From Patiria pectinifera (lineage: Eukaryota; Echinodermata; Asteroidea; Valvatida; Asterinidae): a stretch of DNA of 64,000 nucleotides. Positions 1-64,000 of the stretch are shown piece by piece (position 1 is the stretch's first letter; every line of letters starts with the position of its first letter). Below the pieces are notes generated by a model that was given only the letters and a program-made list of their open reading frames with translations, had not been told where the DNA came from and did not search any database. The translations under genes were made by a program, and so were the position numbers. Where the stretch lies: assembly GCA_029964075.1 (NCBI GenBank), contig CM057144.1:5851281-5915280 (forward strand). Reading direction: 5' to 3'.

Positions 1-176
1 TCAAAAGTTGCTGAGGTTAAAATATATCAGCTTTAATTTGTGAATTGGCATTGTGAACAATTGCTGTGGAGTTATAAATTCACTTGAGCTTCTGCTTTTG
101 CAGCACCTATGAACCAAGCTGTACAGCAGGAATTTAGTTGAGTCCATCACAAGTTCAGTCACAAGTAAATCACAAC

Positions 177-360
177 CAAGGGTGGATCCAGAACACTTTT
201 TGGGGGGGGGGCAAAACAAATTTGTTCCTCAAAACAAGTTGATTCAACAATTTTTGTCATGGGGTTTGGGGCCCGCTTAGTTTTTTGGATTCTAGATGCT
301 CTGTGGTGCAATCTGAAGCAATTTCTGACCACTTTAACACAATTTTTTTAACAAAAGATG
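177..360 (-). mobile_element. hAT-type MITE fragment
   Basis: Starts with CAAGGGTGGATCC, the inverted-repeat end seen in the complete copies at 26.2 and 35.9 kb, and contains their shared core in reverse (about 290-345). The other end is eroded into A/T runs by about 475, and no flanking duplication is visible. Confidence 0.6.
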
Positions 361-815
361 GTGGTGTACGCAGTGGCTGCCTATTTTGTAATGTCACTTA
401 AAAAAAAAAAAAAAATGGGTTCGTTTTTGTCACTTTAAAAAAAAAAATTGGGTTTTTTTTTTTTGACCCGCTGTTGATAGCAGTTCCAGTCACAAGAAAC
501 AGTGACCAATAACAAAGGAATGCCTTTGTCAAAGCTCTTTTGAATAGATGACTTTTGATGGACTTGCAGGGCCTTGTGATGGACTGGACTACGCCCTTAC
601 TGTACAGGCTGTAGGAACAACTGTGCTCTCTTGCAGTGAAAATGTAATAAATTATTTTTTAAAAAGTGTTGGATTGTACTGTAAACTTTAAATCTGGTAA
701 ATCCATGCCATCGGTTTTAAGAAGGTGCCATCATTTACTAATAATAAATGAATCACAAACAAATCCTGCACAGCCCCCGAACTTGCCTGCATTTAATCTT
801 GACGTTGCATTTCAG

Positions 816-2771
816 TCTGGACTCTTCACCCATTATGAGCGCCTCGGTGTGGGCCACGCTGTAGAGTTCAACCACGAGTCCCTCCGACTAGACCACACCA
901 ACATCTACTACTTCAACATAGAGCTGCTGAACTATGTGGCGTATGAGAACATAATTTCGTCCGTTGGCATCGTAGCGGACTTCACAACACCGGAGCCAGG
1001 GCTGATCATGAATGAGACCAGGGATGAGGTGGTGCGTGAACCGTGCGTGGAGTTCACACCAGAGGAATGGGAGAGACGATGCATTGAAGACACACCGCTG
1101 GATAACCATCGGTAAAACCACAGCCATTAGAATATAAATAATCTTACACAAAAACAGCCTATACAGGGTGAGTTTTAAAAAAAGCAGGACCCATAACCAA
1201 AAAAATATATTTCATATTTAAAAAAATATGTAGCACCAAACATATATGACTGGAAAACCAATTTCAAAAGCTACTTTAAGATGAAAAAAAATACTGAAAT
1301 TGCTCAATCTGTTCAAAGAATATCACCATTTAAACGCAATGACCTGTTCCATAAAAAAAACAGTTTATTGTGTATTCTGACTGCTTGGAACAACAAAGCA
1401 AATAACACAGAATACTTGTTTCAACAACTGTCAACAACTGTAGTACACAATATCTTTACTAACAAACCTAGTTTGGCAAACAATATGATCTATAAAATCC
1501 ACTTTTTTTATCAAAGACAGGCCTTTAAAAGGGCTTTGTTGAATATTTTAAACTTTTAAACTGAGGTTTTATCGCTGGTGATGTTTGAAGCCAATTGTGA
1601 CGACAATTCTTGCAATGCATTTTGGGACGAAAGAGGTTTTTAGAGTCATTGTGTTGAAATTGTGTTATTCTTTGGATTGAGCATTTTCAGTATTTTTTTT
1701 TCTAAAAGTAGCTTATTTAATTGACTTTCCAGTCATTATTATGATTGGTTCTACATATTTTATAAATGTGGAATTTATTTTGGAGGGTTTGGGTTCCGCT
1801 TTTTCTGAGTCACCCTGTATGAGCTAATATCCAGTCACAAAATATAAAAAGTGGCACTGTACAGGGTCAGTCATCATACTGCATGTAAAAGCAAAAATGG
1901 AACTAATTTCAAAATGTCAACAACTGTATGCTGTAATTCTTACGCTCTCCCTAATAAATTCTCCTGTCGCTGAAATTTGCATGAAGGAACAGTCGCACTC
2001 ATGGTAAAAGATGTTGTTCTACAGTGTGCTGAACTCCTTTATCATTAACTCTCATTAGAGAAGTGGACTTTTAATAAAAATTTAAGGGATCACATGTTCA
2101 TAGTGACATGTAGCACCCGAAAATTCCACTTTTTGATTTTAAAATTACAGTGTACTGACCAGGTGCTAATGGGTTAATGAGATTCAGTAATTCACGAAGA
2201 TAGAATTCATGGTCCTCAATTGAAAATTATTCAAAAAAAAATATAGTTGTACTAGTTACAGCCAAACTTGTGAGTTAACATTGCTTCTATGTAAAGGACC
2301 CTTAATTGCAATGTCAGTGGATTTCAGAATATTTTGACAGGTACTGTATAGTTGTATATGTTCTACAAAACCCCTGAGGACTGACACACAAGGGAGAACA
2401 ACAAATCCTTTCAGTCCTCGGGAGTTGGGTCAAAACGGTCCTCTGTAGTAAGTTTGTGTGCTTATATGGGAGAGTGTTATATTACAGGGACAAAGGAAAA
2501 CACAAAGCATTGTCCTTGAGAGTATAGTAAAACAAGAGTGTATGCACCATATGTGCATGGCCTTTCTATTATTATTGGTTAACAGTTCAACTGAAAAATC
2601 TTCTCTGAAGAGAACTCTTTGTGTTTATCTCTAATTGCATCCACAATGTTTGTTTTATCTCAATGCTTATCTACAGGTATATCACTGATGGTCCTGATTC
2701 TATGACAGTATTCAACGGCCATGAGGAACTAGTGGATATGCTTTATACCAGAAGCAATACCTTTATGGCAG
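816..2771 (+). CDS. Receptor exons 1-2: first ectodomain piece in the window
   Basis: Exon 1 is 816-1111 (enters phase 0, leaves phase 2) and exon 2 is 2677-2771 (leaves phase 1). Exon 1 ends one FN3-like unit: it carries NIYYFNIELLNYVAYENI in the place of the usual YYVTV strand, then ADFTTPEPG in place of the D.TPP linker. Exon 2 gives YITDGPDSMTVF and leads into the tryptophan strand of exon 3. The upstream reading frame is open before 816, but a good acceptor (tttcag) precedes the conserved segment, so I start the exon there. The intron between them holds a mariner-type element. Confidence 0.8.
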
Positions 2772-5700
2772 GTAAGGGGTGGGCGGGGCCTGGTAGGAAA
2801 AAGGGGGAGGACCTTATAGAGATCTCAGTTTATACATGTGTGCGTCACTTGTACATCATTCAGTACAACACTACTGCCTATATTCAACACCTTCCAAGTG
2901 TTGCTTTCATTAGTTGTTATGAGACTTGTAATAAGGTTGGCATGATGGAGGATCAAGAGTTTGGTGGTTGTGCCACATCTCTGATAGTCCTGCATTCTTT
3001 TGAAGATGGGCACAGCACGCTGTTTCTTATGTTAATTGTCAGGTGCCCAGTACATTGGATCATTAGCTCTGTGTGCACCTTTTATAGATAACCTGGTGAA
3101 GTTTCAGCTCGGTAGCCACTTTATAATTGGAGAAAAATGTAAATATATGCAAAAATATTTGGGTCTCTTGACTGGATGTCATTGATAGTGCGCATAAAAA
3201 AGTGTGGCTATGGGCACACTTTTTAACCCTGCGCAGCGTTTACAAAAAAACTTTGCAACAACTCGTCAACTGATGCCCTTTGGGCAGCAGATACTTTCCG
3301 CCATTACGCAAGACCCTATTCAATAGCAGTACAACAAAAAGCCACGTGCCAGACAGTGTCCAGACAGTTGCCAGACAGTGCGCTGGAAAGATAATTGACT
3401 GGCGGCTGTGGTATGCAGTTATGAAGGGAGATGACTGTGTCAAGTTACAGGTCTTTGTTGATGTTTCAATGAGACTTGGCAGGAGGACTGGTCGAAAGTT
3501 TGTTGACATGGCCTTGGTGAAGCCCTGGCTGCAAAGTTCATTGAACCAGCTAATTTGGCAAGGGTTGAGTGAGGATTAGATAGGAGGTGAACGTTATTGG
3601 CCCTAAAAAAAAAATTATTATTCCAAAAATTTGGTTACCTGGGGCCCCAAAGGGCAGCAGGTCACTCTGCGCAGGGTTAAAAACTACCTACAATGATTGT
3701 TTTCTTCGGATCAAAACCATTTCTGCTGAATAATTTCACACCTATCTTCACTTTGAAGGTAGTTTTTCTCATTAATTTTGAAAGGTACAATTCCAGGAAA
3801 TTACCCATGTTCCTACATGCCTTTAACCCAGTCTTCTCAAAACCAAACAACTGTAATAATACAGAGAAACATATCAGCCTGTTTCTAAATCCTCACTTTA
3901 ATAAGGCATTTCACGGTACTATGCGTCATCTTGCCCCCGGGGCAATTTTACACACGTTGCTGTGTACGCATCATCAATAAAACACTTTTGTGCTTCCACG
4001 TCATCATGTGTTCATTCCAAAATGCGCCTGCGTCTAGCAACGCGTGTTCTTTTTGCCCGGTGAACAAGATGGCACATATTACCGTAAAAAAACTTATTTA
4101 ATTGGAGTTGTCCCGTGATGTTAAAAAGTATTCAAAGTTATTATGCCACATTTTCCCTTTTTTTTCTTCAGCCAATTGGGATGGTTTCCATGACAACGAG
4201 ACTGGTATCTATGGCTACACCTGGTCCATTGGTTATGTTGTCTGTGATGATGATGTCAGCATGCACATTGATCCTCATGCTCATCTGTTTGATGAGTCAG
4301 AATGGACCCACGAGGGACTAGTTGTCAATGTCAACCTGCCCGGTAAATCGTCATCAGTGATCAAAGTATTATGCATTTTGCAATTGACCATGATATAGTG
4401 TACAACTATTGACCGCTTTGAGTGGTATAGTGAAACTTTTCCAAAGGGGGTCCAAATTGATCCTCGTGCTCATCTGTTTGATGAGTCAGTGTGGATCCAT
4501 GAGGGACTAGTTGTGAATGTCAACCTGCCAGGTAAATCTCCATCAATGATCAAAGTATTATGCATTGCTTAATTTACCATGGTACTGTACAACTATTAAT
4601 TGCTTTGACCATGATAGTATGCAACTATTGACTGCTTTGAGAAGAAAATTGAAACTATTTTCCCCAAGAGGTTCTAGCTAGTGTTCTTTATTGATCCCCT
4701 GATGAGTCAGAGTGGACCCACCAGGGTTCTGGATGTCAATGTCAATCTGCCAGGTTAATCTTCATCAAGGATTGACCATGATGGTAGTATGCAATTATTT
4801 GTGGTATAGTAAAATTACTTTCCCATTGTGTTCCATTGAGTGTTCTATATGGATCCCCATGCGCATCTGTTTGATGAGTCATAGTGGACCCACCAGGGTC
4901 TGGTTGTCAATGTTAATCTGTCAGGTAAATTGTTTAATTGACCATGATTGTATACAACTATTGACTTCTCTAGTGGTATAGTGAAACTATTTTCCCAAGG
5001 GCGTCCATTGAGTGGTCTGTATTGATCCCCACACTCATCTGTTTGATGAGTCGGAATGGACCCACCAGGGTCTGGTAGTAAATGTCAATCTATAGGTAAT
5101 ACTTCATTTAATGGTCAAGGTTTTACACATTTGCTAATTTTTTAGGATTAATCATGCCACAATATGTAAAAAGGCTTCAATAATTTGATTAATTGTTGGC
5201 CCAATTCTGTCTAAAAAAGTACTAATCTGTAGCAGATCCATATATAAAGGGTAACTAGATGCAGTGTTTTTTCCTGCATTTGTGTGTGTGTGTGTGTGTG
5301 GATACTATGTTGTCAATTTGAAGCGTACAGAGAATTTAGTTCCCTGAACCGAAATTTGCTTTATTGTATGCCTTTATTTTAGGAAATTTAGGATTTCTTC
5401 AGTTGCAAAAAATTAAGATTGACAAGATGGAAAGGGCTAATGCAAACTTTCATTGGAACTATCAATGCACAATCTAATTTTTGTTTCCATTTTGTCATTA
5501 GATGATGCATACTTCATTACTGTGCGTGCTCTCAACAAAGTAGAGTTTGGCGGTCCTATGGCTCTCACTGTGTGTCACACCACTCCTCTGATTGTTGACA
5601 ATTCTCCGCCCATCATTTACAGCATCGATGGCATCACCTATGACTCCTCCATTGGTAGAATTGGATTGCAGGTCAACGCAACGTAAGCAGTCAGATTTTT

Positions 5701-8700
5701 GGGGGCAAAAGTTTGTGTATTTGTTTTTAATCATAATTATACTGACAAGATTAAAAAGAGCTTTTACTCAAAACATTTTCAAATTAAAATTATTTGTCTT
5801 CATAGAACATATGCTGTAAAAGCCTCATATGAAATTTGTATCAAGCACTCATTTTCAAGAGAGATAGAGCCTGTGAGCTTTTTCATCTGAAAAAAATGAC
5901 AACCTTCTTCGGTTGGGACTCGAACCCTTGACCTCCAGGATACTAGTGCAAGTGTCTCAATCACATCTGAATGACTGAGTATGAGGTGCAGGGTTCACGT
6001 CCCACTAGAGGAGGCTTGTTTTTTCACAAGTTTCCAGGCAGCACTGAGTTGCTCAAACACTTATGTGGGTTTTTTAATTCTGTATAAGAAAAGCCCTGAC
6101 AGAGTTGTAATCGAGTCAATCACAAGTCAGTCACAATTCATCACAAGTCACTTCAAGTCATCAAGAGTCAATCACAAGTCAGTCACAAGTCAGTCACAAG
6201 TCAATAGTCAATCACAAGTCAGTCACAAGTCAATCACAAGTCAATCACAAGTCAGTCACAAGTATATCACAAGTCACCAAGAGTCAATCACAAGTCAACA
6301 CAAGTCAATCACAAGTCAATCACAAGTCAATCACAAGTCATCATGTTAAAGTCCATCACAAGTCATCCGGTCCCTAGTCAACTCACAAGCTATTTAAATG
6401 AACTGTGGTTCATCTCTTGTTATTTCTGACCTGAATTAACTCAATTAAAACTCTGGTCACTGATGTCAGAAGTTGTAATGTCAGGAGAAAGTATAAGGTG
6501 TGCACTATTGTAACATGGCCACGAAAGTTTTAAAAGTCAACATGTTTTTATCTACAGTTTGCCCTCTTTATGTCTAAAAAGAAAGTAGAATTATTGTATA
6601 GTTGCACACACACACATATACTCATTCAGAAGTTTTCACACATAATTGTATTTTGATAATGCCCAGCGATCCGGACTCTCATCTGTTTGAGTATCACCTA
6701 GCAGCAGGCAGGACACCCAGGGATAAATCACTGCGTGATTGGGAGGCTCACGTCTTGGCTGAACAGCTCTTCATGGACTTCAAGATACCCAACGGCATAC
6801 CCTGCTGGGTTAAAGTCAGAGCAGTCAACAACGGTAAATAAAGATTGGTCTTTTGGAAGTCGTATATCAAAAACCTAGAGTGGTATTTTGGCGAATGGTG
6901 GGCATCAAAAACCCTAATTGTCAGCAAAAAAATGACCTATTCTAAACACAAATTATCCATCCCTCCGATTGAAGAGATACCCAATGTGTGCAGAAGTATT
7001 AACTGTTTCCCATATTCTTCCTTTTCACAGTCGACCTAAGAACTATCGATCACGCGGATGAGCCCATTCTAGTTGATGACAGTCCACCCATCGCTGGCGA
7101 CCTGTTCGATGGACCCTATGCCGGGCGAGATCTGGTCTTTACCAAGGACAGGAATGAGGTGAGCTCTAAAAGTGTCCTCAAAATTGTATGTTTAATATGA
7201 GCTCATGATACATGGGCTGTTTAAGTGTGTTGAGAAGTGAAAACATTAACGCTTTGACTATGGAATTCACTGCCTACATTAGATAGGATTAAACACTGAG
7301 ATTGGAGGCGATATGGCTGCCAGCTGTCTCACTGACCATTTTTATATTGGCTCATTTTGTGCAAAGAGTAATAAGCCTCATGTGGTGGTCTAGCATTTTT
7401 GGCTCTGTACCTGTAAGGAATTAGGCACAAACGATTGATCTTGCTGTAAATCATCACTGACCACTGTGGCCAGAAGTGATATTGCAAGCACAGACAGCTA
7501 GCATCTTTAAACACCACCTGAAAATTGAAGGTTTTAAATCCGGATCATAAAGGTTGGTTGTAGAGCTTTCAAAAGATGATAGTCAATTTGTGGTGTTTAT
7601 ACACAATTTTAGAATTTCAGACAAAAAAAACCAGATTTTTAAAAAGTGTCATTTAAGAAGTGATGTTGCCGTACAATACTGGTATTTGATTCTATAAAAG
7701 AGAAGTTTCCTGACAAAAGGGTCAGCATAAGTTTAAATTACCAACAAGAAATTGATAAAACTGAATGGTATTAAACTGAATGGTAAACTTGTATAATTTG
7801 AATATAGCTTTCAACTTGATGGGGTTGTTTATTTGTTAAGTTCTTTCAAGGTTTCATTCTTTTCCTTGCTTTGTTGGTTAGATCTGTGCCAACTGGCACA
7901 ATTGGTATGACCCTGAGTCTGGGATCTTCTCCTACCTGTGGGCGGTAGGGACCCAGCCTGGCCTGAGTAATGTGGTGGACTTTATTGAAGTGTCTCGTCA
8001 TGAGCACAGCGCATGTTCTGGCTATGTGACCCTACAGCACGGGGAGACGTACTACTCAATGCTGGTAGCCTTCCATGGTGGATATGATAAACTCAACGTG
8101 TCGGCTTCTTCGGATGGAGGTATTTATTGACATTTTATTAAATTTGTGTGCGTCTCAGGAATGAGGATGATCTGTTCCAACTTCTGCCTTCCACTTGACT
8201 TAGCATTAAACAAGGATAGTAATCATTGTGGTTAAGTTAATAGTCGCCATGAAAATTGTTCTTGTCATTACTAGTTACATTGATTGCCAAATCCATTATC
8301 ATTATTATATTATCATAAACAAGTAATCTTACTCTACCATTAATTGACTGTTTCGGCAACTTGCGGAAATAGCCTTTGTTTAAAGTTAAGATTTTTTTTA
8401 AATCATTTTTTTCCCCGCAGACTCCTGTCGTAGCTTTGTACGCATTTTCATCGCGCATTGCACTTTGAGCACATACATGTACCGTACATCCATGTGATTG
8501 CTTTTATACTTGGCACACACATAGACCAGCACCTGCAGATGTGTACTGAACATTGATGTCATCATGACATCATCACGTGTTACATGACATCACATAAATG
8601 GTGCATATTTTGAAGGTCTATATTTTATAATACAGAACTATCATTCCGATTTGGTTATAACCTGGTATGTACCTAAACCGAGATATTGTTATAGATTAAA

Positions 8701-11700
8701 ATTCAGCACATGATATTTGACATCTTAATTATCAAAGGTTCTTTTTTCAAATGTCTGTATCTACAGAATTGAATGTCCAATTTGGTTATAACTTGGTATT
8801 TAGCTGGACCAGGATGTGTAATGGATGAAAATTGAAGTGACGTCATGATGATGTCACAATATACCGTGTGATGTCACATTAAAGATACATTTTCAAAAAC
8901 CTACATTGTATATCTACAGAACTTTAGGTGCAATTCGTTTCCAATGGCTCAGTTTTCAAAGTCTCGCTTATTGTTATGCCTTGTGGCACTGACGCAACAT
9001 TGATGAACATGCATTTCAACAGTGTGCTATCTTCAGAACTACAACTCACGAGTATGGCTATTTGATCGTTCATTTGTTGGAATCGAGTAGCCTGTGTTGT
9101 TAAATTCTCCACAGCTGTTACCATGGGAACCAGGGTGGGCATAGGGGCGACTTCTACAATTCTGTTTGCCAGTGTGGCCAACTGTTAAATGTTGACATCA
9201 TCGGAAGCCAACATGAGTTGCTCATTTTTCTGTGAAGTTGGTTGTCTGGAGTCTTTATAAGCATTTCTTCTCTGATTCGGACATCTTCCTGATAATTAGC
9301 TCATCCTTCAACGTTGTAAAGGGCTGGATCGATGGAAGGCAGGTGGATAAGAATGTCCAGCATCTCTTGTGTGATGGAGGGTTGAAGGGAAAAGATTACA
9401 TATACATTTTGCGTCTCCTCTATGAAGCCACACCACAAGTTAAAAAGTGGGCCTCATATAAAAAAATTTGCATGAACCAAATGAGAGGGTCATTTGGCAG
9501 AAAGGTAGCAGTTTTAAACTAACCGCAGTGATGGACGGATTGAGAGTGGCGTTGGGAGTAGCCATGGTTCATCGATGTAGCAGTTCATTTATAATTAAGT
9601 TTAATTGTCTAGTACGTTTACTGGGTCACCAATTTGTTGTGCTCACTAATTACAAATTTGTTGGGTAATAGGTAGTCACTACACACTTCTTTAGTTCAGG
9701 ACTTAACCATGACTTTATTGGACAACAATTTTTTTAATATAAACCAAGACTGAAGTGGTTGTAAAGCGAACTTACGAATAGAGAACATGGAACAAATGAT
9801 AAAAACTGCTGAGGGATTACTGAATACTGACCGACTACATGAATGAATGAATTGAATTGAACCAAATAACTGCTCATTAAGGGCCTGTCACATTATATGC
9901 CCTCTCATAGGCGACAAAACATATTTAATAAATTTAACAATCGCAGCAAGAACACAAGAAAAACGACAATTTTCTGTATTAAGTGGCCAGAAAATAGCTC
10001 ATTCTGCACTCACACCCGCGCTTACGATGCTCTTAACTCGCTCTCTATGAGCCCCTGTCAAGCCCAATTACTTGATCTAGTTGATGCCGCTCCGCTGTCA
10101 CTGTGCTCACACTACGCTCTGCTCGCTGTTGATACGTCCTAGTAGCTCGCGTCACATTCTCTATCCGACCAAAATACGCTCACGTGACGTCACTTGCACT
10201 GTATAAATACCACGACTAATCGGTCAATCCGCAGTCCAGTTTTAAATGTATTTGACAAGTTCATCGCAGTCGTGTTACTTTCTCATTGAGACTACATCGA
10301 CTGCCTTGCGCCTAGGCTGCCTCAATGCCACTTCAATGTCACATGATTCACGCTCGCACAGCGCCCGAGTTGCATCATTGTGGTGCCCTGGCCAAAGCGC
10401 AGAGGTGTGGCGATTGTTTTGAGCATGTTCAAAAATTCCGGCGCCCATCAGGCGACCTATGTAGTTCTCGCTGCTATCTAGTTGTTGTTGTTGCGTCCCA
10501 GCCATTTTCCAAGGACGCAGTGAGAGTGCATATGATCGCAGACAGTGTGACAGGCCCTTTTGTCATGTCTTGGTTTCCTTGATTTTCAGAAATGTAGATG
10601 ACTATAAATTAGTGATAACAACTCAGCACAATGATTTAGTAACTTCAGCTATACATGTACTGAGAAACTTTCAATGTCATATGACCCTAAGGCTTGAACT
10701 GTAAGGGTTAACAACCTGTGGGCAATAAATGAAGTCATATGCTCTGTATGAGAAAACAATACACACTGGCAGCACTGACATTGAGTTTGTTTCTGCATTC
10801 AATAGGGGACTTTGAACAAAGGAGTACCGAAGTGAATTCATCATGTGCTCACGTGCACAAAATGTGTGTGAAAGACATTAGGGCGTGATTCAGCTCGAGA
10901 ACCAACATGCGCACGTACTCCATTCGTTTGCACTGCACTTCTGGTTCTAAATGACATCACACTTCGGTACTCTATAGAGGACAATAGGGTCCCCAATTTC
11001 TGAGAGGTCCCCAGTTTAAATTTGTGTACAAAACACATGGGAGGTCTTCCTAAAAAGTTCAAACAAATAAAAGGACAATAGGGGGTCCCTGATTGCAGGC
11101 AAATACAAACTTGTATGTGTGGGTGATGTCTATGTGCATGGAAAAGCAATGAGTAATACATTAATAGTGTGGAGTACAAATTAGACACAATTGCGAGGAT
11201 TAATATTTATACAGAAATGATCAGTGTTAAAAACTTCAAAAAGTAACATTGATAATTAAAGAGAGATAATTAACTAAAAAATTAAGACAAATTGACAAAT
11301 TAACAAGCACATCTAATAACACTACAATACCATTCTGTAATATATATTTTTTATTTTGGGGGGTTTAAATTTGATTAACAGTCGTTTGTTGTCATTTAAA
11401 AGTGCAACTGTGGTATTAAAAGAAAGCTTATGAATTTGGCTTTCATATCCTGGATTTTGAAAGTGCTACATGCAGAACTTCACTAAAGCATTGGTTCCAA
11501 CATTTGGGTTTCGTTTTTTCTGACCCTGTATATGGCAGTCATGCATGCTGTTTGTGCACGCAATGATATTGTGTTGAATAGACTTACTGTATGTTTGGAC
11601 AAACTGGTTTTTGACCATTTTTTTTTTAAACCATCGTTATTTCTTAATATAGGCTTTATTTTCATCGTCATTTTCACCACGTACCATGAGCATGCTGTAG

Positions 11701-14700
11701 TTGAGGAATATCTTATAACAATTTTAACGTGCCTCCCCAATTCCGAGAAAATTGCACCTGAAACAGTGTAAAGTTGTTTTTTACCACTCTGTAGTACTAC
11801 TACTGTGTCTGTATGTCTTATTTGTAGCCATGTACCTTTTTAGTCATATTTTTTTTCTCATTTTCTGGCCATTGATTATTTCGTCTTGCAGTATTGTGTA
11901 ACACTACATTATTTGCTTTTTGTGCATTTGAAGCAACAAAAATGCTCAAAGTCTTAAGTAGGGCGCATTACAACTGACTTGTTCAAATTTCAACTCAGTT
12001 GATGCCATACGTTTTTAGAAAACAGAGAAATGTTGGGTCTTGTAAGTTGATTCCATTCGCTCTTTTCACACTTCCGCCATGGGCATGCAGAGCCTCCATC
12101 TGGCAACTTTACACAATAAATATAGCCGGTTCAGTGATTCCCGTGTCGGGGCTCAGATCACTGAACCGGCTATTTTTATTGTGTAAAGTTGCCAGATCGA
12201 GGCTCTGCATGCCCAATGGCTGAGTGTGAAAAGAGCGAATTGATAGCACTTCCCACTCCAAAGTTACCATGTATCATATGTTGAATTGCACCTTCTTGTG
12301 TACAATCCCCAAATCAGTACTCGGGACATGACTCTCATTATTTGAGCCAGTTAATAGTGTAGGTGACGTCAAGGTCACAGTTGACGGGTGATCTTTGCAG
12401 TATCTAACGAATATCGTAAACATTTATAAAAGTGTGCCCAAATGCAAACATTTTTAAACCACCTTCAATAGTTGTTTTCTTTGAAACAGTACTAAGTCAA
12501 GCGGAACAATTTGGGTATTTGGTAATAGTCCTTGCCTTACTTTCAGCAAAGGTTTTCTCATTAAATCGGTAGGTTCATTTCTGGGTTGTTAATAATACCA
12601 ATGGTCCTACGTTTGCTTAAAAGTGTATCAATGGAGCAGGTTGTTTGCAGATTACAGGATGGATTCTTGCACATTGCTGGTCATTCCATTGACCAGATTT
12701 TTTTAGCAACGCGCAGTCCTGGTTGTTGCCATTACTAGGTTCACCATCCTCCCAGTTTCTGTACTTCACATCAGTAGTGCCGTCCTGACACACCCATGAA
12801 CCTAAAGGACACACAGAATGTTCAGATTGTTTTCAGTCGTCAAAAAGGTTTTTCAACAACTAAGTTGACTGATTAAAAGTCTGTTAAGTTGTAATCTTAG
12901 TTGGCATGGAAAAGGATAATTTGGAATGATTAATGATCAGTTCCATATTTTTTTTTTTTATTTCTACGAACGTTGTCACTTTCCAACTTTAACAATGGGT
13001 CATATGAGCTCACTGATCATGATCAAATTGTTTCCAAAAAAAGTAACTTGATCTACTTTTTCAAATGATCTCACTTTTACTAACCTTCACTTTCTCGGTC
13101 GCTGCAGTCAATCCAAAATGAGGGGGTCAGCTTGGTCTGAAGGAACTCAGTTTCCTCCTGAGACTGTGACATGACCAAGACACTTCCCATCTTGATGCAC
13201 TCCTGTTTTGCCTCAGCCCATTGTAGTTTGTCGCTGAGTTTTCGATAGCATTTGTCACCCCACTGGCTCCAAGCAGGAGGACACGCCCCTCTAATGGAGG
13301 CCGCACACCTCTCATTGCCACCAGTGCATCTGATCATAAGACAAAGGCTTATCAAGCCAACAAGGAGACGTTTAGGCAACATCTTTTTCAGATGTTACCA
13401 GATCGGTGTCTGGTGGTGAAATGAAGGGTAGTGTCCTCAATCATGGATTGCAGTAGTGCGCTTGATGACGATGCTGCAAATTTATTCTGCCCCAATGGAA
13501 TTTTCTAATTGGACTTGTGAGCAAGCCCTTGCTGTGTGCTTATTGAACACGTATCTGATATATATTTACCGGAATTGCCATGGTGATCACGATTTCATCT
13601 TCACGCTTGGCACATCTGATCAAAAATATTAGCTTATTAGAAAGAGAAGGCTGACTAAAGCATCAGTCCATAAAATGTGTTTTAGTTCTCCATGAATGGA
13701 TATTCATGGTTGGAATATACAACTCCTCACAAGCATGACAAGGGTCATTGTCTCAACTCCTCGTAAGGGTAATATATTTGGGGCTACTTTGTTCCTGTCC
13801 CTGTTACATCTGACATCTAGGATTTTACAATTGTGGACACACTCTTAACGAAGTTTTTCTCAAAGAGTGATTATAAATAGCAAACTACCTACCAAATAAA
13901 ACAATCATTTGAAGTCATTCTTAATGAAAGTTGGATGGCAAAATGCAAAGTACCAAGTTAACAGGGACAGGAGAAATGTCTCACTTTGGTACCTTACCTT
14001 ATAGAATGACCAATAAATCATTGTACTGGTGCAAGAGATTTCATCTCAGACTTTGTTAACACAAATAAAGCAATGATCACATAAAAGAGAAGAACTCTTG
14101 GCATTGATGAATTTAGTGTCAACTCACCCCAACTTGTTTGGATGCGTGTTTCCTGCACTGTTCTTCCGCACGGCGGCTGGCCAACGTTGTCTCGACTACC
14201 GCAAGATAGAACGGGCGATAGTTCCACAAGTGTGTATGTACAAACATTCACATAGTTACTGACGGACGGACTATGACGACGAGTACTAAATAACTACTGG
14301 AAAACTTGAAATTGATGAAGAATGACGATGATGAAAACTGGCAAACTTGGCACTTCTAAAATACGTAAGCTCGACGATAAGACGTAAGAAAAAGGGAACG
14401 TGCTCATAAACCAACGAAAAGTCTATGGTGGAACACATAGTATGACGAAATGTTGACAGGTCAAATTTGGCGCGGGGGTGGTCACCACAATTCAGCAAAA
14501 AATAACTGTAACATTATATTGTGCATTTAGAATTTAACATACAAAGATGATCAACTCCACACAAAAAAGACATTAATCAAAAAATAAAATGATGTATTTA
14601 AAGATGATATAACAGGAGACTGGTCGCTGATAATGGCAAAAGCCAAAATTTCCTTAGTAGCAATGCCAGTTAATGCATTGAGTTCATGTTACAAAGTTAA

Positions 14701-17700
14701 CACTGCAACAGTGACAGAACTAATCTGGTTTAAAACGAAAGTGAGAAAAAGACTTGAGAAACTACTGCCAGGACCTACGGATCTAGACTTCTCCTCAATT
14801 ATTGTTATCTGGATCATATATTGATATTTTGATATCTTCTGTCTCCTCAGTGACTGTAGATCTGACTTTACCGCTACTAGGCGGTGTCTATGACGGCCTG
14901 CTGCCAGGACCTATAGATCTAGACATCTCAATTGTTGTTATCTGGATCATATATTGATATTGTGACATCTTCTATCTCTTCATGTGACTGTGGATCTGAC
15001 TCCAATGCTACAAGGCAGTGTCTATCACAGCCTACTGCCAGGACCTACATATCTAGACTTCTCCTCAAATATTGTTACCTGGATCATTGTTATTGTGATA
15101 TCTTCTATCTCCTCAGTGACTGTGGATCTGACTCCACCACTACAAGACAGTGCATGTCTACGACGGCCTGCTGCCAGGACCTTCAGAATACAGATTTAGA
15201 CTTCCCCTCATTTTTTGTTATCTGGATCATATATTGATTTTTTGATATCTTCTATCTCCTCAGTGACTGTGGATCTGACTCCACCACTACAAGGCAGTGT
15301 CTATGACGGCCTGCTGCCTGGACCTACTGATTTAGAATTCTCCTCAAAGCCGGCCACTGTGGAGGCTCAGTGGCAAGGATTCTCTGATCCTGACTCTGGT
15401 ATCGATGACTACCAGGTTACAGTCTATCGCAAGCATGTTGGCAGGTGAAGTTGTATTGGTTGAAACTTTGACTTTATACGTTTGTGATATGCTTGCATTA
15501 GTCTCTACATGTATCTGATTGTTTTTGATCTGATAGAGATTTAGAGCTGATTGACTCAAGTAATCCAAATTAATGGAAGTGTAAATGTTTGTTCATTTGA
15601 TTTAATATGGTTATTAGAAAAGATATTGCAGTAGTCATCAATTTTTTTAGGTATGAATAATCTTTTTTGAATACAATGGTTAGCTCTAATGACACCAATG
15701 ACTTTGAGGTCATCCATGAGGCAGAGGCAGTAGGCAGTGAGACAGCCTCCATTGAGTGGCATCACTTCCATCTCCATCACAAGGATCAGGTCTATGTCAA
15801 CCTGCGCACCATCAACCAAGCACTGAATCACATTGATACTCCAACGGATGGGTTCTTGGTAGACCTGACCCCTCCGATGCTGAGAACTCTTGGAGACGGA
15901 CTGGTGGTGGGTGAAGATGCTGACTTCCAGGTGAGTTTACATCATCTTGTAAGTAGGAGTGTTGATACTCCTAAGAATGGGTTTGTGGTAGTCCTGACTC
16001 CTCCCATGCTGAGAACCTTGGGAGGCTGGTGGTGGGTCAAGATGCTGACCTACAGGTGAGTTAACATCATCTTGTAAGTAGGAGCATTGATACTCCTAAT
16101 GGGTTCTTGGGGGAGCTGACTCCTCCGATGCTGAGAATTCTTGGAGATGGGCTGGTGGTGGGTCAAGATACTGATTTCCAGGTGAGTTATAATCATCTTG
16201 TAAGTAGGAGCATTAATTGATACTCCTAATGGGTTCTTGGGGGAGCTGACTCCTCCGATGCTGAGAACTCTTGGAGATGGGCTGGTGGTGGGTGAAGATG
16301 CTGACTTCCAGGTGAGTTAACATCATCGTCAGGAATTGAGTGAAATTGATACTCCCAATAATGGGTTCTTGGAACACCTGACTCCTCCAATGCTGAGAAC
16401 CTTGGGCTGAGAACCTTAGTATCACATTGATACTAAGGACTGCTAATAAGTTCTTGGTAGATCTGACTCTGCCGATACTGTGAACTCCAGGAGGTGGGCT
16501 GGTGGTGGTCAGGTGAGTTAACATCTTTATGTAGATCATTGTGGAGTGCCGTGGCCTCGTGGTCTGGAGCATTGAATTTGTGGTCTGCGGGTAATTCTGC
16601 AGATTGTGGGTTTGAGTCCCGCATGGTGCTGTAGTGCTTGTGCCCTTGGGCAAGGTACTTTGTCACTCATTGCTTCTCTCCACCCAGGAGTAAATGGGTA
16701 CATGTGAGGGCAGATATGGTTATTGTGGTTGATTTTAGCTGCTTTGTGCCAAAATGGCAGCATCAAGATATATACTCCCCTGGGAGCTGAGATGGTATTT
16801 GGAATGTTTCATTGGCCCAAATGAGCAGGGTAATAATGATGTAGCGCCTTGAGCACCAATACTGGTCGATACGTGCACTTTATAAATACGCATTATTATT
16901 ATCAAGCACTGAGTGATACTGATACCCCTATAGCAGTGGGTTGTTGGTAGACTTGACTGCCCCAATGCTACAAAGCTTTGGAGATGGGCTGGTGTTGGGT
17001 TAAGATGCTGACATCCAGGTGAGTTAAAATGATCAGATTCAGCTGCAAAATGACATTAATATTGGGACGAACAGGTTCTTGGTAGACCTGACCCCTGCAA
17101 ACTTTTGGAGATCGGCTGGTGGTGGGTTAAGACGCTTACTCTAAAGGTGAGTTAAAAAGCATCATGTTGGTTACACCCTCAGTGGCACTGAAACTCTCAG
17201 CTCACTAATGGGCTCTTGGTAGATCAGATCCCCACACCTGGAAGCACCTGATGCTGACTTCCTGGTGAGTTAGACCTTAACCCTCCAGTATTAAATACGA
17301 TTCTGAACTCTGTCCATGAACCTTCTAATGATGTTCAACATTATAAAATATGGTTGGATTCTATCATTTTTGCCCTGTCAGTTTTAAGCACATTAACTGA
17401 GACAGAGGCTGGTGTTGAATTTGAACTGTCTCATCATTGTCTAATAAGGAAATGTACAGTGAGAGAATTCATGTCTAATGTCTTGTTTTCTACATGCAGG
17501 CGAATTTCGACAATCTCTCTGTGCATTGGGACTACTTTGACGATGAGTCTGGCATTGAATCCTTTGAGTTGGCCATATACGAGATGCGACAAGGGAAAAA
17601 AATCAAGATCTTTCCCGCAGGTGAGATAAGGAAAATTAGTGTTAAGCTGTGAGATAATGTTTCAAAGAAAAGTTGTAAATCTTACACATGGTCTGATTTG

Positions 17701-20700
17701 TGAATGCTTATACACACATTTTTTCTCCTTTGTTTCAGACTCAAACCCCAACAGCTTTGAATTAATATCAGATGCCAATGCCAAGTCCCACACACAGACT
17801 GGTCTGGCATTGCGCGGCGGGTCTATCTACATCACACATGTTAAGGCAAAGAACCAGGCTAAACTGGTAGCCTCTCACGAGACCAGTGGTATCAGGGTAG
17901 ATCCTACTCCTCCGTTGGTGAGTTAAAGGGCCCAGGCAATGTTATTTTTAATGCAATCCTAATGCACCATTGTGTCCCATTTAGCCTTTTTTCATTTTGT
18001 CATTTTCAAGGTATTTGGTGCCGTTTTGGTGTCTGTGCTAATGCAAATCTTCATATTCATAAGCAAAAGTGTGATGTCATTTCAGGCAAAAACCTCAATG
18101 TTACAGTTATTTCAGCACAAAATGTTGCTAGAATTTTGGATATTTTGCTGTTGTAAATTATATTTTCTTTAGTGATTATTTGTTGTATTAAGTACGTGGC
18201 AGTAAGCCAAGAAGCAAGCCTAGTCAATTAGCAAAGTTTGGGTTCACAATTTGAAAAGAAAACTGTGTCTTCCCGAAACGACATCACAGCAGCAGCACCC
18301 TCAGTTGTTCAGAAAAGCATTGACTGTGTACATGTGTAAAGAAGTGCACTTTTCATCCCAAAAAGGGATGTCAAATAGTTTCATATATTTAAGAGGAGTA
18401 TAAAGTTGCACAAAATGTGTTACTAAGAAAAATTCATCACATGGATCCTTTAATGTAGCATCCTTGTTCTATTTTCATCCATTACTATTCCTGGGGTTCA
18501 TCCGTACAGTTTGTATTGTATGAATATATTCAATCAAGCTGTGAATGATAGAAAGAGAGATTGTTATTACCGAAATTCGTCACCGACACCACGAAGTAAC
18601 ACCCATCTACATACCAGTAAAAACTAGCAATCGGAGAAAACGGCTATTAAAGTTGAACGCCTTCTAAAACAACACTTTGCGTCAAAACGACAGAGTATTT
18701 TCAGTTGGGTTTTTCGGTGTGGACACTTGAATTGAATTTATTAAATCTGCTGTTTTTCACCCGTTTGTGTATTAAATAAACAAGAAATAAGAGAAAAAAG
18801 ATGAGTGTTAGTTTGTGAAACCGAAAAGGCTGCGAAACTGTAAATTTTGTTTTCTTCAATGTATTCAACACGAGGAAAGTGCAACTTCAGGTCAGCGCGC
18901 TCGCGCTCATACAACTTATTACAAGAAGAGTGTTACTTCGTGAAAATATTTTTACTCACTTATGAACAGAGTGCGCGCCATGTATTGCAATGGAAAATGG
19001 AACTTGAGTGTTACTTTGTGAAAACGAAAATTGTCACTTTTGCGCAAAAGTTGCCATGGATACTTAGCGGAATTATTAAAGTGAAGCTCTTGAAGCTTTG
19101 AAACTTCGTGCAATGGTAGGCCTTGATGAATAATTTTTAAAAATCCCAAAAACTGAAAATTGAAAAAAATATGGTTTTAACACGGTAGAGTGTTACTTTG
19201 TGGTGTTGGTGACGAATAGGTACCTTAAGGAGACATTCCCATAGGCTTGTGCACAAACAAAAACCCTCCCATAACCCCAAAGGGATCATGATTTCTGTTT
19301 TAGATGAGATATGTCCGTGGAGGCAATCTGGACGGGGAGGTTGAAGAAGTCATCAATGGATATTTGTATCAGAACAGTCGCAGCACCATCCAGGCCTCCT
19401 GGCTGGCTGTAGATGGCCAGAGTGGCATCAAGAGCTACTGGGTGGCAGTGGGAACCGCTCCATGTCAGTAAAACATACAAACTAATGTCTTTAAACAAAA
19501 ACAGTTTTTAATTTTTTTATTTATTCCTGGTAATGAAACCAGGGATTCCTCAAAAGCGCCCTAGCAACTGTAGCTTGCAAGCCTGAAGAAACCTGCAGAG
19601 AGGAGACAATGAGAATAAATTTCAGCTGAAGAGGTGGGAGGAAAACCCCAGAAAAAATATTCTGGGGAAAACTCACGAAATCCGGTGGGGATTGAAAACC
19701 CAATCCTATATTTTCCTGGAGGCTTATAAGACTAATCCTGTAAGAGTATTTTCAGGTTTTTTTAATGACCTTGGCCACTGAGTATTATCATTGGCTATAC
19801 ATAACGGTACACTGGGTGTATATCCATGGGTAAACAAAGGACTTTCCTAAGGGTGTTTTCACGGACTCCTGATCCCCCTTAATATGTTGAAAAATCCGTG
19901 AATATTTAGTTCACGGTAAATTCAAGGTAAAATGGCTCTTTAAAGAATTTTTAAGGGATGAAGATGTTCATAAAGTAATTTCCGTTAAGTCTGAGGACAA
20001 AGTATTGTGTTTGCCTTTTAAACTTTCATATTTTGCCGAGTCAGAAAACAGCTTCAGCTACAATATCCGATAGTCTCTATAGCTCATCAATGTCAAGATC
20101 TAAACTTGCAGCACAAAAAAAAAGGAAATTGGAGGCTAGGCATAAATGACCCCCCAAAAAACATTGAATTTGCTGCTTTCATAATCATTTCTTTAGATTC
20201 TGAAGACATCCAACATTTCTCCTCCCTGGGCCCCAAGAGCGACGGTATCCTATCAGACCTGAATCTGCAACTGACCAACCAATCAACATGTAGTGATGAG
20301 GCATTCACCTTGGATTGTCGGCCTGTCTACTACGTGTGTGTCAAGAGTCAGAATGGTGCAGGGGCATTCAGTGACGTCATCTGCTCCTCACCAATCAGAG
20401 TGGTGGAGGAAGATCAGACAGGTGGGTTCTTTTGAAGCAAAGGCCAGTTTCAAATGCAAAGGGCATTTGACGTCACAAAACTTTGCAGCAAGTGTTGAAC
20501 AGTGCAGCAACTGTCAGTGGCGGATCCAGAGGGGAGTGGAGGGGGCACCGCGCCCACCGGCAGTGACCAAAATGTTCTCAAATAAGGTCAACTTTCACTT
20601 GTGAGAGCCCTTCTACTCCCTGGCACAGCCTCCCTCCCCCTCACCCGGCAGTAACCTCTCTGGATCCGCCCTTGATTGTACAAACTATTGTACAAAGCAA

Positions 20701-23700
20701 ATGCACCATGACGGATTATCTGAACAACAGCTGCCCAATGCTCTCGCCATTTAAGGAGACCTTTGAGATGAAATTGATAGCGTGCCTGGATTGAGTCAAA
20801 AGGACTGTATTAAATTCGATCAACCCTAGGCTAAAATGGTTTCTAAGATTTAAATTATGTATTCCCTAACTCAAAATCTTGAAAGTGAAACACTGATTCC
20901 AATCCTATCTGTAGTCAGCTGAGCCTTTCCAAATGTGCCGTATGAGCACATCAAGCAATGGAGACGAAGGACTCTATTTTACACAGGATATTTTCATTGG
21001 ATACTCTATAAACTTGATTTCTATTCCTCATTGCCTTTGCACAGGGTACGTGACTGACGGTCCAACCATGCTACAAGATATCGATGCACAGCAAGAGAGA
21101 ACTACCGTCACTGTCTGGTTTGATGACTTTGAGGTAGAGTGGACTTCGTAGTTTTAATCATAAACTTTCAAACTGTAAACCAAGGATTTGCTGCGCAACC
21201 TGTTCACAATGCAAAACTGGTTTGTTTGTTTTTCAACTCTGCCTGCATAAATGTGAGTTAAACTTCGCGCAAATGCATTTGAAAAGGGAATGTAATGCCA
21301 AGGACCACTCGCAGTAAAATTCACCAGGTTGAAATCGACTTTTGCAAAATTTGCTCCCCAAATTCTTGCCTGATGTCAGGAATTCACTTTTGGCTTTCGC
21401 ACTGAACGTGAACCTTGGAGAATAATTGACCTGTTCCCTGACTCTTATAACTGTCTTCCAATACAGAGTGAGTTGCATGGCATATCTCACTATGAATGGG
21501 CAGTGGGTACAACCCCTGGGGGTGAGGATATACAACCTTTGACCTCAGATGGCATAGTGCCTGGCGATGATGAAGGGGAACCAGGTAAGACTTTGCTGAA
21601 CATCTAACGTCATTTAATAGCCATGCAGGTATAACTTTTGACAACATATTTGTGTTGCCCAAACGAATGTTTCCGGAGACACTTACCAGTCCTAAATTCT
21701 GTATGTCCCTACTTACCACAATCACTTGTGGGGTTCCTGTCCTTCAGTGGCATAGAAGTGGGGGAGGTGACAGCCCCCATGAAACCTTGTCGCCCCCCCC
21801 CCCACTGAGATTTTGAGTTTCTAAAAAAATTATCATTGATCTACATGACGCCCATGAAATGTTCCAGCCCCCTGAAAAATTCCTGGCTATGCCACTGCTG
21901 TCCTTTCATGGAGGTACCCCGCAAGTGAAATCTTTAGAAAAAAGGACAATGGGACAACAATGCAAGTACCCCGGAACTCCCATCCGCTGGAACGTCCGTA
22001 TGACCGTTGTCCGTTGTCCATATGTTAACGTTTTTCAAATTACTCTCATTGCCAAAGTATTCGCCAGAATTCCATGAAACTTGGACACAAGGGTCATTCA
22101 GTACCAAAGATAATGTGGAATATACCAAAGATAACGTGGAATGTATTTCTTTTCCCTCCATTCCTATAAATGAGCATCACCAGGCAATGTCCATTCTGGG
22201 GGGTAGGAAGGGGGGGGCAGCCACACATAAAGATCAACACACTGGACCTGTTTGCACGTGGCGCGGCACTGTATGCAGACATGGTTGAAACCGTCAACAC
22301 TGCTGTCCAACATACTGAAATTTTAGAGATTTTTTGTGAACACCCCCCATGAAACATATTTCTCGCTGTGCTACTGCTTTAAAAGATAATTTGCAAGAAA
22401 AGTAAGCTAAGAACCAGCCCGAAGCAACACATTATTTTATTTTCACTGCAAACTTATTTTGGCTAGTCACATCATTTCTGTACTTGGTACTTGTACTTAG
22501 TTGGTTCTTCTCCTAAGGACTTCCACAATGGAGTATAACTAGGAGGCCAGAAACACCGGGGCAAACCCTTTCTCTTAGCAATAAGTGTTACTGGGTTCTT
22601 TTATGTGCGTTAGGCCTTATACAAGACACAGGACCTCCGGCTTAACGTCCCATCCAAAGAACGAAGCAATAATTGTTAAGTGCCTTGCCTAAGGGCACAA
22701 GTGTCCAGGCCCGGGCTCGAACCCACGCCACTGTTGCCTCTGAAACACCAGAGCATGAGTCCGGTGCTCTTAACCGCTAGGCCATGACATTCCTGCGCTT
22801 TGCATAAACTTAATTTTAACTAACGTTTTCCTGTTTAATTTTTCGTTTCTCTAGGATTGGCTGCCAAGGGGAAGGCCCAGTCCCCTCTGCCCCTCCAGCA
22901 TGGAGTGACTTACTACAGCACACTACGAGCCATCACCAATGCAGACAGTGTCTTAGAATCCACATCCAACGGCTTCACAGTGGACATCACTCCACCAGAG
23001 ATTATGATCACTGACCTGGGCCAGTATGATGCAAGCGTGGACCTGGTGAGTAGATACTGCCTGCCTTTCACTGTACGCTCCTGGTGCGACCTAGACAATA
23101 ACACTAAGCTGTGATTTTGGGATGATTATGCCAATAGGTGATGCACATGTTGAAATGTATGAATCTGTCGTACTTAATCTGAGCTACTCACCTTTAGTAG
23201 GTCAATAAGGTATATAAAATATAATTGATGTCTCACTTTTGTTTTCTGAGCATTTATGATGAGGCATCACCATTTCTAATAATCACTTTCTTCTCTTCTA
23301 ACAACTGAATAGCAAAAAGTTAAAAAGTTTGTTTTACACCTAAACAAAGTGAAGACTTACAAATTCTAATTTTCATATATATGTAGCAAATAAAATTTGT
23401 CTCTTAAGGGTTAATTTGCAATCTTCTCTTATTGTTTGGTTACAAAATAGTATTCAATTGTGGACCTCGGTTCAAATCATCACATCTGCATCCATACTGG
23501 TCATTCAACCTTGCAACATAACTGACAAATTGAATAATATTCTGTTTAATTTACAGAGCCTAGAAGGCGGTAGAGTCCTGTATCAACCCAACACAGACTC
23601 CATCGATGGCACATGGGATGCTACAGATAGAGAGAGTCAGATTACTGCTACCTATTTCTCCATGGGCCAGTACCCAGGAGGAAGCGATGTGTATCCAGTC

Positions 23701-26700
23701 ACACCAAGCAACAAATCCTACATTCCATTAGCGCTGATAACTCCTACAGATATAGGTATGGTGTGACAGAGTGAGGATTTCTTGTTGACTACTGAACTTT
23801 ATTTTTCCCTGTTTGTATATCTGGCATTTTGTCAGTCCGACCAACCAACTGACTGTGTGGGATGTGTACATGTAATGGGTCTCTTGCCAGTTTTGTTGAC
23901 TGGCTGCATGGGTATGGCAATTGGAATTGTTTCAGAGTTATTTAGGTTAAAATCCCAGTTGAAACCAATAACCTGGTTTTACTAGGAACCATTTTAACTG
24001 GTGTTGAACCAGTTAAACCAGTGTGAAACCAGTCAGACCAGCGTGAAACCATGCCAGCCACCAATTTCCACTTGAACTGGCTTCAACTGGAATGTTCGCC
24101 TTGGTATGGACACCATTCACAAAACTTTAGACAGAGCTTTGTGCCAACTTTCAAGAGCTCCAAGCAGGCCCATCGCCAAGGGGTGGTCTGTCAGCTGGGC
24201 CCCCCAAACCACCCCCACCCCGCCCTTGGCGAGCACTTACCCCCCGCCCCAATGGCAAAAGCTATACACATACCTGCCAACTGTTCCGATTTTGGCGGCA
24301 CTGTTCCGATTTGGGAGATAAAAAGTGCCCGAAAATCGGAACGTCCCGATTTTCCGAGTTGCGAGAGAAGAAATGAAAAAAAAAAAAAAAAGTTTATTGT
24401 ATTGAGGGCGCTATTGCCGCTACCGTAATGGTATAAAATCCGCCTCACTCTTATATGTACGATGAAAGGGACGTAAACCAGACTCCAACGTCATCGAACG
24501 GCCATGTCCGAATCAGGCTGCGGCTGCAGCCGTTCGCGCGCACAGGCTTGTGCGATCAGCCACAACCTAGCCGCAGCCAATACTGAGACCCGCTACGTCA
24601 TCCGTCTGGTGTACTGCCTCTCTTGCGTGCTTACTGAATTAAGCGCGGGCCAGGCACGGCGCGGTGACCGTATTGATTGATGCATGTTTGTTTTCTACAC
24701 ACGTTGTTTCTTCATAGTCTTCGGTGGTTTTTCGTTGGTATTTTGACCGTGCTGAGTCGTACTTTTTTTGTCAACATTTTTGTATCTCAACTGCAACATG
24801 GACAAGGAGAATGATACACTGAAGGAGAAAAAGTAGCGATGGAGTCAAAAATTCCGAGAGGAATATCGTGAAAAATTTAGAATTGGCAAATGTGTATTGT
24901 AACAGGCTACCGTCATTTGACCGTACATGTACATGTGTGTACACCGTACAATGATGTAAGAACTTTTCCAAATAAAATTGTACTTGTCACTGCTTGTACA
25001 GTGTACATGTAAAATGTATTACTGTGACTGAATATCTACATGTGATTAACTGTGAAGCATGTAAGTCAGCAGTCATTTATTCTTCAATTGTAAAAAATTT
25101 TAATCAGCAAAAACCGGCTGGAAAATTCAGAAAATTATCCACTAAATAAGATTAGTGTATGTTGGGTCTGCTTCTGGATATCATGTAACATTTAAGGCAC
25201 ATGCATGTATGTGTACATGTACATTGTCCCTGGACCCAACCCATTAGCGCGCACGCGGCTGCGCCGCTCACGTTTGTGATGCGTAGGCACCCTGTTCCTC
25301 TTTCTGACTTTTCAATGTTGGCAGGTATGTATACATAAGTATTTTGTATTTGTTATGGTGGTGGGGCCCCCCTGATGCTCAGGGCTGGCGATGGGCCTGG
25401 CTCCGAGGGACACATTGTGGGAGAGTACTTGTTTGTGTGCACTATGCAAAGTAGTAGAGTAAAAGTAAAGTCTGTCACAAGCCAATGTGGCCAATCAGGC
25501 TGGGGTTCAGCTCCGGTTTCAGTAGCATGAAATGACTGGGAATATTCCTATTCCCTCTGGACAGGATACTAGTCCATCACTGGTTTCTCCCCAGCTAATG
25601 TCGGTACCCATTTATACTCCTGGGTGGAGAGAGGGAAGTAGGGTACAGTGGCTTGCCTAAGGACACAACATACGACCAGCAGCTGGATTGGAACCCCTGA
25701 CCCTCTGATCATAAGTCACGAACCCTAACCACTACGCCACCTCCCCGCCAAAGTAGGCACAACTGATATTTGTCCTTATGTGCACAAACCAACATCAATT
25801 CTGTTGAGTATGGGGTGTATGAACACATTTTTTCCAGTGATCAGTCCGTAAGTCACATCACAAATATACCATCAAAACGGCAATGATCCATGACAAAGGA
25901 GTGCCTTTGTCACAATGAAATAGCTTGTGACTTGACTTGAGGCTGTAGGACTTGTGATTGACATGTGAAGAATCCTGAAGATCGACAGCTCCTCTAATTT
26001 GGCCAGTGAGTAACCACCTTTGTTTTCTTGTCTCCAGGGCTGCCCAATATTCTCACTGTATGCGCAATCAACAGCGTTGGGCTGAAGCGGACTGTTTATA
26101 CCACAAGTATGACTGCTGACAACACACCGCCTAGTGTTGGTCAGGTATGTATATCCTTTGTTGCAGAACATCATTGCCAAATGACGGTCATTTTATTGTT
26201 TCCTTTGATAACTGGCCTGTAACAAGGGCGGATCCGGGGGGGGGGGGGCCAAAGGGGGCCATGCCCCCCCCCCCAAACGAAACCAATTTTTTTTTTATGT
26301 GACATCGCAATAAAGGCAGGCAATGAGTACACAACCATCTTGTCCTCAAAAAAACATTGGTTAAAGTGGTCAGAAATTGCCTCAGATCGCACCACAGAGC
26401 ATCTAGAATCCAAAAAAATTTTGGGGCCCTTAAGCGGGCCCCGAACCCCACGCCGTAATTGTTTTGACCCACTTTTTGGGGTGACCAATTGTTTTTTGGC
26501 CCCCCAAAAAAATTGTGTTCTGGATCTGCCCTTGGCCTGTAAGCAGTAGTGACATTTTTCTCTTCATCCTTTCCTACACTGAAAACGGCGGGGTAGCATG
26601 ATGATAAGAGTAACTTTCCTCTTCCATCTGCATATAAGGAGACTATTACAAGAGAGTCTTGTCTGGAGGTGGAGCTGTCCACAGACTCATTTTTGTCAGC

Positions 26701-29700
26701 ATACTTCTGTTGGTTTTCTTCCTAGGTCCAGTGCCCTGCCTTCATCCATGCCAATAGTGCCCTGTTGTGTAGCTGGTCTGATTTCCTGGATGCTGAGTCG
26801 GGCATTGGCCACTACCGTATGTCTGTTGGCACAGCACAGGGTCTTGATGATGTCTTCCTATCCGGTGACCTGCCTGGGCATCTTTCTCACTACAGCATCA
26901 AAGGTTGGTTATTCAACAAAGTGGATGTTAGGCCGCATCTGAATTACTCGGCTACGGCTGGGAATAACACACTATAAATAGTGGCTTCAGTTGCTTCCAT
27001 AGGCATGTGCATTAGTGCTGGCCATAGACCATGTAATTTGGATGCGGCTTTAGTCTGCATTCAGAATAGAATTTTAGTCTTATTATGTGAAATCATTAAT
27101 AGTGCTTATATCAGTATTTAACAAACAGGCAGCTTGGCAGGATGTGCTTGTACCGGCTACATACTCTGCACATAAACAATGGATTCTTTGGTTGTATTTA
27201 CAATTTGTGTGTGTTGGGGGACGGAACATCAGGTGACATTGGCAATATGTGCAACAGTTCCTCCCAGTGGTCTTGCCAACTCTCCATTTGTAACTGCAAA
27301 GGGGGTATGTGCATGCATGGGCGTCACAATCCTGGGGGGGGGGGGGGGGGAAGAGGGACATGTCCCCCCCCCCCTTTTTGAAGGATGGGGGACACAATAT
27401 CAAATGGTCCCCCCAGATTTTTGAACTCGTGTGTCGCATTTACAAGGGCCCTATTATATACAATGTATCTTTTGCAGAAAATATTGGTTCAAGTGGTAAG
27501 AAATCGCCTCAGATCACACCACAGAGCATCTAGAATCCTAAATTTTCAGAGCCCTTAAACGGGCCCCGAATCCCACGCTTTTATCTCGGAATATAAAAGC
27601 TGATTCAATGACTTCAATCACGAAAATAATGTTTAAATTATTATCTTTTGTTAAGAAAATATTGGTTAAAGTGGTCAGAAATTGCCTCAGATCGCACCAC
27701 AGAGCATCTAGAATCCATTTTTTTCGGGGCCCACCTATAGCTCAGAATAGCTGATTCAATGACTCCAACCCTCAAATGACTCCAACTCCAACCCTCGAAT
27801 GACTCCAACCCCGTAAGGGCTTCGCGCTCGCATTAGTTATGATCAAGATATGTCCCCCCCCCCTTTTGGAAGCGATTGATACCCCTGTGTGCATGGAGTC
27901 AATAAAGTAGTAAGGGTAAGAATATCTATGAGAAATAAGGTAAATGGATATTTAGCTCTTCAGCAAACATTCTATACTAGCCATGCATGCACACTTCAAA
28001 CTAAAATCCTAGTACTGTTGTCAGTAATAGACTCCATGCATGAAAAAATTGATGGTGATGTGTGGTCTCCTCTCCAATGAACGATGGCACAATTCTGTAA
28101 ACACTAAATTTTACTTTCGAATGTGTACAAACTTGTTGGCTGTTTGTGTGAGCACCTTGGGTGTGTTCACGTGAACAACACAAACTTTGCCAACTATTCC
28201 CTGTTGGCTATGGGGCAAAAAGATTGCAAACATTCACAACATTTGCTTGATTGGAATGCACCCCTGGTGAAAGGCTGTCAAGAATCTGTCAAATTCTGTC
28301 TTTGTCGCCATTGAGGAGGTAGTTTAAAATGAAGAGTTTATCATTCCAAAATGCGACGTATCCATTTGAAAAGGTGCACCAGTTTGCACGGTTATGAAAT
28401 AATAAAGACAGTATAAAACTTATAAGATTTTAGGCTTTGCATGGTGGAGTGTTGAAAAAGGTTTGGTTTGCGGTAACACCGTGTGGTAACAATTCCTGTC
28501 GCTTAGTAGATTTAGTTCTGATAAGAACAGTTCTGCTTAGTTCTGAAAAGATTTTGTCCTGCTTATTATCTACTTTGGCTAAGTAAGTTGGAAGGCGGTG
28601 GGACTTCTCGCAATTATCTTCACTGAGGCTGAGTGAGATAAGTTTGGTCTTTAAACGTTTCGACTAGCCTGCTCTAGTCATCTCCTGACGATGAGTAGAG
28701 CAGGCTCCTGACAATGACTAGGGAGTAGGCTAGATGAAACATTGAGACCAAACTTATCTCACTCAGCCTCAGTGAAGATAATTGCAGGAAGTCCCACTGC
28801 CTTCCAACCTACTTAGCGAAAGTAGATAATACGACAAATTCTTTTCAGAACTACGCTGTTCTTATCAGAACTAAATCTACTATAGCGACAGGAGTTACAC
28901 ATGGTGTTACCGCAAACCGATACTAGTATAAACCTGTTTCTGATCTTCATTTTTTCACTTTATTGTATTCTTAAGTTTTCTTTAAGTGTATAACAGCCGT
29001 CGAAATTGCTTTTGGGCAGCCAAGAGAGAGCAGGATTCTAAAAGGAAAAAAAATGGCATATATCGTAATTTGGAAATAAACTAAATACCAGAAAGTAACT
29101 GCAGAAATGCAACTTTGTTCTTTGCAGATCTGACACTTATTCACAATAAAGTCTACTATGTCACGGTGGAGGCCTTCAATGCTGTCAACCAAAGCACAAT
29201 GGCATTCTCTGGTCCTATTGAGATTGATGATACACCTCCATCATACGGCCTTGTAGTGGAGCTGTCTGGCGTGTACAGCTACAATTTCAGTGATCCTATT
29301 GACCTGCCAGATTGGGCCTGCACAAACGATGAGGAATGCTTGAGCTTGGACGGAGAGTGTCTGGAATCGATTACCCAGCTGCAGATCCTGTGGCAGCCGT
29401 TCACCGACGAAGACACCAAGATCACCAAGTATGAGGTTGCCTTGGGCACCACACCAGGAGAGTCTCAGATCAAACCTTTCTACGAGGTGTCCAAGGACCA
29501 GACTTCGGAGCTCATTACCAACATTGATCTAAGTAGCATTCGTAGAGTCTATGCTACAGTAAGAGGCTACAACGAAGCCGGCCTGACCAGCACTGCCGTG
29601 TCCAATGGCATCTATGTGAGCCGGTTCAGTGCTGGACTTCAACCTCTCCGACCATTCCAAGTCAAAGATGGAATCACCGATGTAGACTTGGAAGACTCAG

Positions 29701-32700
29701 ACTTCCAGACCTCACTGCATGAGATGAGTGCATCCTGGGATTTCAGCGGGGATCCGTGTCCAATGAAGAAGTACGAGTGGGCCATCTATAGAATCGATGA
29801 GCAAGAAATTCAGCCACTGACTGATGTTGGAGGTAATACAAAAGTATATTCATATTCAATCACTTCCAGGAAAAATTTTCTTTTGATTTTTGCTTAAAGT
29901 AAAGACTATTAAATCTGCGAAACGCAATAAGAATAGGAAGTACCACTCTTACATGTATGTTAAACAAGTTGAGGTGCTCAGACATTTGTTTAATTAACCC
30001 CGTTTGTCAAAAGAGCACTGAATGCACACACAGCCAATAAAACCATCTGGCCTGTGTTTATCTTCGGTTTAAGTGGCATTTAGGCTATACCCCTGGGTAG
30101 AGGAAGAGGCAAGTGGGGGTGAAGTGGCTTGCCCAAGGACACAATGCATGGTCAGTAGATGGATTTGACCCCCTGACCCTCTGATCATGAGTCACAAACC
30201 CTAACCACTAGGCCACATTCCTCCAACATGATCCCTCTCAGTGATAGCTTCTAAGTTTTTCTGCATTTTCATTTTTTTCTGACTGTTATAAACCATACTA
30301 TAGTCTACAAAAAAATATACAGGCAAAATCTTAATCTCTGCATACATTTTGTGACATTTGTTATGGATAAAATATTGTAATGTATGTGTTTAGATATATA
30401 TGTTTAGATTGCCACTTCTTGTTGATCTAAGAGATGCTCTTAGTTGGCATACCTATGATGATTGCTAACCCCGTGCAATTTGTCAATGTCATAAACCCAG
30501 TCAAGAATGTTTCTGTGTAACTCGACGAGTTAACTCAATTAGTTAACTACTGGCACTCTTTGACTTTCTTTCATCAAAACAGAGCTGACATCAGACTCCA
30601 ATACAGACGTCAAAATGGTAGATGATGAGACCTACTACTCCGTCGTGCGGGCTACCAACGCCCTGGGCCTGGCCGTCACGGTCCGATCTGATGGAATCAC
30701 TGTCAAGCGTGATCCCTTGATACCTGGCCAGGTCTATGATGGCCTCCTGGTGGGCTTTGATCTGACTTACCAGAAGGAGACTGATAGCATATCGGCAAGC
30801 TGGAAGGGCTTTGGAGAGGGGACACAACCCAAGGAATCCGTGGAGCATACAGGTTTGTTGACCAGGCTTGTCTTTCAAAGAGTGAAATCAATCCCTTAAT
30901 AAACCCTTCTAACAATCGGGGTGCTCCATTTTGGGGTACAGTTTTGCTAAGTTTTCAATTTCTCCATTATTATTGAAAAGTATTCTTTCACATGTTCCAA
31001 AGTTATATAAAAAATTGCCTGGAACAATCCCCCTCAACCTGAGTGTTTTACTGACAGAGAAAAACACCAGGCCAGCAACAATCCCATTTGCTTTGTGTGT
31101 AAGTTTGGAAATTATTTTACATTAGTGCCAGCGTGTAAAGTGGCATATGCCATAGGTGATCATTCAAAAAGCCATGCTTGGGTGATCATTCGAAAAGCCA
31201 TGCTTGAAATACTTTCAAAACCAGGTTGACGGTGCTTTATGCCTTTGTCACATAATTCTTTATAAATTGTATAGCCGAAGTTAAATCTTGTAGCCCAATA
31301 CCTAATTCCACTTCTTAATGTGTCATCACAGTGACTTCATTTAGCCTGAACAAAATATTCAACAAAACTATTCAACATTATAGCTCAACCAAATATATTA
31401 AAAATGATGGGGACTCATACCTGACCATTGTTTTGTGCTTATCATTGCTGAAGCATACTAACATCTCTCTGCTGTTCCCAACATTAGGCAATGAAGAAGT
31501 TGCCAAAGACCAAACCACCCAGCAAACTGTGGATTACTACGAGGCAGCCGTTGGTACCGACCGTCGCTACCCCAAGACCAGAGACAACGTGGTGCCCTTC
31601 ACCAACGTCGGTCAGAACACAACGGTCACCTTCAGAAATCTTGACCTCAAAGCCCTCGACTCTACATACTACGTGACGGTCAGGGGACACAGCGCTAGTT
31701 TCTCCACGGCAGAGGTGACATCAACTGGGATCAACGTTGGTGTGGACAGCAAAGTCATCGGTAAATATCAACTCTGTTGCTGTGTTTCCAATGACCCCAT
31801 CAATTAGCTGTTGAGATTGTACATACAGGGTGGTTAAAAAAAGGACACCCACATTTGACACCAAATTTCACCTATTTTTAAAATTTATTTTTAACTGTCG
31901 ATTAGTAGCTATTAAAGTACTGACCTGGAAGCAAATGTGACGCAAAAATCGTTCCATTTGCACATTTTGTTGTTGAGTTATGGTAATTTGAACATTTCAC
32001 ATGCGAAACCTGTTTGTCCACGGAGGTTTACATGTACTCCCAACACAGAATGCACCAATGCATGCTTGAACATTATCATTTGAAAAAAAACGCGCTAACA
32101 AGAAGCCCATCTTAACATTTGAAAGGGCATGACATTTGATTGTTATGTTAATGTTATGCAACAATGAACTTAAGCCGACAGCTCATTGAGTAGATGATCT
32201 TAACACTGACATGAATAATTGGACAGCTTCAATAAAAGTTACCTGGGCAAAATATATTTTGGTGGGAAGTTTTTTTAATATTTATGAACTACAAAAACGT
32301 CAAATTTACATAGAATAATCCGTGGACAAGACTGACTTGTATTCAAATTAGCATAATATCACTATTTTTGCGACTTTTACTGAGCTTTTTTCCACCATGC
32401 ATGGTTAAAGGCCTATACTTACCACTTTAATGTGAAAAAAATATTTAAAATAAGTTCATCAAGTAGGTGAAAATTGCTGTCAAAAGTGGGTGTCCTTTTT
32501 TTTCGAACCACCCTCTATTGGGTCGAAGACTGCTTCCCAAGGAAACTGATGTTTATAAGTTTTCAGAAATTTCCACTGATTTATACAATGCGTAAAACTT
32601 TGTATTCTTTGGTTAGGAATTTATTCTGTCTGCATTGGCATTATTAACTCAATGTCATATTTTGTTGTTGTTGTTTTGCCACCTATAGTGACTGAGGTTG

Positions 32701-35700
32701 AAATCCCAGACTTCGTGAATTCCCTGTCTGAAGTGGAGCTCCAGTGGGGCAAATTTGAGTCCACCTTCCCCATCCTGCTCTATTACGTCGGCCTGGGCAA
32801 ACCCTCCCCTTCCTCCATCCCGCCTGAAGACATGGACTGCCTGGATATGCTGTTGGGGACGGCGCAGTCCCAGGCTACCTTCAGTGAGAAGCCCATGCAT
32901 TTTGTGGGCAAAGACACCTTTGTGGATGTCAAGGGCCTGAATCTGACACAGGAAGGATCCTACTATGTCACTGTTGTGGGTGAGTGATGAACAGTCCTAT
33001 TGCAAAAGCAATCTAAAACTGGCAAATTTTACTGTTGGACACACTTGAAATATGACGTGCAACATAAAAATGTATTAGAATTTTTAAACTGTGCTGGATA
33101 TTCAAAAAATTTGGTTGCCTAATGACAAAATTATTCAAACACAAAAACATTACAAAATGCGTCCACTTGTGGATGATACTTTTGAACATTTCTCTTTCAA
33201 GTTGTAATCAGTGCCAAGTACTGCAGATATGTGCCCATGCAGTAACCTGATTGTGACATTATTACCCATTTCTGTACTTTCAGGGATGAATGAAGCAGGT
33301 CAGTGTAACTCCTCTACCAGTCACTTCTCTGTGGATATCACTCCACCCGTTGAGGGTCGACTACGTGCCGGACCGTTCTATGACATGGTGAGTGCTTGTC
33401 CGAACAGTGTAAGTCTCTTTTATATTTTTGTGTGAGAAAAATTTATATTTTCACACCTTAACCAATTGCCTTTAAAAGTGAAGAAGTTTCATAGCTCACT
33501 TCTGATGGAGTTTACACAAACTGTTTGAGTTTTCTTTATTTGAAATGGTTTATTTAAAAACTGCATTGTCATTGACCAAAAGTGTGATTTTGTGCTGAGT
33601 ATGAAACAGCTGTTATGCGTTCACACACTGCAAATACTTGCTTAGTTGTTACAAACTCACATTTCTTTTTGGATTCACACCTCATATGTATCACCTCTCA
33701 TATGGGTGAGCAGTTCGTGCCAGGATGTAATAACTTGGCAATTTGCATTTGCAACAAGACTGAACCAGACCGTACATGTATTTGCAGTACAAATAATTGC
33801 TGTGACTGCGTTCGTCTTTGCTTTTGTGTTGAGTACAGACCTTGTAAACTCCTCTACCAGTTGTTTCTCCACTGATCCAAACACTGCCATTTAGGGTTGG
33901 CTGTGTGCTGGCTCAGTCTTCTATTCACATTGTACACACATCATAGCATTGTAACTCCTCCATTTCTTTCACTCCCTGCAGCCTGTGACATACACAGACA
34001 GCATTGAGTCAATCCCATCGGTATGGCTGTGTGCTGGACCAGTCTTCTACTCACATTGTCCACTTATCAGAGCATTGTAACTCCTCCATTTCTGTCACTC
34101 CCTGCAGCCTGTGACATACACGGACAGTATCGACTCAATCCCATCGGTATGGCTGTGTGCTGGACCAGTCTTCCACTCACATTGTTCACTCATCAGAGCA
34201 TTGTAACTCCTCCATTTCTGTCACTCCCTGCAGCCTGTGACATACACGGACAGCATCGAGTCAATCCCATTGGTATGGCTGTGTGCTGGACCAGTCTTCT
34301 ACTCACATTGAACACTCATCAGAGCATTGTAACTCCTCCATTTCTTTTTACTCCTTGCAGCCTGTGACATACACGGACAGCATTGAGTCAATCCCATTGG
34401 TATGGGAGGATTTCAGGGATGAGGAGAGTGGAATCAAATCATTCAACATACGTCTCGCGCAAGCTGCGTCATGTGACGTCGAGGACGACAACAGCCTGAC
34501 ACCAGTACCCGGCCAGGACTGGCTAGTACTCGGCCCGGATATTGGAGATTTTACATATGTGGAGTTGAACCTACAAGTAAGAAGTTTGAGAAATAGTGAA
34601 GCATTAACAATACTAGTGACCATATCCCTTGCTTTGCTACACTCTCCAAAACACTTCAATATTTGCACATTTGCTTGTAAAGTCAACAGCCTGTCAGAGT
34701 GCAACCATTAGGTAGCACATAGAACAGCTAGAGGCTGATTTCATTATGCTGCTGAAACGTTAGCAGAGAAATTGTCTTAACTTTTATTAGGAAAAATGTG
34801 TAAACCTTAAAAGGAACCTCACCTCCTAGACATGCTGATTATTTTGTGGAGTGAGATTTGTATTTTTGAGTCTCCTAGGAAGACAATTTTAGCAATGCCA
34901 TACAATTATTTCACCTCGTGAAACGGAAAATTCTGGATTTTACCTTGTGATGATATTCCTCCCATTCCACTCTGAGCCACTCAATATTTGTATAATACCC
35001 ACCCCATGAAACAGTTCTCGCTACACTACTGAACAGTTCTGTACTGGGATTTAATGTGTGTTTTTTTAATTTGGATCTTGGACAACATATTTTTGCATAT
35101 CTGTTATTAAAATTGTTATGTTTTCTGTAAAAAAGTATATAGGATATATTTTATACTGAGTTAAAGCAACATATTGAATGTAAATCACTATTTTTACTCC
35201 GTTTAAATCAACTTCTAAATCTGCTTTTCTTTTCCAGATGACCCATCCTTACTTTGTCCAGTTGTTAGCCGTCAACCAGGCAGGAGATAGTATCCAGACC
35301 CAAGTGGGACCCATCTTTGTTGACTCGTCTGAGCCGACTGCAGGACTGGTGGTAGATGGGATGGACTTCAAGATGGACATCACTGACAGCGGAGACAGAA
35401 CCCAAGTTGCTGGTAAATGGAAATATTGAAGGGATTATTGAAATATGGAGGGGGTTATTTAAGTAAAAGAGAGGTTGAAACTAATATAAAATAAATCCAT
35501 AATTAAAATCTGTAATTCACATTTTGACTTGACTTTGACAGGCACAATCCTACACTTGCCCAACCCAGAGGGCCCACCCTGTCCACTGAGAGACATTCCC
35601 TTCACTGATTCACAGTGGTCAGCGATGGACTTCAAGGGACTCTGGAGCATGAACAGGGACAAGTGGGACCTGGAGTACCAGTCACAACAGGTAAAGTCAA

Positions 35701-38700
35701 ATCAAGTCTTCGTGAGCCAATATGACACATCAGGCCGACGTTTATATCCGGTTTTAGTGGAATCAAACAACTGAGAATATTTCTATTCACCCTGGATGGG
35801 ATGCTAGTCCCTCGCAAGTTACTCCCCAGCTAATGCCGGTACCCCATGATGAAGAAAGGTGAGTGGAAGTGAAGTGGCTTGCCCAAGGACACAACGTAAT
35901 ATGGCCAGCAGCTGCATGTGAACCCCTGACCCTCTGACAAGGGCGGATCCAGGGGGGCCAAAGGGGGCCATGGCCCCCCCAAAACGAAAACAATTTTTTT
36001 TTATTTTTTATGTGACATCGCAAAAAGGCAGGCAATGAGTACACCACCATCTTTTCCTCAAAAAGATTCGGTTAAAGTGGTCAGAAATTGCCTCAGATCG
36101 CACCACAGAGCATCTAGAATCCAAAAATTTACCCCACGCCGTAATTTTTTTGACCCACTTTTTTGGGGCACCAAAATTTTTTTTTGCCCCCCCCCAAAAT
36201 TGTGTTCTGGATCCGCCCTTGCCCTCTGATCGTGTGTCACCAACCCTAACTACAAGGCCACACTCCCCCTCCAGTCACAACAGATAGGCTGACAAAATTG
36301 TCTTGGAAATCTTTTCACCATCTTTTGCAAACAAAAGGCACTGCAAAAGACGTACCAAATATTTCATGCTAACAGCTGATAAATAACTGTTGGTGTAGTT
36401 TAGTATATCAACGTTATTGTTGTTTAGGTAGGTAGGTAGGCATCCTTCTCTTTCTAGAGCTGATGGTCCATGTTGTGACTTCACTGTAGTGTTGAGGCAG
36501 CGTCCCCTGTGACTGTGGAGGCCAAGCCCATGTTTTTTAATGATGCAGAAATTGTGCAAAATTCAGGACAACAGTAAAGAAATTTCTTATTACCAAAAGA
36601 TGATTTGAGAGTTTACTTTTGCGGCATATTCCTGGCCATTTTGGTGGATGGTTCTGTGCTTAATTCACATTTTCCCCCTTTTTTTGGTGATTTGATAACC
36701 CAGATCTTTGCATCCGAGGAGAGTTTGACAGTGAAGATGGAGCGAGACACCCAAGGGCCTCGTATGCTGTCTGGAGCATACGTCACCAATGCACAGATTG
36801 TCAGGAGCTCAGAATATGAGGTCAGTCCTCTACTCACTAGATCAAGTGTAACAAAATAAAATACATATCATTGTTGAATCGTGTCTTCGATACTGTAATG
36901 TCATTGGTCTAGAACGGCCATGTGTCCAGTCCAGAAAAATGACTATTTAGTCCATATACACTGCACTGCAAATCAATTACCTCATGAGCACTGCGTTGCA
37001 TACATTACCTCACAAACTGCGCGTAAATTACCTCTGTATTGCACGAACGTGTAGGGCCTGCCCGCGTAACTCTCAACTGATAACTGCAACCGCTAATAGT
37101 CTCATGTTTGGCAGGAAAGCTCGCAGCTATCGAATGTTACACTAAGGTGATTTATTTTTTGCTTACCATTTTTTTTCCAGTGCGTTCTCTGGAGTGACTT
37201 TAATTCATCCGTTGATTTACCTTTATGTCTAACCAGTTACTTCTATCTGCCAATTACTGTCTCTTGATGTCTCAGAGATATTTCGACCCCCAAAAAATCT
37301 GTCCAATAATATCTCTCTGGTTATTCGTTTTCAATGAAAATCATGTAGTGATGTCTATTCAGTGATTTTTATCCAGAAAGTTGAGATCATAAAGTATTTT
37401 TCAGGGAAATCCATGAATAGTTTGCAAAATTTTCAAATGGATTTAAAACTTGGGTTTTGAACAATTGATATTTAGGGGGAGGGGGGTTGATAATTATGTT
37501 GGTGAAGGGATAACCCAAAAATAAAAGTTTATACAAGGTAGCTATATTTACCTCCATATTGAAAAACAAAATTGTTTAATAAGAATAGTGTCTTTTGGAT
37601 TTCAAATTGCTATTTTGTCATTTGGATTTCTAGTTTGACTTGAAAGCTGCCTCTCCTCACCTGCACAGTGTGACCAGCATTCTATTCTGGGATGGCCCGG
37701 ATGGAGTCATCGGGGAATATGACTTTGGTGGACGGGAGAACTGGCAAGAAGGGATATGTCAGTGCTGCTTTGTCAAGCCTCTCAACCAGGTTAGTACAAA
37801 ATTGATATGTCAGAGAACTTGTTGAGTTTTGTTATTTTTGTATATCGCTTGTCATCTACAGTTGATTTAATGAAGAGAACAATATGCTGCATTTGATTTG
37901 GAATATTGTAATAAGTCAACAGTCTCTTTGTGGTCTGTGTGGATTTCAGTGAGATGTGAGATATCACTTTGAAAACTGAAAATATATAACTTGATTCAGA
38001 TTTTCTCTAATCTGTGATTTAAAAACAAACTCATGAGCCCCGTAAAGGTTGTGGCAGCAGTGGGCAGCTAAAACTCTGTGGAGCCGACTTCGCTCAACGT
38101 ATTCTGCTTGTATTTCAATCACAATGGGGCCTTGTCTTATTCACTTGCATTGATATTTAAAGTAGGCAGAAGAGCTTTGATCGTCAGCTCGTAATAAAGG
38201 CTTGGACAATCCACAATCACATCCATCAAAGCGCAGTTTCACCTCTTTGCAAAGCCGCATAACAACCCAAAACAACTTGCACTGAAAATGAAATTATGGT
38301 TTCTTCTTAGGCCAAAAAAAAATACTTGGTCTCTGGTCAGACCAAAGTTCCGAAATTGACCCGGGGAAGCGGCCTTTTTTTTTCTTTTCTTTTTGCCCTT
38401 TTTTTTCTTCAAGCTTGGATTGTACAGACAAGGTGGGGTGCTATTTTTTTTGGGGGGGGGGGGGGGTTGATATCCTCGTGTACATTGGTGTCCTCCATAA
38501 TTTGACTTGGTGCTCTCGATCATTTGCCTTGGTGCAATTTCCCATTCGATGGTGCTCTTTGATAAAAAAAAAAAGAGGAGGTGCGGCAATAGAGGGCGCT
38601 GTTGAAGCTACCGCGGAACCTTTTGGGAAAAAAAAAGATTGACGCACATGATTAAAATCGACGCGTGCGCTGACCAGAGACCAACTTATTTTTTGTTGGC

Positions 38701-41700
38701 CTTATCGCCTACATTTCCTTCCGCAGTCTGCCTGCCCGTTGTGCGATTGTGCAGACTTCTTGGGTGTCACTGAGGACTATAACGCAACCTATGCCGTTCC
38801 GACTGTCAAAGAGGTTACCACAACCGAAGTGACCCAGCCACTGCTCACCACAGAGGCTTATAAACCCTGGTCTATTGAGAAACCAGACAAAGATGGAGAC
38901 AGTGTCTCTGACGAGGACAAGGGGAGATGGATTCAGCAGAGAGCATGCGGCTTGCAACTCTATCCAAGTAAGTTGATTGGCCTGTGACTGTGGATTATTG
39001 CTCTCCAGACTTGAGCACAATGAGCATGTTAAACCCTTAAAAACTGTTTTCCTACCACTTTGTTCTTAGTTCAGTTTGAGACTGTAACATCTCTAATCCA
39101 TGAACAGTGTACACAAGCATTCTGTGTAACCCTTTAGTCACTATCACGCTTGAAACCACCTTGCCTATTACTCACTGGGGTGCCCTGCCCCAGCAGTCCA
39201 TGGATTTGTATTCATGAGTTGATGAGGTGGTTGTCGCCTGCTTTGGTCACTTTAGCGTACGACTGAGGACAACTGGTTTAAGGAAGATTCTCGACTACCA
39301 GATTGCTGGCAACTATCTAAAGTGGCCGTCCAAACAAAAGATGGATTGACAACGTCAACAATGACCTGAAATGTCTACAGATCAATGCCAATCTGGCATT
39401 GAACCATGTAGATTGGAAGAAAGCAATCTGGCAGAGTAGACATGATCATCATGAAGTCCAACCCTTGAGGGTGGGGATAGACTGACTGTAAACAGGTGGA
39501 TGGATGCGAGTCCATTATTCCTGTAGTCACATCCACCCAAGAAGTCTGCAGCTTATCATTAATTTGTATTAAATTTGCTCATTACATAATATTTTTATGA
39601 ATTTCTTTTGCCAGATGGCAACGCATCGCAGGCAGTATTGTGGTGCCGTTACTTCAAGGATGAGTGGCCGATCTCGTCCAGTGTCGTAGATCTAGACTTT
39701 GACCCCTCAGTGGAGGAGCGTCATTATGCCATCAACTTCAAGGTTATGCCCTTCGATGCTGAGGAGGTAGTTAAATAATAAAAGTTAATTATTTCATTCC
39801 GTTGATCACAACTGTTGCTCTTATTATTTGCGTGCAAGCTTGGAGTGGTTCTGAACTAAAGTGAGTAGCTTACAAGAACTTGTGGCCTCCTTTCCCTTTG
39901 AAATTGTGGACGCCTTTTCCTTGTAATTCTCATGGCAACTTCTCTTCATTATAGGATGAGTGGTCCTTTGAAGTTTACGTTGATGGTAAGCTGCTGTCCT
40001 CAGTGACTGGCATACCGGTCCTGTCCTCATCCACTAAGCTCATCCTTCATGTCTTCAATCGAGACAGCTACGTCGCTGAGCTACTGGACCCCTTCAGTCC
40101 TCCATCTGTCTCGGCAACACTCAGAAATATGAGGTCTGTCAAATGTTCTCTTTAATGTTCTAACTACAAGTTTCATTGGGTTTTCTGCTTCTGCTGGTTA
40201 ACAGTACTATAGCATGTATCCGTGCTATTCATTGGAATACTGTGTCCTTTTTTTGTGATGTATAGGATGCCGCCTGATCAGAGCAAGCTGTGTCGGTACG
40301 GGGCACCATTCAGGGCTGGAACCAGTCCTGTCTCACGCTACTTTGCTGGTATCGGCTCTATGGCAGGGGCCACAGATATTGTGGCATTTGAAGAGGTAAG
40401 CATGGGCGTCGATCGGAGGGGGATTGGGGGATGGGGTAATTATCATATCATTTGCCCCCCCCCCCCCACTTTTATCATCCCCGAGTTAAAATTGTTGCCC
40501 TACATTTGACTCTGTCACTCAGATTAGCTGATTCAATGACTCTAAACTCGAAAATGAGGTTTAAATGATCAAAACATCCTCACACTGTAAAAGTGGTCAG
40601 AAATTGCCCCAGATTGCACCAAAGAGCGTCTAGAATCCAAAATTGTATAGACCCCACGCCGTTAGGGCTTCGCGTTTGTATTAGTTCTGATCGATGTATA
40701 CCCCCCCCCCCCCCAACTTTCGAGAAGCGATTGACACTCTTGGAGGTAAGGCTGCATGGGAATGAACTGTGGATTAGCTAATCACTACGAAGCAAAGTTA
40801 ATGCCAGTTCATAAAGTTTGTGCAGGTTTATCTGATTTCAAATGATTTCTTTTCAAGGGGGGGGGGTTCATAATTGTCTGTGAATCCTTTTGTTAGAGTT
40901 AAGGCTGGTTCGTACTTGACGTGAAAGCGAATGCGAATTTGTGACATCATGGCAAGTATTCGGAGTGTGAATTCAAGAAAGTATAACACACTTCAAATCC
41001 GGTAAACTCTGTAGCGAATGTTTCCTGATGTCATTTTCGCTTTGCACTCATCACATTTGTGGGAAGTATAAACCAGCCTTTATAATTGAGAGTTTTAAGC
41101 CAGGTCACAACTTACAATTCAGAGATGACAGTGACAAATGACTGTCTCTGTCACAGTTCATTTGAATAGCGTGTCATCGTGCATGAGACAGGATGACTTG
41201 TGACTGACATATGATTGACTAGATTACAACTATGTTCATTTTCCTTATTTCTGCATTGTGTTTGAAAAATCACAACCAGAAGATGAATCTTGCCAGCCAT
41301 ACCGAGACTTTGAATAGCTATAAAGCAGAGTCACTGTTTCTGTCTCTTATGTTGTACAGGTTGCAGAGCCATGTGTCCCCTGCATCAATCCGTGTGATCG
41401 TTACCAGTGTAATCCCTCATGTTCCATGGACGCTGCACCCATCACATTCACACTCACCAACCTCACTCTGCCCAGGCTGGAACTCCTGAATTGGACCAGC
41501 TCTGATAACAACACCAATGCAACTACACCTGCTCCTAGGGAAGAGGGCCAAGAGTTTCCATTCTTCTTGACAGGTGAGCTCATTTAAGGTAGCATCTATG
41601 TTACAAAGTCAAATATTCGCTGTTGTGGTTTTCGGGTTGAATAATAATGTAAAATGAGACAGACAAGACAAAACCCATAAAGAAAGGACGACTGAGACGA

Positions 41701-44700
41701 AGATTAAGTTTCAAAGAACAAAATTAAATTACCTTCTCTCAAATCAAGAAAATTAACACTTCTACATGAAATCCCAAAATACAATACAATGAATTATAAA
41801 TAAATTAAGGGGATACCGGTATCCATAACGAAAGAGGGGTGTGATGAGGGGCGTGGACGGAGCGGTGTGTCGGCTTGAGATCCTTGAGATCAGAAGCATG
41901 CCTCATAAATGTGTTACTGTATATCATAATGAAAAGTAGCACACATCTGCTGGACCAGAGGTTTCTACACAAGCTCTAATAAGGAAAACAGACCAAAAGG
42001 AAGCCCATTTTCCCCACTAAAACCTTATATTTTCAGAACGGATCGTTGCACAAATGCTAAAAGTTCTTCTTCTGGCTTAAAGTCTATGTATGTTTTGCTT
42101 GGAAAAGTAAAAACAAGTATGATCACTTTTTTTCTTAAAAATGAAGGGTATATGGAGAGGAGCAGAAAATGACCCCTTTTGAGAGATGTCTTACCAGTTG
42201 TTTAATCAACATATCTCAACAACCGAACGTCGAGGTGCAGTACAGTGGGGGAGTGGTTTTGTAAAGAGAATGAAATTTCCTTTTGATTCATGTAAAGCTC
42301 ATTTTGATTGGTTACAAACCCAGTTGTCATTTTTTTTGTCAAAGTTTTCCTCCAATAACTGGATTTCTTAATACAGAGGTCATGAGCCACGTGACCTAAG
42401 CCCGCATTGCATGTTTGGGTTAATTGCGGGCAGTGTGTGGGAGTTCTATCACACAAATTGATCATTTGCACATTTCGGGCCAAAACTTTTCATTATATGT
42501 GGTGAAAGATTCATTTTTGATGTGTTTTTTGTTTGACAGTCCAATCCTACTTAGGCAACGGCAAATCAGTGATTGCCTCCTCCAATGGTTTTTACATCGA
42601 CGACACCCCAGCAGAGCTGGACATATTTTTCTACACTGACTCCAACTTCAATGAGTTTGAGCCCACATCATACCAGTCCTCAGCCTCCATCATTCAAGTC
42701 TTGTGGAGCTTCCTCGACATGGAGAGTGGCGTAAAGGTAGAACAAAAATTCTCTGTGATAAATTATCACAGTAACGCGGTATCGAGGAAGGGATTATCTT
42801 TGAATTCAGGATTTCTGTGATAAATTATCACGGTAACGCGGTATCGAGGAAGGGATTATCTTTGAATTCCAGATTTCTGTGATAAATTATCACGGTAACG
42901 CGGTATCGAGGAATGGATTTTCTTTGAATTCAGGATTTCTGCGATAAATTATCACAGTAACACGGTATCGAGGAAGGGATTATCTTCGAATTCCAGATTT
43001 CTGTGATAAATTATCACGGTAACGCGGTATCGAGGAAGGAATTATCTTTGAATTTCGGATTTCTGTGATAAATTATCACGGTAAAGCTGTATCGGGGAAG
43101 GTAATTCAAGCTTCCGTAGTTTCCCTTTGAGATCTGTGAGTCTTAGCCCAAAACAGATGGTCACAGTTACAAAGATTAGGAAATGAATGATGTGCCAACT
43201 GGCACTGGAAAACTTTGACTTTCAGGAGCATTACTGGGCCATAGGAACCTCCAGAGGGACCACAGACCTGCAGGACTTTGTCAACGTTGGGCTAAACCAG
43301 ACAGCAACTAGCATTGATCTGACTGGATTACTGCATCACAACACTACGTACTATGCGACTCTGAAAGCAATCAATGGAGCAGGCTTGGAAACCATAGTGG
43401 AATGTGATGGTAGGTAGAGATAGACTGACATACAGACAAACACACAGACAATGTTACAGTGATGTTACAGGAATACTGCATCACATCACTACTTACTATG
43501 TGACTCTGAAGGCTATCAAAGGAGCAGGCTTATATGGTAAAATGTGATGGTAGGTAGAGATAGACTGACGTACAGACAAACAAACAGACGACATGACATA
43601 GATCTGATGAGCAATGGTATCAAAACAGACTGCACAATATGTGACTTGAACATTGGCTGCTTTCTCAGGTGTAACTGTTCTACTGGAACAGCCTGCTACA
43701 GATGACGTCAACACCACCTCCATGTTCAGCGAGAAGTTTAAGGAGGAAGTTTACCCACCCGATGTGGAGAAGAGCGCCGACCCAACCAAGACTGGGACCT
43801 CCTGGTCTAAATCCAAGGATAAATCTGTGGCGCGCTATGGTACGACTTTTGCAAAATGTGTTGCTCTGTCAAATGATTTAGTCACATTGATTTGTTTGGG
43901 GAAGAGAGTGATTCTTTTTACTTTTTTTTTGGGACCGAATTTGACAACCAAGATATTACTTCATTGCCCACTTTGACACAAATCATCGCAGGATCAGTAA
44001 GTTGAACTGTTGCTCCTTTGACCATGTTGTAGGCAATCAGTGCATACGTTTCCCGTCACCAATGAGAAAGACAGACAGATGTAATGAACACTTGAATGTC
44101 ATTGCCACCATGTGAAGGCAATCCTGGTTTTGGACATTTGAAATGCACATTAGTTGTATCCCTACTACAGCCGCTTTAAGCCAGCCCGACCCAGCCTAAT
44201 GATTGTCTTAATACTTAGACCACGTCATTGCAATGGTGTAGACCAACTGACAGCCAGAGCTTTAAGATTGTCTTATTATGCATGTTAAGAGCAGTTATTG
44301 CAATCTGCCCCAGATGAAAATTTACTAGTGATGAAAATTAGTCTCATCACCCTATGCTTGCGAATCTGTACATGCACTCACTGTGTCCCTCACACTGGAA
44401 CTCTCATGATAGTCACCCAACCCCATCTACAGTTCATAGAGATCATATCATTTAATTAACTGTGACCATCCATGCCCCTTCTACCCCCAGAGTACTGCGT
44501 GAGTAGCTCCGCCAACCTCCTAGATGACATCGTTCCCTGCATGGTGGTTGGAGGCAACTCCTCTGGCTCCGTGGCCATCGAGAACGGATTGATTATCATA
44601 CGAGCCGGGGACCGGGAGGAGAGATACAACCTGGATGACTTCCAGATACCCAAGGACACCACCCAGATAATTGACATCCCACCAAAGTTCAACATGGAAC

Positions 44701-47700
44701 CTGGCAAGTAAGTGTATACAGGCAGTGTGTCAAGTTATTTGATTTTTACCTTACCATTCGTGGAGAGGGTATTTTGTAGACATATATCCTCTGCTGAACC
44801 ATCACTACCATGGCCAACATTAATAATTGCCTTCTTTGAAATAATCCCTGTTGATTGCATTCACATTAATTCTCTTTTTAATGCACAGGAGTCTCCATTC
44901 TTGGTTGAAGGTGTGCAATGAGGCCAAACTCTGTGTGACAACACCAGCAGGAACAAGCACTATACTGGGTCAGTATATCGTTTAGGATGAGAACCTATAG
45001 ATCAGTGTGATGAACCAGCATGACTCTATAACTAATAGACTTCCAGACTGCAGCCAGACAAAGTTCACTTGTTTAATTGGTCATTTATACTGGCAACTTT
45101 GAATGTCGGTATATGAAGGGTTTATTTCAAAAATGTGATATATCCATTTGACAAAAAGAGAGCAAAATCTGGCCGTTTATCAAAGTTTAAAGAATAAAAG
45201 CAGTATAACAACTTTTTCTAAACTTGATTTTTCGTTTTATTGTCTTCCGATATTGTGGGCTACCACGAGAGAGCAGGATTCGAAGAGATAATAAAGAGGC
45301 GTTTATTGCATTTTAGAAATAAAGTCTTCACATGTACTTCTTGTAAAGGCTGCAATTTACAATTTTGTTTGGTATTGCTCTCTACTCTATCCAGAGGACA
45401 GTGATATGATGATGACGTCCCCCAATGGTACAGACCTCGTCCTGAAATCACCGACAGGTCAGAGGAGGAGAAAGAGGGATATAGGCAACCACTTTGATTT
45501 CACTGTGGCTACAAAGGGAGGTAGGTACAAATCATGTTATATGCAATGCTTGTTGGCCGCGTACCATCCATGAGGATTGTGCCACCGCGCCTTGGTTCTC
45601 TTGTTTCCGGCGTGTCCGTCCCTCCTTGTATCACTTCTTCTCTGCCACAGCTGTCCCCTCGTGGACCGCTTTTCGCCATGCTCCTCTCTCAGTAATTAGC
45701 TTCTCCATCTCTATCTGCCAGTGTTGCAGGTCGTCCCGCACGCAGTCTTGGAAATGTGGTCTTCCTTGAGCTCGGGCTCAAGAAGAGGGTTCTGTTGAGA
45801 AGAAGGTCCTGTGGCATCCTACAGACATGTCCGAACCATCTGAGTCGGCATGCACTGTGAGGATGGTGTGCTCGCTCGCACATTGAGTGCACCTCCGCAT
45901 TTGACACTCGATCCGACCACTTGAACACCCAGGATCCTCCTCAGGTTGCACAGGTGGAAAACTTTTGAGCCTGGTGATCTGCGCAGCAAAAGCCGACCAG
46001 GCCTCGGACACATACAGCAGTGTAGACAGAACACACGCATTGTAGACTGCGATCTTTGTCTTCAGCCTAAGCTTCTTGTTTTTGTACACGAACCTCCTGA
46101 GTTGTCCAAAGCAGTCCGCAACTTGTCCAATGCATCTGTTAAATAAGGTCCGCCTTCATGCTGGCCATACTTGAAATGAAGGACCCGAGGTAGCAGAACT
46201 CATCCACCACTGCTACCATCTTCCCGTTTGCTCAGAACACTTGAGGTGTTGCCTGGCTCTCCACTTCCTGACACATGAGGACTATCTTTGACTCACTGAT
46301 CATGAGTCCAAAAATGGCACAGGAGGAAGTTAAACGATCCAGCAGGGTCTGAAGATTGGCTGCTGAGTGAGTAATGAACGTGACATTGTCAACAAACAGG
46401 AGGTGCGTGACAGGGAGCGAGACACCTTAGTTTTGGCTCGGAAACGCTGCACATTGAAAAGCCCGTCATAAAAGCGAGTGTGCAAGTAGACTCTTAGAAT
46501 GTTGCCGTCCAAAGCATGGTGTGGATATTGTAGAGACATGTTGAAGAGACATGGCGCCATCACACAGCCCTGCTTTACTTAGCATCTGACAGAGAAACTG
46601 TCCGACACATCACCATCGAAAGAGACGCAGGCTTCCATCCCGTCATGAAATGACTAGACAATCTTGAGCAACGTTGGTGGGCTGCCAATATTCTCCGGCA
46701 CTCTGTACAACCTGGCTCGGCTTACCATGTCGAAGGCTTTTGTGAGATCCACGAATGCGGTGTAAAGGTTCACAAGCTTCTCCCTGTATTTCTCTTGCAG
46801 CTGTCGAAGGGTAAACACCTTGTCAATCAATGACCTTCTTGATCTAAAACCGCACTGACTCTCCGTGTAGATTAGCTCACCCAGAACTTGAAGCCTCTTG
46901 AGCTCTATAGCCTAGCCACGGCATTCCCGAACACGTTCAGCAAGGAGATCCCGCGATAGTTGTTACAGTCTGATTTGTCCCCTTTGTTCTTGTACAACTG
47001 CATAAACTGAGCATCCTTGAGACACTTTAGGCATATGCCCACATTTCCAGTAGCTGACGACCGAGTGATGGAGTTGTAGCAGGGTAAGGCTGTCCTGTAC
47101 AGCCAAGACCTTGGAAATTTCTGCTGGTATGCCGTTGGTAACCGTAGCTTTGGAGAGTTCGCTGATGGACCTCAAGAGTTCCTCCACAGTAGGAACGGAG
47201 TCCAATTCAGACAGACAGAACAGGTACAGAGCAGCGTAGTGTTCTGTCCACCGTTTGAGCTGCTGATCTGTGTCAGTGAGGAGATTTCCCTGAAGAACTC
47301 TCAGCGGTGCTACCTTCCTTCTGGTTGGTCCAGCTTTTATGCCGTCTTAGGCTTAGCTTCCGTCACTGGCTGGTTTAAATACAGGCCAGCCGGTAGCTCG
47401 GCCGGTTAGTTTAATCCTCTTCAAACCGGTTGAGCAACCGGCTAGACTCTGGCAGAGGCACCCACCCACTATACGCGATCTATTGTATTCATGTCTGTTA
47501 ATTGCAGGTCCAGCATCTTGTACCCAACAATGAAGGTTATTCAATCTGCTAAATCCTCCACAGGCAACTAAAGGCCTCATTGTGCGTGACTGCTATCAAT
47601 TAACCGGCCACTTTACTCTGGAGTCAGTTACAGTTTAATGGTTATGATGATTAATTCGGGTTTTCTGCTTTGTTCTCAAACTCAGCTGATAAAAATGCAT

Positions 47701-50700
47701 AAAAAAAGCAACCCTTAAATTCAGAGAGCTTAAACGTCACACTGCTGTGTGTATCTTTTGCCATCAACTTTAGTTAGAGTCTGGAAGCTTGTTTACGGCA
47801 TGTTTACACAATATACACTAATCTGCTTAGAACCCTTTGTTCAACTCTGGAGGCTGGCAGGCTGCATACCAGTAGGTTTTAGTTGAGTGACGTTGAAGTG
47901 CCAACGAGATACTGGAGCAAGGCCGGCCTTGTACTGGCAGAGAGGAGCAAAGATACCGGCCAGGATCATACCGGCCTCAAAGCGGCCGGCCTAGGCTGGC
48001 CGGTACTTAAACTGGCAAGTGATGGAAGCTAAACGTTACATCTCATGGAGGTTTCCAGTGTCTGCCGCAACCTGGATCTTCTCGCATAGATCCAGCCGGT
48101 ACTGGTTTGCATACTTCAGGGTTTCGCTCTGCAGGTTCTGCTGGGCAGACCTGAGTCTGGTAAGATTTGAGTGAGTTGGCACCTCTCTGTACTTGAGTAG
48201 GGCTTCCCGTTTCTCCTCCATGAGCAGTAGCAGGTCATCCGTAAACCAGTCCTTCCCTCTTCCTGGTTGGGTTCCAAAGTGCTTCAGGGCCTGCAAATGC
48301 ACAGCTGAATTGATGTCCTCCCACTCCTCTCCGCCAGCCTAACTAACTCCTTCAGGAAACCGTTGACCTTCTCTTGGTCCTTCACCCCTCCCAGTCAAAC
48401 CGCTTGCGTCCAACCTGCTGCGACTTGTGCAATTTCAATGTCCAAATCTTGCAGAAGACAAGGCAGTGGTCAGTATCCACATCAGCAGAACGGATTGCTC
48501 TCCTGTGGAGAACAGTGCCGTGATTTGGGTGCTGCAAGGTGGTCTTCTGCAAGATCTGTCTGGCGAAGTAGGTGTTAGTCATGCACAGACGATGGGCCAT
48601 ACGAAATCTCCCAGACACGTTGACCATTTCTGTTCATTTTGCCGACACTCTGTTTACCAAGGCAGTCGGGCCAGTTGCCGCAGTCTTTTCAACTCTGGCA
48701 TTGAAGTCCCCCAGCACCAGTAGTGAATCCTGTGCTCGAATGCCGTGCTCTTCCTCCAGTACATGTAGAAGCTGTCCATCACACTCTCATCTGCCTGCAA
48801 AGTTGGCGCATCTACACTGCAGAGCACGGACAGGTATCTGCTTTCTGTGTGAATCTGGATCCTCATCAACCGCGGAGAAACGCCCACAGGGGTATCCACG
48901 TACTTCTGTATGGAGTTCTTGACCACAAAACTAACATCGTGCTCTTGAGCTTCCGTTTCAGCCTTACCATTCAAAAAGAATGTGTAGTCATTCTCTGTGA
49001 TGCTGCATGTCTCCAACCATCTGGTCTCCAACAGCACCACAATGTCCATATTCAGCTGAGTGAGTTCGTAATTGAGAAAAACTGTCTTCCTAGGTTTAAA
49101 ATCACAATCCGAAAGTCCGGTTAAGGGTTTGTATATTCCAAGAGCCGATCCGAAGAAAAGAGTCAGTTGTGCCAGGAAAGAAGAGGTGGGGTTGACTGTT
49201 TGACCCTTCTTTTATCGGGTCCTCCACAGATTGTGAAGAACAGGCCACCCGTAAATAATGGAAGCTAAGCCTTACATCTCGCAGAGGTTTCCAGTGTCTG
49301 CTGCAACCTGGATTTTCTCACATAGATCAGACATACTTCGGGGTAACCCTTTGCAGGTTCTGCTGGGCAGTCCTGAGTCTGGTGAGATTTGATTTGAGAT
49401 TTAAATTCGCAATCCGAAAGTCCGGTTAAGGGTTTGTAGGGCCTATATTCCAAGAGCCGATCCAAAGAAAGGAGTTGGTTGTACCAGGAAAGAAGAGGTG
49501 GGGTTGACTGTTTGGCCCTTCTTTCATCGGGCCCTCCACGGATTGTGACGAGCAGGACACCCGTAAATACGGCTGCTCGGTCGCTGCAGCAGGACACAAA
49601 GTCCTCCTATACCCCGCTTGGAGTGACGACGGCCATCACACTGCAACCTTTGGTGCAGACACCTGGGCAACATAGAGAACACATGCTTGCCCAGAACGAT
49701 GTGTTCCCCTAAGGACCAAGTCGGTGAATTCAGGGGCAGACGAAGAAGATCATGTACCTTTTTTGCTGAGTTTGCTCTCAGACAGGTCTTATTTTTCTTT
49801 CTCCGACAGGTCTTATTTTTCTTCCTCCTCACCCTGCCGAAGCTGGGTGGTGGAGCCGGCTTAGTTGCGGACCAACCAACCGCGAACAGGTTGTACAGGA
49901 TTACACTGCTTACCAGTAGCAGGAATCAGTGTTGTAGGACTCGGACTCGGGACTCGGACTCGAGTCCGGACTCGAGTCCTTTTTTCAAGGACTCGGACTT
50001 GGACTCGAGTCCTTTGCTCAAGGACTCGGACTCGGACTCGGACCCCAAGGACTCGAGGACTCGGCTTCGAGTCCGGCTCGAGTCCGGCAAAATCGGGTCT
50101 TTTTTAGGTGTTTTATTTCAATTATTTTATGTCTTTCACCTTGATTTGGTTTTGCTGTGGAACCGAATTCCGCAGTTCTGCCGCTCGCAAAAATAACTTG
50201 CCAATTGATCAATGATCATATATTACAGAAGACTTTTTCAGTTTCTTTTAGTCTTTACATATTTTGTAGACTTGATCTGTGGCTCTGCCTTCTGTTGATA
50301 GTTTGTTTAACAGTTATGCTATTTACAAGTTTTTTAACCTTTACTGTAAGAAAGGGAAATAAAGAAAAGCAACAAATGTGACGAATAATTACTGAAGATC
50401 ATATGCTAATTGTAATTGTCACTTTACTGTAGTATCTGCGTCAATATCTGTAGGCTTCTACGCATACTAAGGTAAAAGTTAATGCAAGGTTTTTTTTAAT
50501 GTACATTATAGACATAATGAATGCATTGCATAGTACATACAGCCAAAACCATTACCCCTTCTCTATCACCTGACATTTGATAGTGACATTTGGAAAACGT
50601 TAATATAGTATTGGTGAACCGCGACTTGAATTTGATACATATATAAGGACTCGGACTCGGACTCGAGTCCTTTTTTCAAGGACTCGGACTCGGACTCGGA

Positions 50701-53700
50701 CTCGGACATCAAAAATTGACAAGGACTCGGACTCGGACTCGAGTCCTTTGCTCAAGGACTCGGACTCGGACTCGGACTCGGATGAGGAGGACTCGACTAC
50801 AACACTGGCAGGAATACCTCAGCCTGTGAAGCAAAACTACGACCTGACCCCCAATACACAATGCAATACAGAATCTAGTATTAGCCAAAGAAGTAGACAA
50901 TGTGACCACTTTGTTTTTCCTTGTTGATGTTTGTACTTCTGACCTGTTTGTTTCAATCCAGATTATGTGATCCAGCGCCGTGGGAAACGTACAGGACTAC
51001 TCTCACACGTTTAGCTCTTTAGGGCGCACAAAACATTGTCTACTTCGTATTTTGTAGGCAGAAGGGCTATATTCAGGCGCGGATCCGGGTGGGGGGTCAA
51101 ACAAGGTGTCAGTTTGTGGCGCGTCAGCGACGAAATAAACCAGCCTATGTGTGCTAGAACACCTGCTTTTTGCAGGCTGTTTTTCTTTCCTAATTGTTAT
51201 ACAGACATTACTTTATGGACTTGCGTGAACGCTTTGTGAACATGTTTGAGAGACCAGTGGATCAAGACACATCCAGTGCATCCCTGTGGTGTCCCTATCA
51301 GTCTGTCTATTTAACTATTGAGCAGGTATAATTGTGCAAGAATCCTTAAATGAATGGACTGCTGAATAATTGAAGACTGAACTCCAAACTTGACTTGTGT
51401 ATTGCAGGTCTACCCCAGGGTGGTTCACTCATCCTAGGCCTGCTGGATGTCAACAGAACCAACCAGGAATTCACATCGGACGCTCCCCTCGAGTATACAC
51501 CCTACATCACTAATCCCCTGAACACCATCCAGTACACATCCAGACTGCTTAGGCACAGGTTGGTCTGACTGCCATTTGAAGAGTTTCATTCAAAAACACA
51601 ATGAACCTCATTTTGGTGCCTTTTAGAATCCTGCCCTACCTGATTCCCCAAAGTCAGTTTTGATGGGTGTTTCAAGAATAAAATAACGTACTTGCATGAA
51701 AAACAATACATTGTGTATTTTCTAAATGTTTTCATAACTGTAAATTTGCTTCTTTTTTTTCAAATGGAGATATCACATTTTGGAATTAAACTCATTTAAA
51801 AATAATTATTATGCATGAACAGTATGGTACTTGTTTACTGATTTTGTGGAATCAGTACATTCAGGAATAGTATGGTACTGTGTAACTACTTGCTAAGAGC
51901 CATAAGCAGAGGCTACAGTGCATGCTTGCACATATGATTCAAACATGCTTATAACAGCCAGCTCAAATTTGGGTGTTAAGTGAACTTGATGTCAAGCCAA
52001 ATTGCAGTGAAATGAAATGTGTTCAATTTTTGAAGGATTTGCATTACAAAAACCTTGCTTTGACATCTCCGCACGAAATCACATTCATTTTTGCTTAAAA
52101 TCAAACCAGCCATTTTAGTGTGGATTCCGGAGGAATACACGCAATTACATGGATGTGGATCATCCCGTTTCATCTTTGTAGAGGTTCTCCGCACACAATT
52201 GGAATGGCATTCAAGTATCCAATATCTCTCTGAACTGTTGAGGGTACTTGGTTACTGATTTTGTGGAATCAGTATATTCAAATTAATATTTTGGGGATGC
52301 ACTAACATAAATGTCAACTGCTTCAAACTGCTCCGAAGCGTGTGTACGTGTATTTCCTGAAGGACGGCTGGCTGTCATTGTCTCGACGACTGTAAGGCAG
52401 AACTGGTGGTATCTCCGCAAATGCGAAAGTAGAAATGTTACTGACGGACGGACTATGACGACGAGTTAAATATAACTTCTCGAAAACTGTACGAATTTAT
52501 GAAGAACAACGACGACGAAAGGGCAAACTCTGAATTCCCGAAAAATGTGAGTTATAATAGGGACGTCTAGCTTCTGTACGTGTCCTGTAACCAAAAAAAG
52601 GTCTATGGTAGAACAAGCAATATGTACAGGTACCAGCGATTCGCGAAAGTGTGACAGTGATTGGCCCTGTCGCGACACGTGACAAATGTTTACAGGTCAA
52701 AGTTCACATGGGGGTAGTCACCACAATAATGTTGAAATGTTCTGCATTCTAGTTTGAACAAATTTGTCAAACTGCTTGGGCAAAGAAAATTGACTATTGA
52801 TCTGAGACAAAAACACATTGAAATTGAAACAAAGAACAATATTGTGAATTTATGTGAGGTGTAGTCTACATGGATCGAAAAGAAAAGGAAACACAGAAAG
52901 TAAAAGGCAACGAGATCGTCACATCATGAACATGATGAAGCATTTCAACATTAGAAAAAATGCGCATGATTGATTTTCCTTGAAATCGGTTGAGTTTGTT
53001 TTCCACATGTCTTTATTTGAACACGAATAGTTTTAAATCCCTTTTAAAAATCAAACCAATACTTACCAGGGATAAAGTGAAGATTCCAAGCTTTAAAATT
53101 CTATAAAAATAATAGGGATACGTGTTTTTGCAGCAATACTATAGAGCCTCACAAAAAATTGATGCGGGCATTTTGGGACGCTCTATAGTTCTGCAGTTTC
53201 CTGAAGACAGACAAAGCACACTGTTTCACTTGTTTGATTATAAACCAGTTCTTTTTATTACCACACAGACTCCCAACAGAGATTTGCGCACATTGCATTG
53301 TTGCAAATAAATGACTTACTGTTTTTCTGCTGCATTCTATAGGGTACGCTTTGTCTATGAACCAACATTCTACATCACCAGTCTTGGGCAGACAGAGCTG
53401 CGTGGACCATTGGTCATCAGTCTCACTCTCAGCTCATTGGGCAACTGGACAGACACAAAGGCTAGACTGATCTACTGGGATGTTGGTAAGAAACTGCTGT
53501 ATACAAGAATACAACAAATAAGTGATTCCTTTTGGGGTATCATGTCTACAAAATTGGAAAATAACTTTCATTTTGAAATACATTTTTAATACAAATAAAA
53601 CAATGGTTCCACCACTAAAACAGGCTATTCTTGAGTGAACATGATGTGCACATATCAAGTAAAAGTTTATCCAAAGCATTCCAAATTTGTTTCCTTTGGA

Positions 53701-56700
53701 GAGCAGTGTGGATTCTCAATTTGATCAGCCTGTGCTCTTCTTGAAATGTCCCAACTTTTCTACTTACCTCCGTTAAGGGTGCAAATGTGTGAACAAAAAC
53801 ATGTCACAGCTGTAATACTTTTTGCGTAGTTAATGCTGAATGGCATAGCTGTAATATTTTGTTTGTGTAGATAACGCTGAATGGCGAGATGCAGCCAAGA
53901 CATGCAGTGAAGTGGATAAGATAACTTACACTGACGATGGAGCACAGGTCAACATTGAGGTAATTCCTTTAACCAATTCATGCCGGGATTATTTTGACAA
54001 GAATGAAACGAAGCGCGGGATTACTTTTCATTCGACCTCAAGCCAGGCGGGTTGAAGCCATCACCCTAAGGCAGACCTGCCAATTAGAACGATTCTGCCG
54101 TATTTTGTACGGGAATTTGTTAAAAATACGACTGTACGTTTTTCCCCCATAAAATACGGGTTATGACCAATTTGAAACGCCTGAAAAAATCCTAGTTCAA
54201 AGCGGTTGTGAGTGTAGATTTCTGCCGGATAAAATGGCTGAAACAACGTAAATTGCAAGCAGCCAAGCAACGATGTGCTGCATGCAAAAACTGAATCTGG
54301 TTTCGCGATTCCCAGTGTTCGATGTACATTATGTACAAAGTATCACAAACTAGAACCAGTCCATTCCCGGAGTGCCGATACTTCAAGCAGCGGCACCCCG
54401 CCGCAAAAATAAACACGGTCTGTATTCGTACACACATACAATGTACCAGTAGGAGTACGTACGGCAAATCTTACGTGCAGTGAACAGCCTTTTTTTGTCT
54501 CAGTGAACGCACAATACACAGAATACACTTTGACGTTCTTGTACGATAGTCACTATGTGCGTGCACGTGGTGTTCCGTTATGTCAAACATTTTTGAATAG
54601 TAAAGTTTGATACTACGTTCTGAAATGAATTCAAAAATCAGAAAAATCAACAGTAAAAGCAGGCAGCCCAAACCGAACCAGGTAAATCAGCCAGCAAATG
54701 CAAGAATTTTTTTTTTTTTCGGGCAGGCCAAGTTTAAAATAAAACTCTGTTAGATCGCTGTGTATTTTTTTAAACATTCAGTGCGTACACGTGAATTATG
54801 ATTCAAGAATCAAACTGGCACTTGGCGGTGACGTGATAAAACATGAATAAGTTTAGATTATACTTGGAAGTCATATGAATGTTTCACCTGCGTTATAGGT
54901 TTATTTATTTCAAACATGAGGAAGTCTAGTCTTTAGTTTATGTTTAAGTAGACTTGCATTGAATAGTTTTTAAAGCAGTTTGTTTATGAATAAGGTATAT
55001 GATCAATATCCTTATTCATGCAAATTGATTGAGTATACCACTCGCAGGGAGACCTCTGGTAAATTTTTTTTATAACTTTAATTAAGATTATTAAAAATTG
55101 CAGCCACATTTATTTGTTCGTATACTTGTAGCCCGTCTATGCATATTTTTGAAAAGTACAGTTTTTAAAGAAAAATACAACTTTTGGAGATTCAGAATAC
55201 AGTTTTTCGATCCCAAAGGTTGGCAGGTCTGCTCAGGCAGTACACTCATATTTCCAGCCTCGCTTGCTGCCAGCGGGTCGCTGACAAATATTTCCGACCT
55301 CACTCCCTGCATGTTTATCTGTCATCCGTTCCAAATATCACACAACTTTTGCATGTATACACGACCTCTGGCACAAACCGGTTAAAGGCACATAGAATCA
55401 TTCGTGTTTATCCCAAAAGTAACCTACCGGAATATTATTTTTTTTAAAGTTCACTTGGATTAAAGATCGTGCTGGTACTACAAACACCCTGTGAAATTAT
55501 TCCGTGTGGCTTGATGTCATTTAGCAGAAATCTAATGTAGGTGATTTTCAAAGACCAGTCAATTGACAGATTTTTAGAAGAGTGCTATGGACAAAATCGT
55601 GTTCTGTGATCAATAGGTGGTGCACAGTTTATTACCATTTCCTCAAAAACTCATATTTCCACTCAGCTGAAACTTCAACAGGTTCATTTCTGAACATTTT
55701 TTCCTTGGATTTTGAGAGGTGTTATTATCGGAACAAATGCAAGAAGTGTAAACGATCCAGTATGTTTTGTTTGTGTTTATGATGTAGCAGATGTAGAAAC
55801 ACCAAATAAGATAATCTGTTCATGGTTCCACCAGACCATAAATTCATTTACTATTTGGACTTTTTATGTGACAAAGCAATGTGTGTTCTTCTCAGGTTTG
55901 TTCTACGAGGTCTCCATCAGTCTCATCACCCTCAGAGGCGACACGCAAGCGACGCCAGGGATCAGACCCACCCTTCTTCAGCCGTGAGACCCATTTTGCA
56001 CTGGCTCAGGTCACTACTGCCATCCCCAATAACCCGCCGGAAATCTCAGATCTGCCTGAATACTTCTACATGAATGAGGATCAAGGTTTGTCTATATGCG
56101 TAGCCTTCATTAGGTAGAGTAGAATAGTAGATAATTTGCAGCTATCCAAAAAGTAACCGACAAAATCATTGTTGAAAAGAGTACTTGTTTTACAGATAGT
56201 AATTAATGGCAATAAACTCCCTGTGAAATTATTCTTTCTGGCATGCTGTCATTTTGAAGAAAACAATAGTTTCCAAGATGTGTCAAGTGAGGCATCTTTG
56301 GAAACGTCCGTTACAAGTTGGTTTGTAATTCGGTAAGTCTGTAAACGGGTGCGTGCAAGTGTTGACACGACGCAAACGCGCCCGCGGTCGTTATTATTCG
56401 TCAGTTTTGTGCGTCACATTGCGTAGCTGCAAATGGGTGAATGAGATTGTGTCCTAGATGCCGATTTCGGGCGCAATTCAAAACGTGACTTGGCAGCTTC
56501 TTGCAATATACAGCATTATATACATATCACTGAGCTAAAACTTCATCAGGCTATTAGCACCGATAGATTTGGACCCTTTTATTGCTTCAACCCCCAAAAA
56601 AATGAACAAATGGCGAATGATCTACCCGATCTTTAAATAATAATACATTTATTGCTGGTTAATTATATGCGTGAACACTCCTTTATTTGAAGTGAACTTT

Positions 56701-59700
56701 AGCCTCATTGCCAGTACTACATTACAATTGGGATCCATATACCTTTTTGTTCTACAGGTACTTTGGTCTACACACTTCTAGTAAGCGACCCCGAGGATGA
56801 CATCCTTGCTTTTGAGGTTGACCAGATTGGAGACCTGAGAGGAGAAGCAAATATCACTGAGGATGGAGTACTGAGCTTCACACCATGTCTGGATTGTCAG
56901 GGCACCGCCACCCTGCAAATCACTGGTGAGACTTCAGTTAATGTTCGATAGCAGACTACTGCTCACTGGGTGTGAGTGGTGAAGTTTTTAAGGGTGTTGT
57001 AAGACCAATTTGATGGGGGGGATGGTGACAACAAGTGTGTCGACAGACCATACTATTCGACAAAAGATGGCACAGTGGCAAAAATGATTAATGGGGGGTG
57101 TGACGACCCAAGACACCCCAGCTAGCGACGCCTGTTGAAATTCTCCTATGGGAACCTAATGTCTCTAATGATTCGTATTACAGAACCACTCTTAATGAAG
57201 GTTCCCTCGTAGTGTGTGTTCAGGTTTGTTTGTTCCATGTCAGTGTTTCAGTGTTTGAACTTGGTGCAATTTTATGTCATTTGCCCACACCGGGATGCAC
57301 TTTCTTACAGAATTGGACATAGGCTCTACTTTAATTGGGTGCATATAGTTCCCGTCAGTTCTGTTAGTACCCACCATTTGTCCCTTTTCTCTTAGAGTTG
57401 TCTTTGTCAACTATATGTAAAATCTTATACTGTGACAGACAACAGCAAAATCAGTGACACAGTATCAAAACAAACGATGTTTAAATTGTCAAAGCTGACT
57501 CTTACACAGCTCGGAACTACTTCAGTTTTAGGTAAGACTTGAAGCTTTGCAAGGCGGAACGTCTAAAGATGTAAGGTAACTTTCGGTAGCACCATGAAGT
57601 GGTTCCGAAAAGATCCTGTTTCTTAAAACGACAGTTTTGTCCAGCTGCAGGAGACTGCCGGACTGCTGGGAGGATGCTGGGCTGAGGAAGGATCCTCAAT
57701 CTTATCCGTTTAGTCAACTTATTTTTATTTGCTTCTCATTCTTTCTGTCAGTGAGAGAAGTTCAAACCTTTGCTGAGATAGCGCCCCTGTCTACCACTGT
57801 CAACATTTCTATTGAGGTCAAGCCTGTCAATGATAACCCGACCTTGTTCAGTGCACAGGATGGGAGCATTGTTGGAAATGGGCGGAATGCACTGGTAAGT
57901 CAATCAACAATTACTATATCATAAGCATATACAAAATCATATAACCATAAATATATCCATATCCATAACCATCAGCAGAATCATGACCACGCCCTCAACC
58001 ATCTGTGGTATAAACATCATGTAAAATAGCAGTCAACGTTGGTAAAAGTTTGTTCGTTTGGGTTTGAGTGAGAAGCAAGCTACAAGGTAAGATACAAAAA
58101 TCAGTGATGAAAAAAACTTGGGAGATTCTCATCATGGAACTGATTACAAGAAAAAAAATGTTTACATTTTGGAAGAGGGTATGTGTACTCTCAGTGTCCC
58201 CAAGAGTTGTGTTAACCCTTGTGAATGGATGCAGTTCTTTTATCAGATGGTATTTACAAAGATTTTGCTTTGTCTTTGCGGCAGCTCATAGTTGAGCAGA
58301 ACACTGGGTCCAACGTCGCCTACAAGGATCTGACGCTTGTGCTTGGAGCCTATGACCCTGACATCAACGATAACCTGACCATTATAACTCAGCCTCCATC
58401 ATATGGAACCCTGGAAGAAACATACCAGTCGGAAGAAGTACCCTCAACCCAGAACTGCAGTGAGCCCTCTGGAGACAGCGAAGAGCCAATCATCCCTTGT
58501 GGACTTGAGGTACCACATGACGGGGTAAGTACAGACAAATTATAGACTTCAGAGTTTATTTATGTCTTCCTTATGGAGCCAAGAACCCTTGAAAGTAACC
58601 CACTAGCCCCTCACATTTCACTGTGATGTTTATCTCCTTCTAGGAGGACATGAGTTGGACAACATCCATGTACACCTATGCTCCAAACCCTAACTACCAC
58701 GGCAGGGATAGTTTCCTTGTCTTGGCGGAGGACCTGTCTGGAGCCATGTCTCAGATACTAGAGGTACAGATTGCCGTGCTGACTAACCCTTGCATCCACG
58801 AAGGCATCTGCAGAGGTGGGTATAATTGCTTTCTAAATCAATGCTAGTTTGACACCAGTGTAAACGACAAGGGCTTGAAAGGATTGTTATGAAACAAATA
58901 CTAGCATTATTCAAGGGAAAAAAATACAAGCAGTAGACTATTCACCGAGTTAAAAGTAAGGAAACCCATAACCTCACTACCACATCTCCTTTGTGTTTAT
59001 TGAGAAGATGTTAAGCTTTAATGGCACAAAATAATGAACGTGTTTGTCGATTCTCTTTCCATCTGATCTGGAGCACTGAACTCATGGTCTGCGGGGAATT
59101 CTGCAGGTTGTGGGTTCGAGTCCTGCCTGGGGTTGTGGTACGTGTGTCCTTGGGCGAGGCACGTTGTCATTCATTGCGTCTCCCAAACCAGGAGTGAATG
59201 AGCAGAGATGGATATTGTGATTGCTTTTAGCTTTTTTGCCCCGAAACGGCTGCATCGAGCTGTATACTCCCAGGGAGCTGAGATTGTATTTTGAATGTTT
59301 CATTGGCCCAATGAGCAAGGGTAATAATGATATAGCAGATTACAGTGCAAATAATGGTGGATACATATGTTTATAAATTCACCATTATTATTATTACTTT
59401 TTTACAGGTCCTACTGAAGACCCTAATTGTACCTCCCCAGCAAGAAGCAGCAGCTTTGAGTCCTACTTCTGTGCCTGTCAGCCCGGCTGGGTGGGCGACA
59501 TCTGCCAGACTGATTACGATGAGTGTCAGTCCACACCGTGTGAATACCCATACGTCTGCTATGATCACCTCGATGGATTTGCGTGTGCGTGTCCGTTGAC
59601 TGATCCGGTGTGCGACGACCTGCATTGGGCGTCAGTATTCAATACCGTCTGTTTGTTTCTGAACCTGCATTATATGTTTCAGATAATTAACCATAGACAA

Positions 59701-62700
59701 TAAGCCAAACAGACATATATTGACCACTTTTTTTTCAAAGGGCCCATGCAATAAAAAGTATTTTAATGCAATCCTTGAAAAATACACCAAATTTTGAGTC
59801 CCATTTCTAACGTTATTTTTAGTATTCGTTTTGCTATTTTCAAGGGTATTTTGGAGCCTTTTTTGTTTTTATGCTAATGCAAATTTCTATATTCATGAGC
59901 AGAATTGTGATGTCATTTCAGGCAGAAACCTCATATTACAGCTATTACAGCACCAAAAGTTGCCGGAATGTTTTGGTATGTTGCTGTCTTATATTTGTTT
60001 TCTGCGTTGATTTGTTGTTGTGTCAGTAACTTCACGGCAGTAATCTAGTGAGCAAAATTTTCTAACAAATGGTTTCAAGGGCAAATTTTTAGGTTCACAA
60101 TTTCAACAGAAAACCCCTAAACTGAACCATGTCTTTTTGAAAATGACATCACACCTACTGCTCCCTCAGTTGTTTTATAAACTTAAAACAGAAGATAGAA
60201 GATAGTAGAACAGTAGATGGTTGTATCAAATGTGTCCCTAAGAAACATTCATCTTATGGACCCTTTAACTTCTGTAGAGCTAAGGTAGCCCTTGGTGTGG
60301 TGTGCAGTCTTCTCATCCTGTTCATCATTGCTGCTGTGGTCTTCATTGTGTACAAGAGGCATCACGCCAAAAAGTAAGCAAAAGTAACTGATTATGTAAA
60401 TATTTATTTTAATGTTAGTGATTATGCTCCTCGGAGGAGTGGAGAAAAAGATTTAACAACTTCTAAACAGTTAGTTTATGAAATTAATGTAACCCATTTG
60501 CACCTGTGCTACATTGTATAACATTGTGTTTACTCACTGAAGCATCAATAAAACCATAGAGTGCTCATAGGCACTACAGTGAGTAATAGGTAGGGCAGTC
60601 TCGGGTGCTCGGTGACTATTGGTTAATGCATTTTAAATTTCACAGTGTGGGTTATACTGGGTGAGTAAAAATGTAGGGACTATTGTTTTAGTGAAGATCT
60701 GCATGTAGCACTTTCAAAATCATGTTAATCTTAACATGTAGAATGTATGTGAACATAAACATAAAACATAGGCTCTTTAATAATCCTTAGATATTAGTTC
60801 TTCATAGGCTGATAAAGCAAAAGGGTAACCCTAGATTGAGTAGATGAATTCATCTAGAGTATTAACAATCTGACTAACAGATGGAATGAAATGTCTGAGC
60901 CTGATGATGGCAGCGCCTCCAACCTTGCTGTTGATGCTTCCATATTTGCTGTCAGCCCTGGTGAGTTCAAAGATGGCGGCAGTGATGAGAACCAGCCTAG
61001 TACCAGCAGTAGAGCAAGCTCATCATCCCAAGAGAGGCCCATGTCAGCAGGTTCTGGATGCTCTGCAAGTTCTGATGGCTCTTCCAAGAAGTCCAGCAAG
61101 AAGGCAACCAAAAGGCCTTGGTCTGGCCTTAGGCGTTCCAACGCTGTTGGAGATGCTTCTCTCGTAGCTGGAGCAGCTTCCATTGTAGATTGCGAAAGTC
61201 CTGCTTGGACTTCTACTGATGTTCATGGTTCATCTGAGAGCCCTACCTTGGCCGATAAGTGGGCAGATCCAACCTTGCCTGCTCAGAGCTGGGGAAGTCT
61301 CCAGGATGATGCCGATCCTGCTTGCAAGGGTGGAGCATCCCAAGAAGCAGCCAAATGGGACGAACCGAGTCAGAAGGATGTTGAAGCTGGTGAAGAGGAG
61401 GAGATGCTGGATTTTCAGACGTCTCCATTCTCCTGCAACGAGGATGTCAGCCAAAAGAAACGGGTAGGTACCTTTTACTTGGCAAGCAAAGTAAAAGTAA
61501 AGAAGTTTTTAAGTAAAAGAAAAAATGCCCTGGTTTGTTTTATCTTGGGATAGGGATAAGAAGATCCCTCTCATAGACAGCTATCTTCAAAAATTACAAC
61601 TGCGTGTTCAACGCCATCAGGTGCATGTTTGCGCAGTGTCTAAAATGTTCTAAACACGCGCGCATGTTGCTTGAAATTTCACGTCATGATATTAATTTGA
61701 TGCCCAAAATTTGAAAAGTAGGAAGTGACGTCACTTGAGAGAGACCTATTTAATTTTTCTAAAATCACCAAATGACTATAAGGCCAAAAAAAAAAGTCTC
61801 CGGTTTCTGGTATGCGCGCGCGTCGTCGTAGCCATGCACATCGGCAAAATGAAAAAGGTTTTTTTTTCAATAAAAGATGATGTCTCAAAACCGCCAAACT
61901 CACTGGTTTGACAGGAATCCTGCTGCTGCACAGTTTTAACGTGTTTTTAGATGGGGTTATGATCGAGAATAAGCTTTATGTGGCCTCTCTGGACTCCCAT
62001 TATATTTGCACTAAGTTTAGTCGGGCACCATTTGCAGTCATCAGCCGACATTTGAAGCAAAAAAAAAAAAAAACAGGTAAAAAAAAAAAGCCGCGTCGCC
62101 ACACCACTTTTGGGGCAACCTCCATACCAGAAACCGGAGACTTTTATGGGGGCCTAAGCAATGTCATGATTGAGCTTAGCAATCGTTATCTGAAACTCAT
62201 TGATCATTGAAACCAATTGATCACAAGGAAAGATGACCTAGATACTTGCAATTTCCACGTATTATTACCAGCACTTTTGTATCTGAGATGTCCAAACCTA
62301 TGGAAGAGTCAAATGTTCATATAAAATTTTCTGTTCAAAGCACTAATATTGGAATCCATACAATAATAATAACATTGTAACATTTGCTGAATAAGCCTAT
62401 TAACCAAAACTCCCCAGCATGCTTTACTAGGAACTACCCATCCTGGCAAATCCCAACACCATATGGGAAACTGCACTCACATATTTCTGACTTTGATTCT
62501 GGAGGTTTGCCAACCCAATGTAAAAGACTGTCAGGTTAGGGGTACTGTACCCATCCTGACAGATTCCAACAAAACATGCTGTTGGGGTTTGATGGGTTGA
62601 GCTCTGTTAGGGTTCTTAATAAAATTACCAAAGCTACATTACTGCTTCAACTGGTGTGCATCAGATCTATTGTGTTAAATTATTTTTGCAAATAATGTTT

Positions 62701-62801
62701 CAACCGTATTTTCTCCACAGCCTCCCCTGCAATCCTGTATGAGCTCCAAAAACTTCAGAGACACTGACCTACTTGTGGATGTCGATGATTCAGTGGTTTA
62801 A
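816..62801 (+). CDS. Giant FN3-like repeat membrane receptor, 52 exons in window, 5' end missing
   Basis: Fifty-two exons with AG acceptors and GT donors can be chained with no phase conflict, giving 9897 nt (3298 residues plus stop). The order is: a long ectodomain of fibronectin-III-like repeats, a jelly-roll-like insert (about residues 1819-2143 of the window portion), basic cleavage-like motifs near 2521-2525 and 2684-2687, cadherin-like repeats, an EGF-like segment, one membrane helix (about 3049-3071) and a cytoplasmic tail of about 225 residues. The layout suggests a cell-surface adhesion or recognition molecule; that role is inference. Many FN3-like units use two exons, a phase 0 to 1 exon carrying W..F.D.ESG..Y and a phase 1 to 0 exon carrying YYVTV.A.N and D.TPP. 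No signal peptide or start codon is in the window. I cannot name an orthologue. Confidence 0.88.
1164..1817. mobile_element. Tc1/mariner-type non-autonomous element with long inverted repeats
   Basis: The ends CAGGGTGA...TCACCCTG are flanked by TA at 1162-1163 and 1818-1819. The inverted repeats are unusually long, about 110 bases each and roughly 80 percent alike (both contain TATGTAG.ACCAA and ATGACTGGAAA). No transposase frame is visible. It lies in intron 1. Confidence 0.8.
1820..2676. other. Intron 1 remainder
   Basis: AT-rich intron sequence. A second short CAGGGTCAG-like motif occurs at 1862-1870. I see no gene, tandem repeat or clear transposon here. Confidence 0.5.
3227..3676. mobile_element. 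piggyBac-type element flanked by TTAA
   Basis: The ends are CCCTGCGCAG and CTGCGCAGGG, a perfect 10-base inverted repeat, flanked directly by TTAA at 3223-3226 and 3677-3680. A CCC start with a TTAA target is typical of piggyBac. The subterminal motif GCCCTTTGGG is also shared by both ends in inverted form. Interior frames are short and not recognisable as transposase. It lies in intron 2; the rest of that intron (2772-3222 and 3681-4171) shows nothing more. Confidence 0.82.
4172..8119 (+). CDS. Receptor exons 3-7: FN3-like repeats
   Basis: Exons: 4172-4342, 5502-5682, 6667-6833, 7031-7158, 7882-8119. Exon 3 has NWDGFHDNETGIYGYTWSIG and exon 7 has NWHNWYDPESGIFSYLWAVG, both classic starts of this repeat type. 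Exons 4 and 6 carry the partner halves (YFITVRALNKVEF and DNSPP; VDDSPPIAG). For exon 4 I use the donor after AACGCAAC (5682), because it keeps frame with exon 5 and is a stronger donor than the gtcaac 11 bases earlier. Exon 7 leaves in phase 1 and joins exon 8, 7.1 kb away, as SSDG-VTVDLTPP. Confidence 0.85.
4435..5100 (+). repeat. Decayed tandem copies of the exon 3 end with its donor
   Basis: The last part of exon 3 (HLFDESEWTHEGLVVNVNLPG plus donor) recurs about four times in the intron: donors near 4533, 4755, 4924 and 5095. Each copy keeps the GATGAGTCAG and GTCAATGTCAA blocks and the start of the intron (TCATCA...GACCATGAT). The copies have lost the reading frame or the preceding exon part, so they are decoys, not exons. 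A TG dinucleotide run follows at 5281-5300. Confidence 0.8.
6113..6372 (+). repeat. Minisatellite, unit about 10-11 bp (TCAATCACAAG)
   Basis: Roughly twenty irregular copies of TCA(A/G)TCACAAG. Dispersed single or double copies of the same motif occur at about 125-175, 25850-25970 and 41120-41220, each beside related non-repetitive sequence, so the array looks like local expansion within an interspersed repeat. Confidence 0.8.
7159..7881. other. Intron 6, nothing recognised
   Basis: Plain intron sequence. No transposon ends, SINE boxes or tandem repeats were found. Confidence 0.5.
8120..9878. other. Intron 7, first part: diverged three-fold repeat and short frames
   Basis: Three diverged segments begin TACAGAA and continue with C.ATTTGGTTATAAC.TGGTA or a relative (about 8632, 8763 and 8918), mixed with several TGATGTCA-like motifs. 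Short frames at 8924-9181 (minus) and 9232-9668 (plus) are not recognisable proteins and have no splice context. Confidence 0.4.
9879..10559. mobile_element. Non-autonomous DNA transposon, ends AAGGGCCTGTCACA
   Basis: A perfect 14-base inverted repeat closes the element (AAGGGCCTGTCACA at 9879-9892, complement at 10546-10559). The inside is GC-richer than its surroundings and includes a TATAAATA box-like motif near 10201. No clear target duplication, so the superfamily is undecided. Frames inside are not recognisable. Confidence 0.65.
10823..10971. repeat. Short element with 12-bp inverted ends
   Basis: AGTACCGAAGTG at 10823-10834 and its exact complement at 10960-10971 bracket 125 bases. 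This could be a tiny MITE; no target duplication is evident. Confidence 0.4.
10980..12050. other. Intron 7 middle part: one solitary mariner-like end
   Basis: Mostly featureless AT-rich sequence. At 11496-11526 a segment ending TTTTTTCTGACCCTGTATA matches the right end of the mariner-type element at 1.2-1.8 kb. No partner end is visible, so it is probably a fragment. Confidence 0.4.
12052..12244. repeat. Near-perfect foldback (hairpin) element
   Basis: Arms of about 87 bases (12052-12138 and 12157-12244) are inverted copies with only a few differences. Both carry TAGCCGGTTCAGTGAT, TAAAGTTGCCAGAT and CGCTCTTTTCACAC or their complements. The loop is about 18 bases. The single strand would form a very stable hairpin. 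No coding potential. Confidence 0.85.
12245..12616. other. Downstream flank of the lectin gene
   Basis: This is 3' of the lectin gene on its own strand. I see no clear AATAAA close to the stop on the minus strand and no other element. Confidence 0.35.
12617..13382 (-). CDS. Small secreted C-type lectin, two exons, nested antisense in intron 7
   Basis: Exon 1 is 13085-13382 and exon 2 is 12617-12801, joined in phase as DRESEG-SWVCQDG, giving 160 residues. A signal peptide (MLPKRLLVGLISLCLMIRC) leads into a long-form C-type lectin domain: an extra N-terminal Cys pair (C34, C45), then C62, C129, C143 and C151. The sugar-binding region reads GEPS at 119-122, where EPN or QPD is usual, while WND at 138-140 is kept. 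Calcium-dependent sugar binding is plausible, but the Ser makes specificity uncertain. The usual WIGL core reads FWIDC, and C93 and C104 may form an additional disulfide. Single-domain secreted lectins of this kind are common in marine invertebrates and often serve in immunity or as structural proteins. No promoter is obvious; a 5' non-coding exon is possible. Confidence 0.85.
13383..14139. other. Upstream flank of the lectin gene
   Basis: This should contain the lectin promoter and any 5' non-coding exon. Nothing in it is diagnostic by eye. Confidence 0.35.
14140..14490. repeat. Interspersed repeat, copy 1 (second copy at 52.3 kb)
   Basis: Shares CTGACGGACGGACTATGACG at its centre (14260-14279), then AAAAGTCTATGGT.GAACA and GGGGGT.GTCACCACAAT, with a second copy at about 52340-52730 in the same orientation. 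Identity is patchy, so it is old. The family is not recognised; no inverted ends or coding were found. Confidence 0.6.
14760..15263 (+). repeat. Decayed tandem copies of the exon 8 start with its acceptor
   Basis: The polypyrimidine tract, acceptor and first about 80 bases of exon 8 recur upstream. Copy starts are 14851, 14984 and 15117 (spacing 133 bases, then 147 to the real 15264), plus a partial copy from 14760. Two of the three (14851, 15117) keep TCTCCTCAG. All have drifted or lost frame, so only the last copy serves the full exon. Confidence 0.85.
15264..17917 (+). CDS. Receptor exons 8-11: FN3-like repeats beside decoy arrays
   Basis: Exons: 15264-15444, 15684-15930, 17500-17620, 17739-17917. 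Exon 8 begins VTVDLTPPLQGSVYDG and contains QWQGFSDPDSGIDDY. Exon 9 ends VDLTPPMLRTLGDG and then DADFQ; exon 10 continues HWDYFDDESGIESF; exon 11 ends IRVDPTPPL. The beginning of exon 8 and the end of exon 9 each exist in several decayed tandem copies in the neighbouring introns. Only the copies given here connect in frame to complete exons. The donor of exon 11 is abutted by a TTAA-flanked transposon starting nine bases into the intron. Confidence 0.87.
15951..17275 (+). repeat. Seven decayed tandem copies of the exon 9 end with its donor
   Basis: The final about 95 bases of exon 9 (from GATACTCC through CTGACTCCTCC and GCTGGTGGTGGG to the donor) are repeated after the real donor at 15931. 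Copies end at donors near 16056, 16182, 16312, 16513, 17019, 17147 and 17265. Every copy keeps GTGAGTT, though the coding part has drifted. A SINE separates the fourth and fifth copies. Confidence 0.88.
16545..16905 (+). mobile_element. tRNA-derived SINE, family A
   Basis: The head has a box A-like segment (GTGGCCTCGTGG) and a box B (GGTTTGAGTCC), then a conserved body (CTTGGGCAAGG..CTTTGTCACTCATTG) and an AT-rich tail ending in ATTATTATTAT. A second copy lies at 59.07-59.40 kb. It is inserted inside the decoy-donor array. Confidence 0.85.
17927..18449. mobile_element. TTAA-flanked element (Kolobok/piggyBac-type MITE), copy 1, at a splice donor
   Basis: Flanked by TTAA at 17923-17926 and 18450-18453, with imperfect inverted ends AGGGCCCA and TGGATCCT. 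A second copy at 59739-60264 shares blocks such as TGCTAATGCAAAT.T..ATATTCAT and TGTGATGTCATTTCAGGCA. The AGG ends suggest Kolobok more than piggyBac. The left TTAA begins at intron base 6 of the exon 11 donor (GTGAG-TTAA). No coding. Confidence 0.8.
18568..19222. mobile_element. DNA transposon with subterminal GTGTTACTTYGTG repeats
   Basis: The ends share ATTCGTCACC.ACACCAC.AAGTAACAC in inverted form (18575-18603 and 19189-19217). Inside, GTGTTACTT(C/T)GTGAAAA recurs near 18931 and 19009, related to the end motif, as expected for transposase-binding subterminal repeats. No transposase frame; superfamily undecided. Confidence 0.7.
19304..23755 (+). CDS. Receptor exons 12-17: FN3-like repeats
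   Basis: Exons: 19304-19463, 20197-20421, 21045-21133, 21467-21584, 22855-23045, 23557-23755. Landmarks are SWLAVDGQSGIKSYWVAVG (exon 12), YYVCVKSQNGAGAF (13), VWFDDFE joined to HGISHYEWAVGTTPGGED (14-15), YYSTLRAITNA and VDITPPEI (16), and TWDATDRES with MGQYPGGSD (17). Exons 14 and 15 together make the usual single W-to-VGT exon, so an extra intron splits this unit at phase 0. Exons 14 and 15 are too short to show as long open frames but fit exactly in phase. Confidence 0.86.
19464..20196. other. Intron 12, nothing recognised
   Basis: No transposon ends, SINE boxes or repeats recognised. Confidence 0.4.
20515..20674. mobile_element. Short hAT-type MITE
   Basis: The ends CAGTGGCGGATCCAGAG and CTCTCTGGATCCGCCCTTG are inverted copies typical of the GGCGGATCC hAT families seen elsewhere in the window. 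The target duplication is no longer clear. The interior lacks the core shared by the larger copies. Confidence 0.7.
21745..21897. mobile_element. hAT-type MITE with 8-bp target duplication
   Basis: The ends CAGTGGCATAG and CTATGCCACTG are flanked by the exact duplication ctgtcctt (21737-21744, 21898-21905). Same family as the element at 63820-63984. The following stretch to 22380 has similar G/C runs and may contain a worn relative, near 22180-22370. Confidence 0.88.
22525..22797 (-). mobile_element. tRNA-derived SINE, family B
   Basis: Read on the minus strand it begins with a tRNA-like head: GGCCTAGCGGTTAAGAGC as box A and GTGGGTTCGAGCCC as box B. The body has TGTGCCCTTAGGCAAGGCAC and GGATGGGACGTTAAGCCGG. 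The anticodon-arm region resembles a tRNA-Leu type, but this is not a tRNA gene. Confidence 0.85.
23046..23556. other. Intron 16, nothing recognised
   Basis: Plain AT-rich intron. Confidence 0.4.
24165..25399. mobile_element. hAT-type element hosting a nested second transposon
   Basis: The ends CAGGCCCATCGCCA (24165-24178) and TGGCGATGGGCCTG (25386-25399) are perfect inverted repeats. The flanks are gctccaag and gctccgag, an 8-bp duplication with one change. Most of its length is the nested element at 24269-25329; without it the host element is about 170 bases. Confidence 0.85.
24269..25329. mobile_element. Nested DNA transposon, ends CATACCTGCCAAC
   Basis: The ends CATACCTGCCAA(C) and (G)TTGGCAGGTATG are inverted copies, flanked by tataca on both sides (24263-24268, 25330-25335). 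Near 24799 a short frame starts MDKENDTLKEKK and, past a stop, continues RWSQKFREEYREKFRIGK, possibly the remnant of a transposase start. Related to the element at 54071-55232 by its CTGCCAA ends. Confidence 0.75.
25480..25747 (-). mobile_element. tRNA-derived SINE, family C
   Basis: The minus strand begins GTGGCGTAGTGGTTAGGGTT, has a box B-like GGGGTTCCAATCC, then TGTGTCCTTAGGCAAGCCAC and CACCCAGGAGTATAAATGGG. Two more copies lie at 30.0-30.2 and 35.8-36.3 kb. Confidence 0.83.
26038..30852 (+). CDS. Receptor exons 18-21, including a 705-nt multi-repeat exon
   Basis: Exons: 26038-26144, 26726-26903, 29128-29832, 30583-30852. Exon 19 has CSWSDFLDAESGIGHY and ends SIK in phase 1; exon 20 continues DLTLIHNKVYYVTVEAFN. 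Exon 20 is much longer than its neighbours. It encodes a YYVTV half, DDTPPSYG, a complete unit with LWQPFTDEDTKITKYEVALG, and the start of a third (ASWDFSGDPCPMKKYEWAIY), so introns present elsewhere are absent here. Exon 21 has YYSVVRATNALGLAV and SWKGFGEGTQ. A decayed exon-like segment at 27.2 kb is skipped, since exons 19 and 20 join in phase without it. Confidence 0.88.
26223..26534. mobile_element. hAT-type MITE, GGCGGATCC family, with 8-bp duplication
   Basis: The ends CAAGGGCGGATCC and GGATCTGCCCTTG are flanked by the exact duplication gcctgtaa (26215-26222, 26535-26542). It contains long G and C runs at its ends and the core GTGGTCAGAAATTGCCTC...AGAGCATCTAGAATCC (about 26366-26411). 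It lies 79 bases after the exon 18 donor. Confidence 0.9.
27152..27304 (+). pseudogene. Decayed exon (FN3-like half) between exons 19 and 20
   Basis: One frame reads LHINNGFFGCIY and another VTLAICATVPPSGLANSPFV, which together echo the repeat half L..NG..YYVTV.A.N.AGLA..P. A frame change, a missing phase-1 acceptor and the perfect join of exons 19 and 20 without it mark it as an eroded exon copy. A donor-like GGGGTATGT remains at its end, and a hAT element starts 12 bases later. Confidence 0.6.
27316..27887. mobile_element. hAT-type MITE, CATGGGCGTC family, with 8-bp duplication
   Basis: The ends CATGGGCGTCACAATC and GATTGATACCCCTG are imperfect inverted copies flanked by the exact duplication tgtgcatg (27308-27315, 27888-27895). 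The core shared with the GGCGGATCC family occurs twice inside (about 27497-27537 and 27668-27717), so this copy is internally duplicated. Confidence 0.87.
28310..29055. repeat. Old interspersed repeat split by a foldback element
   Basis: The flanks of the foldback at 28465-28918 (TATCCATTTGAAAA...AGACAGTATAA on the left, GAGAGAGCAGGATTC on the right) match, in order, a repeat at about 45115-45345 with no insertion. Both copies end shortly before an exon (20 and 40). The family is unknown. Confidence 0.6.
28465..28918. repeat. Large foldback element, arms about 210 bp
   Basis: The left arm starts GGTTTGCGGTAACACC and the right arm ends GGTGTTACCGCAAACC. The arms are inverted copies along their length (both with CTCACTCAGCCTCAGTGAAG or its complement), meeting at a centre of about 30 bases near 28695. 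A few small insertions separate the arms. No coding. Confidence 0.88.
29833..30582. other. Intron 20, with SINE family C at 30040-30232 (minus)
   Basis: The SINE is recognised on the minus strand by GTGGCCTAGTGGTTAGGGTT, the following TGATCAGAGGGTCAGGGGGT and TGTGTCCTTGGGCAAGCCAC, shared with the copies at 25.5 and 35.8 kb. The rest of the intron shows nothing. Confidence 0.75.
30853..31487. other. Intron 21: small 25-bp duplication only
   Basis: GGTGATCATTC(A/G)AAAAGCC followed by ATGCTTG occurs twice in tandem at about 31156-31206. Nothing else recognised. Confidence 0.45.
31488..34576 (+). CDS. Receptor exons 22-25: FN3-like repeats
   Basis: Exons: 31488-31760, 32689-32979, 33284-33387, 34361-34576. 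Exon 22 carries DYYEAAVGTDRRYP and STYYVTVRGHSAS. Exon 23 has LQWGKFESTFPILLYYVGLG and GSYYVTVVG. Exon 24 has VDITPPVEGRLRAG. Exon 25 begins PVTYTDSIESIPLVW and has DFRDEESGIKSF. The first part of exon 25 is preceded by three tandem copies of itself with intact acceptors. I use the last copy because only it continues into the full exon without a stop. Confidence 0.86.
31826..32515. mobile_element. Tc1/mariner-type non-autonomous element
   Basis: The ends CAGGGTGGTT..AAAAAAGGACACCCAC and GTGGGTGTCCTTTTTTTT..AACCACCCTC are inverted copies flanked by TA (31824-31825, 32516-32517). The interior has no recognisable transposase. It lies in intron 22. Confidence 0.82.
33388..33894. other. Intron 24 with a worn partial copy of exon 24
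   Basis: At about 33843-33870, CTCCTCTACCAGTTGTTTCTCC matches exon 24's AACTCCTCTACCAGTCACTT region (33307-33328), preceded by similar spacing to a T-rich tract. It looks like an eroded copy of that exon. The rest is plain intron. Confidence 0.4.
33895..34360 (+). repeat. Three tandem copies of the exon 25 start with acceptor, period 126 bp
   Basis: Copies of the exon start CCTGTGACATACAC.GACAG begin at 33982, 34108 and 34234, ahead of the real exon at 34361. Each is preceded by C(C/T)TGCAG and the tract CTCCTCCATTTCT. The first 39 bases of each copy end before GTATGG, so each resembles a 13-codon micro-exon. Longer read-through meets a stop. Confidence 0.87.
34577..35237. other. Intron 25, nothing recognised
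   Basis: A phrase near 34985-35030 (CCACCCCATGAAACAG...CTCGCTACACTACTGAAC) resembles the worn hAT relative near 22350. Nothing else. Confidence 0.35.
35238..40395 (+). CDS. Receptor exons 26-33: FN3-like end, then GH16/ConA-like jelly-roll module
   Basis: Exons: 35238-35412, 35542-35690, 36704-36820, 37634-37789, 38727-38967, 39615-39766, 39955-40133, 40266-40395. Exon 26 closes an FN3-like repeat. From exon 28 the protein changes style: GAYVTNAQIVRSSEYEFDLK, SILFWDGPDGVIGEYDFGG, HYAINFKVMPF, WSFEVYVDGKLLSSV and TKLILHVFNRDS. The order of strands resembles family 16 glycosidase-type concanavalin jelly rolls: a [Y.F..RLK] strand, an E.D.E segment, and [W.VDGK] followed by [K.ILNLW]. Here the E.D.E position reads EYDFG, so one acidic catalytic residue appears to be missing, which suggests carbohydrate or ligand binding rather than hydrolysis. 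The fold assignment is inference. Exon 30 adds a Thr-rich, acidic spacer. Confidence 0.78.
35765..36272 (-). mobile_element. SINE family C, interrupted by a hAT MITE
   Basis: The minus-strand SINE (TGTGTCCTTGGGCAAGCCAC, GTACCGGCATTAGCTGGGGA) is split in its head region by the element at 35938-36221. Removing the insertion and one target copy restores the order seen in the intact copies at 25.5 and 30.1 kb. Confidence 0.85.
35938..36221. mobile_element. hAT-type MITE, GGCGGATCC family, inside a SINE
   Basis: The ends CAAGGGCGGATCC and GGATCCGCCCTTG are a perfect inverted pair, flanked by the exact duplication ccctctga (35930-35937, 36222-36229). The core AAGTGGTCAGAAATTGCCTC occurs at about 36074-36122. 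Confidence 0.92.
36273..37633. other. Rest of intron 27 and intron 28
   Basis: Contains exon 28 (36704-36820). A short GTAG run occurs at 36427-36440. Otherwise no element recognised. Confidence 0.4.
38310..38701. mobile_element. PIF/Harbinger-type MITE, TTA target
   Basis: The ends GGCCAAAAAAAAATACTTGG and CCAACTTATTTTTTGTTGGC (plus a final C) continue inward to CTCTGGTCAG and CTGACCAGAG. TTA flanks both sides (38307-38309, 38702-38704). It lies in intron 29, 25 bases before exon 30, so its right end is close to the acceptor. Confidence 0.8.
39240..39490 (+). mobile_element. LINE 3' fragment
   Basis: One frame reads GRPNKRWIDNVNNDLKCLQI, then ALNHVDWKKAIWQ, matching the C-terminal end of LINE reverse-transcriptase proteins (GRP..RW.D.V..DL). 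Only the end is present, as expected for a 5'-truncated insertion. It lies in intron 30. Confidence 0.7.
40401..40742. mobile_element. hAT-type MITE whose target duplication copies a splice donor
   Basis: The ends CATGGGCGTCGATCG and CGATTGACACTCTTG are imperfect inverted copies. The 8-bp duplication is gaggtaag (40393-40400, 40743-40750), which is the last three bases of exon 33 plus its donor GTAAG. The shared core is present (about 40588-40638). Same family as 27316-27887. Confidence 0.9.
40902..41079. mobile_element. Short Harbinger-type MITE
   Basis: The ends AGGCTGGTTCGTACTT and AAGTATAAACCAGCCT are inverted copies flanked by TTA (40899-40901, 41080-41082). The interior has no frame. 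It is followed by a worn CACAAGTC-motif repeat at 41120-41220. Confidence 0.72.
41360..45520 (+). CDS. Receptor exons 34-40: Cys-rich link, FN3-like repeat, first basic cleavage-like site
   Basis: Exons: 41360-41573, 42540-42736, 43226-43409, 43669-43839, 44491-44707, 44889-44968, 45395-45520. Exon 34 contains CVPCINPCDRYQCNPSC, a short Cys-rich stretch, then several N-glycosylation sequons. Exons 35 and 36 form a last good FN3-like unit (LWSFLDMESGVK, then YWAIGTSRGTTD and YYATLKAINGAGLE). Exons 37-39 are less repeat-like. Exon 40 contains GQRRRKRD, a strong match to a furin-type RxK/RR motif, so the ectodomain may be processed here. All phases agree (0/1/1/2/1/1 between consecutive exons). 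Confidence 0.84.
41574..42539. other. Intron 34, nothing recognised
   Basis: Plain intron sequence. No ends, boxes or arrays seen. Confidence 0.4.
42750..43100 (+). repeat. 62-bp minisatellite, about six copies, with palindromic core
   Basis: Each unit carries the palindrome GTGATAAATTATCAC and GGTAACGCGGTATCGAGGAA. Unit starts are 42754, 42816, 42878, 42940, 43002 and 43064 (exact 62-base spacing). Units alternate between GAATTCAGGATTT and GAATTCCAGATTT at the same place, implying a dimeric 124-bp higher-order unit. It lies directly after the exon 35 donor. Confidence 0.9.
43450..43590 (+). repeat. Decayed duplicate of the exon 36 end with its donor
   Basis: CTGCATCACA.CACTAC.TACTATG, GG.GCAGGCTT and TGTGATGGTAGGTAGAGATA all recur about 150 bases after their exon 36 originals, including donor and intron start. 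The copy has lost the reading frame. Confidence 0.82.
43840..44490. other. Intron 37, nothing recognised
   Basis: No element identified. Confidence 0.4.
45115..45345. repeat. Old interspersed repeat, uninterrupted copy
   Basis: Matches the two flanks of the foldback at 28.5-28.9 kb (TATCCATTTGA, AGCAGTATAA, GAGAGAGCAGGATTCGAA) as one continuous piece, in the same orientation and also just before an exon (40). Confidence 0.55.
47350..48035. mobile_element. PIF/Harbinger-type element inserted in the LINE
   Basis: The ends GGCTTAGCTTCCGTCACTGG and its counterpart TGGCAAGTGATGGAAGCTAA..CG are inverted copies continuing inward through GTTTAA.TAC.GGCCAGCC. TTA flanks both sides (47347-47349, 48036-48038). 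The LINE frame breaks off at GNLHEM on one side and resumes at DGIKAGPTRRKV on the other, consistent with a clean insertion. No transposase frame. Confidence 0.8.
49258..49590 (-). repeat. Segmental duplication inside the LINE
   Basis: 49273-49395 repeats the LINE segment at 48039-48185, and 49400-49560 repeats 49095-49257. The junction near 49260 carries GGAAGCTAAGCCTTA, the terminal bases of the inserted Harbinger-type element, so this copy postdates that insertion or was made from a related joined template. Confidence 0.72.
49927..50807. mobile_element. hAT-type element packed with GGACTCGGACTC repeats
   Basis: The ends CAGTGTTGTAG and CTACAACACTG are flanked by the exact duplication gcaggaat (49919-49926, 50808-50815). 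Two subterminal blocks (49938-50095 and 50647-50790) consist of GGACTC units that turn into GAGTCC, forming GGACTCGAGTCC palindromes and CAAGGACTCGG hairpins. The AT-rich middle has no transposase. Confidence 0.88.
50991..51407. other. End of intron 40 with a solitary hAT-type end
   Basis: CAGGCGCGGATCCGGGTGGG at 51075-51094 looks like the left end of a GGCGGATCC hAT MITE; no right end is visible. Confidence 0.4.
51408..56085 (+). CDS. Receptor exons 41-44: membrane-proximal ectodomain, second basic site
   Basis: Exons: 51408-51558, 53343-53485, 53871-53959, 55896-56085. The intron before exon 41 is about 5.9 kb and is filled by a LINE with inserted elements. Exons 41-42 join across a split Arg codon as LLRHR-VRFVYEPTFYITS. 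Exon 44 carries ATRKRRQGSD, a second basic cleavage-like motif about 160 residues after the first, followed by NNPPEISDLPEYFYMNEDQ, the start of a cadherin-like repeat. The start of exon 43 is partly duplicated just upstream. No domain family is recognised for exons 41-43. Confidence 0.82.
51559..53342. other. Intron 41, with the second copy of the 14.2 kb repeat at 52340-52730
   Basis: The repeat is recognised by CTGACGGACGGACTATGACG at 52441-52460 and further ordered blocks shared with 14140-14490. The remainder is plain intron. Confidence 0.5.
53800..53870 (+). repeat. Duplicated acceptor and exon 43 start
   Basis: AGCTGTAATA, a T-rich tract, GCGTAG and TAATGCTGAATGGC occur at about 53808-53844, then again 41 bases later as the real tract, acceptor GTGTAG and exon start ATAACGCTGAATGGC. 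The upstream copy offers a decoy acceptor at 53829. Confidence 0.78.
54071..55232. mobile_element. DNA transposon, ends GCAGACCTGCCAA
   Basis: A perfect 13-base inverted repeat (54071-54083, 55220-55232) bounds about 1.16 kb. The subterminal regions on both sides hold inverted matches to TACGGG/ATAC phrases. No clear target duplication. Short minus-strand frames inside are not recognisable. Its end pattern resembles the nested element at 24269-25329. Confidence 0.7.
55233..57751. other. Introns 43 (rest), 44 and 45
   Basis: Contains exons 44 and 45. Intron sequence at 55233-55895, 56086-56757 and 56926-57751 shows no recognised elements. Confidence 0.4.
56758..58815 (+). CDS. Receptor exons 45-48: cadherin-like / tandem-95-like repeats
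   Basis: Exons: 56758-56925, 57752-57894, 58285-58524, 58644-58815. The sequence has hallmarks of calcium-binding cadherin-like or tandem-95 repeats: LVSDPEDDILAFEV, VKPVNDNPTLF, AYDPDINDNLTI followed by PPSYGTLEE, and YAPNPNYHGRDSFLVLAED. About two repeats fit, the first starting at the end of exon 44. Exon 48 ends with the first Cys residues of the EGF-like region (NPCIHEGICR). Confidence 0.85.
57895..58284. other. Intron 46, nothing recognised
   Basis: A short CATA/ATCCATA-rich run at about 57925-57975; nothing else. Confidence 0.4.
59066..59398 (+). mobile_element. tRNA-derived SINE, family A, second copy
   Basis: Matches the 16.5 kb copy in order: TCTGGAGCACTGAACTCATG, box B GGTTCGAGTCC, TGGGCGAGGCACGTTGTCA, TGTTTCATTGGCCCAATGAG and the ATTATTATTATTA tail, which ends about ten bases before the exon 49 acceptor. 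Confidence 0.83.
59408..60373 (+). CDS. Receptor exons 49-50: EGF-like region and transmembrane helix
   Basis: Exon 49 (59408-59630) continues the first EGF-like domain (FCACQPGWVGDIC) and starts a calcium-binding-type EGF (DYDECQSTPC, then VCYDHLDGFACAC). That second domain ends irregularly as CPLTDPVCDD just before the membrane. Exon 50 (60278-60373) encodes the single membrane helix VALGVVCSLLILFIIAAVVF, then a basic stop-transfer run (YKRHHAKK). The junction is a split Ala codon. Orientation is type I: Cys-rich outside, basic residues inside. Confidence 0.9.
59739..60264. mobile_element. TTAA-flanked element, copy 2, at a splice acceptor
   Basis: The right flank is TTAA (60265-60268); the left flank reads TCAA (59735-59738), a worn TTAA. 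The ends AGGGCCCA and TGGACCCT are inverted. The body matches copy 1 at 17.9-18.4 kb in several ordered blocks. It makes up most of intron 49 and leaves only nine bases (CTTCTGTAG) between its TTAA and exon 50. Confidence 0.8.
60374..60880. other. Intron 50, nothing recognised
   Basis: Plain intron. Confidence 0.4.
60881..62801 (+). CDS. Receptor exons 51-52: cytoplasmic tail and stop
   Basis: Exon 51 (60881-61463) encodes a low-complexity tail rich in Ser and acidic residues, with SSKKSSKKATKRPW as its only strongly basic cluster, and repeated SW/TW/KW pairs spaced through acidic sequence (for example DCESPAWTS, QSWGSLQDD, KWDEPSQKD). Exon 52 (62721-62801) adds PPLQSCMSSKNF and ends in DDSVV before TAA. 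The last three residues match the class I PDZ-ligand pattern (S/T-x-V). No kinase, phosphatase or other enzyme domain is visible, so signalling would depend on docked partners. Confidence 0.88.
61782..62154. mobile_element. PIF/Harbinger-type MITE, TAA target
   Basis: The ends GGCC..AAAAAGTCTCCGGTTTC and GAAACCGGAGACTTTT..GGCC are inverted copies (continuing to TGGTATG and CATACCA) flanked by TAA (61779-61781, 62155-62157). Related in end design to the element at 38310-38701. It lies in intron 51; the rest of that intron shows nothing. Confidence 0.82.
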
Positions 62802-63160
62802 CTGATCAAAAAGCCACTCTATCTCTGTCTACCTATGTTTCCCTGGAAATTCAAGTCTATCAGCAAACCCCAGAAAAGGGGAAACTTTTTTTACAGTATA
62901 AATCTCCCCACAAAACTTCTAATCAATCAGGCTAAAAACATGTTGATGATCACACATGTGATAAACACCCAAGTATTTTTACAAGTGTGACGTTGAGGAA
63001 TATAAAAGAAATATATGTGAATTTTGTTCATCATGGATCATATAACCTGATATATTGATTGTTTGTTGAAATAGTACACAAGATGATTTTATACAAACCT
63101 TAACCCATGCAGATCCAAATTACCTCCCCAATAAAAATTTAAAGGTCAGTTTTCATAGAC
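62802..63160 (+). other. Probable 3' UTR with poly(A) signal
   Basis: Non-coding sequence follows the stop codon. A canonical AATAAA lies at 63130-63135, about 330 bases after the stop, and is the first good poly(A) signal, so the transcript may end near 63150-63165. Further A-rich sequence downstream allows alternative ends. Confidence 0.5.
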
Positions 63161-63819
63161 GGTGAAAAGAGCACCGAGAAAACAAAAAACAGTAGTTTGT
63201 CAAAGGATTTAATTAGACATCAGACAAAGAAGCAAGGAGTGGAACGTTTTGACGCTTTTGTAATCTTCATTTTCTGTTATACCCAGATTCTAGTCAGTAG
63301 CTGTTTATTAAAACTTAGAAGTTTAAATATTGCTTTGAAATATTAGCGTCTTCTGATGGCTATAAGTAACTGCTCTGATGCAAAAACAGTGGTTTTAAAA
63401 CTGTTTACATTTTATTACAAAGCTTAAATTCATTTAATACTGGTAAAACAGATAAATAGAATAGTCAACTAACAAAACAAAACAAAATGAAAACAAACAA
63501 AAATTACACTGATTGTGATCACTAGACGACGAAGCCCTTGGATTTCTGTGGAATTTGGCTTTATTAAGTTTCTGAAAAGTATCTGAAAATTATCCTGATA
63601 TTTAAAATATAAAGATAAACCACATAGCATGTGTGTGTTAACAAATCACTTCAAATTCAATTGGTTAAACATTTATGTTGCAAATCATCCATGATTTGTA
63701 GTTATGACAGATTGCCTTGAGCAACTAATTGCTTCATGAAACTGAAATGTGTAAGTAGAAGTTGTAATCAAAAGATTCACAAGTTGGAGGTAATGGACAC
63801 CATTAAGATGGGTCTTTGC
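63161..63819. other. Sequence downstream of the receptor gene
   Basis: No gene recognised after the probable poly(A) site. Confidence 0.4.
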
Positions 63820-63984
63820 CAGTGGCGTAGCCAGGAATTTTTCAGTGGGGGGCGCTGTGGGGCTGAACATTTCATGGGGGGCGTCATGTAGATCAATGAG
63901 TTTTTTTCCAAACTCAAAATCTCAGTGGGGTGCGACTGGGGGGCGACAAGGTTTCATGGGGGGTTGTCGTCCCCTACGCCACTG
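63820..63984. mobile_element. hAT-type MITE with 8-bp target duplication
   Basis: The ends CAGTGGCGTAGCCAGG and CCCCTACGCCACTG are inverted, flanked by the exact duplication gtctttgc (63812-63819, 63985-63992). Same family as 21745-21897 in opposite orientation. Confidence 0.9.
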
Positions 63985-64000
63985 GTCTTTGCTGATTCAA

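Follow-up and report, generated by a model that had tools for sequence, protein, structure and literature searches.

Six exon edges of one gene, each tandemly duplicated into the adjoining intron: probable mirage minisatellites

Within the 64,000 nucleotides analyzed here (the window), a single gene was found to carry, at six of its 100 exon edges, tandem copies of the edge together with its splice site. We put at roughly 0.7 the probability that these arrays are mirage minisatellites, i.e., tandem duplications of 41 to 172 bp across an existing exon-intron junction, generated as by-products and without function; the arrays are probably neutral. "Mirages" is the published name for such arrays in the lancelet Adh3, globin, and PGBD5 genes (PMC3087553, PMC3902484; here and throughout, as excerpts of these papers describe them), so that the view taken in an earlier note, which knew of no named class for them, does not hold.

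The host gene is predicted to combine fibronectin III-like with cadherin-like/Big_9 modules and to encode a hydrophobic, transmembrane-like stretch close to the C-terminus. Its extent in our model is as follows:

816..61463, + strand: host gene as modelled, 50 exons (dynamic-programming gene model plus hand curation)

These ends are the limits of the model, and the true gene ends may differ. A Pfam scan of the host protein, which covered all but the end of exon 20 and exons 21-22, matched Big_9 (1.5e-10) and Cadherin_4 (1.5e-6), as well as fn3 at E=2.5e-10 for a whole protein part, in which no single stretch passes alone. The 50 exons were retained from 67 called by the dynamic-programming gene finder, after 17 had been removed by hand: five that are copies in the arrays of exons 9 and 25, one at a dispersed repeat, eight within 45.7-50.9 kb that represent GGACTC repeats or remnants of retroelements, and three weak ones standing alone. 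This removal was the analysts' choice, and it slightly shifts the enrichment figure given below. Three phase breaks are left in the model (exons 8/9, 38/39, and 48/49). The acceptor of exon 9 is uncertain, with a weak, phase-compatible candidate at 15684; the left edge of this exon, placed at 15713 for convenience, does not represent a genuine acceptor. Neither the Rfam nor the tRNA scan of the window returned any match.

Each of the 100 exon edges (at most 60 exonic plus 15 intronic bases), including the left edge of exon 9 that has no true acceptor in the model, was compared by Smith-Waterman alignment with up to 2.5 kb of the adjoining intron. Six edges matched, namely the donors of exons 3 (score 108), 9 (135), and 36 (82) and the acceptors of exons 8 (123), 25 (102), and 42 (33). 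The maximum score was 30 in 2,000 control comparisons of edges with random 1-kb pieces elsewhere and 24 for edges against reverse-complemented introns; five junctions (scores 82-135) are thus far above control, and that of exon 42 is slightly above it. The exon 42 copy, which fell below the copy-calling threshold and was seen through the edge scan and Tandem Repeats Finder, directly adjoins its edge. Tandem Repeats Finder recovers all six arrays, its row for exon 3 comprising the distal copies only. No seventh junction emerged among the 100 edges, the next best match (exon 27 donor, score 27, 16 bp, 581 bp away) lying within the control range. That six edges beat all controls, five of them by far, counts for the mirage explanation, and the scan bears out the earlier report of edge duplication at six junctions, whose exon 43 is our exon 42. 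The functional units and their arrays, with the repeats that lie in or near them, are the following:

4264..4452, + strand: exon 3 donor, functional unit (exon end 4342 plus donor; from the exon model and copy alignment)
4453..5140, + strand: exon 3 donor array, four decayed copies, GT kept in 4/4
14762..15187, + strand: exon 8 acceptor array, three decayed copies, AG kept in 2/3
15190..15348, + strand: exon 8 acceptor, functional unit (exon start 15264)
15824..15965, + strand: exon 9 donor, functional unit (exon end 15930, CAG/GTGAGTTT)
15963..16533, + strand: proximal part of the exon 9 donor array, d1-d5 (d4 is truncated and lacks the donor)
16560..16902, + strand: dispersed repeat, presumably SINE-like from its look, within the exon 9 array (second copy at 59064-59394, 78% identical)
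16905..17280, + strand: distal part of the exon 9 donor array, d6-d8, each 19-24% divergent from the functional copy, GTGAGTT in all
33895..34271, + strand: exon 25 acceptor array, three 126-bp copies, AG kept in 3/3
34272..34405, + strand: exon 25 acceptor, functional unit (exon start 34361)
42752..43106, + strand: sole long-unit array off any junction, 62 bp x 5.6, in intron 35, beginning 16 bp past the end of exon 35 (42736)
43312..43456, + strand: exon 36 donor, functional unit (exon end 43409)
43457..43589, + strand: exon 36 donor array, one copy, donor identical, exon part frameshifted
53795..53841, + strand: exon 42 acceptor array, one copy, period 41 bp, AG kept
53842..53885, + strand: exon 42 acceptor, functional unit (exon start 53871)

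In all, there are 20 copies: four at exon 3, eight (one truncated) at exon 9, one at exon 36, three each at exons 8 and 25, and one at exon 42. The range of one to seven per junction given previously was therefore nearly right, falling short at exon 9. Three arrays are donor-side and three acceptor-side, the former lying after their exons and the latter before them, as the earlier note had stated; this arrangement follows from geometry alone. The dispersed repeat sits between copies of the exon 9 array, which implies that the array predates the insertion; a motif of this repeat found no match among viral contigs. Every copy in the exon 25 array also contains a pseudo-exon of 39 bp, in frame and with a donor that is weak.

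The arrays share several traits of mirages. At six of the 100 edges, the repeat unit includes the adjacent exon boundary; unit lengths of 41, 126, 130, 133, and 145 bp lie within the published 10-160 bp, with exon 3, at about 172 bp, slightly over; and many, not all, copies retain AG/GT (18/19). The mirage minisatellites of lancelet Adh3 (Canestro et al. 2002, as cited in PMC3087553) have units of 10-72 bp and show somatic instability, whereas here units span 41-172 bp and six arrays lie in one gene, seen in one sequence of the locus. Closer in size are those of Branchiostoma floridae BflGb6 and BflGb9 (PMC3087553), with units of 150-160 bp on donor and acceptor sides; as in our gene, both boundary types are duplicated and many copies carry AG/GT, although these globin genes have one array each rather than three donor and three acceptor arrays, and BflGb6 copies are 81-100% identical, whereas ours have decayed to as little as 76% identity to the functional copy. 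Lancelet PGBD5 (PMC3902484) resembles our gene in having several arrays of imperfect copies with both splice-site types, but its arrays are fewer (two, of 60 and 108 bp), and the excerpt describes them without an enrichment or codon-position test. No genome-wide mirage count was evident among the matches listed from the openly licensed literature. The Rogers model of intron gain through tandem duplication of proto-splice sites (cited in PMC3087553) likewise invokes short tandem duplications that copy splice signals; in that model, however, a new intron arises inside an exon, whereas here the duplication spans a pre-existing junction and no new intron is seen, all six arrays lying beside a model junction with the exon continuing on the other side. 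Nor do the arrays resemble tandem exon duplications or mutually exclusive exons, given that units hold one exon edge and that 11/20 exon parts are frameshifted or stopped, the 39-bp in-frame pseudo-exons before exon 25 being a partial exception.

Under the mirage explanation, a duplication with one end in the exon and the other in the intron would leave one intact edge on the exon and place the extra copies in the intron, and it would be tolerated if the exon-proximal site is still chosen, presumably through exon definition. The functional edge may be recopied now and then by slippage or unequal exchange, with each new copy recording the edge of its time and afterward decaying as noncoding DNA. 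If the copies are snapshots taken from a template under constraint, differences should be biased toward the third codon position. The functional copy differs from the decoys at 54/483, 42/480, and 114/476 sites for codon positions 1 to 3; minimum changes among decoys number 37/100, 32/99, and 54/98 (third-position excess, P=0.003); shared variants occupy 7/95, 5/95, and 15/94 columns (P=0.016); and exonic changes that the functional copy alone carries number 0/95, 0/95, and 4/94 (P=0.011). Identity to the functional copy also drops with distance from the exon (P=0.008). The third-position excess and the distance gradient together suggest serial copying from the functional edge, followed by decay. 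Several results fit this less well. Decoy-private changes also lean toward the third position (28/95, 27/95, 38/94; P=0.06), and the contrast of shared with decoy-private changes, the key one for the snapshot model, is not significant (P=0.19). The third-position bias is weaker without CpG columns (P=0.023 and 0.048), the exon 8 array trends the opposite way in codon position, and the distance gradient is absent from exon 3. When decoy pairs are pooled, differences are rarer in intronic columns (139/1000) than at any of codon positions 1-3 (177/953, 175/935, 258/929), which the simple snapshot model does not predict and which local-alignment trimming may cause. As for the array ends, those of exon 36 carry a near-repeat (CATTGATCTGA/CATAGATCTGA; P=0.013, uncorrected), while among the three arrays tested those of exons 25 (P=0.33) and 42 (P=0.94) were not significant.

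Most copies have decayed, and divergence among decoys is 4-31%. Use of a decoy with the exon body kept is predicted to introduce an in-frame stop in 17 of the 18 usable cases and a frameshift in the remaining one, and this, along with the frameshifts or stops in 11/20 copies, counts for the by-product reading. Mere decay does not quite predict, however, that GT or AG is kept in 18 of the 19 decoys that cover the site (14.2 expected, P=0.03, with copies treated as independent; the 20th is truncated), one AG in the exon 8 array having been destroyed by an insertion, or that the exon 9 decoy donors read GTGAGTT in 7/7 cases despite 9-24% divergence. Both observations favor selection on the decoys as regulators, whether as spare U1/U2AF binding sites or as poison sites leading to nonsense-mediated decay. 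Such a role would also accord with the stop that almost any decoy use would bring, with the 10/18 decoy sites that score no lower than the functional site, and with the three in-frame pseudo-exons of the exon 25 array, which could serve as cassettes. Against it, the conservation of the splice core relative to other windows across arrays is not significant (P=0.09, in a test that ignores insertions), the core is less conserved than the rest of the unit in exons 3 and 42, and 8/18 decoys score below the functional site, including all four of exons 25 and 42; moreover, the mirages in Adh, TnC, and globins are stated, in the excerpts of PMC3087553 and PMC3902484, not to disturb splicing. Conservation of decoy splice sites thus appears at best weak, and we consider selected decoys unlikely. 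Selection for splice choice, as the earlier note proposed, finds a measure of agreement in the retained dinucleotides and little in the splice core or the broken exon parts.

Whether junctions are favored over other intronic positions bears on a further alternative, that these are ordinary intronic minisatellites without junction bias, of which exon-touching ones are easier to spot and have one copy fixed by selection. Within this gene, six of the seven tandem arrays with units of at least 41 bp span a junction, against 7-26% expected for each (P=1.8e-4, post hoc). The enrichment holds when junction-spanning arrays are given twice the odds (P=0.004), when the weakest array is left out (P=0.002), and when exons 8 and 9 are counted once (P=0.0008). 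Of the gene's 14 other tandem arrays, none extends over a junction, though most are short-unit and one (4576-4640) falls within the array of exon 3. Yet exons are dense enough that a random 130-bp unit would span a junction ~21% of the time, a constrained copy would slow divergence from its copies and so aid detection, and the gene was chosen for showing this very pattern. Adding four looser arrays (three near-tandem pairs at 27466, 49092, and 51816, plus the GGACTC repeats) weakens the enrichment to P=0.028. Two of these three pairs match elsewhere in the window and may be dispersed repeats. We regard unbiased minisatellites as possible, if doubtful. The enrichment within this gene supports a recurrent process at exon edges, one part of the mechanism suggested earlier; that junctions are a preferred source of tandem duplication, with the edge as master copy and the array as a time series of past edges, we advance tentatively.

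The other part of that suggestion, that unequal exchange between repeated FN3-type exons seeded the copies, was rejected and is the least probable account of all. Parts of the gene do match Pfam fn3, but when the DNA of the 50 exons was compared pairwise, the top score belonged to a match of 24 bp at 87.5%, and no listed match was longer than 33 bp (at 79%). In self-comparison, the arrays match their own adjoining exon edge and no other exon, and neither exon 3 nor exon 42 belongs to a protein part with an fn3 match. An assembly artefact, through misassembled haplotypes or repeated contig ends, has a precedent in one globin mirage whose draft-genome version looks aberrantly assembled (Ebner et al., supplementary legend in PMC3087553). 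Here, the divergence among decoys and the dispersed repeat between copies of one array argue against duplicated reads, making an artefact very improbable, although the copy number could still be wrong.

In the excerpts of PMC3087553 and PMC3902484, mirages are described from a few lancelet genes; six in a single gene seems exceptionally many and may mean that exon edges give rise to such copies repeatedly. Such a gene makes it possible to ask if tandem duplication has hot spots at splice junctions, and it bears on how the spliceosome ignores near-identical decoys a hundred bases off. If the copies are indeed serial snapshots, they would provide dated copies of coding sequence within introns and natural intermediates for intron-gain models. 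If, finally, the host is not a lancelet, the mirage phenomenon would reach another animal lineage.

Six exon-intron junctions of a single large gene carry tandem arrays in which the exon edge and its splice site have been duplicated into the neighboring intron. The gene lies in the 64-kb window (G+C 41.6%; animal-like DNA) and was modeled by splice-aware dynamic programming and hand curation, with three phase breaks retained:

816-61463, plus strand: host gene model, 50 exons

Parts of the host protein, scanned with Pfam, gave fn3, Big_9, and cadherin-like matches, and a transmembrane-like hydrophobic segment, judged from sequence, lies close to the C-terminus, where a TM_ErbB1 match falls below cut-off. 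Both edges of every exon, each taken as at most 60 bases of exon and 15 of intron, were aligned with up to 2.5 kb of the adjoining intron, and all controls were drawn from the window itself; the 100 edges include one, on the left of exon 9, that is no true acceptor. Six edges stood out, each also recovered by Tandem Repeats Finder.

Arrays at six junctions: edge score against own intron, unit length (Tandem Repeats Finder), and copies, mostly decayed (decoys), beside the functional edge
Exon 3, donor side: score 108, 172 bp, 4 copies
Exon 9, donor side: score 135, 130 bp, 8 copies
Exon 36, donor side: score 82, 145 bp, 1 copy
Exon 8, acceptor side: score 123, 133 bp, 3 copies
Exon 25, acceptor side: score 102, 126 bp, 3 copies
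Exon 42, acceptor side: score 33, 41 bp, 1 copy

The next-best edge scored 27, and control maxima were 24 (the 100 edges against reverse-complemented introns) and 30 (2,000 alignments to randomly drawn 1-kb pieces from elsewhere). Exon 42 thus lies slightly above the control maximum; its copy is directly adjacent, is recovered by Tandem Repeats Finder too, and is counted among the 20 copies despite falling below the threshold of the copy search that gave the others. The feature described in the earlier note is real and was correctly seen: its six junctions (its exon 43 being our exon 42) and overall range were right, and its figure of one to seven copies nearly so.

Its statement that no named class exists fails, as such arrays have already been named mirages (PMC3087553, PMC3902484). 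Each mirage-defining feature tested was found in this gene and, judged by sequence, the arrays are of this named, apparently little-studied kind. Ebner et al., who describe mirages with 150-160-bp units in the Branchiostoma floridae globin genes BflGb6 and BflGb9, propose that new introns can arise by way of mirages; they also cite an earlier Adh3 case that showed somatic instability, and two other loci (per the reference list, retinol dehydrogenase and presenilin) (PMC3087553). For the lancelet gene PGBD5, a second paper reports that 60- and 108-bp arrays cover splice sites, and it names troponin C as well (PMC3902484).

Merging overlaps among 28 Tandem Repeats Finder rows, with one row past the last exon excluded, left seven arrays with units of at least 41 bp and 14 others in the gene. 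Six of the seven span a junction, and none of the 14 others covers one. The only long-unit array off a junction is the following:

42752-43106, intron 35: 62-bp unit, 5.6 copies, starting 16 bp past the exon end

The inverted repeat GTGATAAATTATCAC, with 7-bp arms, occurs in most of its units and carries a substitution in at least one. Random placement of length-matched units, not counting positions wholly within an exon or across several junctions, put the chance of spanning a junction at 7-26% per array, giving P=1.8e-4 for at least six of seven. The enrichment persisted when the odds were doubled to offset easier detection of such arrays (P=0.004), when the weakest array was dropped (P=0.002), and when exons 8 and 9 were taken as one (P=0.0008), and weakened to P=0.028 after four looser arrays spanning no junction were added; all these values are post hoc, because the gene was picked for showing such arrays. 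Short-unit arrays lie at 49937-50795 (GGACTC hexamers) and 6114-6340 (11-bp AGTCAATCACA).

The exon 9 array spans 15.8-17.3 kb and is broken by a repeat that we call SINE-like from its appearance, present in two copies that are 78% identical:

16560-16902: SINE-like repeat, inside the exon 9 array
59064-59394: SINE-like repeat, second copy

Because the repeat interrupts the array, the array is probably older than the insertion. Shorter matches to the repeat lie on the minus strand near 25.6 and 22.7 kb. Separately, a dispersed pair (26216-26538 and 35931-36225, 80% identical) has more fragments near 27.5-27.7 kb; intron 39 holds a reverse-transcriptase-like RVT_1 piece, within a stretch where open frames are broken (46654-46911, minus strand; Pfam E=1.2e-6, narrowly missing the curated cut-off); and the 7.1-kb intron 7 contains two pieces of a C-type lectin gene (12617-13394, minus strand; Pfam Lectin_C E=5.6e-9 and 9.6e-7).

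The exon-derived part carries a frameshift or stop in 11 of the 20 copies. GT or AG is retained in 18 of 19 site-containing copies, where divergence predicts 14.2 (P=0.03, treating copies as independent); for the whole splice core, a window conservation test gave P=0.09, and conservation was strong at exon 9 but not at exons 3 and 42. Using a decoy instead of the functional site is predicted to bring an in-frame stop in 17 of 18 cases and a frameshift in one. An exception in principle could be the 39-bp in-frame stretches, one per copy before exon 25, which a gene finder called as exons and which could serve as cassette micro-exons:

33982-34020, 34108-34146, 34234-34272: 39-bp stretches (acceptor good, donor weak)

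By a splice-site frequency table, decoys match or exceed the functional site in 10 of 18 cases and are weaker in 8, including all four at exons 25 and 42. Strength by itself cannot settle site choice at exons 3, 8, 9, and 36, each of which has one or more decoys that equal or exceed the used site; exon definition is presumably the reason. A function for the arrays is unlikely.

Differences between the functional copy and the decoys number 54/483, 42/480, and 114/476 at codon positions 1, 2, and 3. Minimum changes among the decoys themselves (37/100, 32/99, and 54/98; P=0.003) show a bias that counts against pure intronic descent, because such descent should ignore codon position. That the decoys were themselves once under coding constraint fits badly, as frameshifts in the copies speak against it. 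In the favored account, the constrained functional edge would have been copied repeatedly, at different times, each copy recording the edge as it then stood and decaying in the intron afterwards. Shared-variant columns are biased to third positions (7/95, 5/95, and 15/94; P=0.016); changes private to the functional copy fall at 0/95, 0/95, and 4/94 exonic and 6/228 intronic columns, and those private to a single decoy at 28/95, 27/95, and 38/94 (P=0.06). The shared versus decoy-private contrast that repeated copying predicts has the right direction and is not significant (P=0.19). Third-position bias persists more weakly without CpG columns (P=0.023 and 0.048) and is absent from the exon 8 array. 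When decoy pairs are pooled, differences are rarer in intronic columns (139/1000) than at any of the three codon positions (177/953, 175/935, and 258/929), a pattern that simple copying would not predict and that may come from local-alignment trimming. Copies lying farther from the exon are less identical to the functional copy (P=0.008); this holds for three of four arrays, with exon 3 as the exception. Together, the codon-position signal and this gradient favor, without proving, serial copying from the functional edge. The two ends of the exon 36 array form a near-repeat, CATTGATCTGA within the exon and CATAGATCTGA within the intron beyond the copy (P=0.013, uncorrected), which suggests that short direct repeats guided the duplication here. 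The other two arrays tested, those of exons 25 and 42, gave no significant end repeat.

What these results add is the density of such arrays, six in one gene, together with a within-gene estimate of junction enrichment, an inserted repeat that gives relative dating, and a codon-position signal pointing to serial copying.
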